This document shows, piece after piece, positions 1-64,000 of a stretch of 64,000 nucleotides of DNA. Each line of letters starts with the position of its first letter. Positions within the stretch are counted from its first letter, which is position 1. A program made the position numbers and the translations under genes. The stretch is from Cyanodermella asteris (lineage: Eukaryota; Ascomycota; Lecanoromycetes; Ostropales; Stictidaceae). The notes below the pieces were generated by a model. That model was not told where the DNA came from and ran no database searches. It saw only the letters and a program-made list of their open reading frames with translations. Location of the stretch: positions 158,262-222,261 of the forward strand of contig UYJD01000003.1 in the NCBI GenBank assembly GCA_900618795.1. The letters run 5' to 3'.

Positions 1-108
1 GGACAAGGTGTTGTTGACGGCCTCGTCGGAGACATCGGTGAAGTAGTCCTGCGCAAGCGCGGGAGCAAAGAGGGCTGCAGCGGCGGCGAGAGCGAAACCG
101 GAACGCAT
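1..108 (-). CDS. Secreted protein, N-terminal fragment (cut by window edge)
   Basis: The reverse strand opens with an ATG at 108 and reads 36 codons to the window edge. Residues 1-19 are a textbook signal peptide: a basic start (MRSG) and an Ala/Leu/Phe core ending in ALA, with likely cleavage before QDYFTDVS. The next residues are acidic and Ser/Asn-rich. The product is therefore probably secreted or cell-surface, but too little is visible to name a family. The upstream flank carries a TATATA run at 390-395, about 280 bp from the ATG, which is rather far for a core promoter. Confidence 0.7.
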   Translation of the reverse strand, partial: MRSGFALAAAAALFAPALAQDYFTDVSDEAVNNTLS

Positions 109-2044
109 CTTGATACGAAGGAGAAAAAAAAAGAAAAAAAAGAGCGATATTGAAGTGACGGTACGAGATAACAACGACAACGAGGCAAACGAAGGATCGT
201 GGAAGTTTGATTTCTGCTTCACAGAAGTAGAAATGAGTGGACGACGTAGCCGGTACGTCAAAAAGGAATGGAAGTTACAGGAACGAAGTCCCGAACGAAG
301 CAAGACAATCACAGATCCGGAAAAGAGTAGACAAGCAACAAAATCAAAAACCAAGCAGGGCCAGGAGAGGGAGGCAAGGGCTGAAGGGGGATATATACAG
401 TTACCCATGCAAGGAATAGCCGTTCGGCAAGACGATCGACCGGCAGCCATCCAGCCGGCAAGGGTGTCAGTCTGCCAGAGATTTGCAGAAACTTGAATTA
501 GCCACTCCCATCACAAGGCAGGCATGCTCCATGGGAGGACGGAAGAGTTTCATCGTCCGCAAGCTGCCTGAGCGCGGGCCGTCTGGTGTCTCGAGGCAAT
601 GTCGATCGGTGCTGAAATTGGCAGCGGAGAGGACATGTCGAGGTACGCTGAGTAGGCTGGTCGTGCTACCGCGACGTGACGATACACGGATACGGGGCTG
701 AGCCTAAGCATTTGCCATGCTTCCTCTATCAGTAAGCCCGCAGGTTTGTTTCGACCGAGGCGAGCTGTCGGGAGAAGAGGTTCTCGGAAAGGAGCAGTCG
801 GGTATATGGACCAGAAGACAAGCTGCAAGGACAGCAGATGGTCTGTACCTTCATTGCGTCGATTGTCGAAGCAATCGCATTACCACCCAGGAGACATCCC
901 AAAGAATTCAAGCAGATACGAGCAAGGCTTCACCAACCATCAGCCCAATGATGGTGCGACACCCTCCGTACCCACCCCCCAGCTTCGACAACCTGCAGTT
1001 TCAGCCACGGCCTACCTCTGGATACTCAGCATTACCCAACGTGCGAGCCAGACCCAGCCGGGCCAACTTCGAAAAGGAAAGCTGTTAATGGCCCGTCTCA
1101 GCCTCTCAGGACGTCGCGCTTGATGGCGATCGGCTCGGACACTCCAACCACGGAGCAAAGCTGAGGCTTTGTACGTGACCGACTGGTCAGATGTTTGAAA
1201 AGGCTGCGACGTCAAAGAGATCAATGCGACCCCTGTTCCCATTTTCGGCGCTGACTGAGCAGCGGCCCGCGTCTGACCCAATTATAGAGTTCACTTCCCA
1301 TTTTGACTTCGCCGCAGCGTTGTATTTTCGTAATTCGCGGCCTCCGGAGCCAATTTCGAGGGAGGAGTCAATCACGCTCAGTATGAACCAGCGAGAGAAA
1401 ACCCATCGCGGTGTCGTGCGATCATCGTTTTGACGTCGGCTCAGAATCGCAGAGGGCGGGCATCGATCGGCGTGCTTCGCCACGGTCGCCTTCCAGAGCA
1501 GGCCGGCCAAATCTGAAACACGATGCTCCTATCTAGTGCGCGCAGTGCGGCGTAGGACGGATAGGCCATGCCGAAGAGATGATCTGAGGTGCGCCGAAGT
1601 TCGCGTTACCTTACGAACCCCTGGAGCCTCTCACATTAGCTGCTCACGAACGGGGCTTTGCGGCTTGCTCATTTCGACCTCAAGTGTGCTCTAGCATGGC
1701 AATTAGCTCGTCGTTCGTCAAGTCACGATCCAGTTGGGCACGTGTCAGAATAATGGCAGATACATATCTTGCCATCGCACGCCGAGTCGTCAGCCACTAA
1801 CAGAGTCGTTTTGTAAGTGCTAAGCGATGTGGTATCTACCATCTTGCTGGTGTGGTAGTCAAACATGGCGACCAGGTTACTCATCAAATTCATGCCTCGG
1901 TGTGCAGCAAGCGAGACTCGTACCTCTTTACGTTCTCACCATCTCAGAACGTAGATGCTCATGCTACGAAAGCTGTCGTACGATGTCATGTCATTTGTCT
2001 CATGCCAGAGTCTATGATTCTATTGTAAACGTCGTGAAGCTCGC
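109..2044. other. Intergenic stretch, no supported gene
   Basis: This stretch of about 1.9 kb lies between a divergent secreted-protein start and the 3' end of the FGGY kinase. It contains short open frames on both strands, but none has recognisable motifs, a convincing start context or splice partners. The first 400 bases are A-rich and probably hold the promoter and 5' UTR of the leftward gene. I see no repeat or RNA gene in it. Confidence 0.6.
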
Positions 2045-4088
2045 CTAGGATGTGGTCCATCCGGCAACAGCCTTGTCGACATCGTCTCTGAACTTGCGCT
2101 GGCTGTGGCACTGTTCCAAGAAGACGACGTACTTGGCATCCAAGAGCGCAGTCTCCTGCTTCTCCTTGGTGGGGTGAACAGCGCGGCCAGGCTTGCTCAT
2201 CCGGTCCATGATGCTCCACAAATCTTCTGTATGGCCCTTTTCGTCGGCACTCGCAGCCTTGGCGCCCAACATGGCTGCACCGTGGGCAACGGCAGCGTGC
2301 ACGTAACGAGGGATCAGCACAGGCATGCCGCACGCAGATGCAATCAAATGCATCAAGATGCTGTTCTGGCACTGGCTGCCAGACATGAAGATGCTGCTGA
2401 TGGAATGTCCGCTCTTGTTCATGGTTTCGATGATCTGGCGAGTCTGAAGGGCGATGAATTCCATGGTTCCGTAGTAGAATAGCGCCAAACCATCGATGCT
2501 CTTGTCGCTGGAAAGACCGATGACAGAGCCACTCATGCGAGAGTCGGCGATTGGACTGCGGTTACCGAAGTGATCACCGTACATGAAAAAGTGTCTTCCA
2601 AGGTAGGAGACACTCGGTGCGTCGGCCTTTGTCTGCATGTCGCGCAGATGCTCGTTCAAGTATTCGTAGATATTAGCATTGAATGACTCGGCCAAAGACA
2701 GAGCTTGTTGGAAGGCAGGGTGGGTTTCAATGACGTGCTTCAGTAATTCGCCAGTGGCGGATTGTCCACCTTCAGCCAACCAGTAATCAGGTAGAATGAC
2801 GTCCCGGTAAGGACCCCAGACACCATTGACGAAGACGGGCTTCGGCGACATGGCAATGTGGCATGTTGAGGTACCGGCGACTGCAGCCAGACGAGTGAAA
2901 GCTTGTGAAACGTCGTTCTTGGGCACATCGGCGTCCAGCTCGTGACTGGAGAGCTGCACCTTAGCACCAACCGTTCCAATCCAACCGGCGTAGGCGTCAA
3001 TGACACCGCTGCCGACCGGAATGCCCTGAGGAAGGCCTAGTTGGTAAGCGGCCTTCTCGTTCAAGTATCCACAGCACTCTCCAGCGCTCAAATAGTGGCC
3101 GTTCTGTGCTTGTTAGCGCGGCTCATATTTAGGGATCCAGCTCACACTCACAACCTTGTCAACGCCTCCGAGACGCTCGAAGTTGTTTTCACAGAGTTCG
3201 CCAAGGCCGATCTCTTTCAGGAAGTCCTCTTGCCAGCCCTTGACACTGCCGTCGACACCAACAGGGACGTATCCCTGCTTGCAGACGACACTGCAGAAGC
3301 TCCTCGTCTCCTGGCCAGTGGCAATGTGAGTAAGAGCATCTGTCAAGTCGTAGAACTTCAAGCGGTCGAAGAGCTCCTTGGGCATGTTGTTCTTCAGCCA
3401 CAAAACCTTTGGAATCTCCATCTCAATGGACATCTGACCACCAACATATCGCAACAGATTGTGTTTGGTAGCATTGATCTTCTTGGTCTCCTCCTCAGGA
3501 CGGTGGTCGAGCCACAGCACGATATTGTGGTCGTTCTCATCGAAGTTGGGACCGGTCACCGAAATCGGCTCGTCAGTGTCCCGCGAGAAGATGGCAAGAG
3601 AGCAAGTGGCATCAAAGCCAATGCCCTTAATAGTGTTGGGGTCGACATTGTGCTGGGTGATTGCCCTCTGAACAGACGTGCAGATGCAGTGCCAGATGTC
3701 GTTTGTAGATTGTTCCTGTTTGTCATGTCAGCAACCAGCAGTAGTGGCGGCAATCGGACCAGGAACGTACGTAATAGCCGTGTTGGGGCTGCCACAAGCC
3801 GGTGTTTTCAGAAGCAAGTGCAACAATGTCGCCTTTCTCGTTGATGATACAAGCACGGGCACTGCCGGTGCCGACGTCGATGCCAATGTAGTGGCTCTGG
3901 TCGACGTTGACGCTGTTACGGGGGTCGAAGCTGTTTTGACGCGTGTTGCGGCGCTGGCTCTCGCGGCGGCCCTGGGGCGAGATGGTGTTGCCTGGGGTCG
4001 ACATGTTTCCTCCAGGCTGGATTGATGAGCGGCGAGCGTTTTGTTGCCAGGCAGGGCGGGATGGAAGTTCGGAAAACTGGTCAGTCAT
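2045..4088 (-). CDS. FGGY-family carbohydrate (pentulose) kinase, YDR109C/FGGY type
   Basis: Three exons (3771-4088, 3152-3715, 2045-3103) joined by phase-0 introns of 55 and 48 nt (GTACGT..CAG and GTGAGT..CAG) give 646 residues. After a non-conserved, Arg/Asn-rich head of about 65 residues comes the actin-fold phosphate loop YIGIDVGTGSARA. Then come GIGFDATCSL, the sugar-binding segment WLDHRPEEE, the catalytic-Asp segment GSGVIDAYAGW, and the C-terminal ATP-domain segment MSGSQCQNS. This layout matches the eukaryotic FGGY/YDR109C subgroup, whose members phosphorylate D-ribulose or related ketopentoses in the cytosol. The exact sugar is inferred from the family. The start was chosen because it is the first ATG after upstream non-coding DNA and splices in frame. 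No damage is seen. Confidence 0.93.
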
Positions 4089-4977
4089 GCTGGTCAGGCA
4101 GCGAACGAGCGGGTGAATGACAGGTGTGTGTGTGTCAGGCCAGCAGCCGCACTCGGGGGCCGTCTGGTCGCGGAAAGAGAGCGCAAGTGGCTGTCGTCCT
4201 GCAAGTCGTCCTGAACCGGTCAGGTCGAGTCAATTGAGGGGAATTTCTGGTTTTGGGTGAAGCGATTGGGCAGCTGCAGGCTTCGCAGCTTATCGTCAGG
4301 TTGGCGGTGCGGCAAAGGACTGGCTTTGCCGGGATTCAATGCAGAGCGGGAGTGATAGTTCGAGTCTGATGCAGGAAGACAAGGAGCGGTCTGAGCTGGG
4401 CAGAGGAAAATAGAAAATCGATTTGGCGGGGAGGGTCCCAGGTCTCACTAAGCAGCTTCAGGGCTTCAGAGTCGAGCTTCTCATTCGCATCTTCCTCGAC
4501 GATCGTGAGCTTCGCGGCGGGATGCGATGACGTGGGGCGAGCAATGCGTAGCTTTCCCCGGAGCTTCTCATTCGCCCGCCACCACTGCCCAAAGCAACAT
4601 GACCTTTTCAACAACTATCGAGACCACTGTGCACCTATTATGAGCTTGTTTTGATCGCCAATGCCGAGTACGCAGGGTTCAATCAACGCTCACCGCCAGC
4701 TTGGATTCGGCATAGTTTCGCCGTCACTCTACAGAACACGGACCGACGAATTGGCCGACATCACGCATGGCAATTTCACACCAGCAGTTCGACTTCGGTG
4801 GGAAGCACTATTTTTATGCCTGGAGTGTGAGAGAGGTGAGACATTGACGGCATGCAAAGTGCTGGGTTTACAGCACGTAAGCATATCGCAATGCATTGGG
4901 CGTCAATCGCTGGCTTCGGAGCTTTGCATGCTGCTTATGATTAAACCCTAAAAATTTTTGCCGATAACCGTCCATCT
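4089..4977. other. Intergenic stretch upstream of the FGGY kinase
   Basis: This is the promoter side of the kinase. A (GT)n run lies at 4122-4136. Open frames of 92-96 codons exist on both strands but look like chance: no motifs and low-complexity composition. The far end abuts a CAAGG miniature element at 4978. Confidence 0.55.
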
Positions 4978-5167
4978 CAAGGTGGGCTGATGGAAGCTGT
5001 CGCGCGTACTGTTAAACTAAGGGTCTAATTTTGTAGGTACGCAACGAAGTAGTAGTGAGGCTATGTGTTTAGCTACTTCGATGAAGTGCTGAAGGAGCAA
5101 TCTAGGTAGGAAAGTAGGTAGGCAGGTACTTGGCTGTTTCCGTCAAGACTTCTGTCAGCCCACCTTG
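4978..5167. mobile_element. CAAGG miniature inverted-repeat element, copy 1 (190 bp)
   Basis: The left end reads CAAGGTGGGCTGATGGAAG. The right end, reversed, reads CAAGGTGGGCTGACAGAAG, so about 19 bp of inverted repeat differ at only two positions. The 4 bp ATCT lies directly on both sides (4974-4977 and 5168-5171), a likely target-site duplication. The interior has no coding capacity and contains degenerate TAGGTA-type runs (ctaggtaggaaagtaggtagg). It is best read as a non-autonomous DNA transposon (MITE). The superfamily is unknown to me. Four related copies lie further right. Confidence 0.78.
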
Positions 5168-5333
5168 ATCTTTAAGAAACTACGGTATTCAGACGATGAT
5201 CACGTTTGCTAAGTCTCACCAGCACTCGCAATCTGAGCCTCCCTGTCGGATGGCAAGGCAGTTTCAAATGTGCTTCCAGGCGTCTCTCCACAACGACGAT
5301 CTCACACAGGCAAAGACAACTGCTGTGTTTTAG

Positions 5334-7075
5334 TGGCCTGTTGCCTTCGCTACGGTCATCGCTCAGACTTTGAAGGCATATGCGGCTTACAGAGTCGAGC
5401 GAGGCATCCCACTGGTGGTGAGTTTGGCAAGAAGTCGGCCTTTTGAGACCTCCAAGCTCACTGAAGCAGACTATGGAGCAGTTGATCAGCAGCCACTCTG
5501 TTGGCGCAGCCGTAAAGTAGCCGTTCATGCTTCGAAAGGTCAATTGGGCAACACTCATACTGCTCGTCTTGTGGTGCTCATCTCCACTTGCCGGCCAAGG
5601 CATTTTCCGTATGGTGTATACTGAACTCCTTTCAGCCCCACGACGGGACCAACGTGATCTCCCCGTCGACGACGAATGAATCGATCGCCGCCCTCCATCA
5701 AAACATGGCACAGCTCAGTCAGACATACAACTCGCTCATGCTCATATCGGGGTTGAATCTGGAGATCAAGCAAGACCCCTGGAAAAACGCCAAGATTCCT
5801 GCATATGGAGGTCCAGCAAATTCGTCTAAGCCTTTCAACACCACCGGCGCTCCAGAGGCTTCGTTTCTGGGGATTCCATATGCGGAGACCAGTGAAGACT
5901 CGACGGAGGACGCATTGCAATTCACCAACTCACCGTAGTCTCGACCTACTTTGTGCTCGACTGCTCGAGCTTCGAAACCCACACTCTCGGCAGCCCGGAA
6001 CTTTTCTTCGAAGCCGAGCAAGAAGCTATATCTCTCCGTCGAGAAAGCCACTCTGACAGTGAAGAAACCCACCTTTGTCAAGTTTGAGACGCTCGCTCCC
6101 ACCAAGACGTCGAGCGCAGCACCCACAGAGTTAGCTCCCGAAATGGCAACTTCCGGCACCTCATCAGAATCAGATTTCTTCTCGTGTTCTGCGCCCGACG
6201 TCACTGGTGTACTGCACATTGGATCTCTTTGGTATCTCCACGGAAGGAGGCGCCCCAACCCGTTTCGCGAAAATAGAACCCGGCTTGACGAGAACAAAGC
6301 CACGATCCGATACGCCAGATGTTCGTACCGTCAAGTGATAGTGACCAGCGACGTCTCCTGCAACAGGCAGCTTACCTCGAACGCCAGCGAGTCGTGCCCA
6401 GTGGCCAGCCAGCATCTCAATACCACAGCGCCAAAGTCCGGCTTTAGGCCTCTGCAGCCGTAGTTCGTGACAGCCATGTTAGACGCAAGCATTGGCGGGG
6501 TCGAAGATGGCGGCTATACATATTCGAACACCGAACGCCAAACTGCCAACCCGGCCATCCTCACCGACACCATCAAGACGCTGCAGAGCAGGATGGCCGA
6601 CGTCGATGCCAAAGGTCTGTCAGATCGTCTGGGACTCCTCGTTAACACACTCTGGATGGCTGGTACGTCGTCGATGAACGAACTCTTCGGGCTCCGGCAC
6701 ACTGGATCGGTCGCTTATCCCAGCACCGCCGCGTAAATTGACATTACGGTCGGCCTCAAGTACGTCGTCGTGCAAGCCTGGCTCGGGGTCGTCATCGCGT
6801 GCAGGTGCCTGCTCGTCCTGGGCGGCATCGCCGCGGCAGCATTCGGGTTCCGCAGCATCGGGCCGGATATCCTCGGCTTTGCCAACACGGCGATCAAGCG
6901 GAACGTCAAGCTGCCAAAGGACATGAGCGCCGTGAATGTAAAGGGTAGACTTGCGGCTCTGCAGGAATGTGAGGCTCTGTTGCAGGACGTGCGCCCCAAT
7001 GCGCAGCATGGGAAGATTGCGCTGGGCGTCAAGGAGACGACGTCGAGGTTGGTGCCGGAACGAGATTACGTGTAA
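5334..7075 (+). pseudogene. Decayed multi-pass membrane protein gene (fungal SPLGGQA-type family)
   Basis: Scattered blocks on one strand, in the right order, match what I know of a large uncharacterised Pezizomycotina membrane-protein family. They are WPVAFATVIAQTLKAYAAYR (from 5334), NWATLILLVLWCSSPLAGQG (about 5540, the family's SPLGGQA motif), an extracellular SYF.LDCSSFE-like block (5935-5975), WLGVVIACRCLLVLGGIAA (last membrane segment) and GPDILGFANTAIKRN before the tail. A 53-nt intron (GTGAGT, 5417-5469) still looks spliceable. The gene is broken. There are in-frame stops at 5518 (TAG), 6461 (TAG) and 6734 (TAA), and frame changes near 5620, 5925 and 6030. Two of the stops could be C-to-T changes of CAG. 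The amino terminus is not recognisable, and a MITE ends only about 170 bp upstream. Confidence 0.72.
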
Positions 7076-9281
7076 GGATAAGATGGGGGATGCGGTGCTA
7101 TTTTTGAGGCTCTTGTCCCTCGGATCGTGCTTTTGTACTCTACATATTCTGAAGGTCGTGTTTTGATTTGTGTCGCTGCCCAGCGCAGTAATATTATAAC
7201 GAGATTGCCTACCTAGTTACGGACATTCAAGCGTCCTGAGCCCATGTCACCTGCATCAGCCTCGCCGCGTGGAAGTCGCTCGTTTGCGGACAATGGGTGT
7301 ATTTACCACGGGACGCCTCGACTTGTAGTTTAATTCGTCCGAGGGGCCGACGCGCAGGGGCCAAACTTGTGGTGACGCAGATGGGGGCTCCGTGGTTTCA
7401 CCAGATTGAGGGGATCAAGGATGCCCGTCGCTTGTCTGCGCTGGGCCACATGGCCGACCACTGCCGCTCCTCCAGCCAAAAGGCAACGCGTCCTCTCAGA
7501 AGTCCTGTGCCTATCTTTTCTACTACGTCTGCCCCTGCTGACGCATCAAGTTGTCAACGACTTTGCGCGTTGATGAAGTTCGTGTTGTGTGGTCATTTTT
7601 TCGATCAGCTTACGAAGATAATCTCCAAAGACCGACCATCACTGTAACAGGCACGGACCTCAAACAAGCATCACGGATATGTAGTCAGCCAAGACGTAGG
7701 ATGCCCAACGATGACCCACAGGCCAAAGCTCGCCTTGTGCCAAGATGATGTGGAAGAGTGAGGCTAGGAAGGGAGAATTTCACCGTTTCAGAGAGCGGGA
7801 TCTGCGCTGGCTTATCTGCGGGAATAGACGTCAGTCCTGTCGGGCCGGTTTGGGAGGAAAACGACAACAAAGACTTTCGATCTTATCCTTTTGGCTTCAC
7901 TATTCGGGCAAGGTTTTACTGTATCCAGCAAGTCGGGTCGCGTGCGCCTTTGCCGCATTGATAATGACAGCGTGTAGATATTCCAGCCGTATCCAGACCA
8001 AGTTCGTGATGCCGGTAATTCCACGAATGAGATCCTTGTCATGCTCTCGCTAGGTCAGACCAGGACTGGTGGCCTTATCGTAAGTCACGTCGCTCCAGAC
8101 GTACTATCGTACACCGAATATCACAAACCATGCTCGAGCGTTGTCGTCATTGAGACAGCATCCTTTGGTCGCAATCAAAGACGTCGGAGAAATGGCCGTT
8201 GAACGTTTCCCTTCCGAGCCAATGGGGCGCTGTCAAGGCTTCCGGGCCAGTTAGCTCGGTTTCAACCATGGTCTTGGCCATGCCTCCTCCCGAAAGAGTA
8301 CAAGCCTCTGTACGGGGTTTCTGCAAGCTACCATGACCGCGCCATCGCACACGCGGCTCACCGTTGCAGCCATTGACGATTGAGCTGCTGCTCGTGCTAG
8401 CTAGAGCACAACAGCGGTTCCTTTGTGGGACGCGCGTGCAGGGGCGCTTTTTAAAATTCGTTACCACAAAGCCGGTGAGGAGTATAGCACCACGTATACA
8501 CGTGAGACCACGGCTTCGTATTGAACGCGTTTGAAAATCGGTGGAGCCCGCGACAGGGTCATGGAATTGCTGCTCACAGGACGAATAGGTATGCTGGCAG
8601 GGGCATGGGCCGCTTGGCGATTGGAGATTCAATGAACGATCCAAGAAGCGGTAATCTGCTAGGGCCTGGGCAGATTGATTGGCCTTCTAACGATGGCCTG
8701 CAGCTGCAGGACACAGTCTGCCAGCGTGTTTTCGCCGGCCTCTGTAGTGTGGAGGATGAGCTGACGGTCAAAATTCCTTATGCTTAACCCGGCAAGGAGC
8801 TCGGCTGACTTACGACGCGCTGGTAGCGGCGAGGACTCGTCCGCAAGCTGTCGCGGCGGCATGAGATGGGTATTGGGGGGTTGTTTTGTCCGCAGCAAGG
8901 GGCGTGGAGGTGGTGCAGCCGGAGTGTGCGACTCTCGTTGACTCCTCACTCGCACCTTCCTTGGGTAGGAGGTGAAGCGCACGTAATAACAAGTCGTACG
9001 TACCTCGCCTACTTAGGGCCAAAGGCAAGGCATGCACTACTAATGCCACCGGCCCCACACTTCGAAGACCGACAGCAGAGAGCACATGGCTTGCTATTTG
9101 TGAAACCTGCATTCTCTCTGCTATCCACGCCCGGTTTGCCTCTCCACTTCTCCAGCCATCCCTTGATCCTGACATCGTCCTTTCATGGTCTTTGTCCTCT
9201 GCAAGGACAAACACCCTCGCCATCCCCCTCCGCTCCATCTTCAATTCTCACGGTCTTTCCCTGTCCCCTTTCTCCCACACC
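7076..9281. other. Intergenic stretch, no supported gene
   Basis: About 2.2 kb between the decayed membrane gene and the acyltransferase. Open frames of 90-165 codons occur on both strands without motifs, and I treat them as chance. The last 300 bases are C/T-rich (many CTCC and TTTC runs), typical of a fungal 5' UTR or promoter for the rightward gene starting at 9282. Confidence 0.55.
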
Positions 9282-10661
9282 ATGTCACGGCCTAGTTCAA
9301 ACGGCGAGATCCGCTTCATTGATGTGAGTGCACATGCCATGTCAATATCCATCTTGAATCCGAGGGCTAATCGATCGTAGGGTCTTCGTGGTGTCGCTTC
9401 ATTTCTCGTAGTCAACGCACATATCGCCCGCTCATTCGCCCCCTTCTTACTCAGTCCCGCCAACGAAGACGGCTCGTCACTGACATGGCAACAACCCATC
9501 GTGCGAAATATGTTCATGGGCCGCGCTTCCATCGCCATCTTCGCCATAGTCTCCGGCTACGTCAACGGGCTCAAGGCCACCCGACTGACCAGGGAAGGCC
9601 AACATGATGTTGCCCTCATTGCCGTCTCCAAGACAGCCTTCCGACGAACGTTCAGATTCATCCTACCAATGGTGGCAGTCACCTGTATGACATGGTTTTT
9701 GTGTCAACTCGGAGTTTTCAAGCTTGGAGAGGTGGTTGAATGGGCCTGGATCCGCGACACAAGTCCGAAGCAGAGTGAGACGGTGCTCGACGCTGTCCAG
9801 GATCTGTTATGGAGCCTGGGTAAGACTTGGGTTGATGGGGCAAATGAGTATGACCCGGTGCAATGGACGCTCACGTACCTGCTCCGAGCATCGATGCTCG
9901 TATATCTCACGCTGGTTGCGACCGCGTTTGTGAAGCCGAAGCACCGCTATGGCATGTACATGATCATGTACGGCTACTATTACTGGATGGGCGATGCCGT
10001 CATCGGCATCAACATATACGTCGGCCTCTTTCTCGCCGAGCTGTCCAATGATCCGACAGTCAGTCAACTCATGGCCAAGCCGAGCCTCGGCCTGATTTGT
10101 GCAGGACTCACATCAGTCTTCCTTGGCCTGTTCTGCATTTCATACCCCGAGATGAACCCCCAGTCGGCGAACTGGTCGAACAACCTCCTACACGCCGGCC
10201 AATGGCTATTTCCCGATGGTGCCGAATTCGATCGGTTCTGGCCTGCCATAGGAAGCCAGCTTATCGTGTCAGGCCTCTTCTTTGTTCCACAATTGAAATA
10301 TCTGCTCTCATGGGCGCCGCTTTGCTGGATGGGAAAGGTCAGCTTTGCGATATATCTGATTCATGGAACCCTGATGCGGAGCCTGTTGACTTATTTGGTG
10401 TTCGGATGGAGCGAGCGGCCAGAGCCGCAGTTCAACGAAGAGACGAACGAGTGGTACTTGACAGCATGGGTACCGGAATACAGCAAGCTGATGACTGCAA
10501 TTGCGATTGCTCTGTTCTATCCCATGCTGTACCGAGCAGCCGGATGGTGGGTCAAATGGGTAGATCCAGCGTGTGGAAAATTAGCAAAATGGGCGGAGAG
10601 TTGGATGTTTGTGGAAGGAGAGAGCTCGGAGAAGAGCGTGGCACCTTCATTGCCCTCATAG
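9282..10661 (+). CDS. Acyltransferase-3 family integral membrane protein
   Basis: A 42-nt first exon (9282-9323) is joined across a 57-nt intron (GTGAGT..TCGTAG, 9324-9380) to 9381-10661, giving 440 residues. The joined start IRFIDGLRGVASFLVVNAHI is the typical opening of acyltransferase-3 proteins (OafA/YrhL, Pfam Acyl_transf_3), with the family's conserved His in NAHIAR. About ten hydrophobic helices follow, including FRFILPMVAVTCMTWFLCQL, a Tyr-rich YYYWMGDAVIGINIYVGLFL and a final ALFYPMLYRAAGWWVKW. SFAIYLIHG matches the late conserved 'YL.H' helix. Such proteins move acyl groups onto sugars or lipids across membranes. The substrate here is unknown. The ATG is in good context (CACCATGTC). 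No defect is seen. Confidence 0.88.
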
Positions 10662-11051
10662 GATGTCAAATTATACCCCGCCGATTGTACGGCTAAAACA
10701 TCGACTGCGTGAGGGGTGCTGGCCATACTTTCAAAAGCAGCCGATGTCAACACATACGATACCGAATTTCCTTTGTGGGTACGGCATAATGAGTCAGCAG
10801 GTCAAGGTTGAGTAGCCATCGTGCTCACACGTCAATAGAGGAGGATATATATGTCAGGTCTAGGCCCGGCCTGATACCGGGCCACAGCCCGTGTCGAATG
10901 TAGCCTCATCGTGATGGCAAAATGGACTGAGCACTGCTCTTATCAATATGATTTCTTTATACACTTTGGTTGAATTCTGGCTGCTGCCCGTCTGGCTATC
11001 ATTGCTCATCAGTCATATGTTGTTTGTCTCCGTTGTTGCAAGTATTCACCA
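10662..11051. other. Convergent 3' intergenic stretch
   Basis: This is 390 bp between the acyltransferase stop and the stop of the small His-rich gene. It should hold the two opposed 3' UTRs. I see no gene or repeat; a hairpin-like ggcccggcctgataccgggcc lies at about 10863-10883. Confidence 0.5.
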
Positions 11052-11336
11052 TCACTCTTTCCAGTTGTATTTGTGGTGTGTCTCTCCAATTTCCGGGACA
11101 TTGTGGTGGCCCCCGGTGGTGGCGCTTCCCGGATGGTCCTTGACATGGGGGTCGAGATCGTTCAGGACAGCATTGACCTTTGCAGAGTGCTTGGTATGGA
11201 CCGGGCCTTCGAGGACGCCGGGAATGTCTGCGGAGTTCTTCGGATGTTCGCTAGCTCCAGGAGTGTTCATGGTATGATACACTCGATTTGCGTCATGCTC
11301 GTGGGCCTCTGCTACAGCTTGAGTGTTGTGGGACAT
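11052..11336 (-). CDS. Small His-rich hydrophilic protein, 94 residues, unknown function
   Basis: A single exon reads from ATG 11336 to TGA 11052. The protein has no Cys, no signal peptide and no hydrophobic stretch. About 13 of 94 residues are His (EAHEHD, VHTKHS, GGHHNVPE, GETHHKYNWKE), mixed with Gly, Pro, Asn and acidic residues. Such composition suggests an intrinsically disordered protein, perhaps stress-related or metal-binding, but that is inference. I do not recognise the family. The codon pattern and a clean ORF favour a real gene over chance. An alternative in-frame TTG lies two codons upstream; the ATG is preferred. Confidence 0.6.
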   Translation of the reverse strand: MSHNTQAVAEAHEHDANRVYHTMNTPGASEHPKNSADIPGVLEGPVHTKHSAKVNAVLNDLDPHVKDHPGSATTGGHHNVPEIGETHHKYNWKE

Positions 11337-14300
11337 GGTCAAAACAGATTTGGAGTATCGTGATGATTTGGCAGCGTGAGTTCAATTGCGACCACTTGAT
11401 GCGCTCTATCAAAACGGGAAACAGAAGAGGTACTGCGAAACCACGAGCGTTCGCGGGCAAGGACAGGAGCACGGATGTTCCAATATGATTCGACCCAGGT
11501 CGGAGATGGGGAATATTGAGCAGACGCCAATGTTCTACGTCGTTAGCTATGACGATGACGAGGTGAGCAACGACAAAGAGGAGGCAGATACTATGGCGTG
11601 CTAGTATTACGACACCTGGAAGCTACAGTCCCGACGGCAGAATTTAGAGTGACGATATGGGGCCCAGAGCTTAGAACTCTCAAGAATATCGAGACTCTTC
11701 TGGAAGCAAACGCCAACGGACCTCGGCAGCAGCTTGCCTCAGGTCGAGGAGGGTCCGTTCCAAAGGTGCGTTCATCTCAACTGCCCGCTTAATAGAGGTA
11801 TTGCAGAATTATCTGCAGCACGGGGCATGAATTGCAAGAATTTCCAAGTCGAAGCCGACTCATGGACGACTATACAAATTTGATGATGTGTCGGTGCTCG
11901 GTGGCCTGCAGTGTGCCGTCGGCTGCCTGCACGCGGCCGATGACATCACCGCGAATCTCCCTTTGCGCACCACCAGCCAAGGTCGTGACACCGACAGGCT
12001 CACCCACTATGACGCACATCACGACCAAGGCAAAAAGATGGCAATCGAGGCATACGGACACGAAGTGGCGAGGCGCCACGGTGACTTGCTCACAGGGAGA
12101 CGAACAATACCACAGCCTTGTCGACTGCCCTGACGCTGCGGCCGAATCAGCCACGAGTGGGCGCTCTTGTGACTTGTTTCCTAGCCTCTCGCCTCTCGCC
12201 TCATCGCCACTGTCGGCCTGCTTCGTCGACCATCTTCTCCACCGATGCTCCCTTGCCCCAAACGTCGAGACGGACCGGTGCTCAGACATGAACTCCTGTG
12301 CTCCCTGCGACCTGGGCCACGGCCGACGCCACAGCACCATTAACTCCGACACCGAGGACCGTTATGACGGACAGCAGCCCTCACGTTCATTGTCGTCCGA
12401 TCGCGACTCCAGAATTACTGTACCAATAGCAGCAGCAGCAACAGCAGCAACAACCAGCCCGGCTTTGGTGGCTGTTGAAGCGTGCATGGATCAGCTATGG
12501 CTGTGCGTCGGCCCTCGTCGAATCGGCTTCGCTGCCTTCCCAACCAATCCGCCCCTCCGGGTCCGCTGTGTCGCTACCCTCTTTGACTGGTCCGCAGCTG
12601 AGATGCAGCGTCTCTCTCACTGGGCTAAGAGCTGGATACTTTGCGAACACGGGCTGCTTGTTGGCTGCCACCAAGACGGCAGTCGCAACACCACTCTTGA
12701 GGATGACGCCAGATAGATTGGCTGCTGCAGACCATGTCTAGGTACCAGCCGCACTCATGCCATGTCATTATCTCCAATGCCGATCTTGCCCATGCCGGGC
12801 GGCGACGTGCCGAGGCGACGGCTTTTTCTCTCCTCTTTCACTCTACACGCCTTACCACAAACGTCTCACCGGCTGCCTCATCGCTCTCGTTTGGGTAATG
12901 TCGACGGCTGGACTTGCACACGGCCTGCGCCACCTCTCCAACAGTGCTTTGCAATTCGCAACACTGACGACGAGCTCGAGGTGTGGCGTCCACTCATGAT
13001 GAATTCATCGGCCTTTGCCCCCGGCTCGTCGATGCAGCCCACACAGCGCACACCACTACTCAACCCAACACCACCCAACCAACGTCGTAGTCTGACATTT
13101 CGACGGCTCCTCAGCATCCGTGCGTCGCTGCTGTGCTGTCCTGTACCTCTACACGCCACCGTCCCTCAGATCCAAGTCACGGTACGTGCGTCGACACGGG
13201 AGCAGTGGGAGCTAGCTTCCCATCTTTGGAACTCGAAACGAAAAAGACGCGACCACTGTGTCGGCATGTCGACGGTGGCATACTTTTATCGTCAATTGAA
13301 TGAGTGACTCGTCGAGATGTTGCAGACGCTAGCTGGCTAGCCCTCTCGTCTCTCAAGTCAATTTATCGATAGTCTCGGAAGCTCAGCAGCCCAAACAAAA
13401 TCCCTAGCGTCGTAATAATGGCGAAGGTCACTCAAAGAACCTTGTGAGCAGTATCTGAGCCAGCGACGACAGGGGATTTTTGATGCTGGGCGTTGAACTT
13501 CCGGAAGACAGACGGAGACCGTAAAAGTTAATGCTACAAGATCCGGCGCCACCTCAAATCTCAGCGGCGGAGCTCTGGCTCGGGACTAGTGCGTATAGTA
13601 CGACGACGACGAGGCGACGACGGGCTCTTGGCGCCACTTCAGCCCGTCGATCCTCTTTGATCGTCGGGACCCCGGGACCCCACGTCCCTCACGCACTACA
13701 GCTCGCGCGTCTTCAAGGTTATCTCGGAACCCTGAGTTTGAAAATCGCCAACGCTTCGTATAGGCAGGGTCTGCCCGCCACTTCGGCCGACTGCAAAGTG
13801 TTTGAATGAGCCTCTCACCTTTTTGACAACATGCTGCAGTTCCAAATTGAACCATCCCTGCAGTTTCATGCGGCGTCAAACAGCTTCCGAAGTACCTCGG
13901 CTGGTTTTGTTGAGCTTGGTGGCAAGTTCTTACGCGTGGACTTGGTGTTCATGATTCGTTGATTGTTGCATTCGTGTTGAAAATTTGTCCCTTTGGTCGC
14001 TACGAGTACCTGTGCTGATCCAGATAATTTTTCCATTGCCAGTAACAGATGCGTTTCTCGCGAACATGTGGCACATGCAAAGGCGAGTGTACCTAATCGA
14101 ATGTGTCGCCGCACCTGCTGCCTGGAGGGCGACCAAGTTTTGTGGCTCCTTCGGCTACTCGTTTTCAGATGTCTATCTAGCCCCCTCGTGCTATCATTTT
14201 CACATGCATGGAAACGGACTTCGTAGCAAAGCCATCGCGCTCAATGTGTGCGACGAATCTTGCACCTCAGGGCTGCGAGTTCGAACTGCTGATGATTCTC

Positions 14301-14907
14301 GTAATGGTCCGCGCAAAAAGTATCCTGCCAATTACTTGGCCAAGTACTAAGCTGGAGATGTGGCCAAGTTTTGCTGCCATCAGTGTCTAGCTGAAGGCCC
14401 GAGCAAGCATCTTTTCGTAAGAGGCACATACCAAGCACCTTGTTGAGGCGTCAGTTGGTAAGCCGACGAGAGAAATCTCCCTGGCTGCAATTGTTCCATG
14501 CGTGTATGCATTCTTCATCGTGGCGTAGCTTTCGACTTCTGGAGAGCCGAAATCCGAGAGCCCCAAAATGCGCTACGCGACACTAAAGTTTCTACGCGAA
14601 TTGGCATCATTTTGTGTTCTCGATATTATGTGTTTCTTTGGTGAAGATGGTTATTCTCTTATCGTGCATATCTATCATTTACAGCTTCATTCTTCCAGAA
14701 CAAGCCAAAAAAACAGTTTGCTCAAAATCCCAAACCCAGTTTGCGGCCGTCTCATGGGAATGGACCTGCCTCTAGGGCTCTCAGTCCATCCATCCATCTA
14801 TCCATGCATGTGTGTATATTGCATTAAAACCCTTTCCTCATGTTCGGATTACTTCCACTTCCCCCTTCCCCCACTTGAATTATTTTTTTCAAATTATTTT
14901 TTTCAAT
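11337..14907. other. Long gene-poor stretch
   Basis: About 3.6 kb without a gene I can support. The longest frame (11832-12716, + strand, 294 codons) has no motif, is Ser/Cys/Arg-rich and overlaps an equally open reverse frame, so I regard it as chance. A short CAG/CAA run (12427-12457), an ACG-rich patch (13600-13620) and a CATC/ATCC microsatellite (14785-14810) are present. The last 30 bases before 14908 are T-rich and fit the 3' end of the leftward wall-protein gene. Confidence 0.5.
14785..14818. repeat. CATC/ATCC microsatellite
   Basis: Imperfect tetranucleotide repeats (ccatccatccatctatcc) run into a short TGTGTG tract. They lie in the 3' flank of the wall-protein gene. No function is implied. 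Confidence 0.6.
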
Positions 14908-17900
14908 CTAGAATTGCACAAATCTCCTCCTCCTGTATCCCGGCGCCACGGTAGTCGCAGCCTGTGTCGCCTGCGGCTGCCCGTCGGTGAATTCGCTCAC
15001 CGGCACTCCAGCACCGTAGCTGGCGACAGGCGCGCTCGTCACGGTGGTCGTCTCGACGACCTCGGTGCTCAAGCTCGCGCTCGGCGCGCCGGGGGCGCTG
15101 TACGTCGGCGCCGTCGACGTGGCGTTGGCTCCGATCGAGTAGCCGATGCCGGAGCCCGCGGTGCCGACGCGCCGGACCGTCGTGGTGGATCGCGGGGCCG
15201 TGGCGGAGACGAAGCAGTCCGGCCCGCAGGCGGTCACGGTGATGTATGCCGTTACGGTGCTGGCGACGCAGCCGCCTTCGGATCCGGATCCGGATCCGAG
15301 TCCTGAGCCTGAGCCTGAGCTTGAGCTGCTACCGGCTGGGCCGGATGAGACCGGGGCGGTGGCGGTGAAGGGCTGGGAGCTGGCTGCTGGAGCGGTGTAG
15401 CCGGGGGCTGCTGGGGCTGAGGACTCTGGGATCAAAGGGACCGAGGCGGCGGGAGCGGAGGACGCGGCTGGCGCCGTGTAGCCTGGCTGCGTCACGCTGC
15501 CGACAACTGGTGGGTAGCCTCCGACCTGCGACGTCGCTTCCGCGGTCGTCTGAGCGGGCTGGGACTCGGCTGGGACGGAGGAAGCGGCGGCGGGAATCGT
15601 GGTCTCGGTCCCGACGGGGCACCACGTGGTGGTGACTTCTCGGGTCTGAGTGATCACGACGGGAACGCCGGAGCTGGCGCCGGCAGAGGTGAGCGGGCAG
15701 TCGGTGATGTCGGGTCCGCACGACGTGATGGTCTGGACCTCCGTGGTCAGGTAGGTGCTCGTCAGAGTCGTGCTGGGGCTCGGAGCCGGAGCCTGGCTGG
15801 TTGCCTCGGGAGCGGTCGAGACCGCAGATGCACCGCTGGCGGCGCCAGAGGGCGTCACGTACGCAGTTGACAGCACCTGGGCGGTCGAGGTTTCCTCGAC
15901 GGTGGTCGTCTGGGCCGGAGCGGTCGAGCTACCGGGCAGAATCGTCTCGGTCACGGGGCAGATGGTAGTGTACTCGCTGATAGTGCTTGTAACGACCATT
16001 GGCGTCCTAGACTCGACGGGGCAGTTTGTCACGGTGGGAGCACAGCTCGTGATCGTGATTTCGGTCGTCACCTGGACGGTGCTGGTGCTCATGTAAGTAG
16101 TCGTGATCGGGATCGCAGTGGTAGATGGGGCGGCACTGGACTCGGGCTGCGAAGAAGCAACAGCCGTGGTTTCTGCGGACGACGAAGGCGCAACGCGAGA
16201 CTCGGTCGAACCGCCATAGGCAGGGACCGAGGGAGCGCTTGTGGATTCGGCGGCGCTGCTCGACTGCTTGGAAGTAGCCTCGGCGGAAGTTTGGGGAGCT
16301 GAGCCGGACTCGACGCTCGTGGATCCGCCATAGACTGGGACGGTAGCGGTGACGGGGCAGACTGTCGTGTAGCTGGAGATTGTGCTCGTCACGACGGTAG
16401 GGACAGTCTTGCTCTCGGCCGGGCAGTTGGTGACAGTGCTGGCGCAGGAGAGGACCGTGATCTCGGTCGTCACGTAAGCAGTCGAAGTGGTGAACTGAGT
16501 AGTCGAAGGCAGCTCAGAAGAGCTTGTGACACCAGCAGAGGTCTCAGAAGACTTGCTAGTGGCTTCGGCGCTCGTGCTCTCGGAGCTTGTAGTCTGGCCT
16601 CCGTAAGCAGGGACAGAAACCGAGGATGAGCCGGACGAAGTGGCTTCGGTGCTGGTCGTAGGAGCAACGCGGCTTTCAGTAGAACCACCGCCATAAGCCG
16701 GGACGGAGACCGATGAGCTCGTTTCAGTGGAGCTGGCCTTGGAGGTAGCCTCAGCGGTAGTTCCGACGGAGGACTCGGAGCTGCTGCCAGAGCTGCTCTG
16801 GGCTCCGTAAGCCGGGACTGAGGAAGACTCCGAGGAAGACTCCGAGGTAGCTGCCGCGCTGGTAGACGGGGCACCAGAGGAGCCATAAGTCGGAACCGCC
16901 GAGCTAACAAGGCCAACAGTGGTGTATGGAGCAACAGTGGTCGGCGATGGAACACCCAAAGAAGCAGTTACAGGGCAAACAGTCACGTAGTCGGGAACCG
17001 TGACAGTTGTGACAACGGTGTGAGTCTGAGCAGCAGTGTTGGCCAGGCAATCCGTGATCGTCTCAGCGCAGCTAAGGATCGTAACATCTGTAGTCTTGTA
17101 GACGGTCGAGGTAACGTAGACATCGCCGTTGGATGTAGTTGAAGCTGGGAGGGTAGCTGAGGGAGTGATCGACGACGGAATGGTCGAGGTAGCGGCAGCA
17201 CTGGTCTGGACGGAGCTGCTTGATGAGGCGCTGTATGCAGGAACAGACTCGGAAGAGCTAGCCTTGGATGTAGCCTCGGCGGTGGTCGATTGAGCAGAGG
17301 TGCTGGACGACGAAGAGCCACCGTATGCAGGAGCGCTCTCGGAGGAGCTGGCTCTGGATGAAGCCTCGATGGTTGTCGATTGAACGGAGCTGCTCGACGA
17401 CGAAGAGCCACCGTACGCAGGAACACTTTCAGATGACTTCGAAGTAACCTCAGCCTGTGTAGATGAAGTCTCACCACCGTAGGCCGGGACGCTCGCGGAA
17501 GAGCTTGAGGAAATGCTCGAGGACGCGGCAGCGGTGGTAGACTCACCACCATACGCGGGAACGCTAGCTGAAGAGCTGCTTGACGATGCAGCGGCTGTCG
17601 TGCTCTGACCGTAGGCTGGGACTTCAACTGAAGAGCTGCTGGAAGTTGCCGCAGCTGTAGTGCTCTCACCGCCGTAAGCAGGAACGCTGGCTGAAGAGCT
17701 GCTTGATGATGATACTGCGGCAGTGGTAGATTCACCTCCGTAGGTTGGGACACTAGCCGACGAGCTTGAAGTTGCCGCGGCGGTGGTGCTCTGACCATAT
17801 GCAGGGCCTTCGGTCGAAGAGCTTGAAGAGGCGGCAGTGGTCGTGCTCTCGCCACCATAGGCTGGGACGTTGGAAGGGCTTGACGATGCTGCGGCGGTGG

Positions 17901-18552
17901 TGCTCTGACCGTAAGCTGGAACTTCGACTGAGGAGCTCGATGACGCGGCGGCAGTGGTTGATTCGGCTCCGTAAGCGGGGACGCTAGATGAAGAGCTCGA
18001 CGAGGCTGCAGCTGTTGTGCTCCGACCATAGGCGGGAACCTCACTTGACGAGCTCGAGGATGCAGCGGCGGTCGTGCTCTGACCGTATGCTGGGACCTCG
18101 GCGGATGAGCTGGAGGACGCGGCGGCAGTTGTGCTTTGGCCGTAGGCGGGAACTTCTGTTGAAGAGCTGGAAGTGGCGGCTGCGGTCGTGCTTTCGCCTC
18201 CGTATGCTGGAGCACTCGACTCAGTGCTGGTGGCTGCTGTAGAAGTGGTCGAGGCACCGTATGCGGGGGCTTCCTGTGATGTGGTTGTGAACGCTTGGTC
18301 CTTGGCGAGGACCGAGGAGGTTGACTCCTGAGATGTGGTAACGAGTGTGGACGATGTCGTCAATTGAACGCTGTCGGAAGATACTTGGCTGCTGGTCACC
18401 GCCAGGGTAGACGCAGCGGAAGTAGCGCTCGTCGGTACGTAAGTGCCATAGATAGGCGTGTAAGGTGGTGGGCCGTATTCATCCGCTGCCTTGGCAACGA
18501 CTGAAGAGGCCAAACCGAGGGCAAAGAGTCCAGTAAAAGTGATCTGGACCAT
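14908..18552 (-). CDS. Large Ser/Thr-rich repeat protein, predicted secreted/cell wall
   Basis: A single exon encodes 1214 residues. Residues 1-22 are a signal peptide (MVQITFTGLFALGLASSVVA). Residues 95 to about 445 hold about 17 tandem units of 18-30 residues built on [VA]PAYG[GQ][ES]STTAA plus a poly-Ser run. Further PAYG units recur between later modules. Four modules with three cysteines each follow (near 16962-17125, 16352-16490, 15955-16105 and 15617-15765). Each has the pattern TT[ED][IV]T..SCA..[IV]T[DN]C, then about 20 residues, then CPV. A shorter fifth relic ends in ACGPDCF. The rest is nearly all Ser, Thr, Ala and Val, so heavy O-mannosylation is expected. The C-terminus ends GYRRRRFVQF, basic and not hydrophobic, so I see no GPI-anchor signal. 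A structural wall or adhesin-like role is likely; the exact family is unknown to me. Confidence 0.85.
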   Translation of the reverse strand: MVQITFTGLFALGLASSVVAKAADEYGPPPYTPIYGTYVPTSATSAASTLAVTSSQVSSDSVQLTTSSTLVTTSQESTSSVLAKDQAFTTTSQEAPAYGASTTSTAATSTESSAPAYGGESTTAAATSSSSTEVPAYGQSTTAAASSSSSAEVPAYGQSTTAAASSSSSSEVPAYGRSTTAAASSSSSSSVPAYGAESTTAAASSSSSVEVPAYGQSTTAAASSSPSNVPAYGGESTTTAASSSSSTEGPAYGQSTTAAATSSSSASVPTYGGESTTAAVSSSSSSSASVPAYGGESTTAAATSSSSSVEVPAYGQSTTAAASSSSSSASVPAYGGESTTAAASSSISSSSSASVPAYGGETSSTQAEVTSKSSESVPAYGGSSSSSSSVQSTTIEASSRASSSESAPAYGGSSSSSTSAQSTTAEATSKASSSESVPAYSASSSSSVQTSAAATSTIPSSITPSATLPASTTSNGDVYVTSTVYKTTDVTILSCAETITDCLANTAAQTHTVVTTVTVPDYVTVCPVTASLGVPSPTTVAPYTTVGLVSSAVPTYGSSGAPSTSAAATSESSSESSSVPAYGAQSSSGSSSESSVGTTAEATSKASSTETSSSVSVPAYGGGSTESRVAPTTSTEATSSGSSSVSVPAYGGQTTSSESTSAEATSKSSETSAGVTSSSELPSTTQFTTSTAYVTTEITVLSCASTVTNCPAESKTVPTVVTSTISSYTTVCPVTATVPVYGGSTSVESGSAPQTSAEATSKQSSSAAESTSAPSVPAYGGSTESRVAPSSSAETTAVASSQPESSAAPSTTAIPITTTYMSTSTVQVTTEITITSCAPTVTNCPVESRTPMVVTSTISEYTTICPVTETILPGSSTAPAQTTTVEETSTAQVLSTAYVTPSGAASGASAVSTAPEATSQAPAPSPSTTLTSTYLTTEVQTITSCGPDITDCPLTSAGASSGVPVVITQTREVTTTWCPVGTETTIPAAASSVPAESQPAQTTAEATSQVGGYPPVVGSVTQPGYTAPAASSAPAASVPLIPESSAPAAPGYTAPAASSQPFTATAPVSSGPAGSSSSSGSGSGLGSGSGSEGGCVASTVTAYITVTACGPDCFVSATAPRSTTTVRRVGTAGSGIGYSIGANATSTAPTYSAPGAPSASLSTEVVETTTVTSAPVASYGAGVPVSEFTDGQPQATQAATTVAPGYRRRRFVQF
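17215..18270 (-). repeat. In-frame tandem repeat tract of the wall protein
   Basis: About 17 consecutive units of 54-90 bp encode the PAYG + poly-Ser motif. Variants (GQ, GGES, GAES, GRS) alternate, suggesting higher-order duplication of two-unit blocks. Such tracts in fungal wall genes commonly change copy number between strains. Confidence 0.85.
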
Positions 18553-21072
18553 TTTGAATTATAAAAGTCAATCCAGAAGAGAAAGCAACAGTTTTGAAAA
18601 AGTACTTGGTAGTTTGGAAAAGTGGTAAGGTTGGATTGACTTGGAAGGGCAAGCTGGATAAGAGGTAGATCCAGCAAAGCGAATGGCTGTGACGAAAGAC
18701 GATTTGTGTAGAACAAAGAATAACTGTAAGGAAAACGTTGCCTTGTGGCTGACTAGAGCCGAGATGAGGAAATCGAGAGGGAGACAAGATGAAAGAGAGG
18801 ACAGACACAGATATATCCTGGGCGTCAACGTGCGGTCTGCCGCTGCACACCAAACCACCCCACTAGGCGTGCCAGCTTGCATGCAGAACGTATACCCGAC
18901 TCAAGCTCTGTTTCGTCACGCCCAGATGAGAAAGTCAACTGACAGGCGCGTCGAACCGGCGGCATCGTCTGGCAGAGTGGAGCCTCCGGACCGGGCGCCT
19001 TGGACGGATGGTGTCGATGTAGCGTTGAGCCGGCAGATACATGGTTCGCCAGCGGTTGACAATTCAGAACCACACAGGGCAGCGCGTTTGGCAGCCAGGC
19101 AGTGCCTGCAAAGGACTGAGGTTCAAAGAAGGACGTTGTTGGAAGAGGCTCGAGCAGGGAAGACGTTGGTCAGTGAGCGGCATGACGAGAGTGGAATAGC
19201 GCCGGCAGCAGCGGTAAGGGATCCCTACCACTCGTTTGCTCCCATGCAGGTACGCGCCCATGACAGGATCGACTCTGTCGCTCTCGTACAGAAAATAGCA
19301 TGCGCGATACGCTTCACAAAGCGCGTCGCTGGCGCCGTCGATTCGTCGTCGATTCGTCACCCACTTCTAGAAGCAGGCCGCAAATAGCCTCCACGAGAGT
19401 CTTGCCACAAACCCACCAACTGACGACGGTTCGAACGCCATTGTAGCCTTGTTTCCTTTCATTGTCATGGCAATTTGCAATGAACCGAGACGAACTGGGA
19501 TCATGATGCAAGTGAGTGCGCAGTAGCTCTAGGCGGCGGGAACGGTCTGGTAGTAAGAGGCGGACAACTCTTTCAGCCACTAGCACCGAGAAACAAAGCC
19601 AGCAAACAAACAGCAACAAGCAAAGACACGAACAGGACCAGGCAGGAATCGCACTCGACAAGTTCCGGCGCCATGTTTCAAAATAGCAGTCATCTGCAGT
19701 AGACTACGTGCGTGGGCGCGGACGAGACAGAAGTATCCTCGGGCATTGATTGGCCGATGGCCGGCGTTTCGCAAAAAGTTTCTCTCGCCTGAAACACTTA
19801 ACTCGACGCGTTTCGACCCGACCAGTGATCGAAACAGATTTCCATGCTGATCGCGACATCCAGACCCCTCATCTGTTATTGTCGTCGCCGTAATCCTCAC
19901 CTTTCTTCTCGGACGGTGGACAGTTCCGTGCTGCTGCAGCGATGCCCTCAGAACGTGCTTGCATCTACCACCACCTTCGGCTACACTTTAGCTCACCGTT
20001 TTGTCGTCGCTTCCACGCGGCCTTGTGTGTAGCGAGCTCTTCACAATTCAACGCATTGTGGCTGTGAGCCCGGAGAATGGCAACGAGAATCCTATAATGC
20101 ATGCTCCTCGCCTCTACCGTCCGATTCAGGGGAGACATGCTTGCATACATCCTTGCTTTCCCGTCATCGGACCCACCGAACACGCAGCAAGACGGCTTGA
20201 ACGTGCTGAGATGTTTGGTGCCATGAGTCTCTGACCCTGCATCCCCTCTCCACCTTCCGATGGCATCGTCCTCATGCCGGAGGCCGGTCTTCGCTTACAT
20301 GCACGTCAACATCGACCAGGTTGTTCGGAGATGAGAGATTTTACACGGGATACGTGCAAACCCTGGATAAACATATATCAAGCGTGCGCGTTGGTCGGAT
20401 CCTGCATAAAGGACTTCGATTCGTCTGTTACAAGGCCTCGTTAAGAAAAGGAGCTTGCGACCTGTGCCAGTTCAGAGTCGCGATCTTCACCATTCCTGCT
20501 GACCGTTGTGATACGCAGGGTATCGAATTCCCTACTCGGCGCAACTGTGCCGTTTCTGAGACTGACAGGTTCCGGATGCACGAGGTAAGCCTTCAGCAGC
20601 TCTGCAGTCCACGTGCAGATGTCTCGCTTCGGTCATACACGATTACCGCTTTTCCACACCACAGTCTTCGAGTCTTCACAGGTTCATCCCTGCCCTCTTT
20701 GACATGCGCTTCTCCTACCTTCCTGTTCATGATTTCCGACCAAACGTGTGCAAAACGTGTGCTTGCTAGCGATAGACCTACATCCATGGCGTTTACAGCG
20801 ACCGCAATCACCGTCAAATGCAAATCTTCCTTTACCACTGTCATCGGAAATCGATATCGAGCATCGCGCTTGGTCTTCAAGTTGTATCCTCTCGCAGGCC
20901 TAGAACACCTAGTCGTCCTTACTGATTGAGACATTGCTGACCTGACTGGGGTGCTTGACTAGATTCTTGACTTGGTACCTGGCCGTTTGATTGATTATAT
21001 ACTGGATTATGTACTGAGATACAAGGGCTTAATGAACACAACACAACTCGCAATGAAACGCCGACAGGTCAA
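18553..21072. other. Intergenic stretch, no supported gene
   Basis: About 2.5 kb upstream of the wall-protein gene. The nearest 300 bp are A/G-rich on the plus strand (T/C-rich on the coding strand), as expected for a strong fungal promoter. A 234-codon open frame at 18683-19387 (+) and a 203-codon frame at 20321-20929 (+, no ATG at its head) lack motifs and are not called. Confidence 0.5.
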
Positions 21073-21639
21073 TCATGGCGGAGGAATGGCGCCGCCGGGA
21101 ACGTTGAAGTTCTGCACGACCTGACTTCTGACGCAGCCCTCAGGCGGTGTACCATTCTCGTTCTCCACACCCCAGAATAGCGCAAACTTCTCCTCCCCAT
21201 AGAATGTCGCGTTGCAAGAGTAAAAATCCTGCAACGCCGCCGTGCGCTGAATCTCCAGCGCCTGCGTATTATGCGGAATGGTAAACGTGTTGTTGCCCGT
21301 GGTCGCGCCGGCCATGGCGGCGACCAGCTGCTTGGTCCCGTAGTTGTCGCCGGGGCTCTGATAGTACGCCGAGTTGGGCACGGCGTCGTTGGGGAGCTGG
21401 AAGACGAGGTACCCGTTGTTGATGCACGCGGGCGTCCCGGCGTATGCGGCGGGTCTCTCCCAGAAGAGGGCGTTTTCGTTGGCGCCGATGTGTCCGACGT
21501 TCAGGGAGAGCCTGGGGTAGCCGTCCGCGACGAGGGCGAAGGAGAATTGAGTGCCGGGCTCGCAGCCGGCTTGGACGGGCGCGGCGGTGGCCATCGAGCC
21601 GAAGAGGAGGGCCGTGGAAGAGAGCTTGGAGCCGATCAT
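21073..21639 (-). CDS. Small secreted protein, 188 residues
   Basis: A single exon from ATG 21639 to TGA 21073. Residues 1-20 form a signal peptide (MIGSKLSSTALLFGSMATAA) with likely cleavage near APVQAG. The mature part has four cysteines, in AGCEPGTQ, ACINNGY, YSCNATF and EGCVRSQ, enough for two disulfides. It also has two possible N-glycosylation sites (NNT, NAT). LGVEN-like and FALFWGVENENG stretches suggest a beta-rich fold. A TATAAA at 21751-21756 lies 112 bp upstream. I recognise no enzyme motif. Secreted protein of unknown function; an effector role cannot be told from sequence. Confidence 0.78.
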   Translation of the reverse strand: MIGSKLSSTALLFGSMATAAPVQAGCEPGTQFSFALVADGYPRLSLNVGHIGANENALFWERPAAYAGTPACINNGYLVFQLPNDAVPNSAYYQSPGDNYGTKQLVAAMAGATTGNNTFTIPHNTQALEIQRTAALQDFYSCNATFYGEEKFALFWGVENENGTPPEGCVRSQVVQNFNVPGGAIPPP

Positions 21640-21750
21640 TTTTGGCTGAGGTCGAGTGGATTCGATGGAGCGGATTCGATGGAGTGCAGGATGATGGAGA
21701 GGGTGATGCTGCGGTGGTGATCAGTCAAAAGGGAGGTACTTTAGCTTGAC

Positions 21751-21756
21751 TTTATA
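21751..21756 (-). promoter_or_regulatory. TATA box of the small secreted protein gene
   Basis: TATAAA on the coding strand, 112 bp upstream of the ATG at 21639, a usual distance for a fungal TATA promoter. Confidence 0.45.
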
Positions 21757-22555
21757 CGACGAGCCTGCCTCTGCTTGAGAGGAGCTGTCCATGTCTTGGA
21801 ATAGCAATCATTGAGAGCTGGTTCGCGAACGCCGAGTTGGATGTGACCAGCAGCGTCGATGGTTTCATTGTCTCGTCGGGATACGAACGGATCGTCATTT
21901 CTCGAAGCTTGAATCGAAGTCGACGTCGGCGGCTGAACAGAAGTTCTGGAGAAGCAGCCAATGGTGAGCACCATTCCGTCCAACCGGCGCGGCGATCCAT
22001 GTGGTATGTGGAGACGAGACTTTTTGAGCCCCATTCGGCCCCCAACGCACCGACCTTCTGCACATGGACATTGCTACTATTGAGAGACACTTCGGCATCG
22101 GCCCTGCGCACTCTGTAGCTGGCGCTAGAAGTCGAATGCACAAGATGGCTGCGCGGAATGGAAGCGCGACACGAGGCTCGGGGTTGGCAACTTGATCCCT
22201 AACGAGTTGGCCTCCGCAAGCATTGCCCGTTCGGGAAGCTTGCAAAACCAATCGAGCACTCACGACATGTGACTTCAAGAATGGCCCCCAAAGTCTCGCG
22301 ATGAAATAGAAAGCTTCACGGCGCTGTATTTAGTGGCTGCGCTTTGTGTTGCTGGCTTGTCGCAACAGATGGGTTTGCTTCCTTGACAGTTGCGACATTG
22401 CTCCCTCCTCGTATCAGGACCAAAACATTGTCACACCGCTCCGGGCCTCAACATCATTCGCATCATTGCTGCAGAGTTTCAGTACCTTGTGCAACTTGCC
22501 CCGACTACCATCAATGCGATCTGAGATTCCCCATTGATAATGTTGTCGACATGAA
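21757..22555. other. Intergenic stretch between two leftward secreted-protein genes
   Basis: About 0.8 kb. Overlapping open frames on both strands have no motif. It should hold the remaining promoter of the small secreted protein and the 3' UTR of the GH28 gene. Confidence 0.5.
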
Positions 22556-23965
22556 CTAATTGCAAGCGATGCCATTCACTGCCTGGACGTTGTCGCAGGA
22601 ACTCACGGCGCTCTGATTCGACCGAGCCACGGTCAGATCCACACCAGTGAATTGGACATCACGGCAAGGTGCTGCCGCGGAGCAATTGAGGTTGACGCCG
22701 TTGGCACTCGTGACCCTGCCAGATACATTATGAAACGACAAATTCGCGAACTCAAACGTTGACGTATCACAATACGCGCCTTGCGCGGCTACTTTGAAGT
22801 AGCACTTGTTGACGTACACCGCCTGGGTGGTGTTTTCAACCTTCAAGTTGGTGAAGCTCACATTCGATACCCTTCCAGAACCGCCGCCTCCTCCCTGTGG
22901 TGGCGTTCCGACGGATACACCAACCCAAGACTTGAAATAAGCACCACCACTGACGTTGGCTCCGCCGTAGCCGGGCCTGATCAAGCTTTTGACCGAGACA
23001 TCAGTCACCGTCACATTGGTGATATAATCGGGGGCACCGGGATATTGTCCGACGCTACCAAATGCAATACCGCCTCCTATGCAGGTCATGTTTTGGAGGA
23101 GCAAGTTTGTGGAATTACCCTTGGGAGCCGCACAGTCATCGCCGCCGTGGAAGACCCAGTCTTTCGCGACAAGCTTGTTTACCCTCATACTGTCGAAGCC
23201 GTCAACATTGGTCTCAAAGTTGCTCGCGTTCCCATGTGGATCTGTGTTCGTGCCGTTGATATAGATTGACTTGAGTGTCACGTCGTGCGAATCTTGAACC
23301 CAGAACGACCAAAATTGTGGGTTGCGAATGGCGAAGTTCTCGACTGTAGCATTGGAGCTGTTGAAGATCGAGAGGGATACGGGTCTCCCAAAGGCATTAC
23401 TCTGGCCTTGGGCATAAGTATACCAGGCCTGTCCATTGCCATCGATGCCGCCTTGCTCCCAGCCTCCGCCACTGATGATGTAGTCTTCGCCTTCGACAAT
23501 CCAGGCAGTCGATTGATTCTGAAACTCGATGCGGTGCGACTCCTGAATCCAGTAGCCAATATCAGGGATGAATGAAAGAGTGCCAAGGACATCCAAGCGG
23601 GAACGAACCAGACGCATATGGAGTCGAGTTCTTATGGTGTACACGTACGGTGCCGGGAGTGACACAATACCATCGACACCGCAGGTGGCCACAGCAGCTT
23701 GAATCTGCGGAGCATCATCCTGGCCCCATCCCAGAGGTACAACAAGACATTTCCGTTGGGGTGCCTGATCTGCTCGCCGGCAATGAGAAGCGGCAGGCGA
23801 AAGCGGCCAGTCGCTTCCCGGAGTGTAGTCTGAAGGAGCTGCGAGCGGTAAAGTCACTTGGGACACATTGGTCACGGCAGATGAGAAGTTGGTCAGGATG
23901 TCTGCAGATTCAGGCTGTAGGACAAGGAACCCCACCAGAAACGTGAGCCAACCGTCGAGATTCAT
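22556..23965 (-). CDS. Glycoside hydrolase family 28 protein (pectinase-like), divergent active site
   Basis: A single exon of 469 residues starts with a signal peptide (LTFLVGFLVLQP). The right-handed beta-helix is evident from repeated Asn/Val rungs and IDGNGQAWY. The GH28 active-site series is only partly kept. The usual NTD is NVDGFD, and the Asp pair is intact in HGGDDCAAPKGNS. The usual GHG loop is GGGIAFGSVGQY without His, and the RIK site is represented by AYFKSW. From what I know of the family, such variants belong to exo-acting or rhamnogalacturonan/rhamnosidase-like GH28 groups rather than classical endopolygalacturonases; this is inference. About a dozen N-glycosylation sequons fit an extracellular enzyme. 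The C-terminal pair CDNVQ...GIACN resembles the family's last disulfide. Confidence 0.88.
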   Translation of the reverse strand: MNLDGWLTFLVGFLVLQPESADILTNFSSAVTNVSQVTLPLAAPSDYTPGSDWPLSPAASHCRRADQAPQRKCLVVPLGWGQDDAPQIQAAVATCGVDGIVSLPAPYVYTIRTRLHMRLVRSRLDVLGTLSFIPDIGYWIQESHRIEFQNQSTAWIVEGEDYIISGGGWEQGGIDGNGQAWYTYAQGQSNAFGRPVSLSIFNSSNATVENFAIRNPQFWSFWVQDSHDVTLKSIYINGTNTDPHGNASNFETNVDGFDSMRVNKLVAKDWVFHGGDDCAAPKGNSTNLLLQNMTCIGGGIAFGSVGQYPGAPDYITNVTVTDVSVKSLIRPGYGGANVSGGAYFKSWVGVSVGTPPQGGGGGSGRVSNVSFTNLKVENTTQAVYVNKCYFKVAAQGAYCDTSTFEFANLSFHNVSGRVTSANGVNLNCSAAAPCRDVQFTGVDLTVARSNQSAVSSCDNVQAVNGIACN

Positions 23966-24395
23966 TGTCCAAAATGGTACGGCGTGGGGAAAATGTGGAG
24001 GGAGCTGTGCAGCTTTGTGCTAGAGACAGCAATGTCGCGCGCTCCAAATCCTGGAAAGTCACAGACTGAATACACTTACACACATGAAAGGTCGTTCGCG
24101 CTCGAGAAGAAGACACGGCTTCGTCACCCTTCAGCCTGAAGTAGACTCAAGGCGGCTGGTGGCAAAGTTTGCCCATACGTGCATACGCAGCACGTGTCTT
24201 AGCGACTGGTATTGCGTCGTGGAGCGCGAGATCCGTGAGACCAAATGTGGCAGTCAAAATCGCTCAAGCTCAATGCACAGACTCGAACGCGGAGCACATT
24301 TGATGATCGATAGAGCTTTCAGATTGCGCATGAACGTCTTCGATTGAAAGGCATGCAGTTCGAAGTTGAGTTTGGGTGGCGCCAGATGCGCCGGT
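23966..24395. other. Promoter-side stretch of the GH28 gene
   Basis: This 430-bp stretch lies between the GH28 start and a CAAGG miniature element. I see no gene in it. Confidence 0.45.
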
Positions 24396-24622
24396 CAAGG
24401 CGGGTAATCGGAAGTTATGGTGCACGCACGGTTAAGCACACCTCTCAATATCCTACGTCATCTACTTATTTATTAATACCTAGCAGTACCTCGTGAATAA
24501 CGCGAGCCTCAACTTCTCGCAGATACCTATAGCAGTGGTCATCGAGGTCGATGTGAACGTATTACCATAAGTAGAAGTTTCAGGACTTGCGCAACGACTT
24601 TTGACTACTAGTACCCGCCTTG
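24396..24622. mobile_element. CAAGG miniature inverted-repeat element, copy 2 (227 bp)
   Basis: The left end is CAAGGCGGGTAAT. The reversed right end is CAAGGCGGGTACT, giving 12 of 13 matching bases. The interior is A/T-rich and non-coding. It aligns along its length, with many differences, to the copy at 29548-29769: shared blocks include ACACCTCT, GCGAGC.TCAA, AAGTAGAAG and the CCCGCCTTG end. No clear target duplication remains, suggesting an old insertion. Confidence 0.7.
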
Positions 24623-25517
24623 CGATTGACGTGATGACGTGACATGGGCTTCGCCTGACTCCACCTCAACCTTAATAAGCATACCCAGCAGCCTTGAAGA
24701 CACTCTTGTAGGCATCCGCCCCGGGTAGCAGATGTGAGGTAAATAGGCAATTGTCCATGAGAGACGGCTCAGAGGAGTGAAGGTAGTTTGACTTTGCCTT
24801 TCTATTAGCGGCAGGCTAGAACTGTGGTCGAGGCAACATCTCCCGAAGTGAGGAATATTGACCAAAGTTCATGGTCAAGCCCGAAAGCTTCGACCTTTGA
24901 AGCCGTTGAGACCGTTGTGGCCTGTGGTGCAGCTGTCTGCGGGCACTGGCGAATCCATGGTAGGGGTCAACGCCTCCATCAGTGACTCCTCTCGACCTTA
25001 ACCCTGTCAGGCCGTCAGGATCCTCCACGTTTGCGCGGACGCGGGAGTCTACTGGCGAGAAATAAAGTGCAGCTGCAGATGAGTCCCGCTATGCCTCAAG
25101 TGGAAGGGACTTTAGCTGCGCTGCAGGAAGAGCTGGTTTCGCGGCGGCACGGAGTCGAAGTAACGCAATGCCAGGTACATTGAGCCGTGCTGATCACTGA
25201 AGTTCAAAGTGACCTGCCAGAACATGGCGTAGCAGAGAAAACTGGTGTGAGCACGTGGAGAAACGCACCGTCGCTCGATTGCTCTCCACCCACGACGCAG
25301 CTTTCCAGCCGTCTTGTCGATATCTGCCCTGTCGAGAGTTCGAGGGAGAAGAAAGCTACCAAGAAAAGGCGCGGGTTGCTTTGGATCGACAGGCACTATT
25401 GCGCATGTATCAAGCTTTCAGAAATTGGCCGGCTCAGGATCATCGCCGATTGAATTCGGGCTTCTGGAATGACGAACGAAGCACCAAGATCAAATATTGT
25501 GCTTGAGTGACACGAGA
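24623..25517. other. Intergenic stretch upstream of the GDPD gene
   Basis: About 0.9 kb with only short motif-free frames on both strands. The right end merges into the TATA promoter of the gene at 25610. Confidence 0.45.
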
Positions 25518-25526
25518 ATATAAAAG
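25518..25526 (+). promoter_or_regulatory. TATA box of the GDPD-family gene
   Basis: ATATAAAAG lies 84 bp before the ATG at 25610. The intervening leader is CA-rich (acaacacaccaac), typical of a fungal 5' UTR. Confidence 0.55.
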
Positions 25527-25609
25527 CATGCTCAGGCCCACACAGTCGTATGATCCATCCAGACAACACACCAACTCTCCCAACGACATTGAGACTATAG
25601 CTTGGCAAG

Positions 25610-26758
25610 ATGCTGAGAACAATCTACTCTGCGGCTGGAATCGCGCTCCTTCTCACGGGCTCTGTTACAGCAGTTCAGACCATCGCTCATCGTGGTCTTT
25701 ACCGCGACTTGCAAGATGCCTATTCAATTTCCGAAAACGCAGTCGACGCAATCTATCGTGCATACAACCTGGGGCTTCCTGCAGTCGAAATCGATCTGCG
25801 CTTGACGTCTGATGGCCAAGTTGTCGTCACCCACGATATGATTTCCAACCGTGCAACCATCGTAGACAACGACAACGGCCAGCTGAACCCAGTCGATGTT
25901 GCCCTGAAGATTCAGCCGGCCACGGCACCAATCTCCATCAATCAGAAACCCCTGTCCTTCTGGAACCTGATTTCTCTGAAGATCTATGGCCTCAATGCTG
26001 AGATCATACAATCCAAGGAATACCATCCCAAGATGGAGAGCCTCGATGCAATGCTGCAGCATTTCGGCGACCTCCAGGCTGGCAACAAATTCCTTCTCTT
26101 CCTCGACATCCAAGATCCAACCATCCTGCGCCTGGCGGGAGCACTCGTCAAGCAGCATGGCCTCGAGAGCACAGTCTTGCTGAAGTTCTTTGCCACGAAA
26201 GCCATCGACTCGACGAACTATCGCTACAATTCCTACTTCACATGTGCCCAATATGCCCGCGAAAACAACCTGTCCGGGCTACAGATCGTTCCTCAAATCA
26301 ATGACGGCGAGTTGAACGCCCAAGGCACGATCAACGTGTTCCAGACTAGCCTTCCCGTCGAGCAGTACCTGGACTGCTGGGATCAGGCTCAGAAGGCCAA
26401 CATTGGCGGAACAGCTGCTTTGATGCCCATGGTTGCTGCAAGTGTTCCTGCCAACAACCAGGTCGCCTACACCACCGCAGTGAACGCTATGCGATGGGCG
26501 ACTCGAAATGGGCGCGACAAGATTGCTATTGTGCCGAACCCCGATGTCGGCCGCAGGGTCGGCGAAACGTGCCAGTACTACAGCTTTTCCTCCACCAGTG
26601 TTGCTGCAAGCCCGTTCAACCAAGCGGCCAGAGATGCCAAGGAGAGTTTCGCTCTCGGCCCAGCAACAGCAGACTGGATTGTGACGGATGTGATGGGTGA
26701 CTTTCTGCACAGGACCTGGGTGACTGATCTGCCGAGGTATGTTGCAGGCCTGTGCTGA
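25610..26758 (+). CDS. Secreted GDPD/PLC-like phosphodiesterase
   Basis: A single exon of 382 residues with a signal peptide (MLRTIYSAAGIALLLTGSVTA). The GDPD-type TIM-barrel signature is clear: AHRG at 26-29, SEN at 41-43, E60.D62 in EIDLRLTSDGQ, and the second catalytic His in VVVTHD (H75). Late strands include FLLFLDIQD and WIVTDVMGDFL. Family members hydrolyse glycerophosphodiesters, or related phospholipid head groups, with Mg or Ca. The secreted location suggests phosphate or choline scavenging, or lipase activity outside the cell; the substrate is inferred. The upstream TATA box and CA-rich leader support this start. Length is normal for fungal extracellular members. No defect seen. 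Confidence 0.87.
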   Translation: MLRTIYSAAGIALLLTGSVTAVQTIAHRGLYRDLQDAYSISENAVDAIYRAYNLGLPAVEIDLRLTSDGQVVVTHDMISNRATIVDNDNGQLNPVDVALKIQPATAPISINQKPLSFWNLISLKIYGLNAEIIQSKEYHPKMESLDAMLQHFGDLQAGNKFLLFLDIQDPTILRLAGALVKQHGLESTVLLKFFATKAIDSTNYRYNSYFTCAQYARENNLSGLQIVPQINDGELNAQGTINVFQTSLPVEQYLDCWDQAQKANIGGTAALMPMVAASVPANNQVAYTTAVNAMRWATRNGRDKIAIVPNPDVGRRVGETCQYYSFSSTSVAASPFNQAARDAKESFALGPATADWIVTDVMGDFLHRTWVTDLPRYVAGLC

Positions 26759-27038
26759 TCAAAAAAATAACGGAAAGACCATGAAGCGACTGAGAAAGAC
26801 GGAGCAGTGTTTCATCGAGCGCGAGGTGAGCGGATCGGGCGCGGTCGCACACGTCCTGTTCAGCAGAACGTAGCCAGCATCTCTGTACATGGCTCTTGTA
26901 GACATTTTACTCAGGACTAAACAGGCTACCTGCACTAATACATTGCTTCGGTCCCTGGAAAATCCTCCTCGCAGATGGACGCGCGGTATTTAATTGTAGG
27001 CCCGAGCTTGGGAGTCCAACCTTTGTGTGGCGAGGTCG

Positions 27039-27261
27039 CAAGGCGGGTGGAAAGAAGCCTTTGCCGGTGTCATCTCCCTTGAGTAGGTACGCAAATAGAC
27101 ACCTGGCTCGGTGTTTAGGTGGGTACTTAGCTAGGTACTTAAGGTAGGTACTTAGTAAACGATTCATCTTAATACTTAGGTGGATGTCTCAGTGGGTATT
27201 TAGCTATACGTTCAGCTGGCATGAACGAAACAACGGCAGCAACTTCTTTCCTTCCGCCTTG
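27039..27261. mobile_element. CAAGG miniature inverted-repeat element, copy 3 (223 bp)
   Basis: The left end is CAAGGCGGGTGGAAAGAAG. The reversed right end is CAAGGCGGAAGGAAAGAAG, which matches at 17 of 19 positions, and similarity extends to the TGCCG about 28 bp in. The core is a run of degenerate TAGGTACTTAG units (27110-27200). No coding capacity. It lies just downstream of the first ankyrin gene. In reverse orientation it closely matches the element at 32016. Confidence 0.78.
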
Positions 27262-27394
27262 AGGAGGGTAAGAGTTCCACGGCTGGCTGAAAATTCGGAG
27301 ATACAAGAGCGCGAATTTGACACGACCAGGTAAGCTGGCTCTCTAGCCTTCGGAAGCATAGTCGTGATGTTTGCGCCAGCGCATCGCTGATCTC

Positions 27395-29153
27395 TTATTC
27401 TGGACCCACTACCTGTAAAACGTACGCATAGTCAGAGGTGCAATGCACTAGTGCTTTCCGCAACGGGCAGATATCACGATGGCCGTACTCAATTGCATAT
27501 TGAACGGCGAGCTTTCCGTTCTCGTCTTTGGCTAGGGGGTCGATGCCGTGGTTGATTAACAAATCGACGACAAGCTCGCACGAGCCAGGTTTATCGTCTC
27601 CATTGCTGTCGTGACATAAGAGATGAAGTGCATTTTTGCCATCCACAGTTCGCGTCGCGTGGACATCGGAGGCAGCGTGCAGGAGGCTTTCGAGCACTTG
27701 AATATCATTTGCATTGTCGTAAGAGTATCCGAGAGCAGTCTGGCGACAGAAAGTAAGCAAGGGCGTCTCACCAAAGTCATTGATCGCATGAACATCGGCG
27801 CCACCTTGAAGTAACTGCTCAACAGCGTCTGGTTTGTTCCAGTAAGCAGCAATGTGAACTGCACGCAATCAGTAACGGCGAAAGTCTCTGTAATGATTAG
27901 AAATTACTTACGCGCAGTAGATCCAGAATGCGAGGATTCACCATGATCAGTAGACGACCGGACTGTTTGCCGCACATTGGCTCCATTGGCAAGCAGCCAT
28001 TTAAGGCCATACACCGGCGGGGAAATGCTTGCTCGATGCAAAGGCGAGAAGCCATCCGAGGCGACAGAATCGATAGATAATCCATTGAGCACCAATAGGT
28101 CCATGACAGTTGTATCGGATACTCTTACAGCACGACTAAGAGCTTCTACGGCTTGCGGACTGCTCAGAAAGCTCTGAAAACGCGTCAAAATCAGAGATAG
28201 CGCATGACGCCGGCTTTGAACGGTGTAAGGACTCCATTTCGTAAAATAGTCATAGCCAACCCTATAAGTAGTCAACGCGCCATCGATATGTCCGGGGTCC
28301 AAAGCGTCCTCGAAGTCGTTCGCCCCATTGGCGATCAGTAGATCTAGCAAACTCTCATTAGGAGCGGGATTGCTCACAAATGCCCTTAAGGTTTGTGCGC
28401 AAGTCATACCGCGGTCTAGGAACTCTTTAACTAGGTCAAGTTGGTTGTATCTGATTGCCATTTCCATCTTGAAAGCATTAGACAAGCCTTATAAAACGAA
28501 TGGCGACTTACGGTTGATGTGTGTGCTTTGGTATCCTGGAGGCTAGCAGCGGCGCCGCGGTCCAGTAACAGATTGAAAACATCCCTCCTGTTAGGCGAGA
28601 AGACTTGTGGTCCACTTGCATCGACGACACTGAACTGTCTTGCATCAAGCGCTCTTCGCAGCAGATCTGCTGTAAAGGTTAAATCCTTGCCCTCACAATC
28701 CGTCTTGTTGTAGTCGACACGGGCTCCAGCATCGAGAAGTAGGTCTATGGCCTCCTGGTTGTTGAACTTGACTGCCTCCGAAAGTGGTGTGAAGCAGATT
28801 GCGCTTGAATGCGTGAAGCCGACGCTATCAACGGTGGCGCCACGCTGTATGAGGAGCCGTAGAGCTTCTGTTTTGTTGTATCGGGCGGCGATATGCATGA
28901 AGGTGACCCAGTCTTGATTTTCCTTCCACCGCCAGCCAGCCAGGGAAACAGGGTGCAGCTCACTGTATTTCATGAACTTGTAACTGTTGAGACGAAAGGT
29001 TTGCTCTAGGTCTAGACCAGCATCTATCTCGGCCTCGAGTTTTGCGGTATCTCCCCTGGCAATGTAGACGACTGGTTTGAGGAAAGCTCGATCTGCTGGA
29101 TTCGCTCGAATGTGCCTTGGCGACGACGACGGCGACCAGTCTCGAATGTGCAT
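27395..29153 (-). CDS. Ankyrin-repeat protein (tandem paralogue 1)
   Basis: Three exons (28512-29153, 27912-28467, 27395-27858) joined by introns of 44 and 53 nt (GTAAGT..CAAG with a CTAAT branch site; GTAAGT..GCAG) give 553 residues. The second junction creates the ankyrin start STALHIAAYWNK. Eight or nine ankyrin units are visible: FMHIAARYNKTEALRLLIQR, TPLSEAVKFNNQEAIDLLL, AIRYNQLDLVKEFLDRG, SPLHRASI..GLKWLLANGA, LHIAAYWNKPDAVEQLLQGG, ETPLLTFC, NALHLLCHD and LVVDLLINHGIDP. There is no enzyme, NACHT or membrane domain, so it is a stand-alone protein-binding scaffold of unknown partner. Exon layout and sequence are shared with the neighbour at 29811-31571, so the pair arose by tandem duplication. 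Confidence 0.85.
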
Positions 29154-29547
29154 GATGTCTCTGCACGACCTTAGTCGACAATGAGTGACGCTGGGTTCCT
29201 GCGGTCAAGAGAAGTCGGCTGGGAACGCGGGTTCGCACTGCCCTTGACCGGCGGGCTCAGCTGCAAATCTCTCACGTGCATGTCGGGTCTGGAGTCGGCG
29301 GCCAACTGTTCGGCTGCCGGCAAGCACCATTCAGCAATGGAGAACCCTGTCGGTGGAGTTTCGGAAGCAGCCTTCTTCTGGCATGGGATAAGCCATCAAC
29401 CGCCTTACCAAGTTTGGGGCAACTGTCGCTTCAGTGATTGTGTCTGAACAGGGAAGCCTCCAGAAAGACTGCGAATGGACCATCGCTCCAGGTGAAGTAG
29501 TGAAAGGGCTCGAGCCATGCTTACATAATCAATATCTATCGTGCCCC
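29154..29547. other. Spacer between the ankyrin paralogues (left part)
   Basis: Promoter side of ankyrin gene 1, about 390 bp. No gene is seen; the stretch runs into the miniature element at 29548. Confidence 0.45.
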
Positions 29548-29769
29548 CAAGGCGGATGGACAAAAGTCGTGGCGTACGTACGAGTAAGAACACCTCTGAA
29601 AGTCCTTGTTTAACGACTTATGAACCGGCTCGCGGTAGTACCCTACAAAGGACGCGAGCATCAATTTCTATAGGTACTTATAATACTATCCCTGAAGGTA
29701 GAGATATATGTGATAGAGAGCAAGTAGAAGCTGTAGTACTAACACCACGACATCTGCATACCCGCCTTG
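29548..29769. mobile_element. CAAGG miniature inverted-repeat element, copy 4 (222 bp)
   Basis: The left end is CAAGGCGGATG and the reversed right end is CAAGGCGGGTATG. The body aligns in the same orientation to copy 2 (24396-24622), but is more A/T-rich and clearly diverged. No target duplication is left. It sits between the two ankyrin genes, 41 bp beyond the stop of the upstream paralogue. Confidence 0.66.
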
Positions 29770-29810
29770 TGCAGCATTGTTAACATATCATTCTTCTGGG
29801 GGGGTTCATT

Positions 29811-31571
29811 TCATTTATCGCAGTCTTTCAACTGCATTACAAGGGGATAATCCGGAGTGAATTTCTCCAACGCTTTTCGTAAGGGGCAACGTCTACCATG
29901 CCCCTGCTCAGTAACAGAATGAACAGCGAGTTGACCGTCTCTGTTTCTAAACAAGGGATCTATGCCATGCTTAATCAAAATCTCCACGATGGGCTCGCAC
30001 CACTCAGTGCAGCTGTCGTCGTACTGCTCACGAATCAAAAGATGGAGCGCGTTCTTTCCATCAGAACGAGTCGCATGGACATCCGAGCCAGCCTGTAAAA
30101 GGATTTCGAGCGTTCTGATAGGGCCATCAGTGACGTCGCGCACAGAACCACTGACGTTCGCGCAAAGGCGTAGCAGGGGTGTCTCTCCATGTCCATTGAT
30201 CGCGTTGACATCCGAACCAGCATAAAGTAAACGCTCGACGATGTCCGGCTCCTGGCAACGGGCGGCGACATGCACTACGCTCTGTCAGCGAGACCATTCA
30301 TGCAAGGGAGAAGGGGAGCTCACACGCAGTTTCACCTTCGAGGTACGATCCAACGAGCTCGGATCGTGTTGCCTGTTTGGTCAAATCGGCTCCGTTAGTC
30401 AAAAGCCATTCAAGTGCGTGCATGGGTTTTCCGCGACTTGCTATGTGAATAGGCGAGTATCACCATGAACCGATGCAGTTGATGGATATGCCGTTATCCA
30501 CTAAAAGCTCCATCAACGTAAGGTCCCCTATACGTGCGGCCTCCCCAATCATCTCCGATGCTTGTGGTGTTTTTATAAAGTCGCCAAAGCGTTGCAACAT
30601 CAAAGTCATTGCATGATACCGGTTTTTCGCAACCGTCGGTGGCCACTGAACAATCTTGACGGCCCCATGAGCGAAGCGCTCCTTAATACCGTCTATATGT
30701 ACCGGTTTGAAGGCATCCTCAACATCATCCGCCCCGTTAGTGACAAGCAAGTTGAGCAGGTCCTTATTAGGAGTGGGATTACACACGAATGCTCTCAGTG
30801 TTCGCTTGCAAGACAGCCCACGCTGCAGCAGCTCATGCACGATATCAAGCTGATCGAATCGCACGGCCATTTCCATCTGGCCTCTATTAGCTGGCGCTCT
30901 CCAGAAGGACACAGACTACCTACCGCTGGAATATGGCCACCAGATTCCTTGAAGCTGATGTCAGCACCATGCTCAAGCAGCAAGCTGAAAATCCTTCTTC
31001 TATCTTTCGAATAGACAACATCATGACTTGCGCTGGGGATTCCGGGCCGTCTTGCATCAAGGGATCGCCTCAATAGATCGGAAGCAACGGTAATGCCTTT
31101 CCCCTCGCCGCCGCGAATTGTGTAGTCAGCCCGAGCCCCTGCATCTAGCAGGACTTGAACCGCATCGAGACGACCGAAGTTGGCGGCCTCCATGAGCGGC
31201 GTATAGCACAAGAATGTTGTACTATCGTAAGCGACACTGTCCAAAGCCATGCCATGTCGTATGAGCAGCTTTAAGACTTCTGTCCGGTCATATCGAGCAG
31301 CAATGTGCAACAGAGTGGTCCAGCCGTCATGTTCGTCGTCCCAACAGCGATATTCATCACGAAAAATCCCGAGTTTGATCAGACTCGGAGTCACCCTGTT
31401 GCCCTTGAAAACCTGTTCTGGATCGAATCCGCTATTAAGCAGGGCGGTCAAGCGCTTCACATGTCCCTGTGCGGCAGAAGGAATGGCGGTGCACAGCTTG
31501 CGGTCATTGTAGATGTCGCCATAACGGATATCGACCGAGGACTTTGTCTTTTCCCATTCCAGTATGTGCAT
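29811..31571 (-). pseudogene. Ankyrin-repeat gene (tandem paralogue 2) with an in-frame stop
   Basis: The three-exon structure (30924-31571, 30324-30876, 29811-30274) matches paralogue 1. Introns of 47 and 49 nt fall at the same places, and the second junction again builds TALHVAAR. Both intron borders are intact (GTAGGT..CAG, GTGAGC..TAG) and the frame runs on to the normal stop. However, codon 355 of 555 is TGA (30460-30462), inside the unit that reads SPLHRAS in the paralogue. Ankyrin units before and after are well preserved (LLHIAARYDRTEVLKLLIRH, TPLMEAANFGRLDAVQVLLD, GETPLLRLCANV). So this is a recent nonsense allele, a sequencing error, or a truncated 354-residue product that is still made. 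Confidence 0.65.
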
Positions 31572-32015
31572 TGGAAACGAGTTTGTGCAAGTCAGCTCAA
31601 GAATGCAGTTGTGCGTGCAGCAGAAAGAAATGATTTAATGTACAAGCACAGAAGGGGCCGAGATGGGGTCTCGTAAGGTAGGATAACAGATGGGGACACG
31701 CGCGTCCTGCTCGAATTCCCTTTAGTATCAACCTCGTAGAGGATCAGCCGCGAGCTGAAGAGCCAGCATGTGCCTGCAACCAGCTAGTGGTCTGGAACTG
31801 GAGACCCGCTCGGCACCGTGCTCGGGAGTCGGGCAACACGGTCATTGTCTGACGCAAATCTAACACCAAGTCTATCGCGGCATTCCCTCCGCAGAACAGC
31901 GCGTTAGGGTCGATTCGGAGGAAGGAAGTTCTTCATGAATGGCAGAGCCCCTGCGCCAAAGTTACAGAAGATTGAACTTCGCCGGGTACTCGGATTAGTC
32001 AGCTCATGTGCAATA
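31572..32015. other. Upstream flank of ankyrin paralogue 2
   Basis: About 440 bp, promoter side of the leftward ankyrin gene. No gene is seen. Confidence 0.45.
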
Positions 32016-32154
32016 CAAGGCGGGATGAAAGAAGTCGCTGCCGACGCTCCTCCGTCCATACCAGCCAAAACACCTAGCTAAACACCTAGCCGAATAACTA
32101 GTCAAATACCTAGCTAAGTACATACCTAGTGATCTAGCCAAGTACCCAGCCAAG
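32016..32154. mobile_element. CAAGG miniature element, copy 5, probably truncated
   Basis: It begins CAAGGCGGGATGAAAGAAG and continues TCGCTGCCG, matching the reverse complement of copy 3 (GGAAGGAAAGAAGTTGCTGCCG) base for base over most of its first 28 bp. It then enters a long run of acctagctaa/acctagccaa units, like the core of copy 3. I could not find the expected CCGCCTTG at the far end, so the right end seems lost. The end coordinate is approximate. Relative to copy 3 it is inverted, and the two bracket the ankyrin pair. Confidence 0.6.
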
Positions 32155-32520
32155 TGAAGGCTGCGGCTAGCTTGGTGGTCAGGTTTCCGAGCCAGTTGCT
32201 GGATATCTGGAGCAGTTTTGTTGGTGCGTTCAAGACGAGGGATTTTGTCAGGCTTTTGCTAACGCTGGAGCATTTTGAGTATGGCAATCGTGGTGTGACG
32301 GACGAGGCGGCTGAGTCTATCGCCCGGTTACCGCTCGTGAAAAGAGCCTTAGCAGCACAGCAGAGATCAGATGACGCCGTGCAGACTAAAATTGATTCGC
32401 TGTGATGGTGTGTATATGCAATCGCTTTATGTCGAGTCCAAAGCGCCGTCTCAAGCCGTTACATGCCGTGTAATTTCGGATCATAAATCGTAACCCTCGC
32501 TCAAAGCCAACCAAGATCGT
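32155..32520. other. Spacer with an 83-codon open frame
   Basis: A plus-strand frame at 32154-32405 (start MKAAASLVVRFPSQ) looks mildly protein-like, with an amphipathic end (EAAESIARLPLVKRALAAQQ). It starts within the element tail and has no homologue I recognise, so I do not call it a gene. The rest is the 3' side of the CAP gene. Confidence 0.35.
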
Positions 32521-33360
32521 CTATACCAACATGATCACCGCAAAGACAACAAAACTCATCGTGCCCAGATCTCTGACCTGAGTTGCCGGGTTCCCCAAGC
32601 TCTTCCCTGCGCCACTACTACCACCCGCGGGCGCGGTATAATTCCCAATTCCCGCATTCCCGCTGTTCAACCCCTGACTCCCATTCTGATAACTGTAACC
32701 CGTCCCATCATTCACCTGCTTCTGCACCTGACTCGACTCGAAACCCTTCCCGGTCACAATCACATTCCCCGGCGGATAGTAGTTGCACGAGACGTACCAG
32801 CCCCGATCGCCACAAAACGCCCTACCGCAGCCCATGGACCTGGTCGCCTTCCACACGATCTGCGTGAAATGGCCCGTCGCTTCGGCGTAGCCTTGGTTGT
32901 TAAAGTCGTATATGTTGCGTTCGTCGCCCCAAGCGTCGACGGTCAGGGTCACGTTTTGGTAGCCGATGGCGATGTTCTCGCCGAGGCCGGTTTTGGATGG
33001 GTCCTGCAGCGAAAAATAGTGTCAGCAAGGGGATTCCAGGATATTTTAGAGCTTGGATTCGCGACGCACGGAGTGATGGTAGTTGCAATCGGAAGTCCAG
33101 TTCTGTGCAAATGTTGCTAGGCTGTCGTTCCACGATACGGCCGTTGCGTTGTGTTCGTAGCGGTACAGGTTGGTCGAGTTGAGTGTGCCGAGCTTGAATT
33201 CGTTGTCGTCTCTGAAGGCGGGGAGGTAGGTCGGCTGAGGTGCGGCGACAGTGACAACATCTCTCTCGGAAAGTGGTGGTACTGGTGACTGAGCAATGGC
33301 ACCGGTGATGAAGATTGCAGCAAGAGCCGCGAGCGACATGGAAGCTTTGCAGACCAACAT
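32521..33360 (-). CDS. CAP-domain (SCP/TAPS, PR-1-like) secreted protein
   Basis: Exons 33070-33360 and 32521-33003 joined across a 66-nt intron (GTGCGT..CTGCAG) give 257 residues. The signal peptide is MLVCKASMSLAALAAIFITG. The CAP domain is clear: the helix with VSWNDSLATFAQNWTSDCNYHHS, the GENIAIGYQ block, CAP1 signature GHFTQIVWKATRSMGCG and CAP2 signature WYVSCNYYPPGNV. A Gly/Ser/Asn-rich tail then ends in a short hydrophobic segment (MSFVVFAVIMLV), which may be a GPI-anchor signal. Fungal CAP proteins bind sterols or lipids or act at the cell surface; the role here is inferred. The frame opens earlier, but the ATG at 33360 directly precedes the signal peptide. Confidence 0.9.
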
Positions 33361-34228
33361 GGCGGGCAAAAGCACTAAATACTGCAGAAACGGAACTCGA
33401 TACAGGTGTCAAAGATGTGGGAAACGAGCGTGGGATCCACGATCAGCTTCGTCGAAGGAGGCCTGTCAGCTATAAAGCTGTCCGTCAAGCTGTCAAATGC
33501 GATGCATAACAAAAAGCGCAGAAATTCGTCCTGTGAAGGATTGAGGATGTCGTGACGCAAAAGCTGAGAGAACACAGAGGGACGCGGATCAGCCGGCTAG
33601 AATGGCAAAGGTAAGAGACGTCTTCGACAGCGGGATAATAAATAACGGGGAGGGCTGTGCTGGCGGAGATACGAGAGACCAACAGAGGCGATTGGGATCT
33701 ACATGTAGAGTCCTTCTTGGCTGTCTCTCAGTGATTGTCGCCATGGCATTGACGAGACGTGCTAAACAGGTGTTGGGGGGAGCATTGGCATGTCCGAAGG
33801 AGCAAAAAGGCCAGGGCGCTTCCCTGTTTGTAAGATTCGAAATGACTGCGGGCGCACCGTTGAAGAAGCGCCTGCTGCCGATGAAACTTGTCAGACGCGA
33901 ATCCGCTTCAGCCACACTCGCTGTGACGTGTGCGGCTGACTTCGGCATCGACCCGACTCCCCGAGCTTGATGCCACGTATGCTCGCCGGAAAGTATGTAC
34001 AGTATCGTGGTGTTTGGCAGCCCTTCCAGAGATAGCTTATCTCAATCAAGGTCAACTATGTTGTGGATAATTTACCGAGGAACGCGGCTGTAGCCTGAAA
34101 CATGCAATGCAATAAACATAAATTTGTTGAAATAGAAAATATTGTACAACCTATTTTGAGAGTTGGGTATCACACGTCAGCATACATCAAACACCGTGCC
34201 AGTCGTAATGTTAATTGCGACTCGACAC
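33361..34228. other. Intergenic stretch, no supported gene
   Basis: About 870 bp. Open frames of about 120 codons overlap on both strands (33589-33970) without motifs. It holds the promoter of the CAP gene (a weak TATA-like GCTTTATAGC palindrome at 33471-33480) and the 3' region of the monooxygenase. Confidence 0.45.
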
Positions 34229-35751
34229 TCACGCGACCCATTCGCAGTCTGGCAAGCCGAGTCCTTCAGACACGGATACCAAACCTGAGAGCTTTTCGAA
34301 TAACGTGGCGATTCGAAAGAAGCTGACCAGCCTCAGAATGGTTCGTTGAACTGTCACGCCCCACGCCGTTTGAGGATTCGCAACCTGGGGAACTCCCGGC
34401 GGTAGGCTTTGGTACTTTCGAGCTCTCGGTATCATCTCAGCGTCGAATCGTTTCAGCGCTTCGTCCAAGTCCTCATCCTTTTGCAGCGATCTGTTGATCT
34501 CGCCTGCAAGCACGTAGGCACTGACAAATGCCGACGTCGTCCCAGACCCGCTGATAGGACTGGGGCAGTGGCCGGCATCGCCGCTCAGCGCGATTCGGCC
34601 ACGATGAAGCGTGGGTATGTAGACCTGAGCGACCTCGCCCGAGTAAAAGTCTTTCGAATCCCACATGCCTTGGATTATTTCTTTGCTCATCCATGGTAGG
34701 TCTTTAAAGAGGTCTGACATGAGCTGTTTGACCTTCTCTTGGTCGCCGGATCTCTCGGCCTCAATAAATGGACGAATAGCGGTATCGTCGCCTTTCGGCC
34801 CACATATGTTGAAACCAGCCCGGGATCTTCGTGTGGGGTCAGGCCTGAGATACATGCTCCGACCTCCTGGTGAGTGGTGTACCGTGGCGAAATTCGAGCC
34901 CTTGAGGATGTCTTCGTCGCAGGTGAAGTAGGCGGTGTATGTGTTGAGGACTTTCACGTAATCTCGTATGCCNNNNNNNNNNNNNNNNNNNNNNNNNNNN
35001 NNNNNNNNNNNNNNNNNNNNNNNNNNNNNNNNNNNNNNNNNNNNNNNNNNNNNNNNNNNNNNNNNNNNNNNNNNNNNNNNNNNNNNNNNNNNNNNNNNNN
35101 NNNNNNNNNNNNNNNNNNNNNNNNNNNNNNNNNNNNNNNNNNNNNNNNNNNNNNNNNNNNNNNNNNNNNNNNNNNNNNNNNNNNNNNNNNNNNNNNNNNN
35201 NNNNNNNNNNNNNNNNNNNNNNNNNNNNNNNNNNNNNNNNNNNNNNNNNNCGTCCTGCTGTTCAAGCCGTCGCAACCGACAACAAGATCGTACGTGTCTG
35301 TCGGTGTTTCGTTGTGGAAGTCGACCGTGACAGTTCTTGCCTTTTCGTTCTGGGTCAGAGACTCGATGTAGTCCCCGAAGATATATTTGACCTTATCCTT
35401 GGTAAGATCGTACAAAATTCGGGCAAGATCGCCTCGGAAGATCTCAAATTCGGATGTGAAGCTCTGTCTCTCTGTGTTGCCGGTAGTCCCAAAGCGGGCC
35501 AAGATCTTTCCCTCGTCATTGACGAACTGAATGCCCGCTTCCTTGGTGGTCTTCGCTCGGACTTCTGCTTCGATACCCATCATCCGCATTATGCGAACAC
35601 CGTCGTTTCGAATATCGACACTCTGCCCGTTTTCTCGAAGAGCAGGAGCCCTCTCCACGATTGTCACATCGCAACCTGCCTTGACCAGCCAGTAAGCAAG
35701 GACGGGCCCTCCAACACTTGCTCCAGCTATGAGCACTTTCGTTGGGGCCAT
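34229..35751 (-). CDS. FAD-dependent monooxygenase (PHBH/aromatic hydroxylase type), interrupted by an assembly gap
   Basis: The N-terminal part (35251-35751) has the FAD dinucleotide fold KVLIAGASVGGPVLAYWL..GCDVTIVER, the FRGDLARIL segment and the DG motif DLVVGCDGLNSRT. The C-terminal part (34229-34972) has the second FAD signature GRIALSGDAGHCPSPISGSG followed by the usual helix with FVSAYVLAGEI. Class A flavin monooxygenases of this type hydroxylate aromatics or tailor secondary metabolites. The 278-nt N gap lies between the two signatures. The two halves are in different frames relative to the gap length, so the gap is mis-sized or contains an intron. The start at 35751 is favoured because a TATA box lies 59 bp upstream, while the open frame continues beyond that box. 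Confidence 0.85.
34973..35250. other. Assembly gap (278 N)
   Basis: An unbroken run of N inside the monooxygenase coding region. The family usually has only about 25-35 residues between the flanking motifs, so the gap as sized is longer than coding sequence alone would need. Confidence 1.
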
Positions 35752-35809
35752 TGTATTTGCGCGCGTAGAAATTTCAGGAACGGATGAAAAGAGGCGGGGA
35801 GTGATGACG

Positions 35810-35817
35810 TTTATATA
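35810..35817 (-). promoter_or_regulatory. TATA box of the monooxygenase
   Basis: TATATAAA on the coding strand, 59 bp upstream of the ATG at 35751. A TGACG half-site (CRE-like) overlaps just inside it at 35805-35809 on the plus strand. Confidence 0.55.
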
Positions 35818-36510
35818 GCTGTAGCAGCCACGAAGATGCTTGAGGGAGGATATTGAAGAACAACGTCCCCTCAACTTCAGAAGGACTTGGTGTCTTTATC
35901 TAGCACCAAGTCATGACAGGATATGCACTAGAACAGAGTTCGGCCACGTCGCCGAAGGGAGCGAGGACACAGTTCCATGATGCGGCAGTGGCGCTGTACG
36001 TCAGGCTCAGCTCGAGCTTGACGAAGGGCCAGCTCTCACGATGATGTATGACGCCATAGGGCAATACAGAACGGATGTGCCGCCTTTTGGCATATACTTT
36101 CTACCAGGGACCACCTTTGCGAAAGCATGGCAGCCTGAACAGGCTAGCCCCGGCCATGATGTGTTGGGAAGCTCATGTAAAAAGGACAAACGGACTCAAA
36201 AATTGTTGTCGGGTCCGAATCTCGACGACTGAATTTTCTCGGGGACGAGCAGAAATTCGGCTTGCTGACCGAGGTGGCACAGTTGTATGCAAGGACCAAG
36301 GTCAGACCTTCAACGTCAGAACGTGTTAAACGTGATCGCTGCAGGAAGCACTTCGTCTGAAGATCGAGCTTCGGGCTTGCCGCGCAGCCAATCAACTGAG
36401 CAGGGGTAGGGGGTCCGCTAGCCCGCCGGCTCTTCGGGGTGCAGCTTAGCTGGAAGTCCTGCTGTGACTCCCCTGGGCAGCTGCCAGCCACACCGCCGAG
36501 GCTGAAACGA
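35818..36510. other. Divergent intergenic stretch between monooxygenase and mcm7
   Basis: About 0.7 kb shared by two outward-facing promoters. The right end carries MCB-like motifs for mcm7. Short frames on both strands are not called. Confidence 0.5.
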
Positions 36511-36517
36511 ACGCGAA
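36511..36517 (+). promoter_or_regulatory. MCB-like site upstream of mcm7
   Basis: ACGCGAA lies about 138 bp before the mcm7 ATG, and a GGCGCGTC follows at 36540-36547. ACGCG-core motifs are the known binding sites of the MBF cell-cycle factor that drives G1/S genes in fungi. Use here is inferred from motif and distance. Confidence 0.4.
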
Positions 36518-36648
36518 TTCAACGCCAGCATGCGCGAACCTGGCGCGTCTCCATTCCAATGCAGTCCCGCATCGACCAAGGATAGCTTCATCGCTACTTG
36601 CCTTCGCCGGTTTGCGAAACCCTCAGACAACAATTGACCCTGCTCAAC

Positions 36649-39180
36649 ATGGCGCTGCTCACTGATCGCATGCTGGTGGACTACCAGGCACAGTTGAGTA
36701 AGTTATTCTCCGATTGTGTGTTACCCCTCTAACAGCTTCACAGCCGCCTTCCAGGACTTTTTGACCGGCTTCAAAACCTCCTCCTCGAATTCCGAGACTG
36801 CCGCAGCCGATGCTCTCGAGGCTCTCAACATTGACGAAGACGGGCTGAGCGACGAGTACGATTTCGTGGACGATGCGAATCCTGATGGCGCAACGAACTC
36901 TCGCCGCTCTCCCAAGTACAAGTACATGGAAACATTGCAAAGGATAGCAAACCGCGACCAGCAGGAGATTTGCATTGACCTTGACGACTTGGACACATGG
37001 GAACAAGAGACCGGGCAACAAAACTTGAAATTGGTTGCTTCGGTGGAGCAAAATGCTTATCACTACATCGATCTCATGTCATCAGCAGTGGACACTGTCA
37101 TGCCGAAGGAATCGGTCGACATCAGCTTCAAGGATGATATCCTGGATATCCTTCTGTCACAGCGATCCAAACGAAACCAGGCAATGCTCAATGCCGAGCA
37201 GAGCGGCGTCGACTTGGACACTCCTGCTTCGATCTTTCCTCCCGAGCTCACTCGAAGATATACCTTGGTGTTCAAACCGCGAACACAATCAGCATCTAGC
37301 TCCACATTTGACCAGAAAGCTCTTGCTGTGCGATACGTGCGTGGCGAGCATCTTGGCCATCTGATCACCGTCCGCGGTATCGCGACACGAGTATCCGACG
37401 TCAAACCCGCCATCAAGGTTAACGCTTACACCTGCGATCGCTGCGGATGCGAAGTCTTTCAGCCAGTAACGACGAAACAGTTCACGCCAATGCAAGAGTG
37501 TCCGTCGTCTGACTGCAAGGGCAACGACTCAAAGGGACAACTTTTCCTTTCCACCAGAGCTTCAAAATTTCTCCCTTTCCAAGAGGTAAAGTTGCAGGAA
37601 ATGGCCGATCAGGTTCCGGTTGGACACATTCCCCGTACACTGACTGTGAACTGTACCGGCACTCTAGTACGACAGGTCACCCCCGGTGACGTCGCTGACA
37701 TCGCTGGTATCTTCATGCCGACTCCCTATACCGGGTTCAAGGCCATGCGTGCTGGCCTGCTCACTGACACCTATCTCGAAGCCCAACATGTCACCCAGCA
37801 CAAGAAGGCGTACGACACTCTCAAGATCGAGAGATCGACCCTCAGACAGATCGAGGCTCACAAAGATTCCGGTATGATGTACGAGTACCTCGCAAAGTCT
37901 ATTGCGCCGGAAATCTTCGGCCATCTGGACGTGAAGAAGGCGCTACTGTTGCTTCTGATTGGTGGAGTCACTAAAGAGGCTGGCGATGGAATGAAGATTC
38001 GTGGTGACATCAATATCTGTCTGATGGGTGATCCTGGTGTGGCCAAATCGCAATTGCTCAAGTACATTTCCAAGGTCGCGCCTCGAGGTGTCTACACCAC
38101 TGGCCGTGGTTCATCAGGAGTCGGCCTGACTGCGGCGGTCATGAGAGATCCGGTAACCGACGAAATGGTTCTTGAGGGTGGTGCTCTCGTGCTCGCAGAC
38201 AATGGCATTGCCTGTATCGATGAGTTTGACAAAATGGACGACAGCGATCGTACCGCGATCCACGAAGTCATGGAACAGCAAACAATTTCCATCTCCAAAG
38301 CCGGCATCAACACAACGCTGAATGCCAGAACATCCATCCTCGCCGCCGCTAATCCGCTCTATGGCCGCTACAATCCACGTATCAGCCCCGTTGAGAACAT
38401 TAACCTCCCTGCCGCCCTTCTCTCCCGTTTCGACATTCTTTTCCTCATGTTGGACCAGCCGACCCGCGAAGCCGACGAAGAACTCGCCCGCCATGTTACC
38501 TTCGTGCACATGAACAACCGACATCCCGACCTCGAAGACAACGGCGTCATATTCAGCCCCAATGAGGTTCGCCAGTACATCGCCCAGGCCAGAACGTACC
38601 GCCCTACTGTACCCAAGAGCGTCAGCGAATATATGGTCGGCGCATACGTGCGCATGCGACAGGCTCAGAAGCGGGACGAGGGCAGCAAGAAGCAGTTCAC
38701 GGTGACGACGCCGCGTACCCTATTGGGTGTCGTGCGTCTCAGCCAGGCCCTTGCGAGATTGAGATTCGCCGCCGAGGTCGTCCCTGAGGATGTGGATGAG
38801 GCGTTGAGGTTGATCGAGGTCAGCAAGCAGAGTTTGCAAGAGGGACGCGAGAAGGACGGTGACACGAGCCCGAGTAGCAGGATCTACAATTTGGTCAAGG
38901 GCATGCGGGATAGTGGTGCGGCTGGTGTTGGTGATGGCTCGCGTGGTGAGCTGAGTATGCGCAAGGTCCGCGAGAGAGTCCTTGCGAGAGGTTTCACGGA
39001 GGATCAGTTTAGGCAAGCCATTGATGAGTACATGTTGTTGGATGTGAGTTTTGCGGACATCAGTTTTTGGGGACAGATGCTAATCATTCTTTGCAGGTCT
39101 GGCAAACAGCAGCCGAAGGCACAAGACTTGTATTCATCGAAGCTGGCGAAGATGATGACATGGACGATGACGAAGAGTGA
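36649..39180 (+). CDS. mcm7: MCM7, DNA replication licensing helicase subunit
   Basis: Three exons (36649-36697, 36744-39043, 39097-39180) with introns of 46 and 53 nt (GTAAGT..CACAG; GTGAGT with a GCTAATC branch site, TTGCAG) give 810 residues. The MCM7-specific block [20 protein letters not shown] precedes a CX2C..CX4C zinc finger ([14 protein letters not shown]). Walker A ([12 protein letters not shown], about residue 447), Walker B (CIDEFDKM) and the arginine finger (LLSRFDILF) follow. The winged-helix end runs EYMLLD, then [17 protein letters not shown], then an acidic tail (DDDMDDDEE). MCM7 is one of six subunits of the MCM2-7 helicase loaded at origins in G1. The last exon is needed to reach the normal C-terminus; reading through the intron gives a false tail. 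Confidence 0.97.
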
Positions 39181-39512
39181 AAGACGCCCGCGACACAGAC
39201 TTTGCAGCATTCGGAGAATTGTGGGCCTGAGGCTTCAGCGTTCCGGGCGTAGCATACATGACATTTATGTTCTGCGCAGTTATGAAATAAAATTCTCTGC
39301 CAAAGTACTGACCTAGAAAGGTGCCCTCACATTAGGCTTCAGTTGCGGGACCATCCCGATTTCGCAATTTGCCACACGACTGGTATCCTACATGAATCTA
39401 CGAATCGAGTTTGTCGACTCAAAAACGCCGCGGACGCCAGAAACGTAACGTTTGTAGTACATTCCAAATTCGTGCATACTTCCACCTTCTGCTGACCGAT
39501 AATTTGCCTTCG
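39181..39512. other. Convergent 3' spacer
   Basis: About 330 bp between the mcm7 stop and the stop of the KEN-box protein, expected to hold both 3' UTRs. A possible polyadenylation context (gaaataaaattc, 39283-39294) lies about 105 bp after mcm7. Confidence 0.5.
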
Positions 39513-40895
39513 TCAAAGTTCAAGGACAAAGTCCTGTTCAGCCTGCAGATCCAACTCATCCCTGGTATCCGCAACAGCCTCGACAGGCTCGCCATTCTCC
39601 AACCTCTTGCGCTCCTGAACCTCCTGAAACATCTCTTCCAAAGTCTGGCGCTCAGACTTGCCTCGACCGGGACGGCCGACGCTCCTCACAGTCTCTTGGC
39701 CCTGGTCGTCGGTAGGGATGACCCTCCCTCTGACATTGGCGCTCGCGATACGGCCCTTTCTGAAGCCGAGTTGGGTTTTGCTAGCAGCCACAGCGGCAGC
39801 ATGTCTACCCTCATGACCCTCGGGTGCGGGAACACCCCTCGATCCTGCGAGCCATGGCTTTGCGTAGTCCCTGGATGCAGTCGGAGCATGGCGGGATGAG
39901 CTAGATTTGGGCCGCATTGCGAGGGCGGACGCGGCACGTTTGGAAGCGGCCTCGCTAGGACCCTTACTGAGGTCCCTGGTCTTGATTGGTTTGATGGTCT
40001 TGACTGCTTCGGCCTTCTTGGCTTCACGTTCTTCGGGTAGGATGAGCTCTTTCATCGTCTCATTGTACCTTTCTTCGGCTCGACGAAGCTGCTCAGGCCA
40101 GTCTTTACAATCGCCATTGTCGCATTCAGGGTTGTGATAGCATGGAAGAAGATCACTCTCGGCTCTGCGCATTATCTCGGCATCGACACGAAGCTCCATG
40201 ATCCTTTCACGTTCCTCAGCTTTCTTTGCATTTCGTTGCAGAAAGGATAGCCCGTCCGGACCTTTGGCATGAGCACGCTGCATCATCATGAGATGAGGCA
40301 GCGCATCTGGATCAATGCCACCTTGGGCCGGATCAAACAAGGACAAGTCAAGTGGAGGAAATTCATCGTCAATGTCTTCCATGTCTGGTGGACGAGGATG
40401 AACAGCTTCGATCTCCGGTGAGCAGCATTCCGCCGTATCGACTGGGATTTGTAGCTTGGTGCTCTGGTCCAGTTCATTCCGCATCTTGCTCCTGCGAAGA
40501 CTTGCCGGACGCTGATTTGTCTTTGGCACTGCATCTTTCCTAAGTCCCGTCGCTGCCGGCGTCTGACCAAATTTGGCCTTTGCGTTCGTGGTTTTGGGAG
40601 CCAAAGCATTGCGAGCTTGCGACTGAGGCACTGGTGTAAGAGCGACCTGCTTTTCCTTGCCTCCTATAGTCAACTGAATGTTCTCCTTAGCAACATTCTT
40701 CCCTGCCTTTCCTCCTTTGGCAGTGAAGTTCGCATTCTCATCATGACCGCCCTTTCTAAACGGCGTTTGGAAAGATTTCGTGCCGGGTGTTTTTGGCTGT
40801 AGGCCACGTACGCTCTGGTTCAGAGGCTTCGAAGCGGCGGCCTGCTGATGAGTGTTGATGAGGTTCTCCTGATCTCGAGTTGCAAAGGACGCCAT
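39513..40895 (-). CDS. Hypothetical disordered protein with KEN box (possible cell-cycle regulator)
   Basis: A single exon of 460 residues. The N-terminal quarter is basic and Pro/Thr-rich, with TPG and TPF phospho-site-like motifs (LQPKTPGTKSFQTPFRKGG). A KEN triplet lies at residues 70-72 (VAKENIQ). Mid-protein there is an acidic patch (DMEDIDDEFPPLDLSLFDP), then a Lys/Glu-rich helix (NAKKAEERERIMELRVDAEI) and a CYHNPECDNGDCKDW cluster. A second helical stretch closes the protein (LEEMFQEVQERKRL). I do not recognise the family. KEN boxes target proteins for APC/C destruction, and the basic-N/acidic-C layout recalls securins, but that is a guess without alignment. It shares a divergent promoter with tropomyosin. 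Confidence 0.72.
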   Translation of the reverse strand: MASFATRDQENLINTHQQAAASKPLNQSVRGLQPKTPGTKSFQTPFRKGGHDENANFTAKGGKAGKNVAKENIQLTIGGKEKQVALTPVPQSQARNALAPKTTNAKAKFGQTPAATGLRKDAVPKTNQRPASLRRSKMRNELDQSTKLQIPVDTAECCSPEIEAVHPRPPDMEDIDDEFPPLDLSLFDPAQGGIDPDALPHLMMMQRAHAKGPDGLSFLQRNAKKAEERERIMELRVDAEIMRRAESDLLPCYHNPECDNGDCKDWPEQLRRAEERYNETMKELILPEEREAKKAEAVKTIKPIKTRDLSKGPSEAASKRAASALAMRPKSSSSRHAPTASRDYAKPWLAGSRGVPAPEGHEGRHAAAVAASKTQLGFRKGRIASANVRGRVIPTDDQGQETVRSVGRPGRGKSERQTLEEMFQEVQERKRLENGEPVEAVADTRDELDLQAEQDFVLEL

Positions 40896-41489
40896 CCCGG
40901 AGTCAAGACCTGTCGTAACGAAATGCCTGTGGTTCGTGTTTCGTCTGCTGGATTTGTCTGGGTGATGCTTCGAATGCTCTCTGGCGGCTAGGTGATCACA
41001 GTGAGGCTGATTTGTCGAGAGGCTGGTGGTTTGATGGCAGTAGTGCTGGCGGCTCTTTAGCTGGCTCCTCCTATTTCTGCCAGCCGGCAGTCATTCACAT
41101 CCTGTTCGCGGTGGCAGGTGTGAAGTCGGTGGTTGCTGTGCAGGCGGCGATCATTGTTGACATTCGGCTCGCTTGCGCTTTCCTCGGCGCGGCTGGCGGC
41201 TGTGGCAGCGGGGACACGCCCCGAAGCACAGTGACTTCCCAACGACCCTGAAGCAGGTGAACCCCTGGACAAGACTTAACTGCCTGTGAGCGGAACAACA
41301 GCCCACTTGCGCATCCATCCAACTCAGGCACATCATTCACGAAGCCAGACAGGCCACCACTTTTCTCCTTTTCGCAGTCACTGCCCTCTGCTCTTGCGAT
41401 ACCCTCCTAAAGCCTTTTTGCTGCAACTGCTCGCACTCTGCTGCCACACCCCGCTTCTATCATTCCACTGTTCACAGACCGCCGCCAAG
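40896..41489. other. Divergent promoter region, KEN-box protein / tropomyosin
   Basis: About 590 bp. The tropomyosin-proximal 120 bp are strongly C/T-rich (ccacttttctccttttcgcagtc...), a usual fungal core-promoter or leader composition. No gene is called. Confidence 0.5.
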
Positions 41490-42200
41490 ATGTCGGGCCT
41501 CGAGGGAATCAAGAACGTGGGTCACCGCCTGCAGCTGCCATACGATCCCCTGCATCACACTCCATCCTGAAATATGCCCTGTCACACCTTTGCTTCACCC
41601 TCGTGCACGTTCTCCGCAAGATGATCACTGACAGTGCTGCCAGAAAATGTCCCAGCTCCGCGTGGAGGCGGACGAAGCTCAATCCAAGGTTGAGGAACTC
41701 ACTAAGAAGGTCAAGCTGTTGGAAGAGGAGAACATGGCCAAGGAGCAGGAGATTAAGTCCCTGAGCCACCGCAACCAGACAATGGAGACGGACATTGAGA
41801 AGCATGAGACAAGCCTCAAAGATCTCAAGGAACAGAACGTCGCCTCGGCGCAACACGGTACGCAGAACGAGGCCTTGCAGCGTCGTCTTCAATTGCTCGA
41901 GGAGGAGGCCGAAGAGGCCGACAAGAACCTCCGCGAGACCAACGAGAAGTGAGTCGCCCGCAGCGAGTGCAGATTCGCTGACTTGTTGCTTTTGGGGTGT
42001 GCAGTGGAGGGCAGATTGATGGCTAATACGCATACAGGCTCCGCCAAACCGACGTCAAGGCCGGCCACTACGAACGCAAGGTCGCCGCATTGCAGAGCGA
42101 GGTCGAGAGCTGGGAGAAGAAGTACGAGGAGATGTCGGAGAAGTACAAGACCAGCCAGGCCGACCTCGAGGCTTTCAGGAAGGAGATCGAGGGCCTGTGA
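41490..42200 (+). CDS. Tropomyosin
   Basis: Three exons (41490-41516, 41644-41948, 42038-42200) with introns of 127 and 89 nt give 164 residues. The protein is coiled coil throughout with a clean heptad pattern: KMSQLRVEADEAQSKVEEL, VKLLEEENMAKEQEIKSL, LQRRLQLLEEEAEEADKNL and KLRQTDVKAGHYERKVAAL. It ends SQADLEAFRKEIEGL, as fungal tropomyosins do. Length agrees with the short ascomycete form (about 161). It winds along actin filaments and supports cables, polarised growth and the cytokinetic ring. The tiny first exon (MSGLEGIKN) is needed because the second exon begins in mid-heptad after a CCAG acceptor. The gene is the fungal TPM1/cdc8 counterpart. Confidence 0.92.
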
Positions 42201-42437
42201 GCGACGCTGCCAGGCGAGGCATTCCACCGACCCAGGCTTGTTCGACACGCATTCAGTGCTGCTCAGTGAGAAGCGATGCAGATTTGAGGCGGTCCAGGCT
42301 GGTTCTAGGAACATTGCTTGGGCGGAGGATTGCCCATATTACAACTTGCTAATTGACTGTGTTCGGAGCGATAGATCAATATCCTTCATTCGTCTTAAAA
42401 TCAACAATGGTGTTCAAATGTGCAGCATTGGGGTATC

Positions 42438-43179
42438 TCATTCATGTTTCTCTCGTTTCCGTGCCTTGCTTGCTTTTTCTTTGGCTCGATTGACCTTACG
42501 ATCGGCCTTGCTCTCGTACCTGAACTTCTTGCGTTTCTTCTTGGGAAACTTGGGCTTCTCCTTTGTCCAGACTCGCTTGCCCTTTGTCTGAGACGAGATG
42601 GTGACCTCTCCGGCTTGTGCAGACTTTTGTGTCCCTTCACTGGACTCGCTTCCGCTATCACTGGCAACAGCGTGCATACCATCGCGATCCACACTGACAG
42701 CTTCCACTGTGACCGTGGCTTCCTCATCTTCATCCGAGTCCAAGTACTGGTCTTCGTGCTTAACAACTGAAACTGCAGGCTCGTCGATGCCTTGCCATTC
42801 GTCATCGGTCGCCTCATCCTCGTCGTCAGATGCTGTCTCTGAATCCAATCCATCGGCCTTTCTGATCGCATGGCCGACCGCCTTAACGTGCTCTTCTAGC
42901 TCTTTTTGTCGACTTTCTCGGAGCTACTGAAAATCAGCGTATGCTCATGATTGCTCAGCATTCACCGCAACGTACCTCTTTGCGTTGCTGAATCCTTTCT
43001 TCACGGTCCTTCTTCGCAGCTTCCTCCTGGGCATGCTTGATCCGCTGAACCTTGCGCTTGTGAAATCCCGTCAAGTAATCCTGCCGCGCACTGAAATCGA
43101 AGCTGACTTCGTCCACCGGCTTGATGCGGCGAAAAGACTCTGTAGCCTTTGAGCCTCCTCGTTTTCGCTTCCCCAGCAT
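42438..43179 (-). CDS. RRP17/NOL12-like nucleolar pre-rRNA processing protein
   Basis: Exons 42976-43179 and 42438-42923 joined over a 52-nt intron (GTACGT..CAGTAG) give 229 residues. The head MLGKRKRGG, then VSFDFSARQDYLTGFHKRKV and a long basic helix (KKDREERIQQRKELRESRQK), is the Nol12/Rrp17 signature. The middle is acidic (DSETASDDEDEATDD). The tail is Lys/Arg-rich with nuclear and nucleolar targeting runs (KFPKKKRKKFRY). Yeast Rrp17 is a nucleolar 5'-3' exonuclease that trims rRNA precursors for the large ribosomal subunit. The acceptor is the second of two overlapping candidates (TTTCAG/TAG); only TAG keeps the helix in frame. It shares a 240-bp divergent promoter with BIG1. Confidence 0.88.
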
Positions 43180-43419
43180 CTTCGGTAGTTTCTGACAGCA
43201 GAAATTTGCTTGTCGAGTGGTCTGGACTGTTTCTGCACTTGCGGGCAACTTTTTGGGCGGGCTGCGGCACGGCGCGGCTGCGCGCCAAGCGATAAGATGA
43301 TCAAAGCTCGATCAGGTGCAACACGTCAATCATCGCCATCGCCCAGCGCTGGCAGGCAGGTCTTCAAGCTCCACCACCACCACAGGCTGCACGGTTTGCG
43401 ATACTATCTAGCAGCCACA

Positions 43420-44390
43420 ATGCGTCTGACGACTTCGTTACTCGCGTGCGCGGGCCTGGCTTCGGCCAGTACCTTCGGAGATACTTCGCCCTTTGTCTTC
43501 TTCTCGACCTCAGAGTACGCCGTCAAACCCACCAGGCCATGAAGCCGTCTCATGTCAAGGAACTTTACTAACAGGAGCCCAGGGTTCTTGCATCACCACC
43601 TCAAATCGCCTCTTCATCATCTCTCACCAAGACATTGACCTCCACCCTCTCAAAATGCTTGACAGACATCTACTTAATCGCCCACGCCCCCGGCGTCTCC
43701 GCCAGCGACTTCCATCCCTCCACCTCCGCACACTGCGCAACCTGCCTGCTTCCCAGATACCTGTCAGGCAAAAACACCGCAATCCGTTCCTCCTTCAGCG
43801 TCGCCCAGGTCCAGGGCCAACTCTCCACAGCCGGACTGTCGGACACGTTGATCGATACTTGTGGCGCCAGCACAACAAGCTTAGACCCCTCGACGGGAAT
43901 AGCAATCGGAAGCACAGACAACGGCAACGTAACAAACCCGCGGATCATTCATGTCGAGTTGCCTGCGTTGCCGACGAGCAAGTATGAGGACAGGTGGGAG
44001 GCGGAACGGGAAAACGAGCGCTTGTTGAGCAATCTGATCGACGCGCATGGCGGGAAGAGCTTCACGGTGCTTCTTACCACGTCGCCGGTTTCTGCGGCGG
44101 TCGTTGAAGACGATCTGGACTATGAGTATGAGATGGAGAATAGCCAGGTGCCGATCAATATGGAGCTGAAGAGGGATCTTGCTGGGCGCAAGGCGTCGAA
44201 ACAGAACGATGACAAGCCACTGTTCGAGAAGTACCAGTACTTCACCCCGGCGCTGTTCTCAGGGTTGTTGGTTTTCCTTATGCTGGTGGCGATTCTATAT
44301 GTGGCAATTAGTGCAATTTCGAGCGTGACGGTCAGTTATGCGGCTTTCGACAAGGAGAATGGGCCGCAAGCGCAGAGAAAGCAACAATAA
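43420..44390 (+). CDS. BIG1-like ER membrane protein (Ac45/VOA1 family)
   Basis: Exon 43420-43514 is joined across a 68-nt intron (GTACGC, acceptor GCCCAG at 43582) to 43583-44390, giving 300 residues. The junction yields FFSTSEVLASPPQ, the usual opening after the signal peptide (MRLTTSLLACAGLASA). The lumenal part has paired Cys (CLTDIYL, HCATCLL). The end is diagnostic: KYQYFTPALFSGLLVFLMLV, then VSYAAFDKENGPQAQRKQQ, a single membrane span and a short basic tail. In yeast, Big1 is an ER protein needed for beta-1,6-glucan and is related to V-ATPase assembly factors. The acceptor was chosen over an upstream AACAG because only the former keeps frame. Confidence 0.87.
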
Positions 44391-44512
44391 GACCGACCAC
44401 CACTTTACGGGAGTTTCTAAGCTGGGTCTTGTAAATTTATGGCCAAATCAAATTTTAGCCCATCGAGTTTACATGTTCAATTGCGATGTGCAACGGCATT
44501 TATACACGTGTA

Positions 44513-47500
44513 TTATCCTAGCTGCTCGATTGCAGTCACAAGCTCGTCGAGAGCCCCATCATCCTTGAACGTCTGCGAAAGCATCTTCGCGAGATGATTC
44601 AATCTCTTTTCATCACCAGCGTCCTCCAGTTCCTTGGACTTCACAGCTGCCGCTGCGAGTACACTTTCCGGTACTTGAGCCAGCCTCGCCACATTCAAGC
44701 CATAACTTCTATGAGCCATGCCTTCTCCCACCTCATACAAGAATGTAATCTCTTTCCAGCCATCACCTCCTTCATGCTCAGTGAAGCGCATATGCACGTT
44801 TTTCAACTCCCCGTTGTCGAACCCATTCGCAACGGCGCTGAGATTCTGATAGTGCGTGATGAAGAGGCTCAGACAGTGCGTCTCACGAACGATATGATCG
44901 AGCACAGCCTGTGCGATAGCCACACCATCATGAGTGCTCGTGCCTCTGCCCAGTTCGTCGAGAATGACCAATGATCGCGGTGTAGCTTGTTTGAGAATGT
45001 CCGCCGTCTCGCTCAATTCGACCATGAACGTACTCTCGCCTTTCAGCATGTTATCTTGGGCACCCATGCGGGTGAAAACTGCATCCAGCATCCCTAATTT
45101 AGCGCTGTCGGCGGGCACGTAGCTGCCGATCTGGCCCATGATGGCGATGAGTGCAACCGATCGGACGTAGCTCGACTTTCCGCCCATGTTCGGACCTGTG
45201 ATGAGCAGCGCACGTGTGCCGTCCGTGTTGTTCAGATTGATATCGTTGGGGACGTAGGCGTCAAGGAGGAGCTGCTCGACCATGGGGTGTCGCCCCTTTT
45301 CCACAACTATTTCGGTGCTGGAAGTATATTCGGGTTTCACATAGCCAGGCTGACTTGCAATTTGAGCCAAAGACAAAAGACAGTCGAGTGTCGCAAGTGC
45401 CTGTACGCAGTCTCGGAGATTCTGGTATTTGCTGGCGATGTCTGCGAGAAGCTCGGCAAAAGCCTTGTCACAGGCGGCTGCAAGGTTCTCTTTGTGTTGA
45501 TCGCGTTCGCGTACGAGCTTGATGACCTCAGGAGTGTGAAATCTTGACTTGGCTTTTGTGCCGCTGATTTTGACCCAGCTGGCGGGAACATTCTTCAAAT
45601 CGAGTTTGTTGTCAACTTCGATCTGGTACTCGATCCCACCTACCGAAACATAATCAACCTTCTTTTTCTTGATCTTTGCAGCAGCCTCAGATTTATGGGC
45701 GTTCAGATCATGTTCCACAGCAGCAATACCTAGCTTGTGCTCTTCGATCTCTGATGTTTCGTGATCGTCTCGGAAGAACGAGTATTTGTCGTCTTTGACC
45801 GCTGCGGCGGAGTTGATCTTCTCGAGATAAGCGACAACTTCTTCTCCAATGCTGGGTAAGGATGCGATCGCATCGTTGATCAAAGGAGAGTTGAAGCCAA
45901 TGTCCGCTGGGCCACTGACAGATGCAAATTCATTTGCAATCCTCTGAAATGTTTGCAGAACGACCAACAGTTCCGGTCGCGCACATTTGCCGTAGTAAAT
46001 TCTGATCAGGCTCTTTTCAAGATCGCTCTTTGTTTTCGAGAGTAGATCCTTCAGCTTCACGATCAGCATGTTGTAGTCCCTGTCCTTGAGCTCCTCAACT
46101 GCAGCTATTCGCTCTTCCAGCCTCTGCTTATCTAGGAGAGGACGGCCAACCCACTTCCTCAGCAGTCGTTTCCCAAACCTAGTCTGTGTCCTGTCGAGTG
46201 TCCAGAATAAACTTCCCTTCTCGTTATGGTCGGTCTGGTTCCGATACACTTCCAAGCTCGTCAAGGTCGTTCCGTTCAAGAGCATGTGTGACCTCGCACT
46301 AAAAGACTGAAAATATTTCGTCAAATCGAACACATGCTCTAGACCGAAGTCGGACATGTGAGTGATCATGGCGGAAAGGCAGACAGTAACATTTTCCGAC
46401 AGCTTGAGCACCTTGTCGAGCAATGCACTTGCTCTAGCATCGTTTTCTGGATTGGAGGTCTTCATCTTGTTTGCATAGAAGTTGGAAACATGACTAAAGG
46501 ACTCAGCAGCCATGATTTTACCTTTGGCTGTCTTCTCAAACCGGGCTTTGTCGCCAAATACATTGGTCTTGTTTGTCGATAGGTGTTCGATGATCTTTTC
46601 GGTAGCTTTTGTGAGCTCTCCAACGAGCAGAAATTCGACCGGAGCGATATGCAGAAGTCGCGTCTCAATTTCGCTTCGCATAAACCCGTCTTCGAAGTCA
46701 TCATAAATCACGTCTCCGGTCGCAGGTTGTACTGCTACGAATCCGACTTGCACTTTCTCGTCTGTGCCCCAGCCCTTTGCCTTGGTCTCAGTGATGCACA
46801 AGAGGTACCCGGTATCAGTTGGGGCCGGTCCGCCGTCAGTCGGACCTTCCAGCCCTTCGACATCATCGATGTACGTACCCTTGGTGTAAAGATTCGTAAG
46901 CTGTCGAACGAATGGTGTATTGCGATTGTCTCCAGCGGCTTTCAGAGCAGCAGTTTCCAGCTGCCTGACCACGCCAACTTTGTGTCCTGCTTGGACTAGG
47001 CGCTTCACATGTACATGCAATCGATGCACAGGAATGCTGGCTGATGCAAATCTGTCCATGTGGGCTTCGGACGGGTGTTCGTCATACCGCATCTTTCCGG
47101 GAATGCAAACTATACCGAGCTCTTTCGAGGCAGTCCGAGCGTCCTCTCCGAAGAAGCGGTACTTGTAACCGACCTCAACCACAAGTACGGTGTCAGGATT
47201 CTCGTGCTTGATTTCCAATACTTGTTTCTCCATCGGCGTAAGCTTGCCAGCGGCCTTCTTCCCCTTCGCCCCCTGTCCGCGGCCCGACTTTGGTTTGGGT
47301 GTTTCATCTTCCTCCTCCTCAGCGTCCTCGCCTTCAGCTTCATCCTGCTGGGTCTCTTCATTAATCCATCTGTTCCTTCTCTTGATCTCTGCGATGCTAT
47401 CAGGTCGACCAAGTTTCTTGACAAACTTCTGGTGCAAGCGATCCTTCCGCTTTTTGACTTCTTCGTCAACTTCCTCATCTTCTGGAATAGGCGGACTAGA

Positions 47501-47866
47501 GAACAAGAACTTGGTGGTTCTGTCTGGGGGCGCTTTGGATGTTCGATTCGCAGAAGTTGGCTGCAAGACTCTATCGGCATGTTCTTGATCGGATCGCCGC
47601 CGCTTAGCTACTCCTGGTTCCTCATTGTCGCTTTCCAGGTCTGCCTCGTCGATTGAGCGTTTTGACGAACGTATGTTCTCTGTCGTTCCATTATCGTTTG
47701 TGCCATTTGCAAATGACTGAAAGAATGAGCTGTCGACGCTCTCACTCGAGTCTTGCGGCCGCGGAGGAGAGACTGCGGCGGGCTTCTTGGGTGGCGGCGG
47801 CTTGCCAAAGAAACTTGATATTGAGGCCTGCTTCTTAGCAGAAGATTGTGGTGTCGACGATGGCAT
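44513..47866 (-). CDS. msh3: MSH3, DNA mismatch repair MutS homologue
   Basis: A single exon of 1117 residues. The N-terminus has a PCNA-interacting PIP box (QASISSFF, about residues 13-20) and a disordered acidic/basic region. MutS domain I begins near residue 210 ([17 protein letters not shown]). The connector and lever domains follow. The ATPase has Walker A ([14 protein letters not shown], about residue 888), the ST..E segment ([16 protein letters not shown]) and Walker B/signature ([16 protein letters not shown], about 965). YKYRFFG in place of the FxE mismatch wedge, together with the N-terminal layout, points to MSH3 rather than MSH2 or MSH6. With MSH2 it forms MutS-beta, which recognises insertion/deletion loops. 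An MCB box lies 142 bp upstream. No damage seen. Confidence 0.96.
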
Positions 47867-48007
47867 TGTTTACTGGTGATCTGGTTCTTCCCGACCATAT
47901 CTCTAGTGTCATCAACGAATGCAGGTATTGGACGACGCCAATCAGGATGATTATCGTCCGAGCGTCTTCATTTACACGAGCTTGACGCGCCCGCCTCGCC
48001 GGAACAG

Positions 48008-48013
48008 ACGCGT
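48008..48013 (-). promoter_or_regulatory. MCB box upstream of msh3
   Basis: A perfect palindromic ACGCGT lies 142 bp before the msh3 ATG, with another GACGCG core at 47984-47989 and an E-box-like CACGTG at 48025-48030. ACGCGT is the MBF site controlling S-phase genes in yeasts. Function here is inferred. Confidence 0.5.
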
Positions 48014-48030
48014 CAATGCATGTTCACGTG

Positions 48031-49690
48031 ACCTTGTTCAATATTTGAGCAGAACTCCACCACTACTTCGTTTCATATATTCCTGTCATGAGCGTTCTAA
48101 TCGTACGCGAAATTCCAGATAATTGCCGGGGCCTCACGCGCACGCCTCCACCCAAGGTCCAATACCGAAATATGATCATGTCAGCTCTGAATAGACACTG
48201 GATTATACACCGTCAATGGCCAACAAGTCGGCTGCATAGCTATTAGACCCGTTTTTTACCGTGGGTGCGGCCTGGTGATCAGCGATTCTTTTGAAAGCTC
48301 AGCTACACATTCTGCAACACTGATGTCAGTGGAAGACCACTTGGTTTGCCCCTCCCACCCCAATTTTCTGATTTACTTCCTCCTGATTCATGACTGTGTC
48401 ACGATGCGGCCGTCTCAAATCTGATCGAGCCTGTCACCGTGCCCGTCGACGTGCGTGCCAGATTCCGCGGCTACTCCTGATGCGACAGAATATTTTCATC
48501 GTCAGAGCCCCAGCCTATAGCTACCAACCATGATCTTGTGGAGGCCGGGGTTACATCCTCGTTTATGCGCAAATCACTGACATATTACGACGCGATCGTC
48601 AGCTGGCAATCGTTTCACAAGCTGAAAGCACCGTCCTCGTCCGACCGAATAAAAGCAGCTCCCAAGGATGGCGAGCTGTGGGTCTATATTCGGTTGGTCC
48701 TGTTGCCGATGGTCATCACACTGTCGCTCATGAAGGCTTCATCACGACCTTGTTTGACCAGGCAATGGGAAGCTGGCTCAAGCTTCAGTGTTCTCGGTGT
48801 CTGTGCAACTGCCTATATGGACATGACCTTCAAATCTGCACGACGCACCCCGTCTGCGATGGTTTGTCGAGCGTGGAGGGCATCAGTAGAGGAGCGAAAG
48901 ATCAAGATGAATACCTGTGTGGAGCGGCAAGAAGGGAACTTGGTTAGCGCTACAGAAGCAATATTCATTTCTGGTGCAAAGCTTTGATGTTGCGCAGTCT
49001 CAGGCTTCGATCTGCGTACGAAGATGCCTTACACGTTCGGACATTCGATTTGCATGACCTCGTCATCAACGCAATTTGGCTCTGATATTTACGACCTTTG
49101 CTCTCTGCTTGCAGCGGGATACCGTGTACTCCCGTGAAGGTCGACCCGATCAGAATGCTCAACCGAGACATTAGATCCTGGCGATCCTGGCGAGGTGTCC
49201 TCTCGTAAGCATATTTGAAAGACATGTGCAGAGACGCTGATAGCAGTCACAGAGGTAGCGTTGAGCAAGCTTGCCAAAGAGTTAGTTCAAACAATGCGTA
49301 AATTGACCGAAAGGAGGCCACATGGATCAATAGCTGGAGCTGCGCCAGGCGCCAAGCTCGCTTCAGTAGTTCACTGGCGCAGGTTAGAAGTCTTCCAAAG
49401 CATTGACATTGCCAGGAAACAATGCCTCGCGCTTTTGACATCGTGTTCGAGCATATCAGCTGCTCGATACGAGACTCAGGTTGCAGACAGAAGTCAACAA
49501 GCTACAGGTAGTATTACCTGCTGCTACCCCTTTCCTAACCAATATCTGAGCGACATACGCAGCCACACTGGAGATTTGAAGAGGCACCTGTCTTCACGGC
49601 AGTCAGAGCATCTACGACAGACACTACCTCGGGCACACTCTTAGGACACACTCTTTCAAATCATTGAGTTCAAGATAAGCAACTGCGAAA
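48031..49690. other. Intergenic stretch, no supported gene
   Basis: About 1.7 kb of distal promoter DNA between msh3 and the metallophosphoesterase. Frames of 127-149 codons exist on the plus strand but lack motifs and conserved-looking composition. Confidence 0.5.
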
Positions 49691-50614
49691 ATGTCAAGCA
49701 AGAAGCTAGCTCTAGCTACGGGTCAGCCGGTCAAGCCAACCAGGATCCAGCAAATTTATATTAGTGCGGCCGACAAACTACTCCAGTGGAATAAATTCAC
49801 ACCCCCAGAGGCGCGAAACGAAAGGTTGTACGGCAGTGGCAATCCTGTCACTGTCGTGTGCATCTCAGATACCCACAATCTCCAACCAATGCTTCCCGAG
49901 GGAGACATTCTGGTCCATGCTGGAGACCTGAGTCAGAAGGGCACCTTCGACGAGCTGCAGGCCCAGCTCACCTGGCTCTCCTCTCAGCCGCATTCCCACA
50001 AGATTGTGATAGCTGGTAACCACGATATCCTCCTCGACGAAGACTTCTGCAACCGGATTCCACACCGCGACCCTTCAGAACCTGGAAAGACACGCGAAGA
50101 CCTGCAATGGGGGACCATCAATTATTTGCGCAATTCGGGATGCACAATCGAGGTCAAAGACAAATCGGTCAAGGTTTGGGGCTCTCCGCTCACTCCTCAA
50201 TTCGGGACATGGGCCTTCCAATATCCTATAGTCCGCGACGTTTGGACCGATGATATACCATCAGACACAGACATCATCATTACGCATGGACCCTCAAAAC
50301 TGTATCTTGACAACAATGGCAAAGGTGACGCCAGACTTCTCAAAGAGTTACACCGGGTGAAGCCAAAGCTGATGGTCTTTGGACATGTTCATACTGGGTG
50401 GGGGTCCCAGAAGCTGTTCGTTTATAGTCATGTGCAAAGAGATTGGGAGGATGTGAAACTCGGTCACAAGGGTTTGGCGGGGGTCGTGGGACTGTTCACC
50501 GGAAGCCTGTTTATGCCTTGCCGGACTGACTTCTCTCCTAGAAGTGCTCAGCTCGTCAACGCTGCTATCATGCAACATGGACCTCTAAAAGAGCCTCAGG
50601 TAGTTCAGTTGTGA
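49691..50614 (+). CDS. Calcineurin-like metallophosphoesterase (MPPED/239FB type)
   Basis: A single exon of 307 residues carries every metal-binding motif of the family in order: SDTH at 59-62, HAGD at 76-79, GNHD at 109-112, THGPSKLYLD and the closing GHVHTGWG. The layout, with a LQWGTINYLRNSG segment between the third and fourth motifs and a Trp-rich middle (VWGSPLTPQFGTWAF), matches MPPED1/2-like enzymes found widely in fungi. These hydrolyse phosphodiesters such as cyclic nucleotides in vitro; the natural substrate is unknown. There is no signal peptide, so it is probably cytosolic. The ATG follows an A-rich leader (gcgaaaatgtc), a good fungal context. Confidence 0.9.
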   Translation: MSSKKLALATGQPVKPTRIQQIYISAADKLLQWNKFTPPEARNERLYGSGNPVTVVCISDTHNLQPMLPEGDILVHAGDLSQKGTFDELQAQLTWLSSQPHSHKIVIAGNHDILLDEDFCNRIPHRDPSEPGKTREDLQWGTINYLRNSGCTIEVKDKSVKVWGSPLTPQFGTWAFQYPIVRDVWTDDIPSDTDIIITHGPSKLYLDNNGKGDARLLKELHRVKPKLMVFGHVHTGWGSQKLFVYSHVQRDWEDVKLGHKGLAGVVGLFTGSLFMPCRTDFSPRSAQLVNAAIMQHGPLKEPQVVQL

Positions 50615-50622
50615 ATGAAGCT

Positions 50623-51205
50623 TCAGCGAAAATAGATCGGAGGTTGCAGGTACAATACGCTCTTCTGTAGACGCTGGGTAGTTGTCAGTTTCTCATCGGG
50701 GCCCTGAGGCAGGTTTCCGCTCTCCTCCGGTATAGTCAAAGATTGAGATTGTGGCAAAGCAGCCACCCTCGTAGCCCATTCTGGTGCCTGTTCGTAGACT
50801 CTGGTCGTCCGGGCCTGGGTCTCCTCAATCTCCGCCCGTGACAAAATCGCCGGTGTCTCTCGTGGCATCTCGCCCTCAATCTTCTCGTTGTATGACTCTA
50901 GCATCAGAAGTGCCGCACAAGCCATCACCGCGTAGGCCTGAGGATCGTAGCCGATGTATGGGCCTGGATCAGGAATCTCAGAAACAGGCCAGTCTTTGTG
51001 TTGCCAGGATGATTCGAGCTCATTGCGTATTCCAATCACGTAGTCGAGTAGTATTCATTCGTACAGCCGATAGAGACCTCCAGTTCGCTGTCTTCTTCGT
51101 CGCCCCTGGGCCCGTGGAAAGCACGCCGTTGCACCACAGTTTTCCAGTGTCCGCGGTTGGCCAGAATGTCACGAGGCTTTGCTGGAGGAAATGTCGGGTA
51201 GACAT
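50623..51205 (-). CDS. Possible small spliced gene, unknown function
   Basis: Two frames can be joined by a 46-nt intron (GTACGA at 51064, acceptor AATGAG at 51019) to give 178 residues: exon 51065-51205 (MSTRHFLQQSLVTFWPTADT...) and exon 50623-51018. The second exon reads like genuine protein (DPQAYAVMACAALLMLESYN, PETPAILSRAEIEETQ-like helices). Without the splice it has no ATG. The acceptor is weak, and the gene might continue upstream through an open frame at 51238-51588. It is convergent with the phosphoesterase, with only 8 bp between the stops. I do not recognise a family. Confidence 0.33.
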
Positions 51206-52004
51206 CAGGCTAACGCTGTATCATCTCTTTGGTCGTTTCAACGTTCTCTGTACTTTCCCCCGAGTCTTGCGTCAGGTGCATGTGGCGCTCGCGGAAGCAG
51301 CAAGGAAAGCAGCTGGTTCAAAGCAGCTTCAGCCTCTGTATGAAGCCCATCTTGATCATGCGCACGGTATCTGCGTGAAGCTCTGAAGTCGGGTACGTAG
51401 TTGTGATGGGTGATCTGAAGGAAAGATGCAGTGCCTTGCTCTACGACAGTTCTCACGACAAGGAAGCAATTCAACTGTCTGGGCTCGACCACCCTCCCTC
51501 GTGATTCACTACGTACAGCTTTAGAAAGGCCACCGCCATTACACACAACTTTGTCAGTATCTGCTTGCATTTCGAGGCTGATGTCCAACGATGAGCAAGC
51601 CGAATTAAGCCTCGGAAGATGTTACGCACGGATATCGCATGTCCGATCGTACTCCGCGAGAACCACGGAAGGACTGAATGTTATCTCACCCACGCCGCAA
51701 ACGTTACTCTGTCAGCATGCTCACCCGACTGAGGAAAACGCGGTTACAAATGCCCCGCTTCATGATGGTTCCTGGACTAAAACTATCACAACCCCGGGCT
51801 TACAGATCATCCTTGTCTGAATACAGAAATCCCAATACATGCTTCTGTCTCGCATACGTCGCTTGTCACGTTGAATTGCTTGCAGCGCCTGATGTAAACT
51901 TGTCCACCTTTCCCTTGATTTCAGACCATAATCTTGGGAAGAACCCGGGACGGAAGCATGCACTAAAGATATAGCATAACGCGAAACAATACGCTGAGCT
52001 CAAT
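51206..52004. other. Stretch upstream of the SDR gene
   Basis: About 0.8 kb. A reverse frame at 51238-51588 (116 codons) might be an upstream exon of the doubtful gene to the left; otherwise nothing is recognised. Confidence 0.4.
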
Positions 52005-53038
52005 ATGTCACCTAAGCTTTACCTTTCAGACAAAGTCCCCGCGACCAAGTACCAGGTCGACCTCGATCTCTCGTCATTGAAAGATGCACGAATCCTGGTT
52101 ACAGGCGGCGCAAGCGGGCTAGGAGCTGCATTCGTCGAAGCATATGCCCGGGCCGGCGCACATGTCACTATCGTCGATCTCAACGAGTCCCTCGCAACGT
52201 CCCACGCAGAAGCTCTGAAGCAAACAGGCCACAGGTAAGTCCATCTCATGCTGACAAAGTCGATTATCTCATCTAACATTTTGAAAGCGTCCAGGTCGTC
52301 ATCGCCGACATAACCTCCTGGTCTTCACTTCTCTCCGCCTTCAAATCCGCCCTATCCTTCGGGCCCGGCCCCGCACGCCTCGACCATATAATCGCCTGCG
52401 CCGGCATCGACACCATCCCCTTCTTCCCCGCCTCCGAAACCCAGGGCCCCTCTGCCGACGCGGCGCCCGAGGAACCGCCTACCAAAGTTCTCGACATCAA
52501 CGTCAAGGGCACCATTTACACAATGCGTCTGGCCCAATACTACATGGCCATCCCCTCGGACAAATCTCACGACAAGTCGATCATGCTAATCGGCTCAACG
52601 GGGGGCTACTGGTCCATCCCCATGAACGGCTTATACTGCGCTAGCAAAGGCGCGGTGCGGAGTCTCTTCAGAACCATGCGTGGACCGATGGCGTCGAGGG
52701 GCATCCGGTTGAACTTGCTCGTCCCTTGGTTGATTCGCACGCCTTTGTCGGAGCATCTGGTAGGATTGTTTGGGGAAGTGGGTTATCCAGTTTGCGAGCC
52801 GGATATCGTGATGAAGGCAGCCATGTTGATCACGTCGGACAGGGAGATTGTGGGGCGCTCGTTACAGATTGGACTGGGAGGATTCTGCGATATGAGGGAC
52901 GATGCGGAGGGAATGCATGGGGGTGTGGTGAGTAACGAGCTGATAGAAGGGTATCTCAGAGGTGTCAAGGGGCTGGATGAGATGCACGTCAAGATTCTTG
53001 ATTCGTTTGGGTACGAAGACATGCCGGAGACACTATAG
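52005..53038 (+). CDS. Short-chain dehydrogenase/reductase (15-PGDH-like)
   Basis: Exons 52005-52234 and 52288-53038 with a 53-nt intron (GTAAGT..TTGAAAG, CTAAC branch site) give 326 residues. The Rossmann start ILVTGGASGLGAAF carries TGxxxGxG at about 33-40. Asp in VTIVDLNE favours NAD over NADP. ACAG replaces the usual NNAG, followed by INVKGTIY, the catalytic Ser in LIGSTGGY and the YxxxK pair in YCASK, so the active site is complete. Family members oxidise hydroxyls or reduce ketones. The 15-hydroxyprostaglandin-dehydrogenase-like label reflects overall resemblance only, and the substrate is unknown. The tail after the helix GLGGFCDMRDDAEG is somewhat longer than in minimal SDRs. Confidence 0.9.
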
Positions 53039-53499
53039 AACGTACCACCCAAAGAGATGATTGCGCACAGGACATGCCATGTATTCCCGCAAAGTAGGAA
53101 GTGTAAAATGACCGGAGACCTGCGAAAACATATCAATGCATGGAAAGTAATCAAAAACGATTGTCGTTGCCAACTTGTCCTCCGGTCCATAGTCCGCCGA
53201 GACATTACTCAGTCTGAACAGGTCTGTTGGCCGGATCCGCTGACGGAGAACCACATCTGAAACGTGGGCTTTCTGCCGCTGTGCTTTTCAACACTTCAGT
53301 CTAGCGCCTAGCTCGTGATCCGCCAACGCATGGAGAGCGTAGGAGACGTGACTGTCCGAAAGCGCAGGGTGAAAGTCAGAGCACTAGTCAATGAATTCTC
53401 TCGTCAACTTGTAGATAGATTACAGTGATATATGCTGATGCCCTGGCCACGCTATGCAAAAGAAGTGGAGTTGTAATATACAAATGCAAGTTTTGGACT
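53039..53499. other. Convergent 3' spacer between the SDR and CYM1 genes
   Basis: About 460 bp, expected to hold two 3' UTRs. No gene or repeat is seen. Confidence 0.5.
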
Positions 53500-56400
53500 T
53501 CAGGCGTCCATGGCTTTGATACTCCAGCCGTCTTTTTCGGACACCCAGTCGCGTTGCTCTCCGAGCACTGCGAGTGCAGCCTTGTCTGCGCCGTCAATAA
53601 TATATTGTTGAGCCACTTCCCTCAGGTCGCCGACTTGGGCATCGAGCAAAAGCTCTCGCTTCTTCTGTTCCATATCCTCGTCGATACCGTAAAGAAACCT
53701 GGTCATTCCCTCCTCGTTGATGCTCTCTGGCGCATCGATGCCCTGGAAAACGCTGAGCTTGGCTTCGTCGAGCTCTTGCTGCGTCCATTCGCGGTTCACC
53801 GCAAAGTTGCCGGCGTTTCGCATGACCTTGAGGGTGTTCTGCGGATTGGGGTCGCGATACGAGTAGAAGCCGAACATTCCGGTGAGAGACTTGGCATAGG
53901 CACCACCTCCATAAGCACCACCCTTCTCGCGAATCTCCTGGTGCAGGTGCTTATGTGTGAGGAGTTGAGCCAGCAGCTGGAGTGCAGGGCCTTGGGCGTC
54001 TGTGTATGGAACAGTAGGGATGGACAGCGCAGAGTAGTAGACCTGGTACGGCAAAGGGAAGAAGGCTTTGCTGTCTCGCGAAGGGGCCGAAACACCAGCT
54101 CCAGACAATGGGATCGACGTCGATTCTGGCAAATGCTGCAAGAAGTTTTGTAGCGCCGTCTCGTTGCTCTGGGCCGACTCAGCACCACAAGTCAGAGCAA
54201 CGCGAAGATTTGAGGAGTTTGAGATCGCCAGCTTCTGGATCGTCTTCAACTTATCAATAACCTCCAAAAGACCACCCTCCTCCGACCGAGCAGCCAGGTT
54301 GGCGACGTGCTTAACATGTGTGATGCCACTTACTTGCTCGGCAAAGTGTGCAACGGGAGACAGGCCTGCCTCAGAGAATTTTCGTGCGAAAGCATGGCCG
54401 GCACTAGCGACGCTGTCGAGAGCACCGGCTGCTTCACTTTGCAATAACTCGCGGACCATGGCCTGTGCCTTCGGGCTATCGAAGTCTGTCTCATGAATGA
54501 GAATTCTCAACAGGTCGTACATTGCCGGAACATTAGCATCGAGAGCATAACCTGAGAACGAGAGACCCTCGGCAAATTGCCGAAGGTCATGCGGCCGGGC
54601 AGTTGAATAGTATCCTGATCCGATGCCGCCAGTCTTCAGCTTGAGCAAGTCTTCAAGCTCCTCCATCGTCTTGTCCTTCGTACCTATTCTCTTGATGGCG
54701 TCGTTGAAGAGAGGCACCAAGAGACGTAGCTCGTCAGGAAGGTTTTGCAACTCGTGAATAGCTCGGAAATAGGTCAAGCCATTTGTGGGTGCTTGTCGCC
54801 ACTGGACCTTGACAGACCCTACTGCACTGTCAATCACCGGCTTTCGCTCCATCTGGCGGGGGATGTCGAAAACATGCACAGAAGGCAAACATTCCAGATC
54901 CTGCTTTTGTCCCTGCGCTTGAAGCAATTCTATTTCCTGGGCGGTGAGTGCTTCGACAGCTTTTGCTTCGCCACCTGACTTCTCTACTACCTCAGAAATT
55001 TTCTTAGCGAGGCGGTTACGCTCTTCCGCGGCCACGTCCTCTGCATAGGCCTCAGAAGGCACCATTGTAAACTCAAGAGTTCGCTGGTTGAGCAGGTATT
55101 TGTCCAAGAGACTCTCCAGGTATTGGCCTTGGTCGAGTCGCGATTTGAACTCATCGACAGTAGCATTGAACTTGAGGGCGTCAAAAGGGTTGACACCGTT
55201 GAACCAGCCGCCCAATAGACGATGCATGACACCGACTCCAAAATTGGCGGTCTTGTGTTTCAAGCCAAGCTCCAGCTGATGCAGTTGACCATCAATCTTT
55301 CCGCGGTCGAAACCCTTCTCGCGCACCTCACGCAAGGTCTGATGGATGGTCTCTGGTATCCTGTGCAAGTCTTCCTGCTTCACGCCTGACAACCCGATCG
55401 CAAATATGTTGACTTTCCCAGAGCTATCAAATCCGGTGTTGGGGCTGAAGTCGGTACCAAGGCCTGACTCGATCAGTGCCCGATACAGCAGAGATCCGTA
55501 ACCACTCATCAGAGTTGTCCCAATAATGTCCAGTGCGAATGTTTCCACAATATCCGAGCTGTCGCCAAAGGTCCACGCAAGAGACGTTTTGATCTGCTTG
55601 TCTTTGTCTTGCAAAGGATCGACCGGACCTTGTACCGTCACAGACTTGGGAGAATCGATACTGATGGGCAGCTTGACCTCGCTATCTGGAGAGATCTTGT
55701 CAAAACTTTCCAGCCGTTGGTTGAGCTCTTCCAGATGCTGCTGGAAAGGTATGCTACCGTATGTATAAATCCTGGCATTGCTCGGGTGGTAGTTTCGCGA
55801 GTGGAAAGACTTCAGCCCCTCGTAGGTTAGATCTGTCATCTTTTGCGGATCGCCACCGGAGTTGTTGATGGCAGGAAAGACGTGGTCTTGAAATTTGATG
55901 TAATACAAGTAGCTCGCGTCCGATACCTGGCCCTTCATCTCATTGTATACGACGCCCTTGAAGACCAGCTTTTTGTCCTGCTCGGTTGCTTGCGACGCAT
56001 CGGTCGAAAGGGCCTCCGGGTTTTCGGGGCCTATCCTCCATCCTTCCTGTGTGAAATCATGCTTGTTGAGTAACGGGTGTAAGGTTGCGTCGAGGTAAAC
56101 GGAGAGGAGATTCTTGAAGTCTTGTTCGTTTGTGGTGGCGAACGGGTAGAAGGTATGGTCGGACGAGGTGAAGGCATTCATGAAATTTGACAACGATCGC
56201 GGAAGCATTTTGAAGAAGGGGTCTCGGACAGGATACTTCTTGCTGCCACATAGCGTAGTGTGCTCGAGAATATGAGGCACACCGGTATCGTCAGGTGGGT
56301 TGGTCTTGAAACCAATGGAAAAGACATTGTTCTTGTCGTCTCTGGCCAGGTGGAGATACTGCGCACCGGTCTTGTCATGTTGTAGGTGCAAGGCGGTCAG

Positions 56401-56589
56401 CTCCAGCTCCGGAACATGCTGCGTATGCTGTACTGTGAAGCCGTGCAACTGTTCGCCGGCCTTGGGCGAAGCACTGAGGTCCGCCGCCGTAGCAAAGTGT
56501 CTCCTCTTTGCTCTGAAAGCCTGGGCGCGGATCAGCCGGGCGTTCCTGCTCAGAGCTCGCGGCAGAGAAGGCCAGCGACTAGACTGCAT
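53500..56589 (-). CDS. CYM1: Presequence protease, mitochondrial (M16C metalloprotease)
   Basis: A single exon of 1029 residues. The first 38 residues are Arg/Ser/Ala-rich with no acids ([20 protein letters not shown]), a matrix-targeting presequence. The inverted zinc motif HILEH is at 106-110 in [17 protein letters not shown]. The distal zinc Glu is expected in VVYNEMKGQ. The second-half M16C features follow, including [20 protein letters not shown] near residue 860, the conserved substrate-site Arg/Tyr loop. CYM1/PreP degrades cleaved presequences and other short peptides in the matrix. Length (yeast 989) and full two-half architecture are normal. The ATG at 56589 is directly followed by the targeting sequence. 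Confidence 0.95.
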
Positions 56590-57739
56590 GATGAATGGCG
56601 GTCACGCGAGAAAGATGGATGCAAGGAGCGTCGGAAGTCAGCATGCTAGGGACTACTAGTCGAATCTCGAGGATCGGAGGCGTATAAATTATCTCCGCAA
56701 AGCTGTGTCATCCCAGCTTGGCGCCGCCGATCGCTTCGTCTCAAACCGTCTCAAGACTGACGCCATTTCGAGTTTAAGCCACGCTGAAACACGGGCTTCG
56801 ATTCGTGAGACGCCTTCTCAACACGCCTTCATGCCTTTCGTGAACATGCACGTGGTCCTGAACGTAGCAATGGCGGAGATGACCTCGTAAATTGGCTCAA
56901 AATAACAGTCCTCTGGCAGCACGTGCACGGTTTTCTGTTATAATCATTTTCGGTTGCCGGTTGTTCAAAATATTTCTGGACATATAATCGTGCTTAATGT
57001 GGGTCAAAAGCGAGTCCACACACTTGCCTACCATTTTACAGGATTTCTTCTCGAGAATCTGATCTTCAAAAAGCCCACGACTGACACTGCGATGCTCTTG
57101 TTGAGTGTTCGAGGAGGTGGAAGTTGGCAATTTTGCAAGGCCAGAGTCCACATGTTTAGATTCGTCGTTTCCACTGCGTGGAGTGGTGCCGGCGTAGGCG
57201 TTATTATGGCAGAGCCGGGGCAAGCCACTTCGACCCTATGACGGTCGTGCTTACTCCATGTATAATAGCAAATGCGTAGCACTCGGCTAGTGGCAGTAGG
57301 TCGTAGTCTCAGCGATCAAGAGCGTCTCGAATGGCGTACTGTAGGCAAAGATGGCAGGGCCGACGGCGCTACGACACCACCGGGGAGAACTCGATGTGCT
57401 TGGCACGATGCACCACTTCTTGATCCACCCAGTTACCGCTGCACTTTCAGGCCGTATACATTCTGCATCTGCACTTGTCACACGCCATCTTACCAGTTAT
57501 ATCCCTCGACAGCGTATCCGTTTTATCACGTTCAAGTTACCGCGTTTCCCGCCCTTTGCTAGTGCCGTCACGCGCCGCAAAGACTCTCCCCCCAGCTATC
57601 AACTCACTCCGTCTGGTCGCTAGCACGAATCGGCCTGCTGCTCGGCACTCATCCCGTAGGCTCGAGCATGCGGCCTCCCTTTCAAACGAGTATACGGTAG
57701 TCAGCGTGCTTGACTTGAGTTTCGAGACAGTTGTAAACG
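56590..57739. other. Divergent intergenic stretch, CYM1 / taxilin
   Basis: About 1.15 kb with no supported gene. Frames near 57272-57795 overlap on both strands and lack motifs. The 300 bp before 57740 are C-rich (cgtttcccgccctttgc) and probably include the taxilin leader. Confidence 0.5.
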
Positions 57740-59332
57740 ATGGCCACCCAAGTCCAACCTCCCCCGACGAACTCGAGAACGTCCTCTGCCCATAATGGTG
57801 CAAGCGACACATATGCCCGTCCGCCGCCCGCTGGCAGGGCTCCACCAGCTGCGAACAGTAAGAAGGCCAAGTCGAAGAAAGCGCCGGACGTGAGCGAGAC
57901 ACAAGATCTACTGAGAGCGAAGATCAGCCAGATGGAGTCGGACAACAAGGCAGAGGCGAGCGAAGAGCAGGAAATAAGTACGGAACGAAGCACCCGCCCG
58001 AATGAATTTGAAGACTAGTGTGGAACCATGTGTAGCACGAACCTTGGGCTGACTGTTTCACAGAACGCGAAGTCAAGAAAGCGACCAAGGATCTAAACAA
58101 TCTCCTGCAGGGCATGACGAACCCTATGGATCGAGTGGACGCCATCCGTAAACAGAATTCGGAACTATTGGGCGACCTCAAGCGCTTGGAGCGTGATTTC
58201 AACAAGAACAAGAAACGGACGGAGCAGCTTCAGAAAGATAAGGACGCGCAGCGGAGCGACCTCACCAAGGCACTGGCCCAGAAAGACAAATTGGAGAAGC
58301 TTGCCCGCGAGTTGACAAAGGACAACAAGAAGATTAAGGTGCGCAGATTTGGACCTGCAACTGCGGCGCTGGGTGACTAAAAACGATATAGGACGACATC
58401 AAATACCTCCACGAGGTTGAGGCGGATCAACGCAGCAAGATGTGCAAAGCCGACGAAGCTTTACTTGCCGATATTGAGGACTTTATGGAGGACAAGAGAA
58501 GTGTGGAGGAACACGCCAAGAACATGGAAGTCGAGGACATGTACGTGCAGCTGGGGCGCAACGGAAATTTGACTGACCGATTGCCAGGCTGCGGTCCAAG
58601 TTTAAAGCATTGACGGATCAGTTCTCGGCTCGAGAACTGCATTTTCAATTCGCCATGCGGGCGCGCGACGCCGAAGTCAATCATTTGACAGCACGCTTTG
58701 ACCAGCAAAGAAGGCTCTACGAGAAGGAGGCAGGACAGAGCAAAAATCTCAACGCACAGGTACAGACATTTTCCCAAACGGAAACCGAGCTGAGAAGTCA
58801 GCTTAACATTTACGTTGAAAAGTTCAAACAGGTTGAAGATACTCTTAATAACTCTAACGAGCTTTTCTTGACCTTCAGAAAGGAGATGGAGTCCATGAGT
58901 TCCAAAACCAAGCGGCTGGAAAAGGAGAACCTCAATTTGACCCGCAAGCACGACCTCAACAACCGCAACATCATCGAGATGGCCGAAGACCGAACGAAGA
59001 CGAGCAAAGAGAATCAGCGGCTGATGAAGCAGATTGCGACGCTTCAGAGCACCATTCGACAGATGCAAAGTCAAGGGCGAAGTCTCCCGGCAGGCACGAG
59101 TCTCGATCCGGAAGACGACGTCACGGAATCTGACTACGATTCAGAGGAGGAATATGAGCCTGGAAGTGGCGACGACGCGTATGACGATGATGAGACGGAA
59201 GATGAACTCGCGCACCATTCAGTCAACAATCCTCCAACGTTCGGGCCCGCACCGCCGCCTCCGCCGACGACAACAAGTAAGATTGTGAATGGGCATTCGC
59301 GGGCAAGGATGAATGGGACGGTAGCTCCGTAG
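57740..59332 (+). CDS. Taxilin-family coiled-coil protein
   Basis: Four exons (57740-57977, 58064-58338, 58392-58540, 58588-59332) with introns of 86, 53 and 47 nt give 468 residues. All three junctions keep the heptads (EEQEIKREVKK, NKKIKDDIKYLHEVE, VEDMLRSKFKAL). After a Pro/Ser/Lys head of about 55 residues the protein is coiled coil up to about residue 395. The taxilin core is present: ELRSQLNIYVEKFKQVEDTL, NSNELFLTFRKEMESMSSKT and KRLEKENLNLTRKHD. The tail is acidic, then Pro-rich (GPAPPPPPTTT). In animals taxilins bind syntaxins and nascent-chain complexes. The fungal role, probably in membrane traffic or polarity, is inferred. It ends 43 bp from the convergent nitronate monooxygenase stop. 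Confidence 0.93.
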
Positions 59333-59375
59333 CCAGACATATCATTTACAAATTTCAGTCTTTCACAACATCCGC

Positions 59376-60555
59376 CTACAGCTTGCTTCCCCTGCCCGAA
59401 ACACAGTTTGCGCCCCCTTTCAGACTATCCACAGCCTCCTTTACCATGTCCTCCACGATGGCCTTTGCTGGCTTGATATCCTTGATGATCCCGCTGACCT
59501 GTCCCATCAGGAACGGAAAATCTGTATCCTTGTCCTGATCCATGTCCTGCGCAAACGGCACGATGCCCTGATCCGTCAACGCCTTGATCTCCTCCGGTCT
59601 CGACTCCCACGAGTCAATGTACTCGTTCCTCTTAACCCGAAGCGGCCGTCCGCTAATGACCAAAGTCCTCAACGTATCCGTAAACCCGGCCTCCACGACC
59701 GCCTCCTTGTGCATCCGACTACACCCCGCCTCGTCACTCGCCAAAAACCTTGTCCCGACCCAAACCCCACTCGCCCCCGTCACAATCGCGCTCGCCAGTC
59801 CTCGGCCATCGTATATGCCCCCCGCCGCCACCACAAGCCCCTGTTGGCTCCCTCCCAAAAACCCCGGTCGATACCGCTTCGCCACATCGCAAACCGCGGG
59901 TATCAGCATGCTCGTCGGTACATCCCCCGTATGTCCTCCGCCCTCGCCCCCCTGCGCGCACACGATATCGACGCCGGCGTCGAAGGCCTTTTCGGCGTGT
60001 TTGGGCGCGCCGACCATGTTCATGACGACGACTCCCCCGGCGTGCAGCTTGTCGATTACGTGTTTGGGGGGCACGCCGACGGCGGAGACGAAGAGGGTCG
60101 CTTTTTCGGCGACGATGACGTCGATGAGCGCGTCGAGTTGGCCGTGCGTGTAGTCGTGGTTGGTTTTGCGGGCTCCCTCGCCGACTTTGGGGAGTGCGAG
60201 GTCGATGCCGAAGGGGAGGTCGGGGCTGGGGAGGAGGGATTTGAGTTCGTGGATCATGGCTTGGAGCTGTTTTGGGGAATCTGTTGACAAGAGGTGTCAG
60301 TTTCGATCCTTATGTCTTGAGAAAATAGTAGTGCACATGTGGTTGGAAGCTATCGGCACATGGTGTCGTGAAGATGCAGATAGATGGAATGATTCGATTT
60401 GACTTACATCCTAGACCACCTATCACGCCTAGGCCACCTGCTGCCGAAACGGCTGCTGCTAGAGGTGCGGTTGATGTGTGAGCCATTCCGGCGAGTATTA
60501 TGGGATGTCTGATGCCCAAGAGCTTGGTGAGAGGGGTGGTAAGAGGGGCGTCCAT
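59376..60555 (-). CDS. Nitronate monooxygenase (2-nitropropane dioxygenase family)
   Basis: Exons 60408-60555 and 59376-60280 with a 127-nt intron (GTAAGT..CAACAG) give 350 residues; the junction restores GGLGVIGGLGYSPKQLQ. The FMN-binding TIM barrel shows GIRHPIILAGMAHTSTAPLA, VVMNMVGAPKHAEKAFDAG, CAQGGEGGGHTGDVPT (the family's catalytic His) and the phosphate-binding VVAAGGIYDGRGLA..ASGVWVGTRF. The enzyme oxidises alkyl nitronates such as propionate-3-nitronate and so detoxifies nitro compounds. The subgroup is the longer NPD family common in fungi. The ORF continues into the intron with a misleading tail, but the GTAAGT donor and GGLGY junction settle the model. Confidence 0.92.
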
Positions 60556-61500
60556 TTCGTAGATTAATGCTTGTGCAAAGGAGTTGATGGTACGGTGTAG
60601 GTACGTGGTTTCAAGACCTCAAAGTGAAAATGCAGGAACTATAAGTGTACATGGATTCGATACACAAAAGAGAGGCGAACAATTGGCCCTTAAGGCTTGA
60701 AGACGTCGTTCTCGGACTCTATCCGCACTCTCAACAATGATGCAGATCCGGGGAAGGGAGCCGAGGCCACCGAAACGAAGCTTCATTGGCTGGGCAGCCC
60801 CGCCAGCGAGTCGCGATGCTTGCATCCACAGCCCGCAGCTGACTCGGGGTTGCAGGACCTCTAGTTTCAACGTCTTGCTCGGGCTTCGCCTTGTTCCGCG
60901 ATCAAGCTCCGGTGCGCAATTGGTACAGTGAGCATGTCCTGGTTGTACGTCTAGATGGATCACCGCGAAGCGAATCGCCAAAGCTCGCTGCCCTGGCGGT
61001 AGTGTTGCTGGGTGACTATGGTGACCAGAGCCGCAAAGAAGCGGTAATTCTGAAAATCTGAAGTTATCGCGATCATGCAGTCAGAGAGCAGGGGCTCAAC
61101 GTTGACGTCCGTAATCCAGACATTGTCTATGTGCAAGGCTCCAGCCTGGAACGGGATGGCTAGACTTAGTTTATGACCTCCGATATCTACGAGATCGCTT
61201 ACCAGGCTTGGCAACGGGGTTGGAGTCGACTCGTCGAGCTGGACCGATGAACGATAAATCCTCTCGAAGGGTGGAACCAAGTGCTCTGTATATATGTGAA
61301 AGCTCTGGGCCTATTTGAAGGAATCGCCAAAAACACTAAATCTGGCCGGAAAACTTCGATGGTGTTCGAGATCGCCCTTATGCGTCTGTGGCATGGTCTG
61401 ATTCGAAGCCTTTGGCACTTGCCGGCAGCTTTCATGCACATGGAAACTAGAGATCTCCCAGAACAGTTCGGACAGGAGTACGAGTAGGTGCTCGAGACCA
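60556..61500. other. Intergenic stretch with a coding-like reverse frame
   Basis: A reverse frame (about 60960-61310) encodes a protein-like stretch (YRSSVQLDESTPTPLPSLVS, GGHKLSLAIPFQAGALHIDN), preceded by a possible AAATAG acceptor but with no ATG. I could not find matching exons, so it is only noted. A motif-free 120-codon reverse frame at 60619-60981 overlaps its end. Confidence 0.35.
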
Positions 61501-62226
61501 CGGCTTTGCGTGACTCTCAGGCTCAGCCACTTCCAAATACCAGTGAAGGCGTTTGAAGAGCATCGGAATTTTACAGCATTCTGGGCAAAAAACGGCCCAC
61601 CACTTTCATACGATGTCTGTGAGGAAATCATCAAGCAGGTCGATCCGGATCTTCCCAAGTCTTCGCTGACGGCAGCATGCGAACACTTCTCGACTCGGAT
61701 GCATCACTGTGAACTGTGGGTCACTGATATAAACGCGCTCAGTCCAATGACACACGAAGAATTCTTCGCTGATGCGCAAGGTCACTCTGCACGAGGAGAG
61801 AGCCTTTGGACTGGATACCCAAATTCCACTTCCATCAGTGGAAACAATCTTTGAACGCTACTCGTGGAGACATGCATTGGAGCTTTGAGTGGTATCGATC
61901 GGTCAGACAGCCCGTATGCCGTGCCGGTCGGAATCAGCATATCGCGGTTTCCGTCGACAGTCCACTTCGCGAATTAACATGCGGCGACGACAGGAATATC
62001 ATTGCGAATATTTATCGAAATGAGCAAGACTTGGAATTTCCTGGCGGCGAGCTGGCAGGATGTTGCGGAGCTGCTGCAACAATCATTTCTTGCAGGTTAC
62101 ATACTTGGTCGTCTGCCTTGGAGGGGAACATTTCGGGAAAGAAAATGTAGAGTGGTATGGCTTTGCACAGGACAGCATCAGGGCCCCGAATCGGGTATAA
62201 CTTCCAGATCGCTCATCGCTGGTTAA
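61500..62226 (+). pseudogene. Possible gene remnant, unknown family
   Basis: Three consecutive plus-strand frames read like pieces of one protein. The first is KAFEEHRNFTAFWAKNGPPL..IIKQVDPDLPKSSL (61540-61760). A switch near 61770 leads to LMRKVTLHEERAFGLDTQIP..TIFERYSWRHALEL. A third piece is IFIEMSKTWNFLAASWQDVA..GYILGRLPWRGTFRERK (62000-62150). There are no good splice borders at the switches. No family is recognised, so the pieces may equally be chance. Coordinates are approximate. Confidence 0.25.
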
Positions 62227-62746
62227 CATAAACGAGCATAAACTCAACCGACCAGCCATTCCCCACTTGACAACATTGATCGACGCGTCATGAGGCTGTG
62301 TGTGTGTGTGAGTGGACTGGAACTTTTTGGCAGCCGCTATTACATAAGTTGTGAGTGGGACACTTAGCAATGAGCTAGTCTCTATGCTGTCAACATTCTG
62401 TGATATGATCATGGAAAGAAATCGATGGTGGCGAAAATGGGGCAAATTGCTTTGGACATGAAGTTCAGTCGTGCCCCACAATGGGCGTGCTGCATCGTAC
62501 GTCGTTCGGCAGAGATGCGGTGGAGGTCAAGCGTTAACGGGGGATCATCAGAAATTTGGTGATTTACAACGGTCAAGCCAATGACGCGTACAGATTGCGA
62601 CCCAGGACACGGCTTCAGGATGTTGGTTTCTGCCTGGATTTGTCTACCAAGGTAACTTTGCCACGTAAGATGCGGCGTCTCGCGTCGTACGGCCTTGGGA
62701 AGAAGAGCTGAGTCAACCACCACCCCGGCATCTTCTATTCGCTTTC
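62227..62746. other. Intergenic stretch left of the MULE-like element
   Basis: About 520 bp with a (GT)n run at 62296-62310 and otherwise nothing recognised. The last 10 bp (62737-62746) are the left copy of a target duplication. Confidence 0.5.
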
Positions 62747-63163
62747 CGGTAAAAGACTTCAAACCCCTGCAATCCTCCAGAAAAGACTTCGGGCCTAGAA
62801 AAGACTTTGGACCTCCCGCAACACCCGCGGCGGTTAGTCAACCGAGCATAGCGAGTGTTTGTGGAGGTTAGTTGAGGAGCGTTAGCGAGTGATTAGGGGG
62901 TTAGGTGGCTAGTATTAGGGGCTAGGGTTCGGGTTATTTGGAGTATCTTTGGCGCGAAGCGCCTTGGTTAGGAGGTCAGTAGTGCTACTTAGAATTACTT
63001 GAATTAGTTGACTCGATAGTTGACGCTTTAGTTGACGATTCTAGGTGGCTAATAGGCGGGTGTTAGCTAACCTCCAGGTGCTACTCGCCGGCTTGGGGTC
63101 CGAAGTCTTTTCTGGGCCCGAAGTCTTTTATTTGACTTTGCAGGGGTTTGAAGTCTTTTGCCG
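62747..63163. mobile_element. Mutator-like miniature element (417 bp) with 10-bp target duplication
   Basis: The ends are inverted repeats of about 67 bp. The left begins CGGTAAAAGACTTC and the reversed right end begins CGGCAAAAGACTTC. Each arm holds three AAAAGACTT units, the first followed by CAAACCCCTGCAA, the second by CGGGCC and the third by (C/T)GGACC. The same 10 bp, ATTCGCTTTC, lie immediately outside both ends (62737-62746 and 63164-63173). Duplications of 9-11 bp with long inverted ends are the mark of Mutator-like (MULE) DNA transposons. There is no transposase, so it is a non-autonomous passenger. The interior is G/T-rich with many GTTAG words. The intact duplication suggests a fairly recent insertion. 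Confidence 0.82.
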
Positions 63164-63173
63164 ATTCGCTTTC

Positions 63174-63897
63174 ATCAAGCCAGCGCTAGCACGCTGCAGA
63201 CCCGTAAGCGGCACGGACGGCCACGCATTCGCGCCAGTCCGGGATGATAATACTGCCTTTGTAGGCATTTTCTGCTACCGACCTGCCGGATGCGGGCCAG
63301 CGGCGCAGCTTTAGCTTTAGCCTTTTCGGCCACGGACTTCCACGCTTTTCCTGCGCTCTGGCGGCGGTGGGGAAGCTGGCTACAGTACAGTGCTTTGGCG
63401 AAGACAGTAGTGCTGCTTAACAATTATCATTCCATGCACAGACTCGCAGTCCTGCAGCCCGACAGGGCTGTCTAGATGTCTTCGCACGCTGCAGCCAATG
63501 GCAGCAAGCTTACTTGTTCGCCGGGAAGCAAGTCGGGCCCGTCTTCCAGCTCCCAGTCCGTCACCGTTTTGATCGCGACTTCGCCAACTCGGCCCTGGGA
63601 ATAGCAAAACCCCGAGATCTGTACCAGCATCATAGATACTTATTCCAACCAAGTGTCTCACCCACTAATGCCATTTTCTCCATTCACATCTTACTGCCCA
63701 CCCAACACGTATCGTTAGTCAGTAATTCTTGTGCCTTCTCTGCTCTCCTCCCTCTCGTGCGACTTTCGACATATCCCACTGCCTTTCACCTCTGTTCTCC
63801 CCGAGCCAGTCCGGCCATGCCATCTTTGCCGTAGTCACATATCGTGCCTGTCCGTGTTACTGCTGCACCTCTACACACCAGGCCACTCGGCACCACC
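63174..63897. other. Upstream region of the right-edge gene
   Basis: About 720 bp. The last 240 bp are C/T-rich (ctctcctccctctcg), consistent with promoter and leader. No separate gene is supported. Confidence 0.5.
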
Positions 63898-64000
63898 ATG
63901 GCCGCCCCAGAGAAGGGCCCGTCCGCCGTCGACGGCCCGCAGCTCCGTGACGCTTTCGCCGATCCCATGGCACAAGCCCAGAACTCCAACATTGATGAAC
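63898..64000 (+). CDS. Protein N-terminal fragment (cut by window edge)
   Basis: The ATG at 63898 is in an ideal Kozak-like context (CACCATGGCC) after a C/T-rich leader and reads 34 codons to the window end (MAAPEKGPSAVDGPQLRDAF...). There is no signal peptide, and the stretch is Pro/Gly/Asp/Gln-rich and probably disordered. The family cannot be recognised from so little. The gene must continue beyond 64000. Confidence 0.6.
   Translation, partial: MAAPEKGPSAVDGPQLRDAFADPMAQAQNSNIDE

What the first reader, a model, noticed from the sequence alone, without database searches (positions are those of the whole stretch)
4978..32154. A family of CAAGG-ended miniature elements, five copies in 27 kb
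Five short non-coding segments (4978-5167, 24396-24622, 27039-27261, 29548-29769, and a partial one at 32016-32154) share inverted ends starting CAAGG(C/T)GG and, where complete, a length of 190-227 bp. Copies 1, 3 and 5 share a core of TAGGTA/CTTAGGTA-like runs. Copies 2 and 4 share a different, A/T-rich body. So there appear to be two subfamilies using the same ends. None lies in the housekeeping half of the window.
Basis: seen in the sequence. Interest (0 to 1): 0.7.

Follow-up and report, generated by a model that had tools for sequence, protein, structure and literature searches.

The report
Fungal MITE family with 12-bp lattice
The five segments belong to a large family of short, apparently non-coding jumping DNA elements scattered through this fungus-like genome, which share their ends, leave a 4-base scar where they insert, and have interiors built on a 12-base rhythm; no enzyme that moves them was found.

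Summary
The window lies in a 28.5-Mb, 25-contig genome, most likely of an ascomycete fungus (inference). The end motif CAAGGCGGGNNNNNNRAAGTC (at most 1 mismatch) occurs 351 times in the genome, against 3 for the reversed pattern.

The elements are true insertions. Of 64 with both ends, 31 have an exact 4-bp flanking repeat (control mean 1.35); lengths of 5-9 bp give none. Alignability stops at the ends: 76% identity inside, 26-27% outside, 19 A copies. Elements lie mostly between long reading frames.

There are at least three body types, not two: A/C (copies 2 and 4), B (copies 3 and 5) and D (copy 1, by its ends). The interiors carry a 12-bp periodicity, which in A, C and D continues in phase into the inner terminal repeats.

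No longer, coding element with these ends was found, though not every end could be followed. CACTA, MULE and hAT searches were empty (two without a ringing control). So this is a MITE superfamily with an unidentified, perhaps extinct, transposase. The 12-bp lattice is the unusual part.

The parts
4978..5167 (.). Copy 1, 190 bp, complete, D-type ends (CAAGGTGGGCTGA..AGAAGTC)
4974..4977 (.). Left target-site duplication of copy 1 (ATCT)
   Evidence: 4-bp rule
5168..5171 (.). Right target-site duplication of copy 1 (ATCT)
24396..24622 (.). Copy 2, 227 bp, complete, A type; 40 genome matches including itself
24392..24395 (.). Left side of a decayed duplication of copy 2 (CGGT; right side 24623-24626 CGAT, 3 of 4)
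27039..27261 (.). Copy 3, 223 bp, complete, B type with degenerate 12-bp tandem body
   Evidence: DNA fold-back z -4.83
27117..27154 (.). Part of the tandem body of copy 3 (unit called as 13 bp, AGGTAGGTACTTA)
29548..29769 (.). Copy 4, 222 bp, complete, C type; 25 genome matches including itself, best other full-length match 89%
32016..32154 (.). Copy 5, B type, right end missing
   Evidence: its end is listed as C12:190277
32063..32114 (.). 12-bp tandem body of copy 5 (4.2 units)

Best explanation
The five segments are copies of one superfamily of miniature inverted-repeat transposable elements. Shown: they end in CAAGGCGGG(N6)RAAGTC inverted repeats of about 22-36 bp; they are often 220 bp long (27 of 64 are 218-222 bp); about 200 places in the genome carry at least one end or a matching stretch; they are flanked by a duplication of exactly 4 bp; and they sit mostly between long reading frames. 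Inferred: a transposase acting in trans recognised the ends, excised or copied the element, and joined it to a target cut with a 4-bp stagger; the gaps were filled by the host, giving the 4-bp repeat. The source of that transposase is unknown, probably an element now lost from this genome or too decayed to see. Bodies of all types are built on 12-bp monomers with an (A/G)GTACTT-like core. In A, C and D the monomers run in register from about base 17 to base 208 of 220, so they include the inner part of the inverted repeats. I infer that an ancestral element was a 12-bp tandem array capped by the CAAGGCGGG ends. B copies still gain and lose units, while A, C and D have diverged but kept the register.
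For: 351 end-motif hits with at most 1 mismatch against 3 for the reversed pattern; 73 A-type and 168 B-type ends with at most 3 mismatches against 0 reversed each. DNA matches, query included: 40 for copy 2, 18 for copy 3, 3 for copy 1, 25 for copy 4, 15 for a D element. Exact 4-bp duplications in 31 of 64 elements, control mean 1.35 and maximum 5; lengths 5-9 give 0; 45 of 64 match at 3 or 4 of 4 positions (no control run for that last count). Flank identity 0.274/0.261 against 0.757 inside for 19 A copies. Element bases 15% in frames of 150 codons or more, against 63-82% at 600-1200 bp away, 44 elements. Lag-12 identity 0.368 (A), 0.330 (C), 0.372 (D), 0.570 (B) against about 0.25-0.26 in column permutations, reached by 0, 3, 0 and 0 of 2000. 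210 flank controls give 0.276 against 0.386 in 37 bodies. The body-derived 12-bp profile scores the inner terminal repeats best in the predicted register, rank 1 of 12, in 6 of 6 held-out stretches.
Against: No autonomous element with these ends was found, so mobilisation in trans is inferred. 33 of the 64 elements with both ends lack an exact duplication, including copies 3 and 4 of the window. No empty site from a relative could be compared. The column-by-column relation of D to A is not shown: body identity 0.41, no better than some rotations by 12 or 24 bases. Agreement of the C unit with the B unit is marginal (25 of 500 permutations reach it).
Confidence: 0.9

Rival explanations
1. The segments are structured RNA genes or regulatory RNA hairpins kept by selection, and the inverted ends are a stem.
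For: The strands tested fold far better than shuffles: z -4.83 (window copy 3, DNA), -4.08 (L059, DNA), -6.70 and -5.09 (L055, RNA, both strands).
Against: No compensatory change: own left-right arm identity is not above that between arms of different copies (0.743 against 0.743 in 19 A copies; 0.750 against 0.759 in 7 C; 0.666 against 0.700 in 9 D), and paired double changes in the ends do not exceed shuffles (5 against mean 4.5 in A, 2 against 3.0 in C, 2 against 6.4 in D). A 4-bp target duplication is not expected.
Confidence: 0.03
2. The copies in the window spread by local segmental duplication together with the ankyrin genes, not by transposition.
For: Copies 3, 4 and 5 border two related ankyrin genes (27395-29153 and 29811-31571); the parts compared are 38% identical over 250 aligned positions.
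Against: Among the intergenic stretches compared, the only match is 28 bp (89%) between copies 3 and 5 at their shared end sequence; copies 3 and 4 are of different types; copies are genome-wide.
Confidence: 0.03
3. The elements are relics (for example solo terminal repeats) of a retroelement whose integrase makes a 4-bp duplication.
For: Some retroviral-type integrases duplicate 4-6 bp (recalled).
Against: Solo LTRs have short TG..CA ends (recalled); here the inverted ends are about 22-36 bp and start CAAGG. No flanking coding body was noticed in the two long-spaced pairs inspected.
Confidence: 0.03

Closest known systems
MITE superfamilies of Mycosphaerella graminicola (PMC4522978; passages seen)
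   Same: A fungal genome in which several MITE families have the same terminal repeats and duplication but different internal sequences; MITEs more prevalent in gene-rich regions.
   Different: The duplications given there for its MITE families are 2, 5-6 or 8-9 bp, none 4 bp. A 12-bp body lattice is not mentioned in the passages read.
Sola2 DNA transposons (PMC3627910; passages seen)
   Same: 4-bp target duplication and terminal inverted repeats.
   Different: The duplications described there are AT-rich (AWWT, ATAT and the like); here they are mixed and rather GC-rich (GGCC, AGCC, CGCC, CTCC and others). No Sola transposase was searched for.
Chapaev, Academ and Ginger DNA transposons (4-bp or 3-4-bp duplications; recalled, no call)
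   Same: Duplication length, as recalled.
   Different: End sequences as recalled (CAC.., TGT..) differ from CAAGG; no transposase of these groups was searched for in this genome.
Minisatellite-bearing non-autonomous elements such as DINE-1/Helentrons (PMC4067079, listing only; the comparison is recalled)
   Same: A non-autonomous element with internal tandem repeats.
   Different: Those are rolling-circle elements without target duplications; here a clean 4-bp duplication is present.

Membership tests
MITE | Short (below about 600 bp) | tested here: met
   64 elements of 80-420 bp, that range being set by the selection; 27 of 64 are 218-222 bp
MITE | Terminal inverted repeats that are the limits of alignable sequence | tested here: met
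   (limits tested on 19 A copies)
MITE | Target duplication of constant length | tested here: met
   4 bp, 31 of 64 exact, control mean 1.35
MITE | Many copies | tested here: met
   351 end hits; 213 merged places, some elements counted twice and many missing
MITE | No coding capacity | tested here: inconclusive
   15% of element bases lie in stop-to-stop frames of 150 codons or more against 63-82% 600-1200 bp away; an 80-codon frame overlaps copy 4; coding was not tested further
MITE | Derived from or moved by an autonomous element with the same ends | tested here: inconclusive
   The two long-spaced end pairs fetched were a copy with a nested insertion and two copies around a gene; not all end pairs were listed or fetched
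Tc1/mariner | TA target duplication (recalled) | tested here: not met
   4-bp varied duplications; 2-bp matches 3 of 64 against control mean 4.57
hAT | 8-bp target duplication (recalled) | tested here: not met
   0 of 64 at 8 bp; PF05699 gave no match, but its control was silent
Mutator-like (MULE) | 8-11-bp target duplication (recalled) | tested here: not met
   0 of 64 at 8 and 9 bp; PF10551 gave no match with 3 of 14 controls ringing, all prokaryotic
CACTA/EnSpm | CACTA-like ends and 2-3-bp duplication (recalled) | tested here: not met
   CAAGG ends, 4 bp; PF02992 gave no match, control silent
piggyBac/Kolobok | TTAA target (recalled) | tested here: not met
   none of 32 exact duplications is TTAA
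Sola2 | AT-rich 4-bp duplication (PMC3627910, passages) | tested here: not met
   4 bp but not AT-rich
Chapaev, Academ, Ginger, Sola1 | Transposase of that group | not tested

The most novel reading that the evidence does not exclude
The element is a lattice of binding sites: palindrome-like (A)GTACT cores placed every 12 bp from 20 bp inside one end to 20 bp inside the other, the outermost cores being the AAGTC motif of the inverted repeat. A transposase or host protein coats this lattice, and mobility depends on the register and number of cores. That would explain why the A, C and D alignments all have 220 columns although their sequences have diverged, with about 38-48 substitutions per indel (20.6 in B), and why B lengths fall near 40+12k (15 of 21 within residues 1-4 modulo 12, a post hoc count that includes one doubtful end pair, L083).
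Probability: 0.25. Interest if true: 0.65.

Novelty: new variant of a known kind. Interest (0 to 1): 0.42.

Why it matters
MITEs are usually described as two ends with an indifferent filler. Here the filler of sequence-divergent subfamilies follows one 12-bp rule that also governs the inner ends, which makes a testable case for a body that matters to mobility, or for birth of a MITE from a minisatellite. A 4-bp, not AT-rich duplication with CAAGGCGGG ends also gives a clear signature with which to look for an unassigned transposase in related fungi.

Tried and rejected
Autonomous partner. Convergent end pairs at long spacing were sought by eye in the listed hits: all 73, 100 of 168 and 100 of 351; the rest were never listed. 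Two were fetched. C10:47464-48832 is an A copy with a nested insertion whose own ends are inverted (TATGTATCC/GGATACATA) and whose middle reads N. C14:762045-764986 is a D copy and a B copy on either side of an aminotransferase-like gene (name by eye, no domain search). A third, C8:441918-446674, was not fetched whole; its two ends have partners of their own nearby, one of them decayed. Ends that seemed unpaired (L071, L072, L075, L079, L082, L083, L084) were searched loosely: L079 has a clear right end, L082 and L084 decayed ones, the other four none that I trust. Those four could be truncated copies or ends of something longer and were not followed further.

Transposase families: PF02992, PF10551 and PF05699 gave 0 matches, but the controls of PF02992 and PF05699 were silent, so those two absences are not shown. 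PF13358 gave 4 matches, 3 over its cut-off, 3 of the 4 with internal stops: mostly remnants of a superfamily with TA duplications (recalled), not candidates for a 4-bp one. The ends of these four places were not examined on purpose.

RNA structure: rejected for lack of covariation. Local duplication: rejected. Clustering: 5 of 201 mapped places within 27.4 kb is reached in 28 of 2000 random placements, but the window was chosen because of the cluster and its copies were used as queries, so I do not claim it. Nearness to contig ends (82 within 250 kb, 64.6 expected, maximum 87) is weak, and contig ends need not be telomeres. RIP: C-to-T changes are more frequent at CpA than in other contexts (A 0.158 against 0.079-0.093; C 0.169 against 0.053-0.079; B 0.264 against 0.109-0.145; D 0.140 against 0.105-0.128), a modest signal; transversions are too many for RIP alone.

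Papers: no title listed in the searches (20 of 89 listed; 0 found; 15 of 29; 15 of 22) and 68 describes CAAGGCGGG-ended or 12-bp-lattice MITEs. Only listings were seen, except passages of PMC4522978, PMC3627910 and PMC4455052. Subscription papers, Repbase and most preprints were not searchable. Exact end patterns had no match in viral contigs (A and B types) or in prokaryote genome contigs (C type), as expected for a fungal element.

Rows dropped: one search used 61 of 68 elements (doubtful pairs removed). The subfamily alignments used 19 A, 7 C, 9 D and 15 B elements, leaving out truncated or doubtful ones. Two of the 9 D elements (window copy 1 and L069:101-320) were placed in D by their ends only, and the last-listed of these aligns poorly (112 substitutions). 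Window copies 2 and 5 are not among the 61, 64 or 68 elements. The D matches came after the counts and are not in the 213.
Full report
WHAT WAS CHECKED. Inverted CAAGGYGG pairs at 150-300 bp occur 4 times in the window; 200 simulated sequences give a mean of 0.005 and a maximum of 1. The window lies in contig 12 of a genome of 28.5 Mb in 25 contigs. Its genes include MCM7, a MutS homologue, a PreP-type peptidase, a family-28 glycosyl hydrolase and ankyrin proteins; with the genome size this points to a filamentous ascomycete (inference; no tool named the organism).

A GENOME-WIDE FAMILY. DNA searches of the own genome, each including the query itself, returned 40 matches for copy 2, 18 for copy 3, 3 for copy 1, 25 for copy 4 and 15 for a D element; the lists overlap in part. 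The end pattern CAAGGCGGGNNNNNNRAAGTC occurs 181+170 times with at most 1 mismatch, against 3+0 for the pattern read backwards. The A-type end gave 38+35 hits and the B-type end 83+85 with at most 3 mismatches, against 0 in each control. Merging the places listed up to one search gives 213 places. That number is rough: elements whose ends lie more than 230 bp apart were counted twice (at least five, for example C11:54260-54618), some places are ends without a confirmed partner, and many hits were never listed.

INSERTIONS WITH A 4-BP DUPLICATION. Among 64 elements with both ends, 31 have identical 4-bp flanks (500 shuffled pairings: mean 1.35, maximum 5), 45 match at three or four of the four positions, and lengths of 5 to 9 bp give 0. 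An earlier set of 68 gave 32. Window copies 1, 3 and 4 are in these sets, copies 2 and 5 are not. The 32 exact duplications are varied and rather GC-rich (GGCC 3; AGCC, CGCC, CTCC, CTTG 2 each; 21 others once). Outside the ends, the 19 aligned A copies are no more alike than chance (0.274 and 0.261 over 20 bp), against 0.757 inside. They lie mostly between long frames: 15% of their bases fall in stop-to-stop frames of 150 codons or more, rising to 37-39% at 350 bp and 63-82% at 600-1200 bp away (44 elements in loci of at least 3 kb).

SUBFAMILIES. All-against-all comparison of 61 elements gave one group of 29 (A with C), one of 20 (B), one of 7 (D) and five singletons, window copy 1 among them. 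The cap CAAGGCGGG and the motif RAAGTC were used to find these elements; the six bases between them were free and differ by type: mostly TAATCG in A, TGGGCA in C, AGGAAA or TGGAAA in B, CTGACA in D. A and C majority bodies are 68% identical without gaps. D shares length and ends with A, but its body identity of 0.41 is no better than some 12-base rotations, so a common body is not shown.

THE 12-BP LATTICE. The B bodies are visible tandem arrays (unit GCTAGGTACTTA). The bodies of A, C and D, which show no obvious repeat, also match themselves best at shifts of 12, 24 and 36 bases. Permuting alignment columns, which keeps relatedness, reached the lag-12 value in 0 (A), 3 (C), 0 (D) and 0 (B) of 2000 trials. 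Flanking sequence of the same loci shows no such signal: 0.276 in 210 stretches against 0.386 in 37 bodies, and other multiples of 3 are nearly flat in the bodies. The A, C and D units agree in phase counted from the element's left end (correlations 0.76-0.88 at shift 0 on the same strand; for D the best value is on the opposite strand at a shift of 4) and share the core AAGTACYT. Agreement with the B unit is weaker: 0.65, 0.51 and 0.63 for A, C and D, reached by 1, 25 and 1 of 500 permutations, and at other shifts. As a held-out check, a profile made from bases 41-180 only was scored on bases 17-40 and 181-208 in all 12 registers: the predicted register ranked first in 6 of 6 cases. The outermost caps (1-16 and 209-220) do not follow it, apart from the left cap of D. 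A and C are related, so this is three independent bodies at most. The A, C and D alignments all have 220 columns, with 38, 48 and 42 substitutions per indel event; B has 21. B lengths vary from 124 to 359 bp, with 15 of 21 falling in residues 1-4 modulo 12 (post hoc, one doubtful pair included). No neutral indel rate is known for this genome, so selection on length is a suggestion only.

NOT AN RNA STEM. The strands tested fold well, as any element with long inverted ends must. There are no compensatory changes: the two ends of a copy are no more alike than ends of different copies, and double changes in the ends do not exceed shuffles.

THE MISSING TRANSPOSASE. Two long-spaced end pairs turned out to be a copy interrupted by another transposon (part of it withheld as N) and two copies on either side of a gene. 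Searches for MULE, hAT and CACTA transposases returned nothing, but two of the three had silent controls. Tc1/mariner-type DDE domains exist as 4 partial matches, 3 with internal stops. Those superfamilies have other duplication lengths anyway (recalled). Repbase's own rule groups non-autonomous elements that have the same duplication length and alignable first 11 bases, with 1 mismatch allowed (PMC4455052, passage). By the duplication and the first nine bases, A, B, C and D come close to one superfamily; bases 10 and 11 differ between some types.

HOW IT MOST LIKELY WORKS. Shown: inverted ends, exact 4-bp duplication, dispersed copies between frames, 12-bp body. Inferred: cut-and-paste movement in trans by an unidentified transposase with a 4-bp staggered cut; origin of the bodies from a 12-bp tandem array; present inactivity, since the best full-length match to a window copy is 89%. 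Precedent for one set of ends with several bodies exists in Mycosphaerella graminicola (PMC4522978, passages). The periodic body continuing into the ends is what I did not find described (searches; listings only, partly cut).

Noticed in passing
L052:201-1569 (C10:47464-48832): An A-type copy is interrupted by a nested insertion of roughly 1.1 kb with its own inverted ends (TATGTATCC/GGATACATA) and a helix-turn-helix-like frame resembling Tc1 elements (by eye); most of its middle is withheld.
   Followed up: partly
L060 (C12:137500-138300), about 300-490: A close B relative of window copy 3 (88-89% in two pieces) carries a run of nearly identical GGCTGGTTACTT 12-mers, which looks like a recent expansion of the body unit.
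   Followed up: partly
L058:101-185 (C5:857278-857362): An 85-bp element that is little more than the two inverted ends, with an exact CTAT duplication; the shortest of the elements with both ends that were analysed.
   Followed up: no
L069 (C14:761945-765086): A D-type and a B-type element flank an aminotransferase-like gene (by eye) on both sides.
   Followed up: no
window 27395-29153 and 29811-31571 (minus strand): Two tandem ankyrin-repeat genes, 38% identical over 250 aligned positions in the parts compared, with an element in each adjoining gap.
   Followed up: partly
window 17233-18210: Long tandem repeats with units of 57, 60, 90 and 114 bp inside the 1214-codon frame 14908-18552, which has no Pfam match; possibly a repeat-rich surface protein.
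   Followed up: no
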